Below, in pieces: positions 1 through 64,000 of a DNA stretch of 64,000 bases. A program made the position numbers and the translations under genes. Below the pieces are notes generated by a model. That model was not told the origin of the DNA. It ran no database searches and saw nothing but the letters and a program-made list of their open reading frames with translations. This DNA comes from Tetrahymena thermophila SB210 (taxonomy: Eukaryota > Ciliophora > Oligohymenophorea > Hymenostomatida > Tetrahymenidae). The stretch spans positions 1-64,000 of the forward strand of contig NW_002475972.1 of NCBI RefSeq assembly GCF_000189635.1, written 5' to 3'. The stretch's first letter is position 1; every line of letters starts with the position of its first letter.

Positions 1-359
1 TTTTCTTTTTGCTATACAATTAATTAATTATTTACATCCTAATTAATATTTAATTCAATTTTTTGTTGCTAGATTTTTCTTTTTCTTCATATTTTACCCA
101 TTTTTCCTATTTGAATTATAAATTTATCTTTGAATAATCTTTAAATGAACTTTAAAATATATATATATTACTCTCTATTTTAATTATCAAATTTAATTTT
201 AAATTTCTGAATGAATGCTCAATTTCATTACCGCCTTTTTATAATGTTTAGATTATTTTTATTTCTTCAAAATTTATTTAAAATTATTTATTAATTTACA
301 ACCAATCTTCACTTTTTTAAAATAATTTATTTTGATTCTTTCAATACAAATTCTTCTCA

Positions 360-1970
360 AAATAAATATACTGTCTATTTTAATTATTTATTTAATGCAA
401 TTAATCTTATTTATTTTAACTAGTATCTAATATTTACTTGCTTTTTTAAATTAAAAATAATTATTTTATGATTATTTTTAATCAAAGAAAGATAATATTT
501 ACATGCTATTTAAAACGATTATTGATTGATCTATTTATTCGGTATTTTAAAATCAAAATAATATTTACTATCTATTTTTAAATATTAATCATACAATAAT
601 TAAAAAAATTATAAATAAATTCATACCCACTAATTCATATAATAAACTCATTTATTAACAAATCACAAATATTATATTACATCCTATTCAAAATTTAAAA
701 ATAACTAACTCATCAACAATTATTTATTTGACTAAAATTATTACTTCCTCTTTTTAATACTATATAATTTAAATCAGCATTTTCTAAAAAATAAAAGAAT
801 CAAATAATATAGATTACTCCCTAATTGATTATTTAGAAAATATTTATAAGTGACTCTTTAAAATATTTATTACTATCTATTTTCCAATAATAAATATAAC
901 TTATTCGCCTCTTCCAAATATATATTTTACACTCTATTTTTAATATAAAAGTTAATTCTTCATTTATTTTTTTTCTCATTAAAAATGAATTTAAATATTA
1001 ATTAATTAATTACTCGCTATTTTGAATATGAAATATATTTCAGCATTTATTTTCTCATCAAAAATCTTTCTAAAATATTAGATAATTACATGCTATTTTG
1101 AATATGGAAGTTAGTTAACTCAGCATTTATTTATTTTTTCATCAAAAATAATTCTAAAATATTAATTACTAGCTATTTTGAATATTAAAGTTAATTAATT
1201 AATTAATTCAGCATTTATTTTCTGGTTAAAAATAATATTATATACAAGAAAGAAATAGCATAATATTAAAATATCTTAAATTTGAGTAAATAAATAATAC
1301 TAAGAAATCTTAATATTTAATTGAAATTACTTTTATTTTTTAAATATTTTTTTGTTGTGTGTGATAGTAATTTTATCTTTAAACATTTTTCTTTAAGTTA
1401 GAAGATAATAAAATTATAAGTAGATAAAAAAATGATTTCATTATAATTATTAATTTATTAAAATTCATTTATCGAAAATTTTTAAATAAAATAAAATTCT
1501 AGATTCTATTTTGAATATTTATTTTTTATCAGAATCTAAATAAAATCTTTGAATTTTTATATTTACTTTTTTCAAGAATCAAATGGATGAATATCTATCT
1601 ATATTTTTTTTTACAATATTTACAATTTTTTTAAATTAATTTTTTTATCTAAAATATTTAAAATAAATATTAGATTATAAAAACTTAAAATAAAGAATAT
1701 TCATTCATTCTACAATATCAAATACAACTATCACTCAATAAAAGATATCTTAAGATTATGTAAATATCTTGTATATAATCGAAAAACAATTCTAAAAAAT
1801 TAATTACATCCTATTTTGAATATGAAAGTTAATTTATTCAGCATTCATTTTCTCACAAAAAATCATTCTAAAATATTAATTAATTACTCGCTATTTTGAA
1901 AATGAAAGTTAATTCAGCATTTTGTGATAAAAACTTTACATGCTATTTTGAATATATAAGTAAATATAGT
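360..1970. repeat. Degenerate ~75-bp repeat family
   Basis: A unit of the form TAC(A/T)(T/C)GCTATTTTGAATATG, then a GTTAATT-like stretch, then CAGCATTTATTTTCTCA and TTCTAAAATATTA recurs. The clearest copies are at about 1011-1080, 1087-1163, 1167-1230, 1804-1881, 1887-1936 and 1937-1970. Weaker matches to its TACATGCTATTT or TACTATCTATTT head lie near 370, 500, 565, 680, 868 and 2468. Copies are imperfect and partly spaced, so this looks like an old decaying tandem array. No coding potential was seen. Confidence 0.6.
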
Positions 1971-2227
1971 ATTTTTAAGGAAAGGACGAGTGATTACAAT
2001 CTATATTAGAGAAAGAAAGGAATTAAGTAAAAGCAATAGATAAAAATCTAACCCTCTAAAAGAATATGATTATGAATATTTGATCATGATTTTCAAAGTT
2101 ATTTATTTATTTATTTACTTTCTTTTAAATAAAAAAATTTTGGATATGTTAAAATTGACTGAATAAAATTACATCTTTCTTTGTGCTCTAAATACAATAG
2201 GTTAAGATAATTTTAAAAAAGTGAAGA

Positions 2228-2258
2228 ATAATTAATTAATTAATTAATTAATTAATTA
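2228..2258. repeat. (ATTA)n simple repeat
   Basis: About eight uninterrupted TTAA/ATTA units. Similar shorter tracts occur throughout the intergenic DNA. Confidence 0.9.
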
Positions 2259-3030
2259 TAAATATACTTGCTATTGAAATATGAGATTAAATTAATAATC
2301 TAGTAAGTAATCGAAGGAATTAATTTACTTTCTAGGAGTTTTTAAATGGAAGATAGATTAATTTTTAAGGTTTTTCAAATAAATTTAAATAAATTATTAG
2401 CAGTCAGTTTGTTTTTTTAGTTAATTATTTTTGCTTAGTTAATTCATCATTTTCAAAAGAAATTAATTACATGCTATTTTTTATAATATTAAAATTAATT
2501 AATTTATCTTAATAAACAAACTGATGAAAAGCGTATATTTTCTTTTTCATAATAATTTTATTGGTTTCTATTAAAAACTTATTTTTTGAATTTAAAATTA
2601 GTTTTTTTCTTTTAGCAATTCATCTTTCTTTTCCTATTTTTTAATTTCTTAAAAATAAAAATGTTACTTGTTATTCGTTTTCATTGTTGGCATCATCATA
2701 ATCTAATTTTCATTCATAAACTAATTCTAAAATTAATTCAATTGGCTTAATAAATCTTTAATTGTTTTTTCTTATTCATTAATTCTTTATTATAGTTAGA
2801 GATTTATTTTCAAAAATTCTTATATTTTTGCCTCCTTTTTATAATTTATTTTGAATGAATAAATTGATGACATTTTGAATAAAATATTTCAATTAACATA
2901 TTATCTTTTTTGATGGTCTTCTTTTAACTCTTACTATAACGTCTGCTAGTTTTTACTTTAAAAAATTTAACAAAAGAGGTAGATTAGATAGAATAAACTA
3001 ACTAACAAACAAACAAATATTTTTATACTC

Positions 3031-3510
3031 GAATAAGAAATATAGATTTATTTAGTAGAACTCTTAATAAATAAATATTATTTAATAAAATTAAAAAAAC
3101 TTAAAAGAAATAAAAAAAAAGAGGTATCTATCTATCGAAATAAATAGGTTTCGAACCTGAACAAACAAAAAAATAAGTAAAAAATGTTTAATAAAAGATT
3201 TAATTTGTTTTTTGATGAAGAAATATAAATATTTTTTTTCTCAAACATTTAATCTTGAATTATTTTTTTTTTACATATAAAATGAATGAAAAAAATGATT
3301 AACTCTAAAAATTAAATGTTTGATTAAAAAATTGGATTTTTTCATTAAAAAACTAAATTTTGATTAAACATTTTTTATTAATTTTTTTTGTTTTTATAGG
3401 TTAGAAACCTATTTATCTCGATAGATACCTCTTTTTTATTTCTTTTAAGTTTTCTTTAAATTTAAAAAATAATATTTGTTATTCTACAAATAAATTTATA
3501 TTTCCTACTA
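3031..3510. repeat. Large near-perfect palindrome (foldback)
   Basis: The left arm (3031 to about 3270) is the reverse complement of the right arm (about 3290 to 3510), with scattered mismatches and small indels. Diagnostic pairs are GAGGTATCTATCTATCGA (3121-3138) against TCGATAGATACCTC (3419-3432), GGTTTCGAACC (3147-3157) against GGTTAGAAACC (3400-3410), and TCAAACATTTAAT (3241-3253) against ATTAAATGTTTGA (3311-3323). The spacer at the centre is only a few tens of bases. No transposase-like reading frame is inside it. It directly abuts the 3' end of the kinase gene on the minus strand. It could be a foldback or MITE-type element or a local inverted duplication. Confidence 0.8.
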
Positions 3511-5280
3511 GAGAAATAATTATTTGATAATAGCAATATATATACATGATAGGGTAAAACTTATTTGACAAATCTTTAACAAACTCAATTTCATTTTTGA
3601 GTGAACTTGCAAACTGCTGAGTGTTTCCATCTATCGTCTCAATAAGCATGTCATCTAACTAAAATTCAATAGAAATAATTCCTTTTAAAATAATTAAAGC
3701 CTCCTTAATAGTCATTCTATTTTTTGGAACAAAATTAGTTAATCCATCAATAATATATTTAAGTTATTTGTGATAAACAAAATTTTTAAATTCAGCATCA
3801 TAATTTAATGGTTTGTGCTTATTTGATATTAAATTAAAATCTATTCCCTAGACAAGTGTATATATTAGATATCCTTTTTAATAATTTATTTTTGTTAAAT
3901 AAAAACAAATAATATATTTATTTTTCATTTTATTGAATACCTAAAGAAAATGCTTCACTCTATTTAAATTAATTAATAAATCATATTAATTAAGAAATAA
4001 TTTAAATAAAATATTTACTCTCTAGCTTGGCTCTTGTCTCACACTAACACCTAATTTTAAATATTCATCATGATAAACCTTACCTATGAATGGTTCAGCT
4101 GGGTCTAAGCTCTCTGGTGCTTGATACAAGATGTTTCCCATCTTTAATTTTTTGAATTGAATTATTTGAATGTCTCTTTAATATGATAAAAATATGAGTG
4201 CATACATATTGATTGATAGAATAGCCAGATATGTTTATTTGGTTATCTGCTGTACCAAAATCACCTATTTAATATACTTTTATAGAAAATCAATCAAGAT
4301 TTTCTAAAAATTTACAAAGAACTGCATTTCCATGATAGTCAATTAAGATATTATCCGCTTTCAGATCATTTAAAAGGCAACTCTTAGAGTGAATGTAGTA
4401 GAGACCTTGAGCAATATCACTAGCGTATTTGATTGCTGATATTTCATTCAGTCTTTTGTTTTTGTTCCTTTCTATAATTTAGGTGAGAGTTCCTTTTTAT
4501 TTATTTATTGATAGCATTTAAGTTCACATTAAAAACTTGAAGTTAAGGGGTTTGATTAATTGATTAGTTAATTAATTAATTTATTATTATTTTTACCTTA
4601 ACACTCAGTTAGAACTAAGTAACTAAATTGTTATCCCTCAAATTAATCTAAAAGACTGATTACGTAAGGAGAGTCTCTACATGTTTTGAGTATTTCTATT
4701 TCTCGTTTCACTTGAATGTAAATATCTTAGTCAAAATTTCCGTGAGGATCTCTAACTTAAACACCTTTGATGGCATACCTCATGTTGGTTTTCGAATCTT
4801 TTGCTAACAAAACTAATCCTGATGATCCCTGTCCTAAATACCTAAAATCAGAGTAGCCTTTTTTAGTTAATTCGCTTTTCATAATCTAATAGATTGAAGC
4901 TTAATAAGGCTTTAACTTAGGTTCTTATATATCAGAAACTTTTGTTAAAATTAAGATAAAATTTGATTAGAACCAACACAGGTGGAGTAAATTATTAAAT
5001 ACATGATTTGGTTTTATTTTTAAAGATTAAATGTTTAAATTTTAATAAAATGTGAATGCAAGTTTAAATTAATATTTCAATATTTATATTTAATTATCAA
5101 TCTATTCATAAAAAATTAATATTAATTTAAATATTTTTTACAGACTAACTCAGGCTTATCGAGCATTTCTAGACCCTTCATTTTGTACATTTCTTTGATT
5201 TTTTTCCTGTTTTGAAGATGCTATGCAAGCTTATATTTAGCTTCTTCGTATCCTACAAGATTTTAGCTGATTGTATTCAT
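3511..5280 (-). CDS. Protein kinase, multi-exon, atypical catalytic loop
   Basis: Read with TAA/TAG as Gln, exons recover the kinase subdomains in order. The start is MNTISQNLVGYEEAKYKL at 5280. A glycine loop GQGSSGLVLLAKD and the AIKGV lysine lie in exon 2 (about 4930-4596). Exon 3 (about 4494-4316) has YIHSKSCLLNDLKADNIL, then DFGTADNQ in exon 4 (about 4264-4207), MGNILYQAPESLDP in exon 5 (about 4142-4036), and SEAFSLG joined to YLIYTLVQG further on. Introns are 50-200 bp, GT...AG. The HRD motif is replaced by LND: the catalytic Asp, Lys and Asn are kept, the His and Arg are not, so it may still be active. It is a Ser/Thr-type kinase by overall pattern; substrate unknown. I found no in-frame TGA before the adjoining palindrome, so the exact 3' end is unresolved. 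Confidence 0.75.
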
Positions 5281-6235
5281 TTTTTAATATCTCACTATTT
5301 TTTTCTAACAATTTAATTTGAATTAATTTAATATATTCCAATAAACAATATTTCTTAAGTTTTTAAATGCTTATTTTTTGTAAAAATCTGATGTAAATTA
5401 ATTAATTAATTTATTTATTTAAAAAGAATATTTGACTCAAATCATATTATTCTTAGATAAAAATTAAAATAATACGCATTAAAAATTTCATCATTTTATA
5501 AATAAGATTTAAATATCCAACTTTTCATCATCTTAATCACAAAGTTATGCAAAATGACATAATTAATTATATTAGCAGACTAATGCGTGTAAAATAAATA
5601 AAGTAAGAAAGAAAGAAAGAAAGAAAGAGAAATAGCTTTAGTAATACATAAAAGTAAAGAAGCTTAGAACTTGAATTGTTAGTCATTATTAAAATATTTG
5701 ACTATAAAATCAGTTTCTATTTTAAACTAAATAATATTTATCATTCATTAAAATTTATTAATGTCTTCATAAAATATGAATAAATGGCACCATTATTTTA
5801 AAGTTGCAAAAATAAAATATAATTTATAATATAGATAATTAAATTAATGGATGCAAAACTTTTCACAAATTTTAATGTAAAAAACAATAAATTGTAAGAC
5901 TATAAATAGATATTGGTATTCTCGCGCCTAGTTTTTAAACTAGAGCTAATTAAAAAACTCTTTTCTTTCTTAAATAAAATTTAAAAATGCTCAAGCATTA
6001 TCTTATTTTTAAATATTAAGAGCCAATCAACAAAGGAAAAAATGTAATTGCTTAAATAGATACAATAAGTTACTTATATTAGATAAAATACCTCACCATT
6101 TTTTTTAAAAAACCCACCCAAAAGTAGTTAAATAATGAATAGAGCAAAAAGCCAACTTTTGTTATTCCTTTGAAATTTCATTAAAAAATGCATTTTTGAA
6201 TAAAAGATTAGTGGATAATAAAATTATCTCTTGAT
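5281..6235. other. Intergenic region
   Basis: AT-rich DNA upstream of the minus-strand kinase, so its promoter should lie in the part next to 5280. It holds a short AAAG simple repeat and a 16-base palindrome CTAGTTTTTAAACTAG near 5928-5943. No convincing exon was seen, although a TGA-free stretch near 6120-6190 could be an upstream exon of the small ORF that follows. Confidence 0.5.
5605..5630. repeat. (GAAA)n simple repeat
   Basis: Six near-perfect GAAA units in intergenic DNA. Confidence 0.9.
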
Positions 6236-6439
6236 ATGAATAGCCAATAACTTGAAAAATATGTAACAAAAGCTAAAAAAGTAAATTATTTTCTACCTTA
6301 AACCTACTCTAAAGTTAGAAGTAGCTATTAATAAGCTGTATCTTTTACTTAAATAAATATCCATAAAACTCACAAAACAAATTTATGTCTTTTTTTGAAT
6401 ATGGTAAATAAATTATAAAAAAAGCTATCTTTCACTTGA
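6236..6439 (+). CDS. Small hypothetical ORF (67 aa)
   Basis: With the ciliate code, ATG at 6236 opens a 68-codon frame (MNSQQLEKYVTKAKKV...) ending at TGA 6437-6439. Its first half has a mixed, polar, Lys/Gln/Ser-rich composition unlike the A/T-only noise around it, and it uses several TAA codons as Gln, as real genes here do. It has no recognised domain. It might be one exon of a larger gene, since a TGA-free stretch lies just upstream near 6120-6190. Chance remains possible. Confidence 0.3.
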
Positions 6440-7133
6440 ATTATTTAATTAGAAGAGCTTTAATATAATTATATGTACAATAAGCTATTTTACTTAAATT
6501 TAGTTAGTTTTGAAACCTTCTTTCCTCTAAATATATTTTCTTTTTATTACAAGATATGGACTTCAATCTATATCAAAATAATATAAAAATATATAAATAT
6601 ATACATATAGAAAAATGGCATACAAAAATTTCGTGGCCTGTATACCACTTATTATGAAATAGATTTTTTAGTTTTTTATTAAAAAATGTATTTAATTTTG
6701 ATATTTCATAATAGAATTATAATTAATTAATAATTTAATTGATTTTAATTTCAAAAATAAATAATTTTTTTACATCAACATTTTTTTAAATTAGCTAAAT
6801 TTTTTGGAGTAAGTGGGGTAGCCAAAATACAGGAAGAATTTGGGGGCAATTCTGCAGTAATTAAGAATTAATTTATAAATTTTTCCTAAGAAAAATTTTT
6901 ATGATTTTGACGAAAATACTCATCTGTTTTTAGACAGACCCTCTTTATTAAACATAATTTATCAATCAATTAAAAGAAAAATTAACATTTTTATCAACCT
7001 AAATTTAAGAAAATTAAATAGAAATTTGTTTATTTAAAATAAATTCAGCATTAAAAATTTTTTATTAAAGTAGAAAATTAATTGAAATAAATTAATATGA
7101 AAACAAATATATAAATAAGTATATTTCATTTAT
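6440..7133. other. Intergenic region with a G-rich islet
   Basis: Mostly A/T runs. Around 6805-6860 the composition changes sharply (GGAGTAAGTGGGGTAGCC, then GAATTTGGGGGCAATTCTGCAG), and 6915-6950 is also mixed. This could be a small RNA gene or an exon remnant, but I recognise no family. Short inverted repeats (TTATGAAAT near 6651 and ATTTCATAA near 6704) flank part of it. Confidence 0.35.
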
Positions 7134-7735
7134 TCATTATTAATTAATTAATAACATTTCAATACTATTTTTATTATTGACTTCTCTCTATTGATTTATA
7201 TTATCTGTTTCCGCTTAATTATCTTGATTATGAAGCTTTAAAACAATAACATTTGAAGTGTATTAAAATATACTGTTTATTGTTAAAATTAATGGAAAGT
7301 AAATAAAAACTATTATAAAATTAAAACTTTTTTTTGGATAGTAAAGCGGGTATTCAAAAGTTATAAATGCTAACTCCTATAATTATCTCTAATTTAATCT
7401 GCTTTAAGCATTTTATTGAGCCTGTCCCTTTTTTTGATTATAATAATGTACCCAGCAAGTTCTTGGAGTTACCAAATCTTTGAAATTACTATTTTCATCT
7501 GAACACAGCCAGGTAGGTAATTTTACTTAGCTAAAAGTAAACTATTATTTGCAGTTTGAATCTATATCTAAAAAAATAAATCAATAAATCAATAAAAATT
7601 TTATAAACTCAAAAGAAACTCATTTAATATTATTTATTTTCAAATGCATTCAAAATCAATTAGAATTTGAGCTTAATTAAATTTAAGATAAATTGTTGAT
7701 ATTAAGCAATATGAAATATTTTAAATTAATTATTA

Positions 7736-7771
<36 letters not shown>

Positions 7772-8650
7772 AAATACCTTTTCCATAATAAGGATAGGGA
7801 TGATATCTATTACCATAAACAGGATCATAAGAGTGTACTCTGTTAGAAGGTCTATTTTTAAAGTATTCTTCTATTGAAGAATAATGACTACTACAACCTC
7901 TATATCCGCCACCAAAATGACTTCCGCCCCCATGGACACCACCACCACCCCCATGGCCACCACTACCACCCCCATGGCCACCACTTCCACCTCCTCTTAA
8001 TAGTCTGAATCTATGATAGATATCAGTGACATTAGTATTGTTAAATGGGTTTCCTTTAGGATAATCTACAACTCCAGGGCCACATCTATCCAAAAAAATA
8101 AATAGAATTTTCTTTAAAAAATGCATTAAATTAATTACTCAAATGTCTCGTTCATTTTTAAGGTTTTGTATGGAGGAATAGGATTTAGTGAGTATGCTTA
8201 GTATTAATTTGTAAGACATCCCGATCCTAGGTATGAAACTCCATTTTATTCAAAATTTATGTAAGTAAGGGAATAAGCTTCATTACCATCTAAACTTGTC
8301 TTTGTAATTCCAGAAACTACGCAGTTTTCTACCTATTTAAACTCTAAGCTTTTAAACTCAGAAGAAGGGAGTAGTATAATAAAATAATAATACACAAAAG
8401 TTGGTAAGCAAGATATTAAAATAAGATAGTTGCAGGCATTAAATACAAAAGTTAGGTCTCTTTTAGGGTACCAAATTAAAATAAACTAGAGGAGCATGTA
8501 AAAAAATAGTACAGGTATCCAATTGCATATTTGCCAAGCAATATCAGTTCCAGATATAACAAAGTAAGTTATAAGTATAAAAGCAATTGAAGCTTATATC
8601 TAGGTCCAAATAAAGTGCTTAACATATGTCTAACTAAAGAAATTAGTCAT
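7134..8650 (-). CDS. Membrane protein with Gly/His-rich segment, three exons
   Basis: Exon 1 (8650-8139) begins MTNFFSQTYVKHF and encodes several hydrophobic helices (for example ASIAFILITYFVISG, IPVLFFYMLLQFILIW, YLILISCLPTFVYYYFIILL), then a soluble stretch. An intron at 8086-8138 (GTAATT...GGATAG) joins codons to CGPGVVDYPKGNPF. Exon 2 (8085-7778) holds a low-complexity run of GGGSGGHGGG type, then a Tyr/Pro-rich stretch. Intron 2 (7568-7777) contains an AAAT microsatellite. Exon 3 (7567-7134) reads through several TAA/TAG Gln codons (KLPTWLCSDENSNF..., VTPRTCWVHYYNQKK) to a TGA at 7136-7134. About 415 residues in total. I do not recognise the family. The N-terminal helices suggest an integral membrane protein with a long C-terminal domain. 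Confidence 0.7.
7737..7770. repeat. (AAAT)n simple repeat inside intron 2
   Basis: About eight AAAT units, wholly inside the second intron of the Gly/His-rich membrane protein gene. Confidence 0.9.
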
Positions 8651-9975
8651 ATTTGAAGATAAATTATTATTATTATTATTATTGGATTTTATCGATCGGT
8701 CTATTGATGTGTCTGACTAAATATCTACTTAGATAAATATTCAATTTACCTAATTTTTAATTCACAAATTAAAATTAATTAGGTTTATTGTGTTATTAAT
8801 TAATTTTATTTATATTATTAATTAATAGATCCGCATAAAAAGATCTATCTAGATGATTAGGTATTTATATTTTAATTAATTTGCCAAAAATTAATCATTT
8901 TGATGAATCTTTTTTATTATCTGTGTTATTTAATCTCCTTCTATTTCACATTTAAGTTATAGATTATTCATTTGAATTATCTTTTTTATTATTTGTCTTA
9001 TTAGATCTCCTTCTATTTTATATTTAAATCATATAGAAATAAAAATACCTTTTAAAATCCAAATTTCAATAAATACTTATATTTTAATATCTTTCTTTTA
9101 TTACTGCTTTTTTAAAATAAATTTTGAATAATTTTTTCAATAGGAAAATTAAATAATTAAATATGTTTAATAATCATGATTTACTATCTATTCTAAAATT
9201 TTTATTATAAGAAGAGTGTTTGCAGATCATAATCTTTTAAAAAAATTATGAGGCCTCCTCCTAATACCCCAATACCTTTTTTTGCGCGTCTATATATATA
9301 TATAAAACAAAAAACTATTATAAACATATTTATAGCTTTTCCATTAATTAAATTATTGCATCTTAGCTTTCTTAAGAATTTAATTCATGGAAGTGCTATA
9401 TTATTTCTTATAAAATAAAATAATAAATTTTCTCATATTAATTTATTTATTTATTTAAATAATAAGATATTAAAAATAATGTTATAAATTTAAAGTATCT
9501 CAAATTTGTAATAAATTTTATTAACTAAAAAGTTTATAGCTGAGTTTAAAATATTTTAGTATGAAAGATAAATTTGAAATTAAAAATGTAGGAAAACAAA
9601 AAAATAAATAAAAAAATTTATGAGGATTATATTAAATGAATGAATATTGAAGAATGAATTAAAATTAATGATCTCAAAGTAAAAGGTTAAAATAATCAAT
9701 GATTGGTCTAATTAATTAATATTGAGGGAACTAAAAAAATAAAAGAAAAAGTAAATTGATTAAAGTCATAAAATTTAGGTATTAGTTAAGATTAAAGAAA
9801 TTAATCAATAAGTTAAAAAGAATAGATAAAAAATATATTCTGATAAAAAAAAGAAATTTTAAAAGACAAAGTAAATTAAATTTTTTAGAATAAATAAAAA
9901 TGATCTAAATTTATTTTTAAATATAATTATTTTTAAATAATTTTATTTTAAATTAAAAGAAAGTCCACCTTTTGT
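8651..9975. other. Divergent intergenic region
   Basis: Lies between the minus-strand membrane protein gene and the plus-strand kinase locus, so it should hold both promoters. It contains a TTA microsatellite at about 8666-8685, a 67-bp direct duplication (8905-9036), and one mixed-composition islet at 9249-9292 with CCTCCTCCTAATACCCCAATACC and GCGCG. No gene recognised. Confidence 0.5.
8905..9036. repeat. Direct duplication, ~67-bp period
   Basis: The stretch from 8905 (GAATCTTTTTTATTATCTGT, then ATCTCCTTCTATTT) is repeated from about 8974 with a few substitutions. Both copies end in a CATTTAAGTTATAG or TATTTAAATCATATAG tail. Two copies only. Confidence 0.75.
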
Positions 9976-10194
9976 ATGAATAATATTTATTAACCAACTT
10001 TAATAAATGGATAGTACTATCATCCAAATCCAAATTAAGATTCAAAAACATAAATGTCTTCCCAAAATTCTTCAAATAAAAATTAAGAGTTATCTGATAG
10101 GTCTTTAAGGGAAGTATTTATTTAGGTATTAAAATATAGCTCTGATTCCCGCGATAAAGAACAAACGTATTAAAATTTATTTACACTCATATGA
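9976..10194 (+). pseudogene. Truncated duplicate of the adjacent kinase N-terminus (72 aa ORF)
   Basis: ATG at 9976 opens 72 codons (MNNIYQPTLINGQYYHPNPNQ...) ending at TGA 10192-10194. It aligns along its length with the start of the next gene at 10304: shared blocks include (H)PNQD, SSxxSSNKxQE, and the tail (Y/F)SSDxRDKEQ. The DNA upstream of both ATGs is also duplicated (compare 9880-9965 with 10205-10290), so a unit of about 330 bp was copied in tandem, including the probable promoter. The copy stops just after the homologous block and has no kinase domain. It could be a dead remnant, a short expressed peptide, or an alternative first exon. Confidence 0.65.
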
Positions 10195-10303
10195 TTAAAA
10201 ATTTAATTTTTAGAATAAATAAAAATGATCTAAATTTACTTTTAAATATAATTTTTTTTAAATAATTCTATTTTAAATTAAAAGAAGAAAGCACAACTCT
10301 AGT

Positions 10304-11566
10304 ATGAGAAATAATAATTAAGCAATTTTAATAGAGGGAGAGGGACGTTACTTACATCCAAATTAAGATCTATTAACAATAATATCTTCCAAATTTTCAT
10401 CAAATAAAATTTAAGAGTCATCTGAAAGAAGGGAAATAACCATTTAGTTATAAAAATTTAGCTCTGATTGTCGTGATAAAGAACAAATATTTTAAAGTTC
10501 ATCATGTGATTAAAAATAAATACCTGCTGAATTAACTGAATAAATATCAAATTAATGTTCTTCTCCTCGTTTCAGCTATGAACTATAACTTCATGAACTT
10601 AAATCTAATCTTTCATATTCTTAAGTTTAGAATAAAAACTTTTAATAAGTTTCATAAGATGAATGTATAGAATTAGAAAACAAATTTAAATAATTTAAAT
10701 AAGATATTATTAAAAAACTAAATAATTATGCTTTAGGTTCTTAAATTGGAAAAGGAGGTGAATCCTTAATTTATGAAGATTAAAATAATCAAGAATAAAT
10801 AATAAAAATAATTTTTTCATCAACAAATGAGTTAATTGAAAATCAAAAGAAAATATTTGCCAAATTAATAAATTTTAAAAAATTTATATAATTGGTTGAA
10901 CACATAAAAATAGATGACAATTTACATATATTTATCCATAAAAAATATTAATAAAGTTTGTGGTAAGAGTTATTACAATTTAACTAAAATGAAAATAAAT
11001 TTACAGATGAAAAATTTATAAAGATAATTTTTGATCTAATCCAAGGATTAATAGATTTGAAAATTAAAGAAATTTTGCATCTAGATATAAAACCTGATAA
11101 CATTTTAATTGATGATAGAGGAAACTATATTTATATCGATTTTGGAATTTCTTAAATTTATGAGAATGGCAAAAATATGGTAGTAAGAGGTATTTCAGAT
11201 AAATATTCATCATATGAATAGAAAAATGATACAAATAATATAAGTTATAAATCTGATGTTTATTCATTAGGAAGAACTCTCTAATAAGTTATAGAAAAAT
11301 TTGAATATCTTAATCCCTAAAGTTAAATCAAAGAATTTGTATAAAAATTTATCAAAAATATTGTTAATAATTAAATGGTCAAAGAAGCAATTCATTAAAG
11401 ATCTGATTGTTAGTTAATTCATTATCTATTCAGTGAATAGTTATTGAATATTTAAGATAAATTAGATCGTACTTTTATTAAGGAAATAGGATTTGAAATT
11501 AATCGCTATCTCAATTTATAAGTAAATAAATATTCGAAATTATAATTCTAAATTTAGTTGAAATGA
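10304..11566 (+). CDS. Protein kinase module of LRR-kinase locus
   Basis: A single exon of 421 codons with the ciliate code, ATG 10304 to TGA 11564-11566. The first ~145 residues are polar and duplicated in the ORF at 9976. The kinase domain follows: IGKGGESLIYE glycine loop, IIKI lysine, HLDIKPDNIL catalytic loop (start at 11078, exactly in frame with the ATG), YIDFGIS, and SYKSDVYSLGRTL for subdomain IX. His, Asp, Lys and Asn of the loop are present and the Arg before Asp is Leu, so this should be an active non-RD kinase. An exon series of leucine-rich repeats starts directly downstream. In Tetrahymena such kinases are often fused to LRRs, so the TGA may be skipped by an intron (a GTAAAT donor is at about 11522) or may end the protein here. 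Confidence 0.75.
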
Positions 11567-11635
11567 ATAACTTTTCTTACAAATAAATTTTAAAAAATAT
11601 TCTTCAAATAATCAATAATAAAACATATTTAAATT

Positions 11636-14600
11636 TTAGCAAATAAAAATTAATTTAATTAAAATTATAAAAGTAAACAGAGATAGTAATTTAACCAAAT
11701 GTTAAAAGATAAATAGAATTATTGAGTATTATTGATGTTTTCTTTTTTTACTTGAAGTAACATTTTTTAAATTTATAAAAGTATTTTTAAAATAAATGTT
11801 TAATATTTTTTAAAGCTTTAATAAAAACATTGAAATAGATGGATTTGCTAATATAATCAAAGAAATATAATTAAATAGTGAATAGCCTACTGAATTAATT
11901 ATTTATTGGGAGTAACTTTAAATCTTTTAATTATTAAATGATAATTTGTTGAACAGATTCATATAAATAAACAAAATAATTTAATTATCTTAGAAAAAAC
12001 ATAATTAAAGAAGATATTGTAGATGACTTTGAGAAATTCATTTAAAAATTCACATAAATAAAAATATATTTTAAGTAATTGTTAAATATTAATTTTAAAC
12101 CAATTTAAAATTATTATAAAAATTATAGCGAGGCAGAATTATACATAGAAAATAAAGAAGGTTTTAAAAACACTTACTAGTATCTAAATCAGCTTAAAAA
12201 TGGTGATTAATTTAATCAAAATTTGAGGTATTTATCTTAATTAACGAATTTTATTTAAAACAATATTTCTTCAATTTTCTTAATTTATTTTTCTATTAAA
12301 TATTTTAAATTTAAATAATTTTTTTATATTTACACTTTAAAAAAAAAGCTTAATTTTTACTTTTAATTCTTTAACTTTTATATTAATTACAAATTTATAT
12401 TTTATTTTTTATTTTGAAATATCATATTAAAAACAAAGTTATTTTATTTGATTTTAAATAAATCTTTACTACATGTAAGTAAGTATGTAAATTATTTTAA
12501 TTTAAATTTCAAAATACAAAAGTTATTTATTAGTTTTTCTTAATTTAATTATTTCATTTATTTAGCCTCGAAATATTGACAAAAAAAAGAGCAGATAATT
12601 TTGAACACAAAATGAAAAATAGCTCAAATTTTGCTTATTTGTATCTTCAATTAAGGTAATATTTTTAAGTTAATATTTCTTTTTATTTCATTGAACATAA
12701 GAAAATCTTCTTATTAATTCAATTTTTGCATTTAATTTCTAGCTTTATAAGTTTAATCTTTTTTATTTATTTATTTATAAAGCGAAGATGAAGAATATTA
12801 AAAGAAAACTAACATTTTTTTAGAAAAATTTAAAAACGTAAGTCATCTTAATCTAAATTTATTGTAATTTTTCTATTTCTTTTTATTCTCTTTGGAAATC
12901 AACTTATTTATTATTTTTTTGTATTTTAAATTTTTTAAAAATAATGATTTTTATTTATATACATACATAGTGTCAAATTATGTTAAATAAATAAATTAAT
13001 TTAATAATTTGTAAATTTAAATTAAGAAATACTTTTAGTTCATTTCCTTTAAAAACATTTATTTATTAAAAATTTTAGCTTCAATAAAATTGATGTTAAT
13101 AAAGTACTCACCTTAACATAATCATTAAAGAAGTGTCAATATTTAACTCAATTAAATTTGAATTTGAAGTAATTTTCTAAATTTTAAATGCTTTTTTTGC
13201 TATTAAATAGTTCTTACAAATGTATTTTGGCTGATTTAAATAATTTATGCAAAAATATTCTTTTTAAAAATTTAATTAATTATTTATTTATTTATTTTTT
13301 AGTAACAATTAAATTTGCTCTGAAGGTATATAATAACTAGCAAGTTTTATAGAAATGAACAAAAGTATAACTAAATTAGATCTACATTTATTGTAAATTT
13401 TAAGCTTTTTTCATAATTAGAAATAATTTATTTAAAATTTATTATTTTAACTAAGTCAAATAAATTTACTTTTATTGTAAATCTTATGTTTTGTATAATT
13501 AAAAATAATTTATTTACAACTTTTTATTTTATTTAATTGATTGGCTAGCTAAATTTATTTTTAATTTTATATTAAATTTTCTATTTAAATAAATAAATTA
13601 TATCTATTAGCTCAAATTAAGTAGGAGAAAGAGGAGTAATATATTTAAATGAAGCTTTAAAAAGAAGTGAAAATATTGCTGAATTGAATCTAGATTTATC
13701 GTAATTTTCTTTATTTATTATTTAATAATAAAAAATAACTACCTAAGAAACTTGTTGAAGCTATTTTTCAATTTCTTTATCTTTTATTTAATATTAAATA
13801 TATTTTATTTATTTATTTTTTTTAGTTTTAATAGAAGAGCTAAATAAGCAGGAATAAGTATAGGATAAGGTCTATAAAAATATAAAAATATTGTTAAGCT
13901 GACTCTCAATTTTCAGTAATTAATTTTCTTTATTTTTTTTACTTCTCTAAAAAAAATAAATCATTTTAATTAATTTATCTTAATTAAATGTATTTATTTT
14001 TTAAATATCTTTTTTGTTAGGCATTATCATCAGATTTTATTAATTAATATTAAATTAGTAAAATTGAAATTGGGTATGAAGGAATATGGTATTTAGCAAA
14101 TGGTTTAATAAACTGTTAAAATATTACTCAACTAAATTTAAATATAAGGTAATTATTTTAGCTTTTTCTATAAAAATATTTATTATTTACATAAGTTACT
14201 TTTATTTCTTAAATTTAATTTACCGAAATTATTAACAAATTTTTTATTTTTATTTTCATATTACTTATTTAATTTATTTTAATTTTTTTAAGTTGTTGTG
14301 GTCTTAAAAAAGAAAACTCTAAGGACGCAATCGTTACTCTATTTTAAGGTCTATTAAAGTGTCAAAAAATGACTCACTTAATTCTAAATTTATCGTAATT
14401 TTTTTAATTTTAGACTTTTCTTTTTGTAATATTTTGAGAAATATATTTTAATTATTGGATAATAATTTCCAATTAAATTAGTTTTTTGAAAACTTACTTT
14501 TTTTTATTATCTTTATTTTAGTTTAAATAAAATTCGTGATGAAGATTTTGTAAATGAAGAACTAAATGTTGAATAAAATAAAAAACTTACTTATTTAAAT

Positions 14601-15570
14601 CTAGAATATTGGTAATTGCTAATTAAATTTTGGTTATTTTTAAGATTTTTTTTTCTATTATTATAATTTTTATTTTTATCTATTTTCTATTTATAAATTT
14701 TCAATCTAATATTTTTATTTTTTGATTTTAGTAGTGGTAATGTTGGGCCTTTTGGATTAAAATATATTGCAAAATTTATTGAAAAATATGATAAACTTCA
14801 ATAACTCGATCTAGCTTTTAGGTAAATTTCTTAATTTCATTTTTTGCTTTAATTTAATAGAGATTATCTAATATTTTTTAAAGGAACATAATTTAAGTTT
14901 TTAAATTTATTTTTATTTCCTAAATCTCCTTCAAATATTTAATTTTTTAGAAATAATGAGATAAATGATGATGGGATTTAGTTTTTAGGAAGTGTTGTAG
15001 AAAATTGTTAAAATATTTCTAAATTAAGTCTAAATTTAAAGTAACAATTAAATTTTTTAAATATTTATATTTACATCAATTTATTTTAACAAAAATATTG
15101 TAAATCTTTTTTGTTTTCTATTTTAATTATAAAATTATTTAATTATCAAATTTTATTAGTGACAATAATCGAATTACAAAATATCGAGCATAGAAAATAC
15201 AATATTCTTTAGAAAATTGCTAAAGAATTACTTAATTGAAGTTAGAGTTTTGGTAATTTTTAATCTTTATTTTTATAAGAATAAATTCATTTTTTCTAAT
15301 TAATTAAATAATTAATTTTATTTTTAATAAATTTAATATAGAAGGAGTAAATAACTTATTAAATGTTTTAGATAGCAATAAATTTATATCCAAGTTAGAT
15401 CTTGATATAGGGTAATTATTCCTTTTTATTTATATTATATTAATAAAATAATTTATTGTTATTATTAAAAAAAAAAAGCATATCAGTGAAGTATTGGAGT
15501 AGTAAAAGATGCATTCTACTCTTTGAATTATTTCAAAGAATATTTCCTTTGAATTAAATTTTAGAGTAAT
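11636..15570 (+). CDS. Leucine-rich-repeat (RNI-like) exon series
   Basis: About 18 short exons, mostly coding for one repeat each, separated by 150-300 bp AT-rich introns that start GTAA. Typical exons read FNKIDVNKVLTLTQSLKK then CQYLTQLNLNLK (about 13078-13168), NNEINDDGIQFLGSVVEN then CQNISKLSLNLK (about 14950-15041), and DNNRITKYRAQKIQYSLEN then CQRITQLKLEFW (about 15160-15250). The pattern matches ribonuclease-inhibitor-like LRRs, which form a curved solenoid for protein binding. The last exon (about 15478-15565) has an in-frame TGA at 15524-15526 just before its NISFELNFR end. This is most likely the C-terminal part of the kinase starting at 10304, but it could be a separate gene. Exon ends are approximate. 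Confidence 0.65.
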
Positions 15571-16726
15571 TATTTTTTTTTGTTTTTTTCATCTGTATAA
15601 ACCCTTAAAAGAAACTTATTTTAATTCTTTTGCATTTAGTTTTTTTAAATTATTTATTAGATTAATTAAATATTTATTACAATTTTATTTTATTAGTAAA
15701 ATAAAATCAGTTCTGACAAAATGAAAAACAAATTTTATTATTTATATTAAAAAATGTATAACTTTAATCTTCATATTTCTATTGCTAAAAAATATTAAAT
15801 AGTTTATTTCGTCATTTATATATTGTATAACATAGTAAAGTTAATAATAGATTCTTCTTTCATTTAATCTTATTAGCAGATCTATATTATTTATTTTTTA
15901 GACAAGAGTCTTAATTAAAAAAAAATGATCATTTATTTAAAGGTTCTAAAAATATTGGGGGATGTATTTTTTTCAAAATCATCAAAATTTTTTTTGAAAA
16001 TTGATTTTAAAAAATGTATGTACTTTAACTACTAGAATTTCTTCAGCATATGACTACCCATCTTTCATTCTTACTATATTTTTAAGAATAAGTTTTTAAT
16101 AAAAATATTAAGATTTAATTATGAGTGTTAGTTAGATTAAGTTTTTTGTTATATGTCTTCCTTAAAACAAATTTATTTCTTAATTTATATTTAATAATTA
16201 TAAAATTTTTTTTGTTATTTTTATCTAAAATTCATTTGAAATAAAAGTAAATTAATTTTTTAATATACAATTTCAAAAATTGCTGTTCAATACTTAAAAA
16301 AAAATAAATGATATAACAGAAAATATTTTTCGACGATCTAGAAAAAGTAATTATTTATTTTTTATTAATTCTGTTTAAATTTATTTTTAATAATAAAAAA
16401 AGTTTTTAAACTCTTCAATTTAATCTCATTAGATCCTCCATATTGATATTTAGAAGAAGTATATTTAATTTATTAATATTAATTTTGTTATTATTAATAT
16501 TTTTTTATCTTTAATTTTCAAGTTATTTGCAAATTATTTTTCTAATAGAAATTATAATCTAAATATATTAATTTTATTTTTACAAATATTTTTTTGATTA
16601 TTTTAACTTAATTTTCACCAAATTTTTATTTTGATAAAAAATTATTAATTTTTTATAATATGATACTTTTTCTTCATTTTTCTTTCTAACTAAAGAATTT
16701 ACTTATTATGTTTTCTTCAATATTTA
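15571..16726. other. Stretch without recognisable LRR exons
   Basis: About 1.15 kb of T-rich DNA between the older LRR exons and the homogeneous array. I see no repeat consensus in any frame. It is either one long intron or the spacer between two genes. Confidence 0.5.
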
Positions 16727-17772
16727 AAAAGGGGAAATTAAATTGGTGCAATTGGTGCATCTGACTTAGGCTCAGGTTTAGGAAAGTGCACTAATCTAAC
16801 ATATTTGTAACTTGAATTTGGGTAAAAACAGTTTATTTGTTTTGGATTGTGATATTTTTATATTTAAAAACGAATTTAAAACAATATATCTAACTCTTTT
16901 AATTTTTTTACTAACTTTTTGTTAGATTTATTTTTCTTTTTTTCTTTGTTAATTTAATCATTTCTTTATTTTCAACTTTTCTTTTTATTACTAATTCATG
17001 AATTTAGTTCTTTTTATCTCATATTTTCTTTCATTATTTCTTTCTATAAAATGAAATACATATTTTTATTCAATATTTAAAAAGTGGTAATTATATTGGT
17101 GACTAAGGTGTATCAAGCTTAGGTTTTGGTTTAGAAAAGTGTACTAATCTCTAAAATTTGACACTTTGTCTTTAGTAAAATCTATTTATTTGTTTTAAAT
17201 TGTGATAATTTTTAATATAAATTAATATAATAGAATACAATTATTCTTTTAATTAATTTATTTATTAGCTTTTTATTTAATTTATTATTATTATTGTTAT
17301 TATTAGGCATATTTTTTTTTGTTTTTTTTTTCATTTGTTAATTTAATTCATTTTTAATTTTCAAATTTTTCTTTTGTTATTTATTAATTCATTTCTTTTT
17401 ATTTTATTTTTTTTCATTTTCTCCTTCTAATTAATTAATTATTGATTTTTTCTTTAATATTTAAAAAGTTATAATTAAATTGGCCCAATTGGTGCAGCAG
17501 GATTAGGTTGTGGTTTAGGAAAGTGCAGTAATCTCTAAAATTTGACACTAGATCTAAAGTAAATACGGTTTATATGTTTTGGATTGNNNNNNNNNNNNNN
17601 NNNNNNNNNNNNNNNNNNNNNNNNNNNNNNNNNNNNNNNNNNNNNNNNNNNNNNNNNNNNNNNNNNNNNNNNNNNNNNNNNNNNNNTGATAAAACTAACT
17701 TTTTTAGTTTATTTATTCTTTAGCAGTTTATTTGATTTATTTTTCTTTTTTTTATAATTATTCTGATTTTTT

Positions 17773-17808
<36 letters not shown>

Positions 17809-20098
17809 TCATTCTTTCTTTCTTTCTTTCTTTGCTTCTTTGTTAATTTAATTAATTTTTTCATTTTCAACTTTTTTTTTATTGTCAATTAATTTATTTC
17901 TTATTATTTCATTTTTTTTCTTCAATTTTTCATTCTAATTAACTAATTAAATATCAATTTTTACTTCGATATTTAAAAAGTTACAACTTAATAAGTAGCG
18001 AAGGTGCATCAGGCTTAGGTTCTGGCATAGGAGAGTGTTCTAATCTCTTAAATTTGGCTCTTTATCTTTAGTAAAAATAGTTTATTTATATATTTATTTA
18101 TTTTGAATTATTATAATTTTTAATTTAAAAATGAATTTTAAACAATTTTATACTTTAATTTATTTTTTAGCTTTTTATTTGATTTATTTTTCTTTATTTT
18201 ATTCAGTTTTTTTTTCTTTTTCTTTAATTTAATTCTATTTTTAATTTTCAATTTATTTTTACCTATTTCATTTTATTTCTTTATTTTTTCCTTTTAATTA
18301 ACTATTTAATTTTTCTTTCATATTTAAAAAGTGGTAATAAAATTGGTGCAACTGGTTCATCAGGCTTAGCTTTTGGTATAGGAAAGTGCACTAATCTATA
18401 AAATTTGAACCTTAATTATGGGTAGAAATAGTTTATTTGTTTTAGATTATAATAAAACTTTTATATAAAATAGAGTTTAAAACAATATTACTTTTTTAAT
18501 TTATTTATTTATTTATTAGCTTTTTATTCATTTTTTTATTTTAATCAATTAATTTATTTCTACTTATTTCTTATTTCAAAAATTTTTTTTTCATTTTTCT
18601 ACTAACTTTCTAATGACTGACTATATTTTTTTTCTTCTATACTTAAATAGTGAGAATAAAATTGGTGATGAAGGTACATAAGGTTTATGTTCTGCTTTAG
18701 AAAAATGCACTAATCTCTCAAATTTGAAACTTAATCTTCTGTAAATTTATTTACTTTTTATTGTAATAATTTTTAATATAAAAATGAATTTAAAACAACA
18801 CAACTAATTCTTTTAATTTATTTATTAGCTTTTTTTTGATTTATTTTTATTTTGTTTTTATCCCACTTGTGTTTTTCTTTTTTAATTTAAATCATTTTTT
18901 CATTTTCAAATTTTGCTTCTCATATTAATTGATTAACTTATTTATTAAAATTTCATTTTTTTCTTCTTTTTTTCATTCTAACAAACTAAGTAACTAATTA
19001 ATTAACTCTTTATTTTTTCTTCTATATTTAAAAAGTTGGAATCAAATTGGTGGATCAGTCATAGGTTCTTGTTTAGGATAGTGCCCTAATCTATCGAATT
19101 TGACACTTGATTTTAGGTAATAACATATTATTTGTTTTGAGTTTCCATATTATAAAATATAAAAATGAATTCAAAACAATTTAACTCTTTAATTTATTTT
19201 TTAGCTTTTTAATTAATTTATTTTTCTTTTTCATTTATTAAGCTTGTGTTTTTTTTTTAATTTTACTGATTTTTAATTTTCTATTTTTTTTATTACTAAT
19301 TAATTAATTAATTTCTTTTTATTTCATATTTTCCTTCTAACTCTAATTATCTATATAGTCATTCTTCTATATTAAAAAGTTACAATTAAATTGGTGATGA
19401 AGGTGCATCAGGTTTAGGCCATGGTTTAAGAAATTGCACTAATCTGTCAAATTTGATACTTAATCTTTGGTAAAAACAGTTTATTTGTTTTTGAATATTC
19501 TTTTTTTATTTTATTTTGCTTGATTCTTTTTATGTTTTTCTTACTTTATTAATTTGAATCATTTTTTTTAGCTTTACTTTATAATTAATTAATTTCTTAT
19601 TATTTGATATTTTTTCTTAATTTTTTTCCCTCTAGCTAATTAATTAACTCTTAATTTTTTTCTTCAATATTTAAAAAGTAGCAATAAAATAGGTGCTATT
19701 GGTTTATCAGTCTTAGGTTCTAGTTTAGGAAAGTGCACTAAACTCTCAAATTTGACACTTAATCTTAAGTAAAAACAGTTTATTTGTTTTTGACTGTGAT
19801 ATTTTATAATATAAAAATGAATTTAAAACAATATATCTAACGATTTTAATTTATTTATTAGCTTTTTATTTGATTTACTTTTACTTTTATTGCGCTAACG
19901 TTTTTTTAATTTATTGATTTAAACTATAATATTTTTCTATTTAATTTTTTTTAGTAATTTACACTAACATATACTAAAAGGTACAGCTATCTCAATATCA
20001 ATATATTAAATTAATTTGAAGCAAGGTGTCATAAATCATAAAGATTAGTTGTCTTAAAAATAAATTATTTATGATAAACAAATAGTGAAAAAAGGATG
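16727..20098 (+). CDS. Array of nine near-identical LRR exon units
   Basis: Nine exons with the consensus SxNKIGxxGASGLGxGLGK then CTNLSNLTLNL start near 16727, 17086, 17468, 17972, 18330, 18648, 19033, 19375 and 19676. Every one is free of TGA, and several Gln residues are TAA or TAG. The introns are similar too (a GTAAAAACAGTTTATTTGTTTT start, then AAAAATGAATTTAAAACAA), so whole units of about 300-385 bp were duplicated. The unit at 19033 lacks a few codons. A probable terminal exon begins near 19963 and reaches TGA at about 20098. This may be the 3' part of the kinase-LRR gene or a separate LRR gene lacking a visible first exon. The 17468-17972 interval contains the assembly gap. Confidence 0.65.
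17587..17686. other. Assembly gap (100 N)
   Basis: Exactly 100 N, a conventional scaffold gap of unknown true size. It sits in the intron between the third and fourth LRR array units, next to a TTTC microsatellite, so more units could be missing here. Confidence 0.99.
17770..17832. repeat. (TTTC)n simple repeat in LRR intron
   Basis: About fifteen TTTC units with a single interruption (CATTC), in the intron immediately right of the gap. Confidence 0.95.
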
Positions 20099-20336
20099 AA
20101 CAAAAATAAAAATATTTGAATAATTTAAAATAATAATTTTTATTTTATATTCATACAATCTTATATAACAAGTATATACTTAAACAAAATTACATAATTA
20201 TTTATTTGTCTATAAATTTTAATTTCTTGGAAATTTTAATTATTCATGTGATTTTTATATACTTTTAATCAAAAAATTAGTAAGATTTAAGGTATTTATT
20301 CAAAAATATCTAGATTAATCAAATAAAGTAATATTT

Positions 20337-23300
20337 TCAAACATATTTTATTTTTTAAAATAATATTTTATGTAGAGTAAGTATTGTTTTTTTGCAGTTC
20401 TTATCCTAAAATTTACAATGAATATATATTTATATACACTAACTAAAATAATCTTCATATTTACTACTTTTTGATATACAAACCTTTTACTTTACAATCA
20501 GGATTAAATCAAAACACAAAAATCTAAATATTAATTAGCATTTTTTTACAATTATACCTAGAAGTAGATTGAAGGAATTAAATGTTATATTAAATATTTT
20601 CAACTTAAGATTGATATAACTTTCTTTTAATTTCATTAAATGTGATCTATTTACATTTCTACCAATCTTTTCATTTTCTTTAAATGTTATTTTAGGTTTG
20701 ATTATTTTTGGAAGTAAAAGCATTCCCTATAATAAATATTTGTTTATATTTTTTAATAATTAATATAATCAGAAAATTATAATAAGCTTAAATTAATTAG
20801 TGTCAAATTCATAATAATATATTTCTATCTGATATAAATAAATTACTTTAGATTCATTTTCAAAAAATATATTTTTTGACAATTTTATAAGTTTTTTCCA
20901 ATATTTTTTAAGCCTTCTAAATCCATTTCAGTTTGGCTATTAAAAATAAAACAAGTTTTGATTAGCTTTAAAACTATCAAATAAAAGATTATTAATTTTA
21001 AAAATTTTTAATGAATTTATAGAAACCTTTACAAAAACTTTAATTATTTAATTACTTTGTTCGTTTTATTTTGAATTAAATAGTTTAAATTAATTAATTG
21101 CTAAAATAATTACGCAAAATCAAGATTTAAATATGAAATGTTCTTACACTTTTTCAAACTATTTCCTATATATCTTGTTCCTTCTTCTATAACATCTATC
21201 TTACTATTAAAATATTTATATTTAACTATTTTAAAAAATTTTTAATATCAAAAATTACAAAAGATTGAGATTTAAACTAGAAATTTTATGGAGCTTTTCA
21301 ACGCTTTCTCCTATAATCCTAGCTCCATCTGCAAGAAGAGAATTCTAACTGCAAGTTTTTTAATTTTTATTTTCATAAAGATAGAAAAAATGTTTTAAAA
21401 TGATTATAATATAGAACCATTTTTCTTTTTTTTGCAATTAATTATTAAAAAAATAAAATTTAATATAAATCTACGTTAAGCTAAGATTTAAATTAGTTAT
21501 CTTTTAGCATTTTGCGATTCCATTTGAAATATTTTTAACTGATTCTTCATTGAGTTAATTTTACCTAAAAATCAAAAAATTAATAAATAAATAAATACAA
21601 TTTTTTAAATTAAATTTAAGAAAATGGTGAATAAATACCATATTGTTTATAATTTTAATAATCTAAGAATTTTTATTTAATTAAAATCTAAATTTAAAAA
21701 TTTTTCAAATAAATTTTGCTCACAAATTTTAATATCCACTTTTTAAGAGATATTCTACATTGTTATTATAATTATTATCAATATTGAGTCGAAAATTAAT
21801 AATCTTACTAATTTGAAAAAATATATTTTGGAAAACAAAATTACTCGAGGTTGAGACTCAAATAAGATAAGTTTTGATACATTTGTAAATTAATACCTAT
21901 ATTGTTTGCCATTCTAATGCCAATTTCGTTATTTCTAAATAAAATAAAAGCAAATTCAAAAATAGTTAACAAAAAAATATATTAATATGAAATTATTAAT
22001 TTTATAATTTGTTATTTAAATATTAATTAAAATTTAAATGTTTTCAAATCTTAAAAAAATTATTTTATTACGAAAAATCAATGTTCAAATTTTTGAGTTT
22101 TGTTTCTACATTTGTGTTTGTTTCCAAAATAGTTTCTTCTCCATCCTCTTAGATGCTATTATTACTTTTAATACAAATTTAATATATCCTTTGTTGTTTA
22201 ACTAATCTTAGAAAATAAATATTCCAAATAAAAATTACCTCAATTAGAGATTTAAAATTTCTAGATTTTAGCATTTTTGCAAGCTATTTAGAATTTTTTT
22301 TGCTCCTTCTGCTTTGATATTGTTGTTGCTTTAATTTTAATATAATTGCAAAATTTAAACTTCTTAATTGATTTTTTTAGTTAAAAATGGTTAATAAAAA
22401 TTAATATAACTTAATCAATTAATCTTAATAAAAAATATATAATATAAAACAAATACCTTAGATTTAAGCTTAAAAATACTATATTTTACAATCTTTAGAA
22501 GCTTTTTCCTATGATTATCGATCCTTCTTTATTAAGGTTATTGTCACTTTATATTAAAATAGTTATTTATGTAATATGAAAATAAATTAAATGGCTAATT
22601 ATAATATAATTATAAAATATTTGTGAAATTTTTCTTTTAATTTTTAATGAAATTAAGCTTTTAAAAGCAATAGCCAGTAATATTACTTAAAATTCAGATT
22701 CAAAGTAGAAATGTTTCGACATCTTTCTAAATAAATTAGAATTGATTAAGCTCCATCTGCACAAATTTTATTGAGGCTATAAAATTATATATTAATTAAT
22801 CTTTAAATGCTCAAAATAAGTTTAATTAAAAAATAAAAAATGATGTTATAATGCCTCTTTATCAAAATTATTATTTTTAAAAATATAATATTGACTAGAC
22901 TGAAAGAATTTACCCCAGATTAATTTCTAATTGTGTAATTTGTTGACATTTTTCTAAAATAGTACCAATATGCTTTGCTGCTTTTGCACAAATCTTATTC
23001 TTACTTAAAAAATAAATGAGATAAAGAATTAAATTTTACTTACTGTGTAAAAGCTTCTTATTAGTAAATATAAAAAATTGTAAATTTTATTTAAAACTTA
23101 GATTTTAATTTTTCAAAAACTTGTAATAGAAATTTACTACTTATTCACTTATCAGGTTTAATACGGTATACATAATTTTTTAATGCTAATTACTTGATGA
23201 AAAAAATAATAAATTTCTAAGAAACTTACAATAAATTAAGGTTCAAGGATGTAATATTTTAACACTTTGAAATACCAGTACAAATATATTTGGCTCCTTC

Positions 23301-25143
23301 TTCATTAATAGAGTTATAACTTTAAATTATTAAATTTTTTATGATATAATTATATGTAAAAATATTATTTTTCAAATTTATTTTTCTTTTTCTTTAAGAT
23401 AAAAATATGAATTAAGTAGAAATTACGAAAGATTTAATGTCAATTAACTAATATTATGACATTTTTCTAAGTTTAATGCAATTTATTTAGGACCATCTGA
23501 TACAAAATCATTCCAACTATTTTTTAATAAAACATGATATTTATTTAATTCTCAAAAATCAAATATATAAAAAATATTTTAAAATGAATGAGGTTTTTCA
23601 CAAAAACATTAAAGTAGAAAATATATTTTAAATCTATTTATTTTATTAGTTTTTATTCAGCTTCATTCTTCATAATTTTCATTTTTTCTTTTGTGCTTTA
23701 GCTTTCATAAAAGTAGCTGTAAAAAATAATCATTAAAATTATTTAGCTTTATATTTTTATTTAATATTTACCAGCAAATAATTAATTAGATAAACCTTGA
23801 TAAAAAATAAAATAGTAGAAGTTGCTAAGAATATTTTAGTAAATTGTTTACATAATATCATATCTAAAAATTTTGCTCTTTTAATCTTTATTTATTAAAT
23901 TAATTAAAGTAGAAAATAATTACACAAGATTGATCGAAAGAATTTCGTAGTGAATTCCTTTTAAAATATCATCAATATAATTTGTGTGAAACTTTCTGTG
24001 ATTTTATAATAATTTGATTTATTTTAAGCACTCTTCATTTATATAAAATTCTTTCAAATTTTATAGTAATAAGGTTGGTTCAATTTTAGTTTATCTGCAT
24101 GGATCTACCATTGGGGAAATTATTTTTTAGATAAATTTAATATGTCTAGAGTTTTTTAGAGTAGGAAGGACAGAGAATATATTTTTTACATTCAAATCTA
24201 TTTATTCTTATTGAGTAAGAGGTCTTTTGAGAAAAACTTCAATTAATAATAGCCCTAAAGAAAAAACATCTCCCTTTTATTAAGTTAAATTAATTATATT
24301 TCTTATATTAACAAGATAAATCTGCAAGCTTACTTTTATTGAGTTTGATTCTTCTGAGCCAGCTACTTCTTTAATAGGCATGCTTGAATGATAAATCAAA
24401 TCATACTTCAATTTAAAAATGTATATTTACTTATAATCGTATGTTTAATAAATATTATTTACACTTTGTTAAATATTAAGTTCTTCATCATTCTTAGATA
24501 ATCCTAAATCTGCTATATTTATTTATTTATGGAAATAGATAGAATCATAAAAATAAATTTGTAAATATAGACTATTTATATATAATAGATACCTATCAAA
24601 AATTGATTCTTAAATTTGCTGTATAGGATGTTGCTAGGTTTAATATTTCCATGGATATTTCCTTATTTATAGATTTTAAGTAAACCTTATAGTATTTGAT
24701 ATGTCATCGCTTAGATCTATAAGATATCTAAATCGTTTTAACTTAAAACATCAGTCAAGTTACCTATTTTATAATCTAAATTAATTTATATAAGATTTAA
24801 AGAGATTACCATCACAAAACTCCATAGCTAGGGCTACTAGTCCATTTGAGTCATCTTTAAAAGATTTAATCAACTATAAGATATATTTTTCATTCTTAAA
24901 TTATTTGAATATCTTTATTTGTTTCCCAAATTTTTCAAGAGATGCTAGATCTGATTTTATATAAATCTTTATTGCATGATAGCATTTTTTTTTTATTTAA
25001 AATGCTAAAACCACTTAGGAGGATTATTTTTTTTCTATATCATATACATATTCATACTTATTTTTCTTTAAGAAATCCTTAAGAATGTCTTCCTCTAAGT
25101 TTTATAATTTCTTTTTGCTACTAAATTAATTTTTGTTTCCCAT
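20337..25143 (-). CDS. LRR protein with N-terminal pseudokinase-like domain
   Basis: The start at 25143 reads MGNKNQFSSKKKLQNLEED; the Gly-2 context would suit N-myristoylation. Kinase-like blocks follow: CYHAIKIYIKSD (subdomain II lysine), LALAMEFCDG-like hinge, GNIHGNIKPSNILYSKF (24640-24610 region), ADLGLSKNDEE in place of DFG, and GDVFSLGLLLIEVFLKRPL (about 24280-24220). The catalytic Asp of HRD is Asn in HGN, so phosphotransfer is probably lost or weak. About 12 LRR exons follow on the minus strand, for example KNKICAKAAKHIGTILEK then CQQITQLEINLG (about 22995-22905) and NKICADGAQSILIYLER then CRNISTLNLNF (about 22775-22690). The last exon (about 20740 downward) is Lys/Asn-rich and appears to end at TGA near 20339-20337. 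Exon borders are approximate. It converges with the plus-strand LRR locus, with about 240 bp between. Confidence 0.7.
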
Positions 25144-25678
25144 TTTTTAACTACTTATCTATATGCAACCTTTAATAATTTATTAATCACTATTTACTAA
25201 TTAAAGACAATTAAGATATAGCCTAAATATTACAAAAATCCTAATAAAATGTAAGTAAAACCTATTTGTCAAAAGCAGTATAAATTATTAAAATTATCAA
25301 AAAAAAAATTCATAAAAATATATTTGTAATTGATTCCATTAAAAAAACTAATTTAATTTCTAAAAATTGAACAATAATGATTTGAATCCAAAAATAATTA
25401 AAAGCAAATTAGTGTAAATATAAATTATAAATACAAGAAAATAAACAATTATTTATTTTATAATTTTATCTGAAAATTATTATCAAAATAAATAATTAAA
25501 AAAAATATTTAGTCACATAAATAATATATTCTTGCTAAATTAGGGATATCTTAGCTACAAATTTTCTTTACATAAATGAAAACTTAAATCAAATTTATTA
25601 TACCAACTAAGAAAAATTTTTTATTATCAAGAGTTAAGCAAAATTAAAATTTTTTTCAAGTTAAATAAGGTTATTGAT

Positions 25679-26220
25679 ATGGTAGATGAAGAATATCATA
25701 ATAGTTTTTTTCTCTCATTTTTGGTTTCCAACATTCGCGATATACTAATACAGTCATAATTTGTGAAACTTTTATTAATATTTAAAATCTGATCAAAAAA
25801 ACTTGAAGTCTAATTTATTTTCAGATTTACTAAAATATTTTTGAAATCAAACAAATTTGTATTAAAATGTATTTAAATATCAATAAGATTTATTTTTGAT
25901 AATTCATGTTGAGTATTTAATAAATTTATAAAAAAAAGAATAATAAATAAAATGAATTTATTGCAATTTTTAATGTTTTCCAAGCAATATTTGTAAATCC
26001 GTCGGTATACAAAGGTATTCCAACTTAAGATTTAAAAATCTGTATTCCTGAACTTTGTTCTAAAATTAACACTGTTATATGAAAAGTAATCAATATGCCT
26101 AAAATAAAAAATTCTACAGATTAAGAAGTAGATAAATACTGTGAAATCTATGTCAAAGGATTTTTTGATAGAAATAAATCTTTAAACAGCTAAAAAGATG
26201 AAGTTCTTAAGATTTATTGA
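25679..26220 (+). CDS. Possible small plus-strand gene (two short ORFs)
   Basis: Two TGA-terminated ORFs stand out. One from ATG 25679 reads MVDEEYHNSFFLSFLVSN and continues to a TGA near 25790 (about 37 aa). The other runs from ATG 26095 to TGA 26218-26220 (41 aa, MPKIKNSTDQEVDKY... with CEIYVKGFFDRNKS). The second has a balanced composition more like protein than the surroundings. They may be exons of one gene or independent chance frames. No domain recognised. Confidence 0.25.
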
Positions 26221-26434
26221 AATTAATTTTAATGAAAATCAGCTAACAAATTAACAATTTTATTAATAATGCTTTACTGTATTATATTTATTTTATACCT
26301 TGGTTTGAATTTTAATTAATTGAAAAAATCTTTTATTTAAATTACATTAAATATTAATTCTGATCAATATAAATAAGATAATGAAACTAAATGTTTATTT
26401 CAAGCTTAAAAAAATATTCTATTTCACCCTAAAA

Positions 26435-26435
<1 letters not shown>

Positions 26436-26466
<31 letters not shown>

Positions 26467-26467
26467 A
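26436..26467. repeat. (AAAT)n simple repeat
   Basis: About eight AAAT units in intergenic DNA. Confidence 0.9.
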
Positions 26468-26743
26468 TTTTCATCATAACAGAGGAATTTAAGTGATACG
26501 TAAATATATCTTTTTTAGTTATAATATCTCATTTTTAAGTAATTAATTTAAAAGATGATGATACATTCCATACTTAAAGATAATTAGGATTATTATGTTT
26601 TATTATTTACGAAATTACATAATTTGGTGATTTCTTTATTTTCTTTCTTTAACAAAATACTAAATATTCCATTGTATATATATGAATGAATGATTTGATT
26701 GTATGTTTTTTAATAAACAAAATTAAATTGTAATTAAATTCAA

Positions 26744-26752
26744 AAAAAAAAA
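26744..26752 (-). terminator. Pol III T-run after tRNA-Gln
   Basis: On the minus strand the tRNA 3' end is followed within a few bases by an uninterrupted T-run of about ten, a standard Pol III stop. Confidence 0.75.
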
Positions 26753-26755
26753 TCA

Positions 26756-26826
26756 GGTCCCACTGGGATTCGAACCCAGGTCAAGGGATTTAAAGTCCCC
26801 AGTACTAACCACTATACTATGGAACC
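26756..26826 (-). tRNA. tRNA-Gln (anticodon UUA), reads UAA as Gln
   Basis: The minus strand folds as a full 71-nt tRNA: acceptor GGTTCCA with TGGGACC, D arm GTAT...GTAC, anticodon stem GGGGA with TCCCT around loop CTTTAAA (anticodon TTA), and T arm CTGGG-TTCGAAT-CCCAG. Internal Pol III boxes are present (A box TAGTATAGTGG, B box GGTTCGAATCC). A run of T follows the 3' end on this strand and should terminate Pol III. Anticodon UUA pairs with UAA, a stop in the standard code and Gln in Tetrahymena and related ciliates. No intron. Confidence 0.95.
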
Positions 26827-27083
26827 GGTTCTAGCAATTTACTATTTTAAATTTTATAGATTTTTTAAAATGTAATTTTTATATTAGAAAATTAATTTAA
26901 AAAGTTAAAGTTTAAATTAAATATGGTTCAGCTGCTTTAATTAATTGGAGTAATTTTATTTTGATAACTTTAAGTTACTTATTTACTTACTTTATAACTT
27001 AATATTAAATATAACAGATTTTACCTATTTCAAAATTTATAATCAATTATTAAAATTAAAGTTTTATTTGTTATCCAATTTTA

Positions 27084-27100
27084 TTTTAAAAAGTAAAAAG
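27084..27100 (-). terminator. Pol III T-run after 5S rRNA
   Basis: On the minus strand the 5S 3' end is followed immediately by CTTTTTACTTTTT, giving two T-runs suitable for Pol III termination. Confidence 0.75.
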
Positions 27101-27218
27101 GTTGTCGACACTGGGACTTCCCAAGCGGTCCCCCACCTTAGTACTAACCCAGCCTTAAGGCGCTTAACTTCGGAGTTCGAATGGGATCCGGTGTTTTCAC
27201 CTTAGTATGGCCGACAAC
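27101..27218 (-). rRNA. 5S ribosomal RNA
   Basis: The minus strand reads GTTGTCGGCCATACTAAGG at its 5' end (27218), then CCGGATCCCATTCGAACTCC, GAAGTTAAGCGCC and GGGTTAGTACTAAGGTGGG, and ends GTCCCAGTGTCGACAAC. The two ends pair to form helix I. The internal GAAGTTAAGC block is typical of eukaryotic 5S RNA. Length about 118 nt, normal for 5S. It is a single copy in this window, about 275 bp from the tRNA-Gln and on the same strand. Confidence 0.97.
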
Positions 27219-27940
27219 AAAATAAATATGAATAGGAATCTATTTATTAATAAATTTTTTTGAAATAATAATTAAAAAAATAATAGCAAAAGCTTTTCAA
27301 ATATAAAGATAACAATTTTATACTTTAAACTAATCTATGTATTTAATAGTCTAAGAGATATTTAACCAATAAATAAAAAATTGATTCAGAAAACAAATTC
27401 AAATAAAAAATTTAAAATATTTCTTTAAATATTAAAACTGCTTTTTTAAATTATTTAAATTAAGATAATGTTTCATTTTATCAAACATTTCTGGAAAATT
27501 ATATTTTAGTTTGTATATAAAAAAAAGTGAATATAAGAAATAAATGCACTAAAATATTGTAGATAGATAGAAGAGCTAATTATTAAAAGGGATAAAAAAA
27601 TATAGTAGAATATAGAAAAAATAGATTTATGATTAATTAATAAATTATTACAAAGAAATTTACATTTAAAACTATTAAATAATAAACATTGTTATTATTA
27701 GTGTATGTATCTTTAATAAGGGAGTACCATAAACACATAAATATGATTTATACTTTTTTAAATATATTTATATTTGACATATTAAAAAATTTCCAATAAA
27801 TTAAAAAAAATTACATGATAAAATTTAGTAGTTATTATTATGTCTAAAAAAGATATTATTAAAAATTTAAATAACATATAATTAAATAACAAAAACAAAT
27901 ATCAAAATAATTAATATTTAAATCAAAATTAATTAAGACA
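27219..27940. other. Intergenic region
   Basis: AT-rich DNA between the 5S gene and the 3' end of the first large membrane protein gene. No exon or RNA gene recognised. Confidence 0.5.
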
Positions 27941-30900
27941 TCAAAAATTTAAAGACTTCTAATTATCTAACTTGCTTTCAAATTCTAAAGTATTTTACAT
28001 TATGATTTAATTTTCTTGACTTTAAGTATAGTTGTAAGGATTTATTAAATCTAAGTTGCTAGCTGTTTATTCTTTTGATTTGTATAAAAATAAATAAATA
28101 AATAATTAATTTGTATAAATCAAAATAAATTTACGTTATAGATTATTGTAGGTTCTCCTCATTAATTGAGATTAGCAGCTTATTTATTTTAATTAATTGA
28201 AATTATTGTTCCTCATATCTTACTTTATACTAGAAGTCAAAAAATTATAATTTCTCACCTTTTCTAGTTCTTTTCTTTCTGAAGGGATATTCATAAATTA
28301 GCTTTCTATATTAAACTAAACCAACAATTACTCTTCATTATAAATATTGTAGTTTTTTAAGAATTTCAGAAGAAGTCTAAATTTTCTTTAAACTTCTTTT
28401 AACTTAATCAAAGATCTTATTTTTTAGTTACTAATTATTTAAACATTAGTGAATTTTTTAGGATATTTTTATTTTAATTTCAAGAGTAAATTCTAAACTA
28501 AATTATTTTCAGTTTTATTTGCTTTTACTTATATATTTACCATTCCAAATATCAATTATAAGAAGAGATATATGTTTGGTAGTATAATAATTAAAACAGT
28601 GATGACTAAAAAAGCTGTTTATTGTATATATGAAGACGATATCTGTTAAATGTAAAACAGATTCAAAGCTAATATGCAGAGTAAATTTGAAAAATGCTGT
28701 AAATCGTTGTAATTTTATTAAATATAAGGCTTTGATTTTCCTACTAAAAAGATATTTAGCGACATAATAACATTCATTATCAAAACCTATTTTTTAAATT
28801 GTGTAAGCTTTTTTAAAAAAGTAAAATAAAATTTTACTTAAATTGTCTGATTGTTTTCTTTGAGCAAAATAAAAATTATGATTAGTGATGCTTTGTAAAT
28901 GATCTTATAGAACTCCCAATAGTACATTTTATCTCTAAATCCTGCAAATATGTATGAATATTACACTTTAATAAAAAAAGACTTCTTTTTTTTTCTGACA
29001 AGGTACACGCTAACAAATAAAATAATAGGTATGATCATTCCATAGATGATCAACAGAGGTAAACAAAATATAAATATATATGGTAAATGATATTTTGGAT
29101 CATAGCATTTAATATTATAGTCTAAATCCATATACTTTTAATCTCCTATCTAAACACAATTCATGGACTTACTTAGCATAGTAATAATTGAAACAAAATA
29201 ATAAAAGTATATAAAAATTAAAGCAGCTCTGGCATGCCTTATGAATAAATTTTATTTGAACCTTAAAAATATATAGCCTATTATAAAATATGAGGTGATA
29301 ATAAAAATAGGCTGCAATAAAGACCACAGCAATTAATAAAACCACAAAGGTCGTAAACTTGGATTCTTTGCAAATACGCAGTCTATAGATTTACTGATAG
29401 CTCCTAATGGATTACCTGATATTTAAATAGGCACTGAAATAGCCATTAAATTATTAAATAAGCTATAAACCAAAGCAAGAATTTGCAAATGATCATTTAG
29501 AATCTTTGAAAATATTTTTTGTCTATCTGATTTATCTAAAATATAGTTTTAAATTAATATAAATTTATTTTTAAAAATGCTTGATTACATGTGTTGCTTA
29601 AAAAAAGTATCCCTGACTTTTTAACATAATGGCCTAAAAGTTTAATATACAGCTGTTTTTATATGCTTCTTACCATAAAAAAAATATAAGCCATGACTAC
29701 AAAGAATTTTAGAAAGTTATTTAAGAAAATTATCATTGTATTATCTGAGCATTTGTAGCATTATTTTGATGTGATATATTCAGCATACGAATCATCCCAA
29801 ATTTTACCATAAATATCACATGATCCACATATTATACCTATATATCCTCTTGCACAATTGAACTTTTTAATTTAAAATTAAATTAGAAAAAAATAATGAT
29901 TAAAAAATTATTATTTATCTCATTTATCTAATTTAAAATATTAAAAATAGAAAAATTCATCCATGATTCTTTTCTGGGCATTGCGTATTACATCATTCAA
30001 AAAACAAATTATTTAATATGTTATTTAATTTAGTTTTTTTTATAGAAATAATTATTTTTATATTATTCTAAAAAATTTTTTTTTCTTCAAATTTTAATAA
30101 GTTTTTCATTTAAAAAATAAGAAAATATTTTTTTTTTTTTTTTCATAATCTTTAATTTAATTATGCTTATATATAAATTTTATTTTAGTATTACAAAGTG
30201 CTATATGTACAAAAATAATCTTACTTTTGATTAATTGCTTTCAGGTTAACAGACATCGGGATTTTAATTACAATAAATAATCTCATCAGTAAATTCATTA
30301 CTTCTCCAGTAACCATTTTTCAATTAAATTTTTGAACCTTAGCAATATTCAGCAGAGTCTGGACATTTTTTGCACTCGCCATCAAGAATATCTAATGAGT
30401 ATTTTCCCTCTGGACAAGACTCACAAATAATAGAATTACTAAATTATTTTTGAATCTACCCTATTTTACATTGATCAAAGTTAAGTATCACTTAAAGATC
30501 TAATTAGCCTTAATTAGTTTAAATATTATTATTAGAATCAACTAATTGTGGAAACACATTTGATTTTATTTTCATAATCATAGTACTGAGTGGCTTATAC
30601 ATAGGTTATACTGTTAATTAAAACCCTCCATTTTAATAATCGCCGGATTTTAAATTTCCTACACATTATATTTATTATATATTTAATTAATCACATGTAA
30701 TTTCTATATTGATCTATCTAATTATTAGTAAGATATCATCACTTAAGCTATTTTAGTTTTGAATTGATGGAATAAAAACAGGAGTTCCTTCTTCATCAAG
30801 AATCTGTATTTTTGAAAAAATTATTTAATCACCACTTTAAATTCCTTCAACTTCAAGTGAGTTTTATTTGTAATTTATATTATGTGAGCTCTAAATAGAA

Positions 30901-33900
30901 ATATCCTTTTGAGAAATATAAATTATTCTTAAAGTTGAACCTAAATTTTTACCATAGATGTTTGCATAATTATTTTATATAGTATTATTTTGCTTGATAC
31001 CTTTCTATAATAATAATACAAAGTCAGGAACTATTTATTAATAATAAATTCCACCTCCAATTTGAGCTTTATTAGATTCTATTTGGGAATTCTTTAATAT
31101 TAAATTAACTTTGGATAGGTTTATAGCTCCTCCAGTAGATAAAATGGCTTAATTTAGGACAAAAGCAGAAAAGTTAATATCCAAAGTACCCAAATATTAT
31201 GCATTTATAAAATTGATTGCACCTCCATTTTTTTAAAGACATTAGTTAGAAATAAAATGTGAGTAATATATATTAACCTTTTATGTCTCTATTAGTTATA
31301 AAACACCTCCATATCCATTTGAGTTTATATTATCTTAAAATATACATTCAATAAATGTAATATTGTAGCATTAATTAACTTGTATAAATGATGAAAATGT
31401 GTTTTAATTTAATTTGTTAAGCTTAAGAGTTAAATTATCTAATGTAACTTAATCTAAATTATTCAGTAAAATAAGAGAAGCTTCCAAATTAATTTTATTA
31501 TTAATAAAAGACGATTTAAGTAGCTTTGCCTCCCTTTAATATAGTAGTTAGTTATTTTAAAGTTATTACTCATTAACTGATAAGAACGATATAAAGTTAT
31601 CAAAAAATTAAGTATCTTAAATAATGAAACTTGTAATGTTAATAAAGTTTATTGCAAATTAATGTTTGTTATTATTTGATAAAGGTTATATGTTATCCAT
31701 AGACATTTTGTTTATTTATAATACCTGAGCATTTATATCTATAATATTAAGATCTGTAAACACAGAGCTGACAGTAAAATTTTTAACTTAAATTGAATCA
31801 ACTTGTAAAAATATTTAAGTTTAGTTAGAATTAATTATAGTTATGTCTTTTATGAATAAAGACTAACAAATAAATGAAACTGGATTAATTTCTAAGTTTT
31901 ACAAGCTAATCAAACTAAGTGAGTTACTATTTTTAACTTAAATTTCTTATATACTCGTAAAAGATGAAAATAAAGCATTAAAAATTGTAGAAAAATGTAA
32001 TTTAACGATTTAAATATTTGTAATATTAGTGTTTTAGATTAATTAGACATTAAAGAGTTAAATATTCTATGATTAAGTAATATTAAGATCAGAAACTTCC
32101 AAATAATAAGAATTATTTAAGTAAAATATTTGCAAGTTAGAAGAACTAAACACATTAATACTATTGATAGTCATATTTGTATTATTAACAGCACTAAAAA
32201 TGGTTTGAATATTTTGGCTTAAGGTCATAGATTATTTGATATTAATGTTTGAAAGATAAACATTCTTAATTTGAATTTTTGTGTTATTAGTCAGACTGAA
32301 TAAATTATTTGAAATTGTATTTAGGTTGCTTATATTAAGTTTTTCTATAACAACTAATTAGCAATTTTAGATAATTAATTACCCAAAACTTTAGCTTTCT
32401 TGTGCAACTAAATTAATGCTAGTAAGATAGACTTTTTCAAAATTTTACAAAATCAGTGAATTTTATATGTTTAAAGTTATATCTGACATTTAAAATATTT
32501 TCATGATATTATTTTAATTTAGATTTATCAAACCCAAGCTCAATTACATTTATTTTATCTAAAAATTTACAATTTGTTTTGCATAAGGAATATTGTCTTA
32601 CCAACATATATTACTATTTTAAGAAGTTGACTAATTAATCAAAGATAATTATTAACTAACTTAAATTTCGTTAAATAATTAGTGAGATAAAGATCTAATA
32701 CATTATTAATCAAGATATACTATCTCTATCAATTGAAGAGTTGTATCAATATTAAAATTTTATAAATTTGGTAAAATTTAGTAAAGTGTTTCTTATGTAC
32801 GAATGTTCTCTTCAGTTCTATCCTATTGATTTATACTAAGGCTGCATTTATCGTTAGGTGATAAAGGTATTACTATTCTTTCTATATCAGATTAAGAAGA
32901 CAAGATAATAAGCAAACTATATTACCCTTCTTAACTTTTTATGAGTTACAAAACCTAGATTTGATAATATTTCTTATTTTTTTAAAAGAGGACTTTATAA
33001 TCAGAGTTATATTATAATTATATTAAGTAAATTTATTCTTTTTATACTATTATGAAATAATTATTAAAATTGACACTAATCATATTTATTGCTTCTTGTA
33101 TACCATAATTTATTACAGGAAATTATTATTAAAAGCTCAAACCATTATAGATTATTATATCTGTTGGGCACACAGAATATATGAAATTAGAGTCAAAAGT
33201 TATTATTGCTTGCTTCAAGCATGGATTTAATAAAGAACTTATAAAATTCAAATTCCAATCGTAAATATTTGTTATACCTTTATTTAAGACAGCATATAGA
33301 ATTTTTCTAAAAGGATCATTTACAATATTTGTAATTGTAGTTTTTTGAAGTAATAATTGTTAAAATAAATTTGTACTCACATTTAAAATTTAGATAATAG
33401 TGTTTTAAGAATCTGATGAAATGATACACACTAAAGAAGTACTTTAGTTAGATTCAATATAATCATTAGTATTATATCTGTCTTCATATTCAAAAGGGAT
33501 TTTCCACCAATTACTTTAATAATTCTTTATATCTTTAGATTAAAGCTTAAACATGAACTAAAATACACTGGTATTTTAAATATTAATATCATTTATTTTT
33601 TTTGTTAAAATATTGAAGGTATAAATTATATTGACAGAAGGAAGAACTATAAAATCACCAATTATTAAAGCTTAAGAGAAGTCACTCTATGGAAGACTAG
33701 AAAAATTAACTTCATTAATTTGGTCAACTTGTAGGTTTAATTAATTTAATTATAAATTTTGCTAGTATAAAATGAGAATTTACAACCTAGGTTTATCATA
33801 AAAATAGTTGTCTGGATTTTAAGATAATTGTATCTTTTAAATTAATTACAGTTTTTCATTTAATAAATCTACTTCGATTAAATAAAGGTTATCAAACAGT

Positions 33901-36900
33901 ATATAAATAATTTATTTTGTGCTTATTTGTATTAACTCAGTAAAGTATGGATGAATATTGTACTAATCTTGTTGTAATATTAAATAATCTACTAACACTG
34001 CTTATTTAAACAAGTTAATAGAATAATTTGCTAAACTATAATAAACTTAATATTAATCGTTGAATACTATGTTTTATACGTTTTAGTATTATGCTAAATT
34101 AGTTTCAGAAGAATAGAGAACTTCAGCCAAATCAAAAGAAATCAGTGCAGTTAAAGTCAGTACATTTAATAAATTAAATTAAGTGTTTAGATATATATTC
34201 TATATAGGAGTTTATTCTTATTATTGCAGGGAAAAACTTTCAATAAATTACATTTGAGGATATTAATACATGTGAATAAACTTATCTGAGTATAAAAAAA
34301 TGATTTTTTTATTCTCATCCATTATGATTCCTTTTGTTTGATATACATAAATTTAAAAAAGAGTCACTTCGTTTGTTAAACAATTGCATAAATAAATTAT
34401 TGGAGTATTATCAATAACAATTAAGCTTTTATATTTTTAAAAATAGTATGCTGAGTGATTATCAAATTAGCTAGTAGTTTTATATAAAAAAAAGGTACTA
34501 TTAGTAAAAACTTTGATAATAAAGATCTGTTTTTTTGATCCTGTGAGGAGAATGTAAATGTCTTTATCTAAATCATAGATAGATTATGTCAATTGATATT
34601 AACAAATATCCTTGTAGTTTATGAGTTAGTCATCATCTTTTTTAATTACATGTAATTAATTTTCCAAGGTATACAAAGCAAAAATTTTATTTATCACATT
34701 TATTATTGGATTAGAACATAAATCCACACCGTAATAATTAGATAATAACTATTTAATAAATAATTAAGTTAAAAATTTAATATATTATATTTTAATAGGT
34801 ATATTATATTTGCTTATTTTTAAATTCTATTAAGAAATTTGAAATTATTGAATTTATGAAAAAATATTTACTTAATTTGTTAACAGTTCTCCGCTTGTAT
34901 AATCAAAGATTTAAAAACAAGGTTTGCTCAAAATTATTAATTTTTCATTACAATCTAAATCAAATATAACCTAACTCATATCTAAAAAAGACAAACATTA
35001 TAATGAATTCAAGTTTATTTAAATTTAGCTATTATCTAACATCTATGAATAAAATAAATAAAAGTTAATTAATAAATAGAGTTGTATAAAAATCTTACGT
35101 TTATAGAGTAGATGATATTTTAACTGGTTTATGTAACTATAATATTTTGCTACTAACATACTCTATACTAAATTATCTTAGAATCTAAAGTACATATTTG
35201 TTTATTTTGTGTATTTGAAAAAGTAGAAAATAAATACAGTGAATTATTTGTTACATAAATAAATTGTAGAGAAATCCAATCTAAAATGTAAACGTTAATG
35301 TCTGACTCAAGCAAGAAATTCATACTGATAACTTTAAAAACATCTGTAGAATTGTAAATAGTAATTTAATTGGTGCTCTTATCATGAATTGCAATCCAGT
35401 TTTAACCATTATCAAATTATTATGCGAGAAATATCTGGCTCTAAGGATTTAAATTTAAAATACGGTAAGGATTATTAAACAAATTTGTATGCCAATAGAA
35501 GTCATTTTATGATTAGAAGAAGTGAATTTAAGAATCACCATATTTTTCTTACCCAATAAATATATTATCTTCTTATTATGTTTTAATTATTATCATATTT
35601 TAACTATCTATGATATTTTCTGATTTCTTGTAGTATTGTGTATCATCTAAATGATAATAATTTATTATTTAATCAACTGGTTACATGCTTATAGATGTAC
35701 TTGTTGTTGTTAAATTAAATAATTGTTTTGTAAGGAGATCAAATTTATAAAAAAAGTCAAATTCACAAAAGTATATTTATTTATCATCAGAGAAAAAATT
35801 TGTTATGAAGAATCCAGATAGAATTTTACCAAGATATTATAGGTCAAATGTGTAAGCTGAAATATTATTAAATCCAATAACAAATATCTCTTTAGTTATT
35901 TATGAAGTCAAATAGAAGCTTTAGTAAAATTTACCTACTAGATTAGCTAACTAGTATTCAAGTGTTCTCTTGCTTATTGAAAATGGCTAAAATAAATAAT
36001 CATATGTCTGTAAATAAATAAGATCTCCGTCAAAAATTGCTGGCAGTTTTTTATCGTTATCAATAAACATAAAATCTATAAAATTTTAAGAAGGAGAAAA
36101 GCTAAAAATCTAATTTAAACTAGCTGAAACTAAATCAAACTAATAAAGTGATTAATCCTAATAGCTGAGAATCACTAAAAAACTATCATTTACTACAATA
36201 AAATTGCCCTATATGTTGGTCAAATTAGCAAATATTCTTTAGTTAGCTAAATCTACTAATAAGAGTATATCTTAAATTATCAAAATTTTTTTGGATTAGA
36301 TGTAACATGCATTAGACCTGAAAGAAAAGCTACTTATATTATAATTTAAAATAACCTTTTTATTTGAAATATCAGTAATATACTCTTATAAAGCTCCAGC
36401 AGACGAAAATGATGTTATTAAATACTAATTATCGAATACACGATTAATTATTTATTGATTGCCTTATACTTAAAGAGATTATTAAATTGTTGTTAAAATT
36501 CTTGGATTTTTTTAGAGATAATTTAGTTAATAGATTATATTTTATTTACTTATAAGAATCTACTAAAGGAAATAATTATCATTTATAGTGTAAAATTAGG
36601 GTTTTTAAGTTGATTAATTTACATTCAAAATTAATTAATTCATAGACATAATCTTATATGAAAACTATACTTAGCTCATTATTTGTTTGTAAAACTAAAT
36701 ATTTTAGCTTAAAGATTAATATGGATTAAGAAATTCAAATACCAAATCATTTTTAATTAAATTGTATTTAATTCGTATGCAATTATTGTAAAGTCCAAAG
36801 TTTTAAGCATATTTAATGTATTTGCTTATTATAATCTATATTTCATCTTACTATAGCATAAATCCAATTACTTAGTATTGTAAGAATTTCTTGTTTATTT

Positions 36901-38433
36901 ATTAAAAATTTACTTTGATTTTTGTTTAAGTTTTTTAGTATTAATAGAAAGTGTCAGTTAAATTTGCAAAAACATAAGAATTCTAATTTTCAAGTAAAAT
37001 AAAATAGCTGTTTAAAATTTAATTATTACTTGCTGTCATTAAAAAAAAATTATCAGTAGAGATTTCTTAATTTATTAAAACTCCATCGTAAGTGTCATTA
37101 AATTATATTAATAGTAAATATTGTTTATTTTAATCATATTACACTATCAAATTAAGAGATTAATATGAAAATATGAAGTTAGGAAAATATTCTATCTATA
37201 AAACGAGAATCTAGTCAATGAGTTCTCCATCTTCCTGAAATGTTAATTTGTAGAACAAATTTGAATTACTAAAATATACTGATGTTGAAGATATAATATA
37301 ATTATATTTTTGCAACAATATATTATCAGGAATATCACTGAAACATTTTTTTGACTGTATAAGTGATATAGAAAAGTCCTATTGAAATGTCCCTATCTAA
37401 TATGAATTAAAAAATAATTAAATTTAATTTATTAATAAGTATATTAAATAATTACAAATAACATATTAACATCTTTAGACTGAATATAATATCTCTTTAA
37501 TATTTTTAATAGAATAAAATGGTTGATTGATAGTTAGATAGAATTTATTTTTTTCCTTTCTATGTCATACCAAATTAAAGCAGACGCTTAACTATCTGTC
37601 ATGAAAACGAGCTTATAAAAATCATCTACATATTTAATTTTATGCTATTATTCTAAATTTTTTTCATCGAATTCTACTTGCAGAGTCTCAAAATTCATAA
37701 CATTAAACCTTTATCCCTGAAGATATCCGCCATAAACTCCTGATAAAAAATACTATATTTAGGTCTCATCTTATCTATTAAAGAATCCAAATGTGTTTAT
37801 TTCTTGTAAAGTTTATTTAGTTATTATATTCCAGTTTTTATCCACAACAGCGAAGCTACAAGCCGCCACACTTACAGCAATGTATTGATTCTCTTTAAAG
37901 ATTGCAATATCATTCACAAAAGTATTCATAACAGAGCTAGATAATTACTGAATTTATGGGCATTACTAAGTAAATTCACAAATTTAGCTACTGTAATTCT
38001 ATTAATAAGATTATTGACAGGTATTCGTACATTTTCTACTTTCGAAAGGTGGATTAAGAAATTATAAATCAGATTCGCAAATCCCTTTTTTAGCATTGCA
38101 CTAATTTTTATTTTTATCAAGCACTAAATTCTCATCGCAGACCAGACAAATTTATTATGATGTGCACTAAATGCATCCATAGACCTTGCATTTAATGCAT
38201 CTATTGCCTTCGCTATCAATAACTTCATTTTTTTGACATTAATTTTAACAAGTAGAAACATCATCATAACTCATGTAAGAGTTTTTTACGCAGCCAATGC
38301 ATGATTATTGGCTTAAATTAAAGCAATTTTCACAATCTAGTGAACAACTAAGACAAGCTTTTTATAGAGCATCAAATATTTAAGATTTTTGACATGTTTG
38401 AGCTAAGCAATATTATATGAATATTAAATTCAT
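27941..38433 (-). CDS. Giant multidomain membrane protein, copy A
   Basis: With TAA/TAG as Gln the start at 38433 gives a signal peptide (MNLIFIQYCLAQTCQ), then a furin/growth-factor-receptor-like Cys-rich region to about 37960 (CSLDCENCF, CIGCVKNSY, CIKCKVYGCIQC). A long extracellular region follows (about 37950-33000) with propeller-like hydrophobic repeats, for example YVFANL, KKLPAIFDGDLIYLQTYDY and KIIFLYSDKFIHMYQYPQ. From about 33000 to 30700 short repeats such as DLNITQSQNIQLFNVQ and SIQVKNFTVSSVF resemble a parallel beta-helix. Next comes a Cys-rich module (about 30420-30240, CPEGKYSLDILDGECKKC) and, after an intron, GYIGIICGSCDIYG. Several membrane helices lie at about 29720-28480, including PYIFIFCLPLLIIYGMIIP and the motif GFRDKMYYWEFYKIIYK. 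The Gln/Lys-rich tail ends KSLNF-TGA at 27941. Introns seen near 37400-37460, 35048-35098, 34759-34873 and 29880-30230. Probably a surface receptor-like protein of about 3,000 residues; ligand unknown. Confidence 0.75.
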
Positions 38434-38786
38434 TATAATTTTTTTTCCTTTATGTGATATCATAATTTACATCCTTTATTAGTTAAACAAATTTGATAAA
38501 TGCATTCAAAAATTATTTACAATTATTATTCTTTCTTATCAAGTAATTCTTATATATCTTAAGCAAAACAAAAATAATATTTGTGGCCATCTCTTAATTT
38601 AAAAATTAAATGATTGAAAAAGTATAAAATTCCTACTATATATAAAACAAAATTATGGTTTTTGTTATTTCTACTTTAAAAATATTAATATTTTATTTAA
38701 AATTAATAATAATTTTTTGGTTCAAGTAAATGTATTTTCTAGCTTATAAAACAAAAAAATGAAAAGAATGTAAAGCATAGCATTAA

Positions 38787-39000
38787 TAATTTAGAAATTT
38801 CTTAGAAAATAATCTTTCCAAAATATTTCATTCAATTTATTAATCTGATATTTTTAACAAAATAAAAATTAGATTGAAAACTATAAAAGAACTTATATTA
38901 AAAAATATGAGATTCAAAATACCATACATTAATTTATATTATTTACCTTAATTTTAATAATAAATATTTTAAATAAATTTACTGTAAAATCTCCCTAATT
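38787..39000 (-). promoter_or_regulatory. Candidate conserved upstream blocks of copy A
   Basis: Two blocks, about 355-420 and 535-570 bp before the start codon, recur at nearly the same distance before copies B (50076-50135, 50248-50280) and C (61747-61810, 61928-61960). Conserved position suggests a shared promoter or upstream control region. Recent duplication of the spacer alone could also explain it. Confidence 0.35.
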
Positions 39001-39213
39001 AAGTGAAAGTAATAATTACTTAGAAAAATTCTTAAAAAATGAGTTAATGAAAATAGGCAAAAACTTAATAAAATTTAAAAGATTGTATTCACAATATTTA
39101 AATACAATATATAATATAAAAATTAATTAAATCAATATAATTTTAAGACTTGTAGCTAAACTAATTTTTTTTAGATTTTTAAAAACATTTATATTCATTT
39201 AAAATAACATATT

Positions 39214-39252
39214 CTGGTATTGAAATATCCAACAGTGAGAATTCAATACCAG
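39214..39252. repeat. 11-bp perfect inverted repeat (hairpin)
   Basis: CTGGTATTGAA (39214-39224) and TTCAATACCAG (39242-39252) can pair perfectly around a 17-base loop. It lies about 70 bp beyond the stop of copy B and has no counterpart in the other spacers. Its function is unknown. Confidence 0.7.
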
Positions 39253-39322
39253 GAACAGTTATATAAAGGTAGATAATTAGAAAATTTATGTAATATTTAA
39301 TTAAAAAACAGAAATAAATACA

Positions 39323-42300
39323 TCAAAAATTTAAAGATTTCTATTTATCTATCTTGTTTTCAAATTCTAAAGTATTTAACAGTATATTTAAATTTTCTTG
39401 ATTTTGAGCATAGTTTTAAGGTGTTATTAAATCTATATTACTAGCTGTTTATTCTTTTGATTAGAATAAAAATAAATAAATAATTTGAAAAAAAGAAAAT
39501 AAAATTACATTATAAATTATTGAAAGTTCTCCTCATTTATTGAGATTTGTAGCTTATTTATTTTAAATAATTTAAATTATTGTCTATCTCTGATTTACTG
39601 CTAGAAGTCAAAAAATTCAAATTAGAATTTCTCATCCTTTCTAGCTCTTTTCTCTCTGAAGGGATAGCTATAAATTAGCTTTCTAGATTAAACTACACCA
39701 ACAATTACTCTTCATTGTAAAAATTATAGTTTTTTAAGAATTTGAGAAGAATTTTAAATTTCATTTGAACTGATTTTAATTTAATCAAGGATCTTATTTT
39801 TTAGTTGCTAATTATCTAAACATTAGTGAATTTATTAGGGTATTTTAATTTTAATTTAAAGAGTAAATTCTAAACTAAATTATTATCAGTCTTGTTTGCT
39901 TTTATTTATATATTTACCATTCCAAATATCAATTGTAAGAAGAGCTATAAGTTTGGTAGTACAATAATTAAAACAGTGATGACTTAAAAAACTGTTTATT
40001 GGATTTATTAAGAAGATATCTACTATATGTAAAGCAAATTCAAAGCTAATATGCAGAGTAAATTAGAAAAATGCTGTAAATCATTATAATTTTATAAAGT
40101 GTAAGGCTTTGATTTTCCAACTAAAAAGATATTAAGAGACATTATAATATTCATTAATAAAACCTTTATTCAAAAATAGATTAAGTTTTTTTTAAAATTG
40201 AAATGAATTTTTACTTAAATCAAATTGTTTTCTTTGAGCAAAATAAAAATTATGATTAGTGATGCTTTGTAGATGATCTTATAGAACTCCCAATAGTACA
40301 TTTTATCTCTTAATCCTGCAAAAATATATGAATATTATACTTTAATAAAAAAAGATTTCTTTCCTTTTCTTACAAGATACACACTAACAAATAAAATAAT
40401 AGGTATAATAATTCCATAGATGATCAACAGAGGTAAGCAAAATATAAATATATATGGTAAATGATATTTTGGATCATAGCATTAGATATTATAGTCCAAA
40501 TCCATATACTTTTAATCTCCTATCTAAACACAGTTCATTGACTTACTTAGCATAGTAATAATTGAAACAAAATAATAAAAGTAAATAAAAATTAAAGCAG
40601 CTCTGGCATGCCTTATAAATAAATTTTATTTGAACTTTAAAGAAATATAGCCTATTATAAAATATAAAATGATTATTAAAATAGGTTGCAATAAAGACCA
40701 AAGCAATTAATAGAACCACAAAGGTTGTAAACTAGGGTCCTTTGCATAAAGGCAGTCTATAGATTTACTGATAGCTCCTAATGGATTACCTGATATTTAA
40801 ACAGGCACTGTAATAGCCATAAAATTGTTAAATAAGCTATAAACCAAAGAAATAATTTGCAAATGATCATTTAGAATCTTTGAAAATATTTTTTGTCTAT
40901 CTGATTTATCTAAAATATAATTTTAAATTAATTTAAGTTTATTTAAAAAAATACTTGATTACATGTGTTGCTTAAAAAAAGAATCCCTGACTTTTTAACA
41001 TAATGACCTAAAAGTTTAACATATAATTGTTTTTATAGGCTTCTAACCATAAAAAAAATATAAGCCATGACTACAAAGAACTTTAGTAAATTATTGAAAA
41101 AAATTAGCATAATATTATCTGAGCATTTGTAGCATTATTTTGATGTGATATATTCTGCATAAGAATCATCCCAAATTTTACCATAAATATCACAAGATCC
41201 ACATATTATACCTATATATCCTCTTTTACAATTGAACTTTTTATTTTAAAATTAAATTTTTATAAATTAATGAAATTTTAAAATTAATAAATTAATATTT
41301 ATTTCTAATAATAGTGATTTAAATCAAATAAGGTATTTTTATTTTATTTAAATCATTGAAAAGTCTCTCTTTTTAATTGTGCTATATTTTATCTGAAATA
41401 AATTCTTATTTTCCCTATGACACCACGTAGGGTACAAGGAGCGCATCTTAATAGCGGATACAAAAATAGATATCACAAATTATTTTAAATTTGAAAAAAA
41501 ATTAATTTATAATCTTACTTTTGATTAATTGCTTTCAGGTTAACAGACGTCAGGATTGTCTTTACAATAAATAATCTCATCAGTAAATTCATTACTTCTC
41601 CAGTAACCGTTTTTCAATTAAATTTTTGAACCTTAGCAATATTCAGCAGAGTCTGGACATTTTTTGCACTCACCATCAAGAATATCTAATGAGTATTTTC
41701 CCTCTGGACAAGACTCACAAATAATAGAATTACTAAATTATTTTTGAATATACCCTATTTTACATTGATCGAAATTAAGTATAACTTAAAGATCTAACTA
41801 ACCTTAATTAAATTAGATATTATTATTAGAATCAACTAATTGTGGAAACACATTTGATCTTATTTTCATAATCATTGTACTTTGTGGCTTATACATAGGC
41901 TTTACTGTTAAATAAAAACCTCCATTTTAATAATTGCTTGATTTTAAATTTCCTACACATTGCATTTATATATTTAATTAATCACATGTAATTTCTAAAT
42001 TAATCTATCTAATTATTAGTAGGATATCATCACTCAAGCTAATTTGGTTTTAAGTTGATGGAATATAAACAGGAGTTCCTTCTTCATCAAGAATCTGTAT
42101 TTTTTCAAAAATTATTTAATCACCGCTTTAAATTCCTTCTACTTCAAGTTAGTTATTTTTGGAATTTATAATATGTGAACTTTAAATAGAAATATCTTTT
42201 TGAGAAATAAAAATTTTTCTTAAAGTTGAACCCAAATTTTTACCATAGATTTTCGCATAATTATTTTAAATAGTATTATTTTACTTAATACCTTTCTATA

Positions 42301-45300
42301 ATAATAATACAAAGTCAGGAACTATTGATTGATAATATATTCCACCTCCAATTTGAGCTTTATTAGATTCTATTTGGGAATTCTTTAATATTAAATTAAC
42401 TTTGGATAGGTTTATAGCTCCTCCAGTAGATAAAATGGCTTAATTTAGGACAAAAGCAGAAAAGTTAATATCCAAAGTACCCAAATATTATGCATTTATA
42501 AAATTGATTGCTCCTCCATTTTTTTAAAGACATTAGTTAGAAATAAAATGTGAGTATTATATATCAACCTTTTATGTCTCTGTTAGTTATAAAACACCTC
42601 CATATCCATCTGAGTTTATATTATCTTAAAATATACATTCAGTTAATGTAATATTGTAGCATTAATTAACTTGTATAAATGATGAAAATGTGTTTTAATT
42701 TAATTTGTTAAGCTTAAGAGTTAAATTATCTAATATAACTTAATCTAAATTATTTAATAAAATTAAAGGAGCTTCCAAATTAATTTTATTATTAATAAAA
42801 GAAGATTTAAGCAGCTTTGCCTCCCGTTAGTACAGTAACTAGCTATTTTAAAGTTGCTATTCATTTACTTATAAGAATGATATAAAGTTATCAAAAAATT
42901 AAGAATTTTAAATATTGAAACTTGTAATGTTAATAAAATTTATTGCAAATTGATGCTTGTTATTGTTTGATAAAGGTTATATATTATCCATAAATATTTC
43001 ATTTATCTATAATACTTGAGCAGCCATATCAATAATATTAAAATCTGTAAACACAGAGCTGACAGTAAAATTTTTAACTTAAATCGAATCAACTTGTAAA
43101 AATATTTAAGTTTAGTTAGAATTAATTATAGTTATGTCTTTTATCAATAAAGTCTAGCAAATAAATGATACTGGATTAATTTCTAAGTTTTACAAGCTTA
43201 TCAAATTAAGTGAGTTACTATTTTTAACTTAAATTTCTTAAAAACTTGTATAAGATGAAAATAATGCATTAAAAATTGTAGAAAACTGTAAATTAACGAT
43301 TTAAATATTTGTAATATTAGTGTTTTAGATTTATTAGAAATTAAAGAGTTAAATATCCTATGATTAAGTAATATTAACATCAGACACTTCCAGATAATAA
43401 GAATTATTTAAGTAAAATATTCGCAAGTTAGAAGAACTATACACATTAATACTATTGATAGTTATATTTGTATTATTAACCGCGCTAAAAATACTTTGAA
43501 GATTTTGGTTTAATTTCATAGATTATTTGATATTAATGTTAGAAAGATAAACATTCTTAATTTGAATTATTGTGTTATTAATCAGATTGAATAAAGTATT
43601 TTAAAGTGTACTTAAGTTGCTTATATTAAGTTTTTCTATAACAACTTATTTGCAATTTTAGATAATTAATTGCCCAAAACTTTAGCTTTCTTGTTCAAAT
43701 AAATTTATGCTAGTAAAATAAACTTTTTCAAAATTTTACAAAATCAGTGAATTTTAAATATTTAAAGTAATATCTGACATTTAAAATACTTTCATGAAAT
43801 TATTTTAATTTAAATTTATCAAACCTAAGCTTAAGGACATTTATTTAATCTAAAAATTTACAATTTGTTTTGCATAAGGAATGTTGTCTTACCAACATAT
43901 ATTACTATTTTAAGAAGTTGACTAATTAATCAAAGATAATTATTAACTAACCTAAATTTCGTTAAATAATTATTGAGATAATGATCTAATACATTATTAA
44001 TCAAGATATACTATCTCTATCAATTGAAGAGTTGTATCAATATTAAAATTTTATAAATTTGGTAAAATTTAGTAAAGTGTTTCTTATGTACGAATGTTCT
44101 CTTCAGCTCGATTTTATTGCTCTATACTAAGACTACATTTATCGTTAGGAGACAATGGAATTACTATTCTTTCTATATCAGAATATGAAGACAAGATAAT
44201 AAGCAAACTATATTACCCTTCTTAGCTTTTTATGAGTTACAAAACCTAGATTTGATAATATTTCTTATTTTTTTAAAAGAGAACTTTATAATCAGAGTTA
44301 TATTACAATTATATTAAGTAAATTTATTCTTTTTATACTACTATGAAATAATTATTAAAATTGACACTAACCATATTTATTGCTTCTTGTATACCATAAT
44401 TTATAACAGGAAATTATTATTAAAAGCTCAAACCATTATAGATTATTATATCTGTTGGGCACACAGAATATATGAAATTAATGTCAAAAGTTATTATTGC
44501 TTGCTTCAAGCATGGATTTAACAAAGAACTTATAAAATTCAAATTCCAATCATAAATATTTGTGACACCTTTATTTAAGACAGAATATATTATTTTTCTA
44601 AAAGGATCATTCACAATATTTGTTATAGTAGTTTTTTGAAGTAATAATTGTTAAAATAAATTTGTACTCACATTTAAAATTTAGATAATAGTGTTTTAAG
44701 AATCTGATGAAATGATACACACTAAAGAAGTAATTTAGTTAGATTCAATATAATCATTAGTATTATATCTGTCTTCATATTCAAAAGGGATCTTCCACCA
44801 ATTATTTTGATAATTCTTTATATCTTTCGATTAAAGCTTAAATATGAACTAAAATACACTAGTATTTTAAAGATTAATTTTATTTATTTTTTTTGTTAAA
44901 ATATTGAAGGTATTAATTATATTTGTAGAAGGAAGAACTATAAAATCACCAATTATTAAGGCTTAAGAGAAGTCACTCTATGGAAGATTAGCAAAATTAA
45001 CTTCATTAATTTGGTCAGCTAAAAGGTTTAATTAGTTTAATTATAAATTTTGCTAGTAAAGAAGGAGAATTTGCTACCTAGGTTTATCATAAAAATAGTT
45101 ATCTGGATTTTAAGATAATTGTATCTTTTAAATTAAATACAGTTTTTCATTTAATAAATCTACTTCGATTAAATGAAGGTTATCAAACAGTATATAAATA
45201 ATTTATTTTGTGCTTATTTGTATTAATTCAGTAAAATAGGGATGAATATTGTATTAATCTTGCAATAACATTAAATAATCTACTAGCACTGCTTATTTAA

Positions 45301-48300
45301 ACAAGTTAATAGAATAATTTGCTAAACTATAATAAACTTAATATTAATCGTTGAATACTATGTTTTATATGTTTTGGTACTAAGCTAAATTAGTTTCAGA
45401 AGCATAGAGAACTTCAGCCAAATCAAAAGAAATCAGTGCAGTTTAAGTAAGTACATTTAATAAATTAAATTAAGTGTTTAGATATATATTCTATATAGGA
45501 GTTTATTCTTATTATTGCAGGGAAAAACTTTCAATAAATTACATTTGAGGATATTAATACATGTGAATAAACTTATCTGAGTATACAAAAATGATATTTT
45601 TTTTCTCATCCATTATGATTCCTTTTGTTTGATATACTTAATTTTAAAAAAGAGTCACTTTGTTTGTTAAGCAATTGCATAAATAAATTATTGGAGTATT
45701 ATCAATAACAATTAAGTTTTGATTTTTTTTAAAATAGTATGCTGAGTAATTGTCAAATTTGCTAGTAGTTTTATATAAAAAGAAGGTGTTATTAGTAAAA
45801 GCATTAATAATAATTATCTATTTTTTTGATCCATTAAGTATAATATAAATGTCTTTATCTAAGTCATAGTAAGCCTATGTTAATTCGTATTAGCAAGTAT
45901 CTTAGTAATTTATTGGTTAGTTCTATTCTTTTTTAATTATATGTATTTAATTTTCCAAATTATAAATAGCAAACAATTAATCTTTCACTTTAACTATTGG
46001 ATTACAACATAATTCCACACCATAATATTGAAGTAAAAACTATTAATATAATTAAAATTAAAATATAACTATTAAAATGAAAAATATTTAACTTGATTAA
46101 TGATTATATTGTTGTTTTTAAAAGATTTTATGAAATTTCTAATATTTTAATTTATGAAAAAATACTTACTTAATCTTTTAATAGTTATCCGCTTGTAGAG
46201 TCAAAGACTTAGAAGCAAGGTTTGCTCAAAATTATTAATTTTTCATCACAATCTAATTCAAATAATACATCACTCATATCTAAAAAAGACAGACATTATA
46301 ATGAATTCAAATTTATTTAAATTTAACTTAAATCTAATATCTATTAATAAATAAATTAAAGTTTATTAAGAATTAGAATTTGATTAAAAATTTTACGTTT
46401 ATAGAGTAAATGATATTTTAGCTGGTTAATGTAACTATAATATTTTACTACTAGCATACTCTATACTTCATTATTTTAGAATCTAAAATGCATATTTGCT
46501 TATCTTAAGTGTTTGAAAAAGCAGAAAATAAATACAGTGAATTATTTTTTACATAAATGAATTGTAGAGAAATCCAATTTAAAACATAAACACTAAGGTC
46601 TGGCAAAAGTAAGAAATTTATATTTATAACTATGTAAATATCTGTAGAATTATAAACAGTAATTTAGTTAAAGCTCTTATCATAAATCGCAATCCAATTT
46701 TAATCATTATGAAATTATTAAGCAAGAAATATCTAACTCTATGGATTTAAATTTAAAATATGGTAAGGATTATTAAACAAATTTGTATGCCAATAGAAGT
46801 CGTTTTATGATTAGAAGAAGTGAACTTAAGAATCACCCAATTAAGTTTACCCAATATATATATTATCTTCTTATTTAGTTTTAATTATTATCATATTTTA
46901 ACTATCTATGATATTTTCTGATTTCTTATAGTATTGTGTATCATCTAAACGATAATAATTAATTATTTAATCAATTGGTTACGTGTTTTAAGATGTACTT
47001 GTTGTTGTTAAATTTAGTAATTGTTTTGTAAGGAGATCAAGTTTATAAAAATAGTCAAATTCACTAAAGTACATTTATTTATCGTCGTAGAAAAAATTTG
47101 TTATGAAGAATCCAGATAGAATTTTACCAAGATATTATAGGTCAAATGTGTAAGCTGAAATATTATTAAATCCAATAACAAATATCTCTTTAGTGATTTA
47201 TGAAGTCAAGAAAAAGCTTGTATAAAAATTTCCTAGATTAACTAATTAGTATTCAAGTGTTCTCTTGCTTATTGAAAATGGTTAAAATGAAAAATCAATT
47301 GTCTGTAAATAAATAAGATCTCCATCAAAAATTACAGGCAGTCTTTTATCTTTGTCAATAAGCATAAAATCTGCAAAATGTTAAGAAGGAGAAAAACTAA
47401 AAATCTAATTTAAATTAGCTGAAACTAAATCTAATTAATAAAGTGACTAATCCTGAAAGTTGAGAATCACTAAAAAACTATCCTGTACAACAATGAAACT
47501 ACCCTAGATGTTTGTTAAATTAGCAAATATTCTTTAGTTAGCTAAGTCTACTAATAAGAATATTTCTTATATTATTAAAAGTTTTTTGGATTAAATGTAA
47601 CATACATTAGACCTTTCAAAGTAGCTATTTAAATTATAATTCAAAATAAGCTTTTGATTTGAAATATCAACAATGTATTCTTATAAAACTCCAAATTCAA
47701 CTGAAAATGATGTTATTAAATATTAATTATCAATTATACGATTAATTATTTGTTGTAGGCCTTATATTTAAAAAGATTGTTAAATAGTTGTTAAAATTCT
47801 TGGGTTTTTTTAGAGATTATTAAGTTAATAAATTATATTTTGCTTGCTTATAAGAACCTACTAAAGAAAATAGCTATTATTTATAGAAAAAAATGAGGGC
47901 TTTTAACTTGCTTAATTTATATTTAGGATTAGTTAATTCTGAGATATAATCTTGAATTGGTACTAAACTGAATTCATTATTTATTTGTAAAGCTCAATAT
48001 TTTAGCTTAAAAATTAATACGGATTAAGAAATTCGAATTAGAAATCGTCATTAATTAAATTGTATTTAATTCTTATGCAATTATTGTAAATTCCAAACTA
48101 TTAAGGATCTAAAATGTATTGGCTTAATATTATCTATACTTCATCTTACGATGTCATAAAACCAATTATTTAATATTTTAGGAATTTCTTGTTTATTTGT
48201 TTAAAATCGATGCTAATTTTTGTTTGTGTATTTTAGTACTAATGGAATGTGTCAGTTAAATTTGCAAATACATAAGAATTCTAGTTTTCTAGTAAAATAA

Positions 48301-49732
48301 AAAAGCTGTTTAAAATATTATTATTGCTTGCTGTCATAAAAAAAAAATTATCAGTAGAGATTACCTAATTTATCAAAACTCCATCATAATTGTCATTAAA
48401 TTATATTAAGATTAAATTTTGGCTTGTCTAATCATATTATACTACCAAATTAAGAGATTAGCAAGAAAATATGTAATTAGAAAAATAGTCTATTTATAAA
48501 ATTAGTGTCTAGTCTTTAAGTTCTCCATCTTATTGAAATGTTAATTTATAGAACATATTAGAATTGCTAACATATAGAAGTGTGGAAGATATAATATAGT
48601 TTTATTTTTACAACAGTATTTTATCAGGAATTACACTAAAACATTATTTTGACAATTTAAGTGATATAGAAAAGTCTTATTAAAGTGTTCCTACCTAATA
48701 TGAATAAAAAAAATCATTAAATTGAATAAGTTTATGAACAAATTAAATAATTACAAATAGTTAATTAACATCTCTAGACTGAATATAATATCTATTTAAT
48801 ACTTTTAATAAAGTATAATAGCTGATCTATAGTTAAATACTATTAATTTTTTTGTTTAATATGTCATACCATATTAAAGAGGATGCTTAACTATTTGCCA
48901 TGAAAACGAGTTTATAATCATCATCTACATAAAAAATTGTAAGCTATTATTCCAAATTCTATTCATCAAATTCTATTTGTAGAGTCTCGAAATTCATAAC
49001 ATTAAACCTTTATCCCTGAAGGTATCCACCATAAACTCCTGATAAAAAATACTATATTTAGGTCTCATCTTATCTTCGAAAGAATCCAAACGTGTTTATC
49101 TCTTGTAAAGTTTATTTAGTTATTATATTCCAGTTTTGATCCACAATAGCGAAGCTGCAAGATCCGCCACTTATAATTATGTATTGATTATCTTTAATTA
49201 TTCCAATATCATTTACAAATGTTTACATAACAGAACTAGACAATTACTGAATTTATGGACATTGCTAAGTTTATTCACAAATTTAGTTACTATAATTCTA
49301 AAAATAAGATGATAGACAGGTATTCGTGCATTTTCTACTTTCGAAAGGTGGGTTAAGAAATTATAAATCAGATTCGCAAATCCCTTTTTTAGTATTACAC
49401 TGATTATTATTTTTATCAAGCACTAAATTCTCATCACACAACAGACAAATTTATTAAGAGGTACATTAAACGCATCCATTGACCTTACATTTAATGCATT
49501 TTTTGCCTTCGCTGTCAATAACTTCATTTTTTTAACATTAATTTTTACAAGTAGATATATCATCATAAGTCATGTATGAATTTTTTAAGCAACTAATGCA
49601 TGATTACTGGCTTAAATTAAAGCAATTTTCGCATACTGATGAACAACTAAGGCAAGCTTGTGATAGAGCGTCAAATATTTAAGACTTTTAACATGTTTGA
49701 CCAAAGCAATATTATATGAATATAAGATTCAT
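39323..49732 (-). CDS. Giant multidomain membrane protein, copy B
   Basis: Same architecture as copy A. The start at 49732 gives MNLIFIQYCFGQTCQK, then the Cys-rich region (CIKCKVNGCV-type spacing). The propeller-like and beta-helix-like exons align without gross rearrangement (for example NPCLKQAIITFDINFIYSVC at about 44520-44450). Then come the Cys-rich module (about 41700-41540), membrane helices (about 41100-39900) and a tail ending KQKSLNF-TGA at 39323. In the membrane region its sequence groups with copy C (for example GATTTCTTTCCTTTTCTTAC near 40353). The intron at about 41240-41520 is shorter than in A or C and contains a GC-raised segment shared with C. I saw no obvious frame break, but small indels between copies were not excluded across all 3,000 codons. 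Confidence 0.72.
41310..41500. other. Intron segment shared by copies B and C, absent from A
   Basis: Inside the intron after the Cys-rich module, B carries GGTATTTTTATTTTATTTAA, then GAAAAGTCTCTCTTTTTAATTG, CACCACGTAGGGTACAAGG and AGCGCATCTTAATAGCGG. Copy C has a recognisable relative at 53010-53200. Copy A has nothing similar in its intron (29880-30230). The raised G+C content stands out from ordinary introns here. Confidence 0.6.
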
Positions 49733-50757
49733 TATAAATTTTTTTACAAAATGTGATCTCATAATTAAATTAATTTGATAAGTAAATTCAAAATTCTTTT
49801 GCGATTAATTATTCTTGCTAATTAAAAAGTGAATAACTTAAACAAAATCAAAATAATCATTGTGGTGATCTCATAATATTAAAAAATAAATTTGAACTCT
49901 TATGATTTAAAAAGAAAAAAAAATCCTTCTATTTTAAAACTAAATAAAAAAGTTTTGTATTATTTCAACTGAATAGGGAATTAATACTTCCTTTAAAATA
50001 AATAATTAAAGCAAATAATTTTTTAGTTTATTGCTAATAAAAAAGAAGAAAGATCATAAAGCTCAACCTTAGTAATTTAGAAATTTCTTTTAAAAAGATT
50101 TGTTCCAAAATATTTCATTCAATATATTAATCTGAAATTTGTAACAAATATTTTAAATTTACATGAAAATTAAATAATAATTTTTATTAATAATTATGAG
50201 AATTAAAGAACATGTTTAAATAGATTATTTATCCTGTTTTTATTAAACCTTTTAAATAAATTTACCTTAAAACCTCACTTGAAATGTGCAAAGTAAACAC
50301 ATTACTTTTATTTTCTTTAATAATGAGAAAACCTCGACAATTACAATATAAAAATAAATAATAATTTTATTAAATATATTATTATGTAAAAAGAGAATAA
50401 TTAATTTACATATAATGATAAGCTTTTTTTTTTGGTGATTTCTAAATAAAATTTGTTTTGTATATAATTAAATTTGTTACTGTAAAACCTTTAGCCTCCT
50501 TCTTCCAAGTTCACAAAAAAAGAGAAGCTATGAGAAAAATGTAAACTAAAGAAATAAATTTCAATTACATAAAAAATTTTTTCTCATAAATAGGAAAAAT
50601 TATGTTTTTTATTTTAAAATGTACAACTAAAATATAATAAAATTTAGTAGTATTTAATTATGTCTAAAATATACATATTTTAAAAAATATAATGATATAT
50701 AATTAAAAAATATAAATGAATATCAAAATAATTAATATTTAATTCACAATTTATACA
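49733..50757. other. Spacer between copies B and C
   Basis: Homologous to the A/B spacer in its B-upstream half, with the conserved blocks at about 50076-50135 and 50248-50280. The rest is A/T-rich and copy-specific. No exon recognised. Confidence 0.55.
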
Positions 50758-53700
50758 TCAATAATTTAAAGATTTATATTTATCTAATTTGCTTTCAAAC
50801 TCTAAAGTTTTTTAAAGTATATTTTAATTTTCTTGATTTTAAGCATAGCTTTAAGGTGTTATTAAATCTATATTGCTAAACATTTATTCTTTTGATTAGG
50901 ATATAATTAATTAAATAATTTGAAAAAAAAGAAAATAAATTTACATTATGGATTATTATTAGTTTTCCCTACTTATTCAGATTAGCAGCTTATTTATTTT
51001 AAATAATTTAAATTATTGTTCACCTCTTCTTATTTTATGCTAGATGTCAAAAAATTCAAATTAGAATTTCTCAATTTTTCTAACTCTTTTCTCTCTGATG
51101 GGATATTTATAAATTAACTTTCTAGATTAAACTACACCAATAGTTACTCTTCATTGTAAAAATTGTAGTTTTTTAAAAATTTGAGAAGAATTCTAAATTT
51201 CCTTTAAACTTCTTTCAACTTAAGTAAAGATCTTATTTTTTAGTTGCTAATTATTTAAACATTAGTGAATTTTTTAGGGTATTTTTATTTTAATTTCAAG
51301 AGTAAATTCTAAACTAAATTATTATCAGCTTTATTTGCATTTACTTATATATTTATCATTCCAAATATCAATTGTAAGAAGAGATATATGTTTGGCAATA
51401 TAATAATTAAAACAGTGATTATTAAAAAAACTGTTTATTGAATTTATTAAGATGATATCTGCTAAATATAAAAGAAATTCAGAGCCAATATGCAAATCAA
51501 ATTAGAAAAATGCTGTAAATCATTGTAATTTTATTAAATATAGGGCTTTGCTTTTCCAACTAAAAAGATATTAAGCGACATTATAATGTTCATCAAAACC
51601 TTTATTCAAAAATAGTTTAAGCTTTTTTTAAAAGTGAAATTAAAATTTACTTAAATTAACTGATTATTTTCTTTGAGCAAAATAAAAATTATGATTAGTG
51701 ATGCTTTGTAGATGATCTTATAGAACTCCCAATAGTACATTTTATCTCTAAATCCTGCAAAAATGTATGAATATTATACTTTAATAAAAAAAGATTTCTT
51801 TCCTTTTCTTACAAGATACACACTAACAAATAAAATAATAGGTATAATCATTCCATAGATGATCAATAGAGGTAAGCAAAATATAAATATATAAGGTAAA
51901 TGATATTTTGGATCATAGCATTTGATATTATAGTCTAAATCCATATACTTTTAATCTCCTATCTAAACACAGTTCATAGACTTACTTAAAATAGTAATAA
52001 TTGAAACAAAATAATAAAAGTAAATAAAAATTAAAGCAGCTCTGGCATGCCTTATAAATAAATTTTATTTGAACTTTAAAAAAATATAGCCTATTAAAAA
52101 ATATAAGGTGATAATTAAAATAGGTTGCAATAAAGACCAAAGCAATTAATAGAACCACAAAGGTTGTAAATTAGGTTTCGTTGTATATAGGCAGTCTATA
52201 GATTTACTGATAGCACCTAATGGATTACCTGTTATTTAAACAGGTACTGAAATTGCCATAAAATTATTAAATAAGCTATAAACCAATGAAAGAATTTGCA
52301 AATGATCATTTAGAATCTTAGAAAATATTTTTTGTCTTTCTGATTTATCTAAAATATAATTTTAAATTAATTTAAATTTATTTAAAAAAATGATTAATTA
52401 CATGTGTTGCTTAAAAAAAGTATCCCTGACTTTTTAACATAATGGCCTAAAAGTTTAATATACAATTACTTTTATAAGCTTCTGACCATAAAAAAAATAT
52501 AAGCAATGACTACAAAGAATTTCAGGAAATTATTTAAAAAAATTAGCATAATATTATCTGAGCATTTGTAGCATTATTTTGATGTAATATATTCTGCATA
52601 AGAATCATCCCAAATTTAACCATAAATATCACAAGATCCACATATTATACCTATATATCCTCTTTCACAATTAAACTTTTTATGATAAAATTAAATTTTA
52701 ATAAACAAATGATTATGAAGTATTATTTATCTTATTTATATAATTTAAAATAATTAAAAAAAGATAATTTATTCATAATTATTTTGTAATGCTAAGTGTG
52801 GGCGCGCCATAGCACCAAAAAGCAGATATTAAAAAAAAAAAAAATTATTTATGATATCCTCTAAGTTGGTTTTATATTGTATAAAGGGTTTTTTCTACCC
52901 ACTTTTCAACATTATTGTAAATTAAATATGTTTTTAATTTTTATTTTTTTTCTTTTTGAAAATAAAAAAATTTTTTTTAGTTGATCAATAAATATTTTTT
53001 TCTAATAATTGTAATTTGAATCAAAAAAGGTACGTTTTGCTCTATTAAAATGATTGAAAAAGTCTCATTTTTTAATGTGTTATTTCTTATATAAAATAAA
53101 TAGCCATTTAGATTAAGACGCGCAGTCTTCAAGAATCGTATTTTAATCGTGGGCTCAGAAATATTTATCACAAATTGTTTCAAATTTGAAAAAAATTAAT
53201 AATCTTACCTTTGATTGATTGCTTTGAGGCTAACAAACATTAGGATTATAATTACAATAAATAATATCATCTGTAAATTCATTACTTCTCCAGTAACCGT
53301 TTTTCAACTAAATCTTTGAACCTGAACAATACACAGCAGAGTCTGGACACTTTTTGCACTCACCATCAAGAATATCTAATGAGTATTTTCCCTCTGGACA
53401 AGACTCACAAATAATAGAATTACTAAATTATTTTTGAATTTACCCTATCCTACATTAATCAAAATTAAGTAAAACTTAAAGATCTAACTAACCTTAATTA
53501 ATTTAGATATTATTATTAGAATCAACTAATTGTGGAAACACATTTGATCTTATTTTCATACTCATAGTACTGAGTGGCTTATACATAGGCTATACTGTTA
53601 AATAAAAACCTCCATTTTAATAATCGCTTGATTTTAAATTTCCTACACATTGTACTTCAATATTTAATTAATCACATGTAATTTCTATATTGATCTATCT

Positions 53701-56700
53701 AATTATTAGTAAGACATCGTCACTTAAGCTACTTTGATTTTGAATTGATGGAATATAAACAGGAGTTCCTTCTTCATCAAGGACCTATATTTTTTAATAA
53801 GTAATTTACTCACCACTTTAAATTCCATCTACTTCAAGTGAGTATTATTTGTAATTTATATTATGTGAGCTTTAAATAGTAATATCTTTTTGAGAAATGT
53901 AAATTTTCCTTAAAGTTGATCCTAAATTTTTACCATAGATGTTGGCATAATTATTTTAAATAGTATTATTTTGCTTAATACCTTTCTATAATATTATTAC
54001 AAAGTCAGGAACTATTTATTGATAATAAATTCCACCTCCTATTTGAGCTTTATTGGATTCTATTTGGGAATTCTTTAATATTAAATTAACTTTGGATAGG
54101 TTTATAGCTCCTCCAGTAGATAGCACGGCTTAATTCATAACAAAAGCAGAAAAGTTAATATCCAAAGTACCCAAATATTTTGTGTTTATAAAATTGATTG
54201 CACCTCCATTTTTTTAAAGGCATTTGTTAGAAATAAAATGTGAGTAATATATATTAGCCTTTTATGTCTCTATTAGTTATAAAGCACCTCCATATCCATC
54301 TGAGTTTATATTATCTTAAAATATACATTCAGTTAATATAATATTGTAGCATTAATTAACTTGTATAAATGATGATAATGTGTTTTAATTTAATTTATTA
54401 AGCTTAAGAGTTATATTATCTAATGTAACTTAATCTAAATTATTCAGTAAAATTAGAGAAGCTTCCAAATTAATTTTATTATTAATAAAAGATGATTTAA
54501 TCAGCTTAGCCTCTCGTTAATATAGTTCCTAGTTATTTTAAAGCTACTATTCATTAACTAATAAGAAAGATATAAAGTTATCAAAAAATTAATTATTTTA
54601 AATAGTGAAGTTTGTAATGTTAATAAAATTTATTGCAAATTAATTTTTTTTATTATTTGATAAAGGTTATATATTATTCATAGACATTTTGTTTATTTAT
54701 AATACTTGAGCAGTCAAATCTAAGATATTAAAATCTGTAAAAACTGTACTGACAGTTAAATTTTTAACTTAAATTGAATCAACTTGTAAAAATATTTAAG
54801 TTTAGTTAGAATTAATAATAGATACGTCTTTTAGGAATAAACTCTAACAAATAAATTAAACTTAATTAATTTCTAAGTTTTACAAGTTGATAAAACTAAG
54901 TGAATTACTATTTTTAATTTCTATTTCTTATAAACTGGTATGAGAAGAAAATAATGCATTAAAGATTGTAGAAAACTGTAATTTAACTATTTAAACATTT
55001 GTGATATTAGTGTTTTAGATTATTTAGGCATTAAAGAGTTAAATATCCTATGACTAAGTGATATTTAGATCAGAAACATCCAAATAATATGAATTGTTTA
55101 AGTAAAATATTTACAAGTTAGAACAGCTAATGACATTAATATTATTGATAGTTAAATTTGTATTATTAACCGCGCTAAAAACAGTTTGAAGGTTTTGATT
55201 TAATTTCATAGATTATTTAATATTAATGTTAGAAAGATAAACATTCTTAATTTGAATTATAGTGTTATTAATCAAATTGAATAAAGTATTTTAAAGTGTA
55301 CTTAAGTTGGTTATATTAAGTTTTTCTATAACAACTAATTAGCAATTTTAGATAATTAATTGCCCAAAACTTTAGCTTTCTTGTGCAACTAAATGTATGC
55401 TAGTAAGATAAACTTTTTCAAAATTTTACAAAATCAGAGAATTTTATATGTTTAAAGTTATATCTGACATTTAAAATATTTTCATGAAATTATTTTAATT
55501 TATATTTATTAAACCCAAACTCAATGACATTTATTTTATCTAAAAATTTACAATTTATTTTGCATAAGGAATGTTATCTTACCAACAAATATTACTATTT
55601 TAAGAAGTTGACTAATTAATCAAAGATAATTATTAACTAACCTAAATTTCGTTAAATAATTATTGAGATAGTGATCTAATACATTATTGATCAACATAAA
55701 CAATTTCTATCACTTGAAGAGTTGTATCAATATTAAAATTTTATAAATTTGAGAGAGTTTCGAAAAGTGTTTCTTATGTACGAATATTCTCTTCAGTTCG
55801 ATTCTATTGCTCTATACTAAGATTACATTTATCGTTAGGTGATAAAGGTATTACTATTCTTTCTATATCAGACTATGACGACAAGATAATAAGCAAGCTA
55901 TATTACCCTTCTTAACTTTTTATGAGTTACAAAACCTAGATTTGATAATATTTCTTATTTTTTTAAAAGAGTAGTTTATAATCAGAGTTATATTACAATT
56001 ATATTAAGTAAATTTATTCTTTTTAGATTATTATGAAGTAATTATTAAAATTGATACTAATCATATTTATTGCTTCATGTATACCATAATTTATAACAGG
56101 AAATTATTATTAAAAGCTCAAACCATTATAGATTATTATATCTGTTGGGCACACAGAATATATGAAATTAGAGTCAAAAGTTATTATCGCTTGCTTTAAG
56201 CATGGATTTAACATAGAACTTATAAAATTCAAATTCCAATCGTAAATATTTGTTGTACCTTTATTTGAGACAGTATATATTATTTTCCTAAAAGGATCAT
56301 TCACAGTATTTGTAATTGCAGTTTTTTGAAGTAATAATTGTTAAAATAAATTTGTATTCACATTTAAAATTAAGATAATAGTATTTTAAGAATCTGTTGA
56401 AACGATACACACTTAAGAAGTAATTGAGCTTGATTCAATATAATCATTAGTATTATATCTATCTTCATATTCAAAAGGGATCTTCCACCAATTATTTTGA
56501 TAATTCTTTATATCTTTAGATTAAAGCTTAAACATGAACTAAAATACACTAGTATTTTAAAGATTAATATCATTTATTTTTTTAGTTAAAATATTGAAGG
56601 TATAAATTATATTGACAGAAGGAAGAACTATAAAATCACCAATTATTAAGGCTTAAGAGAAGTCACTCTATGGAAGACTAAAAAAATTAACTTCATTAAT

Positions 56701-59700
56701 TTGGTCAGCTTAAAGGTTTAATTAGTTTAATTACAAATTTTGCTAGTATAAAATGAGAATTTGCTACCTAGGTTTATCATAAAAATAGTTGTCTGGATTT
56801 TAAGATAATTGTATCTTTTAAATTAATTACAATTTTTCTTTTATTAAATCTACTTCGATTAAATGAAGGTTATCAAACAGTATATAAATAATTTATTTTG
56901 TGCTTATTTGTATTAATTCAGTAAAATAGGGATGAATATTGTATTAATCTTGCAATAACATTAAATAATCTACTAGCACAGATTATTTAAACAAGTTAAT
57001 AGAATAATTTGCTAAACTATAATAAACTTAATATTAATCGTTGAATACTATGTTTTATATGTTTTGGTACTAAGCTAAATTAGTTTCAGAAGAATAGAGA
57101 ACTTCAGTCAAATCAAAAGAAATCAGTGCAGTTTAAGTCAATACATTTAACAAATTAAACTAAGCATTTAAGTATATATTTTAAATAGGTGTTTCTTATT
57201 GCTATTACAAGGAAAAACTTTCTATAAAAGTCATTTCAGGATATTAATACATGTGAATAAACTTATCTGAATATAAAAAAATGATGTTTTTTATCTCATC
57301 CATTATGATTCCTTTTGTTTGATATACTTAAATTTAAAAAAGAGTCACATTTTTTGTTAAAAAATCGCATAAATAAATTATTGGAGTATTATCAATAACT
57401 ATAACGCTTTTTTATTTTTAAAAATAGTATCCCAAGTGATTATCAAATTGGCTAGCAGTTTTATATAAAAAGAATGTGCTATTAGCAAAAACGTCGATAA
57501 TGATAATCTATTTTTTTGATCCAGTGAGGATAATGTAAATATCATTATCTATATTATAATAAGATTATGTTAATTGGTATTAACAAATATCCTTGTAACT
57601 TATTAGTTATTCTAAATCTTTTTTAATTACATTTATTGACAATTCTAAGGAATAAATAGCAAACACTTAATTTTTCACTTTTATTATTGGATTACAACAT
57701 AAGTCCACACCATAATAACTAGACAATATCTATTTAATAAATAATTAAGTTCTAAATTTAGCAAATAAAATGAAATATATTTAACTATATTTTTATGGCT
57801 TTATTATATTTGTTTATTTTTAAATGCTATTAAGAAATTTAAGAAAAAATACTTACTTATTATGGATATAATTATCCGCTTGTATAATCAAAGATTTAGA
57901 AACAAGGTTTGCTCAAAATTATTAATTTTTCATTACAATCTAAATCAAATAATACCTAACTCAAATCTAAATAAGATTGACAATATAAAGAATTCAAGTT
58001 TATTTAAATTTAACTAAAATCTAACATCTATTATAAAATAAATAAAAGTTAATTAAGAATTAGAATTTGATTAAAAATTTTACGTTTATAGAGTAAATGA
58101 TATTTTAGCTTGTTAATGTAACTATAATATTTTGCTACTAGCATACTCTATACTAAATTATCTTAGAATCTAAAATACATATTTGCTTAACTTAAGTATT
58201 TGAAAAAGCAGCAAATAAATACAGCGAATTATTTTTTACATAAATGAATTGTGGTTAAATCCAATTTAAAACGTAAATGCTAATGTCTGATTATAGCAAA
58301 AAATTTATATCGATAATTTTAAAAATGTCTGTTGAATTGTAAATAGTAATTTAATTAGAGCTCTTATCATAAACTGCAATCCAGTTTTAACCATCATCAA
58401 ATTCTTATGCTAGAAATATCTAATTCTAAGAATTTAAATTTAAAATACGGTAAGGATTATTAAATAAATTTATATGCCAATAGAAGTCATTCTATGATTA
58501 GAAGAAGTGAATTTGAGAATCACCCTATTGAGTTTACCCAATATATATGTTATCTTCTTGTTATGTTTTAATTATTATCATATTTTAACTATCTATGATA
58601 TTTTCTGATTTCTTGTAGTATTTTGTTTCATCTAAACGATAATAATTAATTATTTATTCAACTGGTTACGCGTTTATAGATGTACTTGTTGTTGTTAAAT
58701 TAAATAATTGTTTTGTAAGGAGATCAAATTTATAAAAAAAATCAAATTCACAAAAGTATATTTATTTATCATCATAGAAATAATTTGTTATGAAGAATCC
58801 AGATAGAATTTTACCAAGATATTATAGGTCAAATGAGTAAGCTGAAATATTATTAAATTCAATTTTAAATATCTCTTTAGTTATTTATGAAGTCAAAAAA
58901 AAGTTTGTCTAAATCTTACCTAGATTTACTAACTAGTATTCAAGTGTTCTCTTGCTTATTGAAAATGGCTAAAATAAATAATCAGCTGTCCGTAAATAAA
59001 TAAGATCTCCATCAAAAATTGCAGGGAGTCTTTTATTTTTGTCAATAAACATAAATTCTACAAAATTTTAAGTTGAAGAAAAAGTAAAAATCTAATTTAA
59101 ACTAGCTGAAACTAAATCAAACTAATAAAGTGACTAATCCAGATAGTTGAGAATCACTAAAAAACTATCTTGTACAACTATAAAAGTGCCCTATATGTTA
59201 GTTAAATTAGCAAGTATTCTTTGGTTAGATAAATCTACTAATAAGAATATTTCTTGTATTATCAAAATTTTTTTGGATTAAATGTAACATACATTAGACT
59301 TTGAAATAAAGCCAATTAAATTATAGTTTAATATAAGCTTTTTATTAAAAATATCAGTAATATACTCATTGACAACTCCGAACTGAACTGAAAATGATGT
59401 TATTAAATATTAATTATCAAATACACGATTAATTATTTGTAGATTGCCCTACACTTAAAGAGATTATTAAATCGTTGTTAAAATTCTTGGGTTTTTTTAG
59501 AGGTTATTTAGTTAGTAAATTATATTTTACTTGCTAATAAGAACTTACTATTAGAAATAATTATTATTTATAGTATAAAATTAGGGTTTTTATGTTACTT
59601 AATTTACATTCAAAATTAGTTAATTTATAGATATAATATTAAATGAATACTACATTTAATCCATTACTTCTCTGTAAAGCTAAATATTTTAGTTTAAAGA

Positions 59701-61410
59701 TTAATATGGATTAAGAATTTAGAAAAAGGAATCATTTTTAATTAAATTGTATTTAATCCGTAAACAATTATTGTAAATTCCAAAGTATTAAGCATATTGA
59801 ATGTATTTTCTTATTATAATCTATATCTCATCTTACTATATCATAAAACTAATTACTTAATATTATAGGAATGTCTTGTTTATTTATTTAAAATTTACAC
59901 TGATTTTTGTTTATGTATTTTAGTACTAATAGAGAGCGTCAGTTAAATTTGCAAATAGATAAGAATTCTAGTTTTCAAGTAAAATGAAATAGCTATTTAA
60001 AATTTGATTATTTGTTACTGTAATATAAAGAAGAGTATCCTGAAAGATTACCTAATTTATCAATACTCCATCATAAGTGTCATTAAATTATATTAATAGT
60101 AATTGTTGTCTATTATAATCATATTACACTACCAAATTAAAAGATTAGTATGAAAATATGTTAGTAGGAAAATATTCTATTTCTAAAATGAGGATTTAGT
60201 CTATGAGCTCTCCATCTTACTGAAATGTTAATTTGTAGAACCAATTTTAAATATCAAATGTTGAAGATATAATATAATTTTATTTTTGCAACAATATATA
60301 ATCAGGAATAGGACTGAAGCATTATTTTGACTATATAAGTGATATAGAAAAGTCCTATTGAAGTGTTCCTACCTAAAAAGAATTAAAAAAATAATTAAAT
60401 TGAATTTATTTATAAGTAAATTTAATAATTACAAATAGTTAATTAACTTCTTTAGACTGAATATAATATCTGCTAAATATTTTTAATTAAATACTGTATC
60501 TGCTTTATAGTTAAACACGATTAATTTTTTTATTTTATATATCATACCATATTAAAGCTTATGCTTAACTATCTATCATGAAAACAAGCTTATTAACATG
60601 ATCTATATAACTAATACCATGTTATGATTCCAAATTTTATTCATCGAATTCTATTTGTAGAGTCTCAAAATTCATAACATTAAACCTTTATCCCTAAAGA
60701 CATCCGCCATAAACTCCTGATAAAAAATATTATATTTAAGTCTCATCTTATCTTTGAAAGAATCCAAATGTGTTTATCTCTTGTAAAGTTTATTTTGTTA
60801 TTATATTCCAGTTTTGATCCACTATAGCGAAGCTGCAAGAGCCGCCACTTATAGTAATGTATTGATTCTCTTTAAATATCCCAATGCCATTCACATACCT
60901 ATTAATAACAGAGCTAGATAATTGCTGAATTTATGGGCATTCCTAAGTGTATTCACAAATTTAGCTACTGTAATTCAAATAATAAGATTATTGACAGGTA
61001 TTCATACATTTTCTACTTTCGAAAGGTGGATTAAGTAATTATAAATCAGATTCGCAAATCCCTTTTTTAGCATTACACTGATTATTGTTTTTATCAAGCA
61101 CTAAATTTTCATCACAAACCAGACAAATTTATTAAGAGGTGCACTAGACGCATCCACTGACTTTACATTTAATGCATCTTATGCCTTCGCTGTCAATAAC
61201 TTCATTTTTTTGGCAAAAATTTTAACAAGTAGAAATATCATCATAACTCATGTAAGAATTATTTACACAACCAATGCATGAGTTTTGGCTTATATTAAAG
61301 CAATTTTAGCAATTTGGTGAGCAGCTAAGACATGCTTGTGATAGAGTGTCAAATATTTAAGATATTTAACACGTTTGAGCTAAGCAATATTATAAGAATA
61401 TTAAATTCAT
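50758..61410 (-). CDS. Giant multidomain membrane protein, copy C
   Basis: Same architecture as A and B. The start at 61410 gives a hydrophobic signal peptide (MNLIFL-like), then the Cys-rich repeats, propeller-like and beta-helix-like exons, Cys-rich module (about 53400-53230), membrane helices (about 52560-51400), and a tail ending KYKSLNY-TGA at 50758. In the N-terminal region many variants match A rather than B (compare 37155-37200 with 60150-60190), while in the membrane region C matches B. Its intron at about 52680-53205 is the longest of the set and combines an A-like part with a B-like part. Intactness was checked only in sampled segments. Confidence 0.72.
52790..53200. other. GC-raised inserts in copy C intron
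   Basis: The intron holds an islet GTGGGCGCGCCATAGCACC (about 52799-52816) not seen in A or B, then a T-rich stretch, and from about 53010 a segment related to B 41310-41500 with AAGACGCGCAGTCTT, which can form a small hairpin. It has an incidental open frame on the minus strand (53183-52977), but the relative in copy B does not keep a comparable frame, so I do not call a gene. Confidence 0.55.
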
Positions 61411-62306
61411 TATAATTTGTATTCCTTTATGCGATTTCATAATTTAATTCCCTTAGTTAATCTAATTTGATAAGTATATTCAAAAATTATTTGCTATTTG
61501 TAATTATTTTTAAGCAAATAGTCCAAATCTTAAACAAAATCAAAATAATCTTTGCAATTATCTTTTAATATAAAAACTTGAAATTATATGATTGAGAAAT
61601 TGTAAAAATCATAGTATTTTAAAACAAAATTATAGTTTTGTGTTATTTCAACTTAACAAAATAAAAAACTATATTTAAAATTTATAAAAATATTTGCTTC
61701 AAGTATTACACTTAAAAATGAAGAAAAAATAAAAAGCATATTTTATTAATTTAGACATTTCTGAGAAAAACTATCTTTCAAAAATATTTCATTCAATTTA
61801 TAAATCTGAGATTTTTAGCAAACAAAAATTAAAAATTCATATGAAAATTATAAAATAAATTTTATTAATATTATGTGATTCAAAATATCATACATCAATT
61901 TACACTATTCACCTATTTTTATTAGATTTTTGCCAAATAAATTTACTGTAAAATCTCCTTTTGAAATGTATAAGCCAAAAATAAGTGTTAGAATTCTTTT
62001 TAAAAATTAAGCAAAAAGAGTTTTATAACTAAAAATTTTTACTCTGTCTAATTTTAAAAATAATAGGTATATCTGTAAGATAAATCTTAATTTAAAAAAG
62101 AAAAAAATTCATGTAGATTACCATATAATTATTTTTTATATAAATAATTTAAAACCTAAAACAGCTAATAAATTATAGTTAAAATGAAATCATTTTTTAC
62201 AATATTTTTATGTTTAAAAATAGATATTTTCAAAAATTTAATATTTTAAAATTAAAAAACAAAAATAAATATGAAAATATTTTACATTTAAATCATAATT
62301 AAACGT
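61411..62306. other. Spacer between copies C and D
   Basis: Carries the conserved upstream blocks at about 61747-61810 and 61928-61960. The remainder is A/T-rich and unrecognised. Confidence 0.55.
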
Positions 62307-64000
62307 TCAAAAATAGAAAAATATCTTTTTATCTAACTTTCTTTCAATTTCTAAAGCATTTCCTTAATCTACTAACAGTATATTTTAATTTTCTTGAGTT
62401 TACTGATTTTAAGCATATTATTAAATTGATGTTGAATCTAAATTAGTAGTTGTTAATTCTTTTGATTATTTTAAAAATGAATAAATAATTTGAAAAAAAA
62501 AAAATTTACATTATAGATTAGTGTAAGTTTTCCTCGTTTATTCAGTTTAGTTATTTACTTATTTTTAATAATTTAAATTATTGTTCTTCTCTTCTTATTT
62601 TATGTTTGATGTCAAATAATTCCAATTAGAATTTCTCTAATTTTCTATTCCTTTTCTCTCTGAAGGGATATTTATAAATTAACTTTCTAGATTAAATTAC
62701 ACCAACAACTACTCTTCGTTGTAAAAATTGTAATTTTTTAAGAATTTGAGAAGAATTTTAAATTTTCTTTAAACTGATTTTAGTTTAATCAAGGATCTTA
62801 TTTTTGATTTATTAATTATTTAAACATTAGTAAATATACTAGGATATTTTTATTTTAATTTTAAAAGAAAATTCTAAAATAAATTGTTATCTTTTTTATT
62901 TGCATTTATCAACACATCTACCATTCCAAATATCAATTATAAGAAGAGATATAAGTTTAATAGTATTATTATTGAAGCAATAATTGCTTAAAAAACTATA
63001 TATTGGGTTTATTAAAATTATATCTGCTAAATATAGAATAAATTCAAAGCCAATATGCAAAGCATAGTAGATAACTGCTATAAATCATTGTAAATTTATT
63101 AAATATAAGGCTTTGATTTTCCAACTAAAAAGATATTAAGCGACATTATTATGTTCATTGTTAAAACCTTTATTCAAAAATATAATAAATATTTATTAAA
63201 TCGAAATTAATATTTACTTAAATAAACTAATAATTTTCTTTGAGCAAAATAAAAGTTATTATTAGGGTTGTTTTGTAGATGATCTTATAGAACTCCCAAT
63301 AATACATTTTATCTCTAAATCCTGCAAATATGTATGAATATTATACTTTAATAAAATAAGACTTCTTTTTTTTTCTGACGAGATATACGCTAACAAATAA
63401 AATAATAGGTATGATCATTCCATAAATGATCAACAGAGGTAAGCAAAATATAAATATATATGGTAAATGATATTTTGGATCATAGCATTTGATATTATAG
63501 TCCAAATCCATATACTTTTAATCTCCTATATAAACACAGTTCATAGATTTACTTAGCATAGTTATAATTGAAACAAAATAATAAAAGTAAATAAAAATTA
63601 AAGCAGCTCTGGCATGCCTTATGAATAAATTTTATTTGAACCTTAAAAAAATATAGCCTATTATAAAATATGAGATTATAATTATAATAGGTTGCAATAA
63701 AGACCAAAGCAATTAATAGAACCACAAAGGTCGTAAACTAGAGTTCTATGCAAATAAGCAATCTATAGATTTACTGATAGCTCCTAATGGATTACCAGAT
63801 ATTTAAACAGGTACTGAAATAGCCATAAAATTGTTAAATAAGCTATATATCAAAGAAAGAATTTGCAAATGATCATTTAGAATCTTAGAAAATATTTTTG
63901 GTCTTTCTGATTTATCTAAAAATATATTTTAAATAAATTTTAAATTATAAAAAAATGCTTGATTAATTACATGTATTGCCTAAAAAAAGTATCCCTGACT
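62307..64000 (-). CDS. Giant multidomain membrane protein, copy D (3' part only)
   Basis: Only the C-terminal membrane region and tail lie in the window; the 5' part continues beyond 64000. The tail ends FFYF-TGA at 62307, slightly longer and more diverged than in A-C (extra residues around QQTQENQNILLVDQG). The membrane region at 63250-63900 matches the GFRD...YYWEF exon of the other copies. It shares several variants with copy A (for example GACTTCTTTTTTTTTCTGAC at about 63360 against 28980, and GAACCTTAAAAA near 63639) instead of with its neighbour C. Confidence 0.75.

Follow-up and report, generated by a model that had tools for sequence, protein, structure and literature searches.

We analysed a 64,000-nucleotide stretch of Tetrahymena thermophila DNA, referred to here as the window, which carries a head-to-tail array of giant genes on its minus strand. 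By BLAST of the window against itself, we found four units of about 11.4 kb each, at about 27.8-39.0, 39.3-50.3, 50.6-62.0 and 62.2-64.0 kb, bearing out the three complete copies and one partial copy described in an earlier, sequence-only reading. That reading had suggested counting further copies past position 64000, and a search of the organism's own genome, together with the continuation of the contig (C419), completed the fourth copy, U4, and added two more: U5 at about 73.5-85 kb and U6 at 97.7-109.5 kb, the latter preceded by a 13.2-kb interruption. All six copies are oriented head to tail, and a tail query over the whole of C419, whose letters were examined up to 164 kb and over the final 400 bases, found no seventh. 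The spacers from U1 to U5 are short (827-995 bp), and the -1..-50 stretch upstream of each copy is alike, with a mean identity of 81%. A gap of 2,040 Ns separates U5 from U6, and several contigs begin or end near or inside family members; the assembly therefore has trouble with such arrays, and the true copy number around the U5-U6 gap could still shift. Many weak matches along the contig, obtained by tblastn without composition correction, were set aside as low-complexity.

Gene structures were derived from one hand-curated model, that of U3, projected onto the six-copy alignment. The models of an ab initio gene finder, in which neighbouring copies were fused and the 3' (membrane) exons mis-called or lost, were rejected in favour of the projected one. 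Each copy has 8 exons, with GT..AG boundaries at 42 of 42 introns; every coding sequence is a multiple of three, contains no internal TGA and ends in TGA. The predicted genes are thus intact, with projected lengths of 3,246-3,258 codons (3,246-3,253 residues counted from the first ATG), slightly above the 3,000 or so residues first estimated. At the position of the ATG shared by the other five copies, U4 reads ATC; counted from its own first in-frame ATG, five codons further on, it has 3,253 residues.

27941..38463, minus strand: copy U1, gene, 3,251 codons before TGA (exon projection)
38463-37456, 37396-35099, 35042-34872, 34748-30225, 29862-29589, 29535-28838, 28786-28135, 28071-27941, minus strand: U1 exons (projection)
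39323..49762, minus strand: copy U2, gene, 3,250 codons (exon projection)
49762-48755, 48694-46397, 46340-46170, 46039-41519, 41236-40963, 40909-40215, 40163-39509, 39453-39323, minus strand: U2 exons (projection)
50758..61440, minus strand: copy U3, gene, 3,248 codons (hand-curated reference)
61440-60433, 60372-58084, 58027-57857, 57729-53209, 52675-52402, 52348-51651, 51599-50945, 50888-50758, minus strand: U3 exons (curated)
62307..64000, minus strand: 3' part of U4 (end of exon 5 and all of exons 6-8); as projected, the gene runs on to C419:72751

Domain layout of the predicted proteins

The regions of the reference copy, U3, are as follows.

60946..61440, minus strand: N-terminus, with a stretch resembling a signal peptide (by eye) and a cysteine-rich region ("furin-like"), 22 cysteines among residues 1-200
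58084..60372, minus strand: head exon 2 (763 aa); 47 genome matches
54028..54291, minus strand: beta-helix-like part, with four rungs of the motif GGA[IL]/GGGI, at residues 2303, 2331, 2362 and 2387
53338..53460, minus strand: juxtamembrane cysteine-rich stalk, TNFR/ephrin-receptor/NCD3G-like (E 0.0012 / 0.0036 / 0.004, under curated cut-offs)
50945..52675, minus strand: multi-pass membrane region, exons 5-7 (hydropathy mean of six copies)
51651..52348, minus strand: exon 6, encoding the membrane core of about 231 aa and its motif FAG[FYL]xxxx[YF]WEF (GFRDKMYYWEF in U3)
50888-50758, minus strand: variable tail, exon 8 (dN/dS 0.94)

All six copies begin with a hydrophobic stretch that, by eye, resembles a signal peptide, and 63 of 76 cysteine columns are invariant among them. 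A cysteine-rich part is present as first described, its furin-like label drawing on motif and on sub-threshold Pfam matches (Furin-like_2, E 2-7.1, in all three window copies). The head profile (A4) drew no match from PDB sequences, and across 15 head rows Pfam yielded nothing beyond chance level, one of the rows showing a sub-threshold XET_C (E 0.088). A propeller-like region had also been proposed, and it found almost no support: the gluconolactonase family SGL, which we take to be a propeller family, matched 28 residues of U3 below threshold (E 0.18), in one copy of three, and nothing emerged from PDB sequences, from AlphaFold or from hhalign self-comparison for blades as internal repeats. 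The beta-helix-like region fared better, with four rungs spaced 25-31 residues apart that resemble Chlamydia-PMP repeats; the corresponding Pfam family, Chlam_PMP, matched two paralogues below threshold (L023, E 0.019; L015, E 0.11) and was absent from the window copy scanned. AlphaFold, run on 1,200 aa of exon 4 with a three-row, window-only alignment, gave a mean pLDDT of 31.0 and no confident fold. Over the stalk, the one match of P0001 to PDB sequences was an ephrin-receptor chain, at E 0.83. U3 holds 37 N-glycosylation sequons, the last at residue 2660, ahead of the membrane region. The topology is not certain, because one hydrophobic stretch in the head, at residue 1516, also passes the strict hydropathy cut-off.

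Hydropathy averaged over the six copies shows seven hydrophobic peaks in the membrane region at that cut-off and nine at a looser one. Together with a core alignment of 28 rows, which has 41 invariant columns, this confirms the multi-pass region with its GFRDKMYYWEF-type motif. The core profile (A1) found no match among PDB sequences at E<=10, nor did P0003 find any, and Pfam yielded no convincing match to the core, the best being E 0.011 in one of the 28 rows. Class C GPCRs were considered and rejected: NCD3G is below its cut-off (E 0.004 in U3, 0.00077 in L015), and GPCR/7TM models match none of the 28 core rows at E<=1. Every Pfam match found in the array proteins falls under cut-off, including those to non-receptor families such as RNase_T (E 0.015; P0003, residues 412-530, past the membrane core) and PTEN2_C2 (E 0.04). 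No signalling domain exceeds the Pfam cut-off in P0001-P0005, and NCBIfam gave nothing relevant in three proteins. For 434 aa of the membrane region (7-row, window-only alignment), AlphaFold gave a mean pLDDT of 38.4, again with no confident fold.

Divergence of the copies and extent of the family

Pairwise identity among the six copies is 83.4-88.9% over 10,717 gapless columns, with dS of 0.25-0.41. With dN/dS of 0.26-0.34 in all 15 pairs, the copies are under purifying selection. Exons 1-3 average a dN of 0.123-0.162, versus 0.045-0.072 for exons 4-6, the head having roughly twice the dN of the helix and first membrane exons. Mean dN/dS does not exceed 0.61 across exons 1-7, is 0.19 in exon 6 (the membrane core), and reaches 0.94 only in exon 8, a 44-residue tail. 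Head and tail thus evolve faster, which lends some weight to the earlier description of the family as variable, but the low ratios in exons 1-7 and the lack of any broken copy weigh against it. In U1-U2 we found a shared run of 42 polymorphic sites versus a maximum of 28 in 500 permutations (p about 0.002); U3-U4 (p about 0.002) and U2-U3 (p about 0.004) behave similarly, with p of at least 0.02 in the other 12 of 15 pairs. These runs hint at gene conversion, and no more than hint, since uneven conservation could produce the same pattern.

The local expansion read earlier is borne out, and it is one array of a genome-wide family. The core of a paralogue matches at least 150 loci on 74 contigs of the genome, a lower bound on family size given that 150 of 423 candidates were scored; a reversed-core control query gave no matches. 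More than half of the scored loci (86 of 150) fall in 28 same-strand clusters with a median spacing of 11.55 kb, and scored neighbours less than 20 kb apart share a strand in 58 of 58 cases. Between arrays, heads are 29-37% identical to that of U3 (12 loci) and cores 43-57% (22 rows outside C419), and the six cores from C419 group together as a single clade within the set of 28 rows, with support of 100/98. Among 20 contig-end stretches of 300-400 bases, a short CCCCAA run occurs at the start of C297 and a single CCCCAA at the end of C164, while five (the starts of C95, C89, C18, C189 and C23) are N at both shown ends and uninformative; we make no claim of subtelomeric placement. A scan of prokaryote genomes with profile A1, in patterns that rest on two peptides, returned 94 stretches, none encoding a relative. 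In the literature, supplements and the Tetrahymena Genome Database aside, we recognised no paper describing this giant-gene family; public models for the array genes very likely exist.

Proposed function and alternatives

We give a probability of about 0.55 to the reading that the array is a local expansion of one lineage in a very large family whose giant proteins act as receptors or adhesins at the cell surface. From the sequence, the proteins are probably N-out, multi-pass contact or ligand receptors in which a faster-evolving head sits over a conserved base. Located at the surface, each protein of about 3,250 residues would be tipped by a cysteine-rich part. A head of about 1,500 residues, a stem resembling a beta-helix and a TNFR/ephrin-like cysteine-rich stalk would follow, and then a conserved membrane domain with the WEF motif and seven to nine putative helices. 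Tip and head would bind a target, be it another cell, a food particle or something in the medium; stem and stalk would relay the contact to the membrane core, and core and tail may then signal or assemble partners. Tandem duplication would supply adjacent copies, which diverge chiefly in head and tail.

Alternatively, the array may encode surface glycan-modifying or coat-building proteins, with a pectin-lyase-like beta-helix that binds or cuts carbohydrate and a membrane region that is a mere anchor. The PMP-like rungs of U3, the sub-threshold Chlam_PMP matches in two paralogues and the traces of SGL and XET_C are in keeping with this, as is the carbohydrate chain modification suggested for MRC2 by the authors of PMC10901506. 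However, the membrane core ranks with the best-conserved parts, beyond what an anchor needs, and no enzyme family scores above its own cut-off, which leaves this explanation doubtful. A system of variable surface antigens, with the copies of an array expressed one at a time as in ciliate immobilisation antigens, would fit tandem near-copies with a faster-evolving head, short spacers and a similar stretch before each copy; it is nonetheless quite improbable, as all six copies are intact and constrained and the i-antigens of Ichthyophthirius are described as GPI-anchored repeat proteins, unlike this multi-pass design (PMC3341644). There is a slimmer chance that the proteins are not general surface receptors but structural or sensor components of an internal or exocytic organelle, such as mucocyst docking sites. 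In Tetrahymena, mucocyst release requires CRMPs, multi-pass proteins with an EGFR domain, whose homologues are proposed as host-contact sensors in Toxoplasma (PMC9670195); but five transmembrane helices are predicted for the Tetrahymena CRMPs in that account, against seven to nine in the array proteins, and at least 150 loci seem too many for an exocytic complex. Lastly, assembly duplication of one locus or general decay, which the sequence-only reading had named as fatal to its proposal and which the U5-U6 gap and broken contigs might suggest, is refuted for the six copies by their identity, their dS and six of six open frames, and is scarcely credible.

Should the receptor reading prove right, giant receptor-like genes form a very large family in a standard laboratory ciliate, and their membrane domain found no convincing match to Pfam-A models or solved-structure sequences in the present searches. 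Surface recognition by unicellular predators and mates would then become testable, because arrays can be deleted as blocks, copies tagged singly and species compared; the member list, motif and exon model suffice for building a family profile. More speculatively, and against the odds, the core could define a superfamily, so far undescribed, of giant contact receptors with multiple membrane passes. It would be the main repertoire for telling self, mates, prey and surfaces apart, with MRC2 as a member whose role has been tested and the arrays as the place where head divergence makes new specificities. Were that true and the members as long as their spacing suggests, the family would occupy more than 1% of the somatic genome.

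Comparison with known systems

Small GPI-anchored cysteine-repeat antigens can be set aside: a group of 12 Ichthyophthirius i-antigens measures 303-340 aa (PMC3341644), and the array protein is giant and has a multi-pass region followed by a tail. The class C GPCR nine-cysteine domain, TNFR_ELAPOR1 and ephrin-receptor modules share the juxtamembrane cysteine pattern, with all matches under curated cut-offs. In the available text of PMC6564038, seven domain classes, GFR cysteine-rich genes being one of them, are enriched among the species-specific genes of Tetrahymena, and species-specific genes show more tandem duplication; the GFR class is cysteine-rich and expanding like the array, but is defined by domain, that text describing neither the array-type architecture nor arrays.

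CRMPs are likewise cysteine-rich multi-pass proteins proposed as contact sensors, with nine transmembrane helices predicted in Toxoplasma and Plasmodium members (PMC9670195). They are described with an EGFR/GFR-type cysteine-rich domain and C-terminal membrane helices; the array proteins have cysteine-rich and multi-pass regions, with a different number of putative helices from that of the Tetrahymena members. Kringle and MAR domains (apicomplexan) and GAIN (Tetrahymena) are linked to CRMPs in the same source; our Pfam scan, which differs from an HHpred search, detected none of the three in the array proteins.

MTA/MTB and MRC1 resemble the array proteins in their cysteine-rich furin-like/GFR region, multi-pass C-terminus and large specific extracellular part, and the MTA/MTB genes are also tandemly organised, in their case in the germline (PMC3608545, PMC10901506). 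As described there, however, MTA and MTB have five transmembrane helices, MTA measures 1,423-1,494 aa, and the genes form head-to-head pairs completed by programmed DNA rearrangement, whereas the array genes are complete in the assembly and run head to tail. We therefore rejected an MTA/MTB-type identity, given this orientation, the shared strand of close family neighbours (58 of 58), the 3,246-3,258 codons and the seven to nine peaks.

Similarly built T. thermophila proteins sit in the mating-type recognition complex (PMC10901506). Its components measure 92-212 kDa, as against about 3,250 residues in the array proteins, and the available text describes no head or tip for MRC2, both of which the array proteins have. 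The seven or nine peaks found here, with no confident model, compare with eight transmembrane helices in MRC2, and its pectin-lyase-type fold compares with the four PMP-like rungs of U3 and the sub-threshold Chlam_PMP matches of two paralogues. Judged by description, MRC2 nevertheless appears to be the closest design on record: a large membrane protein of the same organism, with a pectin-lyase-fold part and multiple membrane passes.

Layout of the array

The window runs from position 1 to 64,000 of contig C419 (193,871 bases), and long frames open in it when TAA and TAG are read as glutamine. A telomerase exon from the genome agrees with the T. thermophila telomerase chains of the PDB (2r4g, 5c9h, 6d6v) at 101 of 102 aligned residues, differing only at the first; we treat the genome as T. 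thermophila or something nearly identical. Self-BLAST placed four minus-strand units there, about 11.4 kb apart, bearing out the tandem array proposed by the sequence-only reading, and copies counted beyond position 64000 bring the number found on the contig to six (U1-U6). The features are as follows.

U1-U3: minus strand, whole in the window
U4: minus strand, cut at 64000
U5: C419 beyond the window, next after U4
C419 85-98 kb: 13.2-kb interruption between U5 and U6, including a 2,040-N gap
U6: C419, beyond the interruption
7920-7991: GC-rich 21-base unit, 3.4 repeats, within AT-rich sequence
10229-11566, plus strand: frame of 445 aa that encodes a protein kinase domain (Pkinase, E 4.9e-20), unrelated to the array
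16608-19891: diverged direct repeats (71-82% identity, self-BLAST) forming a T-rich block
26755-26826, minus strand: tRNA gene, anticodon TTA (ARAGORN label tRNA-Stop)

The tRNA with anticodon TTA is expected, because the ciliate reads TAA as glutamine. The T-rich block encloses a 100-N gap (17587-17686), and the one frame scanned from it matched no Pfam family at E<=0.1. Just downstream of the U6 stop, an orphan 353-base piece (C419 97169-97521) within the interruption resembles the 5' flank of a unit (76% identity) and is perhaps the remnant of a seventh copy.

Family members sit at the ends of contigs C31, C132, C95, C76 and C89 or close to them. The repeat (GGGGTT)n, which we take to be the Tetrahymena telomere repeat, is abundant in the genome and begins at base 3 of C4, the one contig listed; no telomere was seen in the 300-base stretches inspected at the readable ends of these family-bearing contigs. 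Copy numbers are probably underestimated, because the assembly breaks within these arrays.

Gene model and divergence between copies

A single model, curated on U3 and projected through the six-copy alignment onto U1-U6, comprises eight exons, with GT..AG at 42 of 42 introns. The frames run open to a terminal TGA in all six copies over 3,246-3,258 codons; U4 lacks an ATG at the common start and has one five codons on, giving 3,253 residues. Mean identity among the copies is 83-92% in exons and 77-88% in introns, except for intron 4, which lies between the ectodomain and membrane exons, is 67% identical and spans 247-1,276 bases in U1-U6 (the other six introns, 49-144). Upstream, the nearest 50 bases show 81% identity; more than 50 bases downstream, similarity is about that of shuffled sequence.

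Pairwise identity is 83.4-88.9% over 10,717 gapless columns, with dS of 0.25-0.41 and dN/dS of 0.26-0.34 in 15 of 15 copy pairs. Together with the six open frames, these values rule out that the six are assembly duplicates of one locus, pseudogenes or mostly frameshifted copies. Mean dN/dS for exons 1-8 is 0.33, 0.39, 0.61, 0.24, 0.17, 0.19, 0.29 and 0.94, exceeding 1 in none of the eight across the six copies, and dN of exons 1-3 is about twice that of exons 4-6. The C-terminal tail of 44 residues, encoded by exon 8, is nearly free of constraint.

Protein architecture and spread of the membrane core

Along the protein, a tip is followed by a head, a stem, a stalk and the membrane region. The N-terminus has a hydrophobic stretch, judged by eye, and then the tip, with 22 cysteines among the first 200 residues. 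Of the furin-like family, Furin-like_2 matches there at E 2-7.1 only. The next ~1,500 residues, which span exons 2 and 3 and reach halfway into exon 4, contain no recognised domain. Almost nothing supports the propeller-like region once proposed: one match, to the gluconolactonase family (E 0.18), covers 28 residues of U3, Pfam gave nothing convincing in 15 head rows (best NOMO_3rd, E 0.019), the head profile matched no PDB entry at E<=10, and hhalign found no internal repeats in the protein. AlphaFold, with window rows only as input, gave no confident fold supporting a propeller, and because only these rows could be folded, the missing support is not evidence for another fold.

The stem carries four GGA[IL]/GGGI rungs spaced 25-31 residues, and the cysteine stalk has sub-threshold Pfam matches to TNFR_ELAPOR1, ephrin-receptor and NCD3G (E 0.0012-0.004). 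The NCD3G resemblance should not be taken as a class C GPCR, because a ciliate GPCR survey reports no family C (PMC9960496). Mean hydropathy of the six copies gives the membrane region seven peaks at a strict cut-off; loosening it raises the count to nine. Neither count is clean, because stretches elsewhere also pass: one in the head at the strict cut-off (residue 1516) and six before residue 2690 at the loose one. The stretch at residue 1516 of U3 (window ~56650), 19 hydrophobic residues in the putative ectodomain, recurs in at least five of six copies. U3 has 37 N-glycosylation sequons, the last at 2660, ahead of the first hydrophobic peak. Among predicted array proteins, P0003 has a sub-threshold RNase_T match (E 0.015) behind the membrane core and P0004 a sub-threshold PTEN2_C2 match (E 0.04).

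An alignment of the membrane core (exon 6, 231 residues) comprises 28 rows, of which C419 supplies six; 41 columns are invariant, and the shared motif is FAG[FYL]xxxx[YF]WEF. Scans of single rows brought up four Pfam families at E<=1, the strongest being LptF_LptG (E 0.011), which came from one row of the 28. No PDB chain matched the core profile. The genome (101.0 Mb, 445 contigs) was searched for family members. P0003 returned 73 rows (72 of 414 candidates scored), at least 67 loci after merging; among those listed, 40 of 67 lie in 12 same-strand clusters. A paralogue core, for which 150 of 423 candidates were scored, returned 150 rows (E<=1.9e-10), or at least 150 loci on 74 contigs; among the 150 listed, 86 fall in 28 same-strand clusters with a median spacing of 11.55 kb. 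Neighbours less than 20 kb apart share a strand in 58 of 58 pairs, where simple random placement expects about 4 pairs, and the reversed core, as a control, gave 0 candidates and 0 matches genome-wide.

The core profile A1 scored 58-188 bits on all 14 fetched matches, hand-picked and mostly distant, and at most 4.4 bits on their reversals. WEF is present in 11 of the 14; of the other three, L087 stops before its place and L084 contains a TGA. The head exon has 47 genome matches; for the helix-stalk part, 56 of 379 candidates were scored, yielding at least 89 rows. Because the contigs of the two sets are mostly shared, some 45-50 genes probably have the full architecture, and many more the core. 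In a tree of the 28 core rows, those from C419 group as one clade (100/98), adjoined by C297 (100/99). Between arrays, identity to U3 is 29-37% for fetched heads (12 loci) and 43-57% for cores.

Proposed role and comparable known proteins

The array proteins are probably contact or ligand receptors, in which the fast-changing head would lie outside the cell and the conserved core would span the membrane. Published work makes this reading plausible and does not establish identity. Automatic public models of these genes very likely exist; we found no description of the family, arrays or core in the open-licence papers searched. The interest of the family lies in its scale and order, the mechanism being only proposed.

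In kind, we place the family with alveolate surface proteins that are large, cysteine-rich and multi-pass; its own membrane core is uncatalogued. CRMPs, which are EGFR-domain multi-pass proteins, are required for mucocyst release and have been proposed as contact sensors in Toxoplasma (PMC9670195). Among species-specific Tetrahymena genes, GFR-domain genes are one of seven enriched domain classes (PMC6564038). The MTA/MTB genes likewise form an array, in the germline, but that array is head to head and rearranged (PMC3608545), whereas the C419 array is neither.
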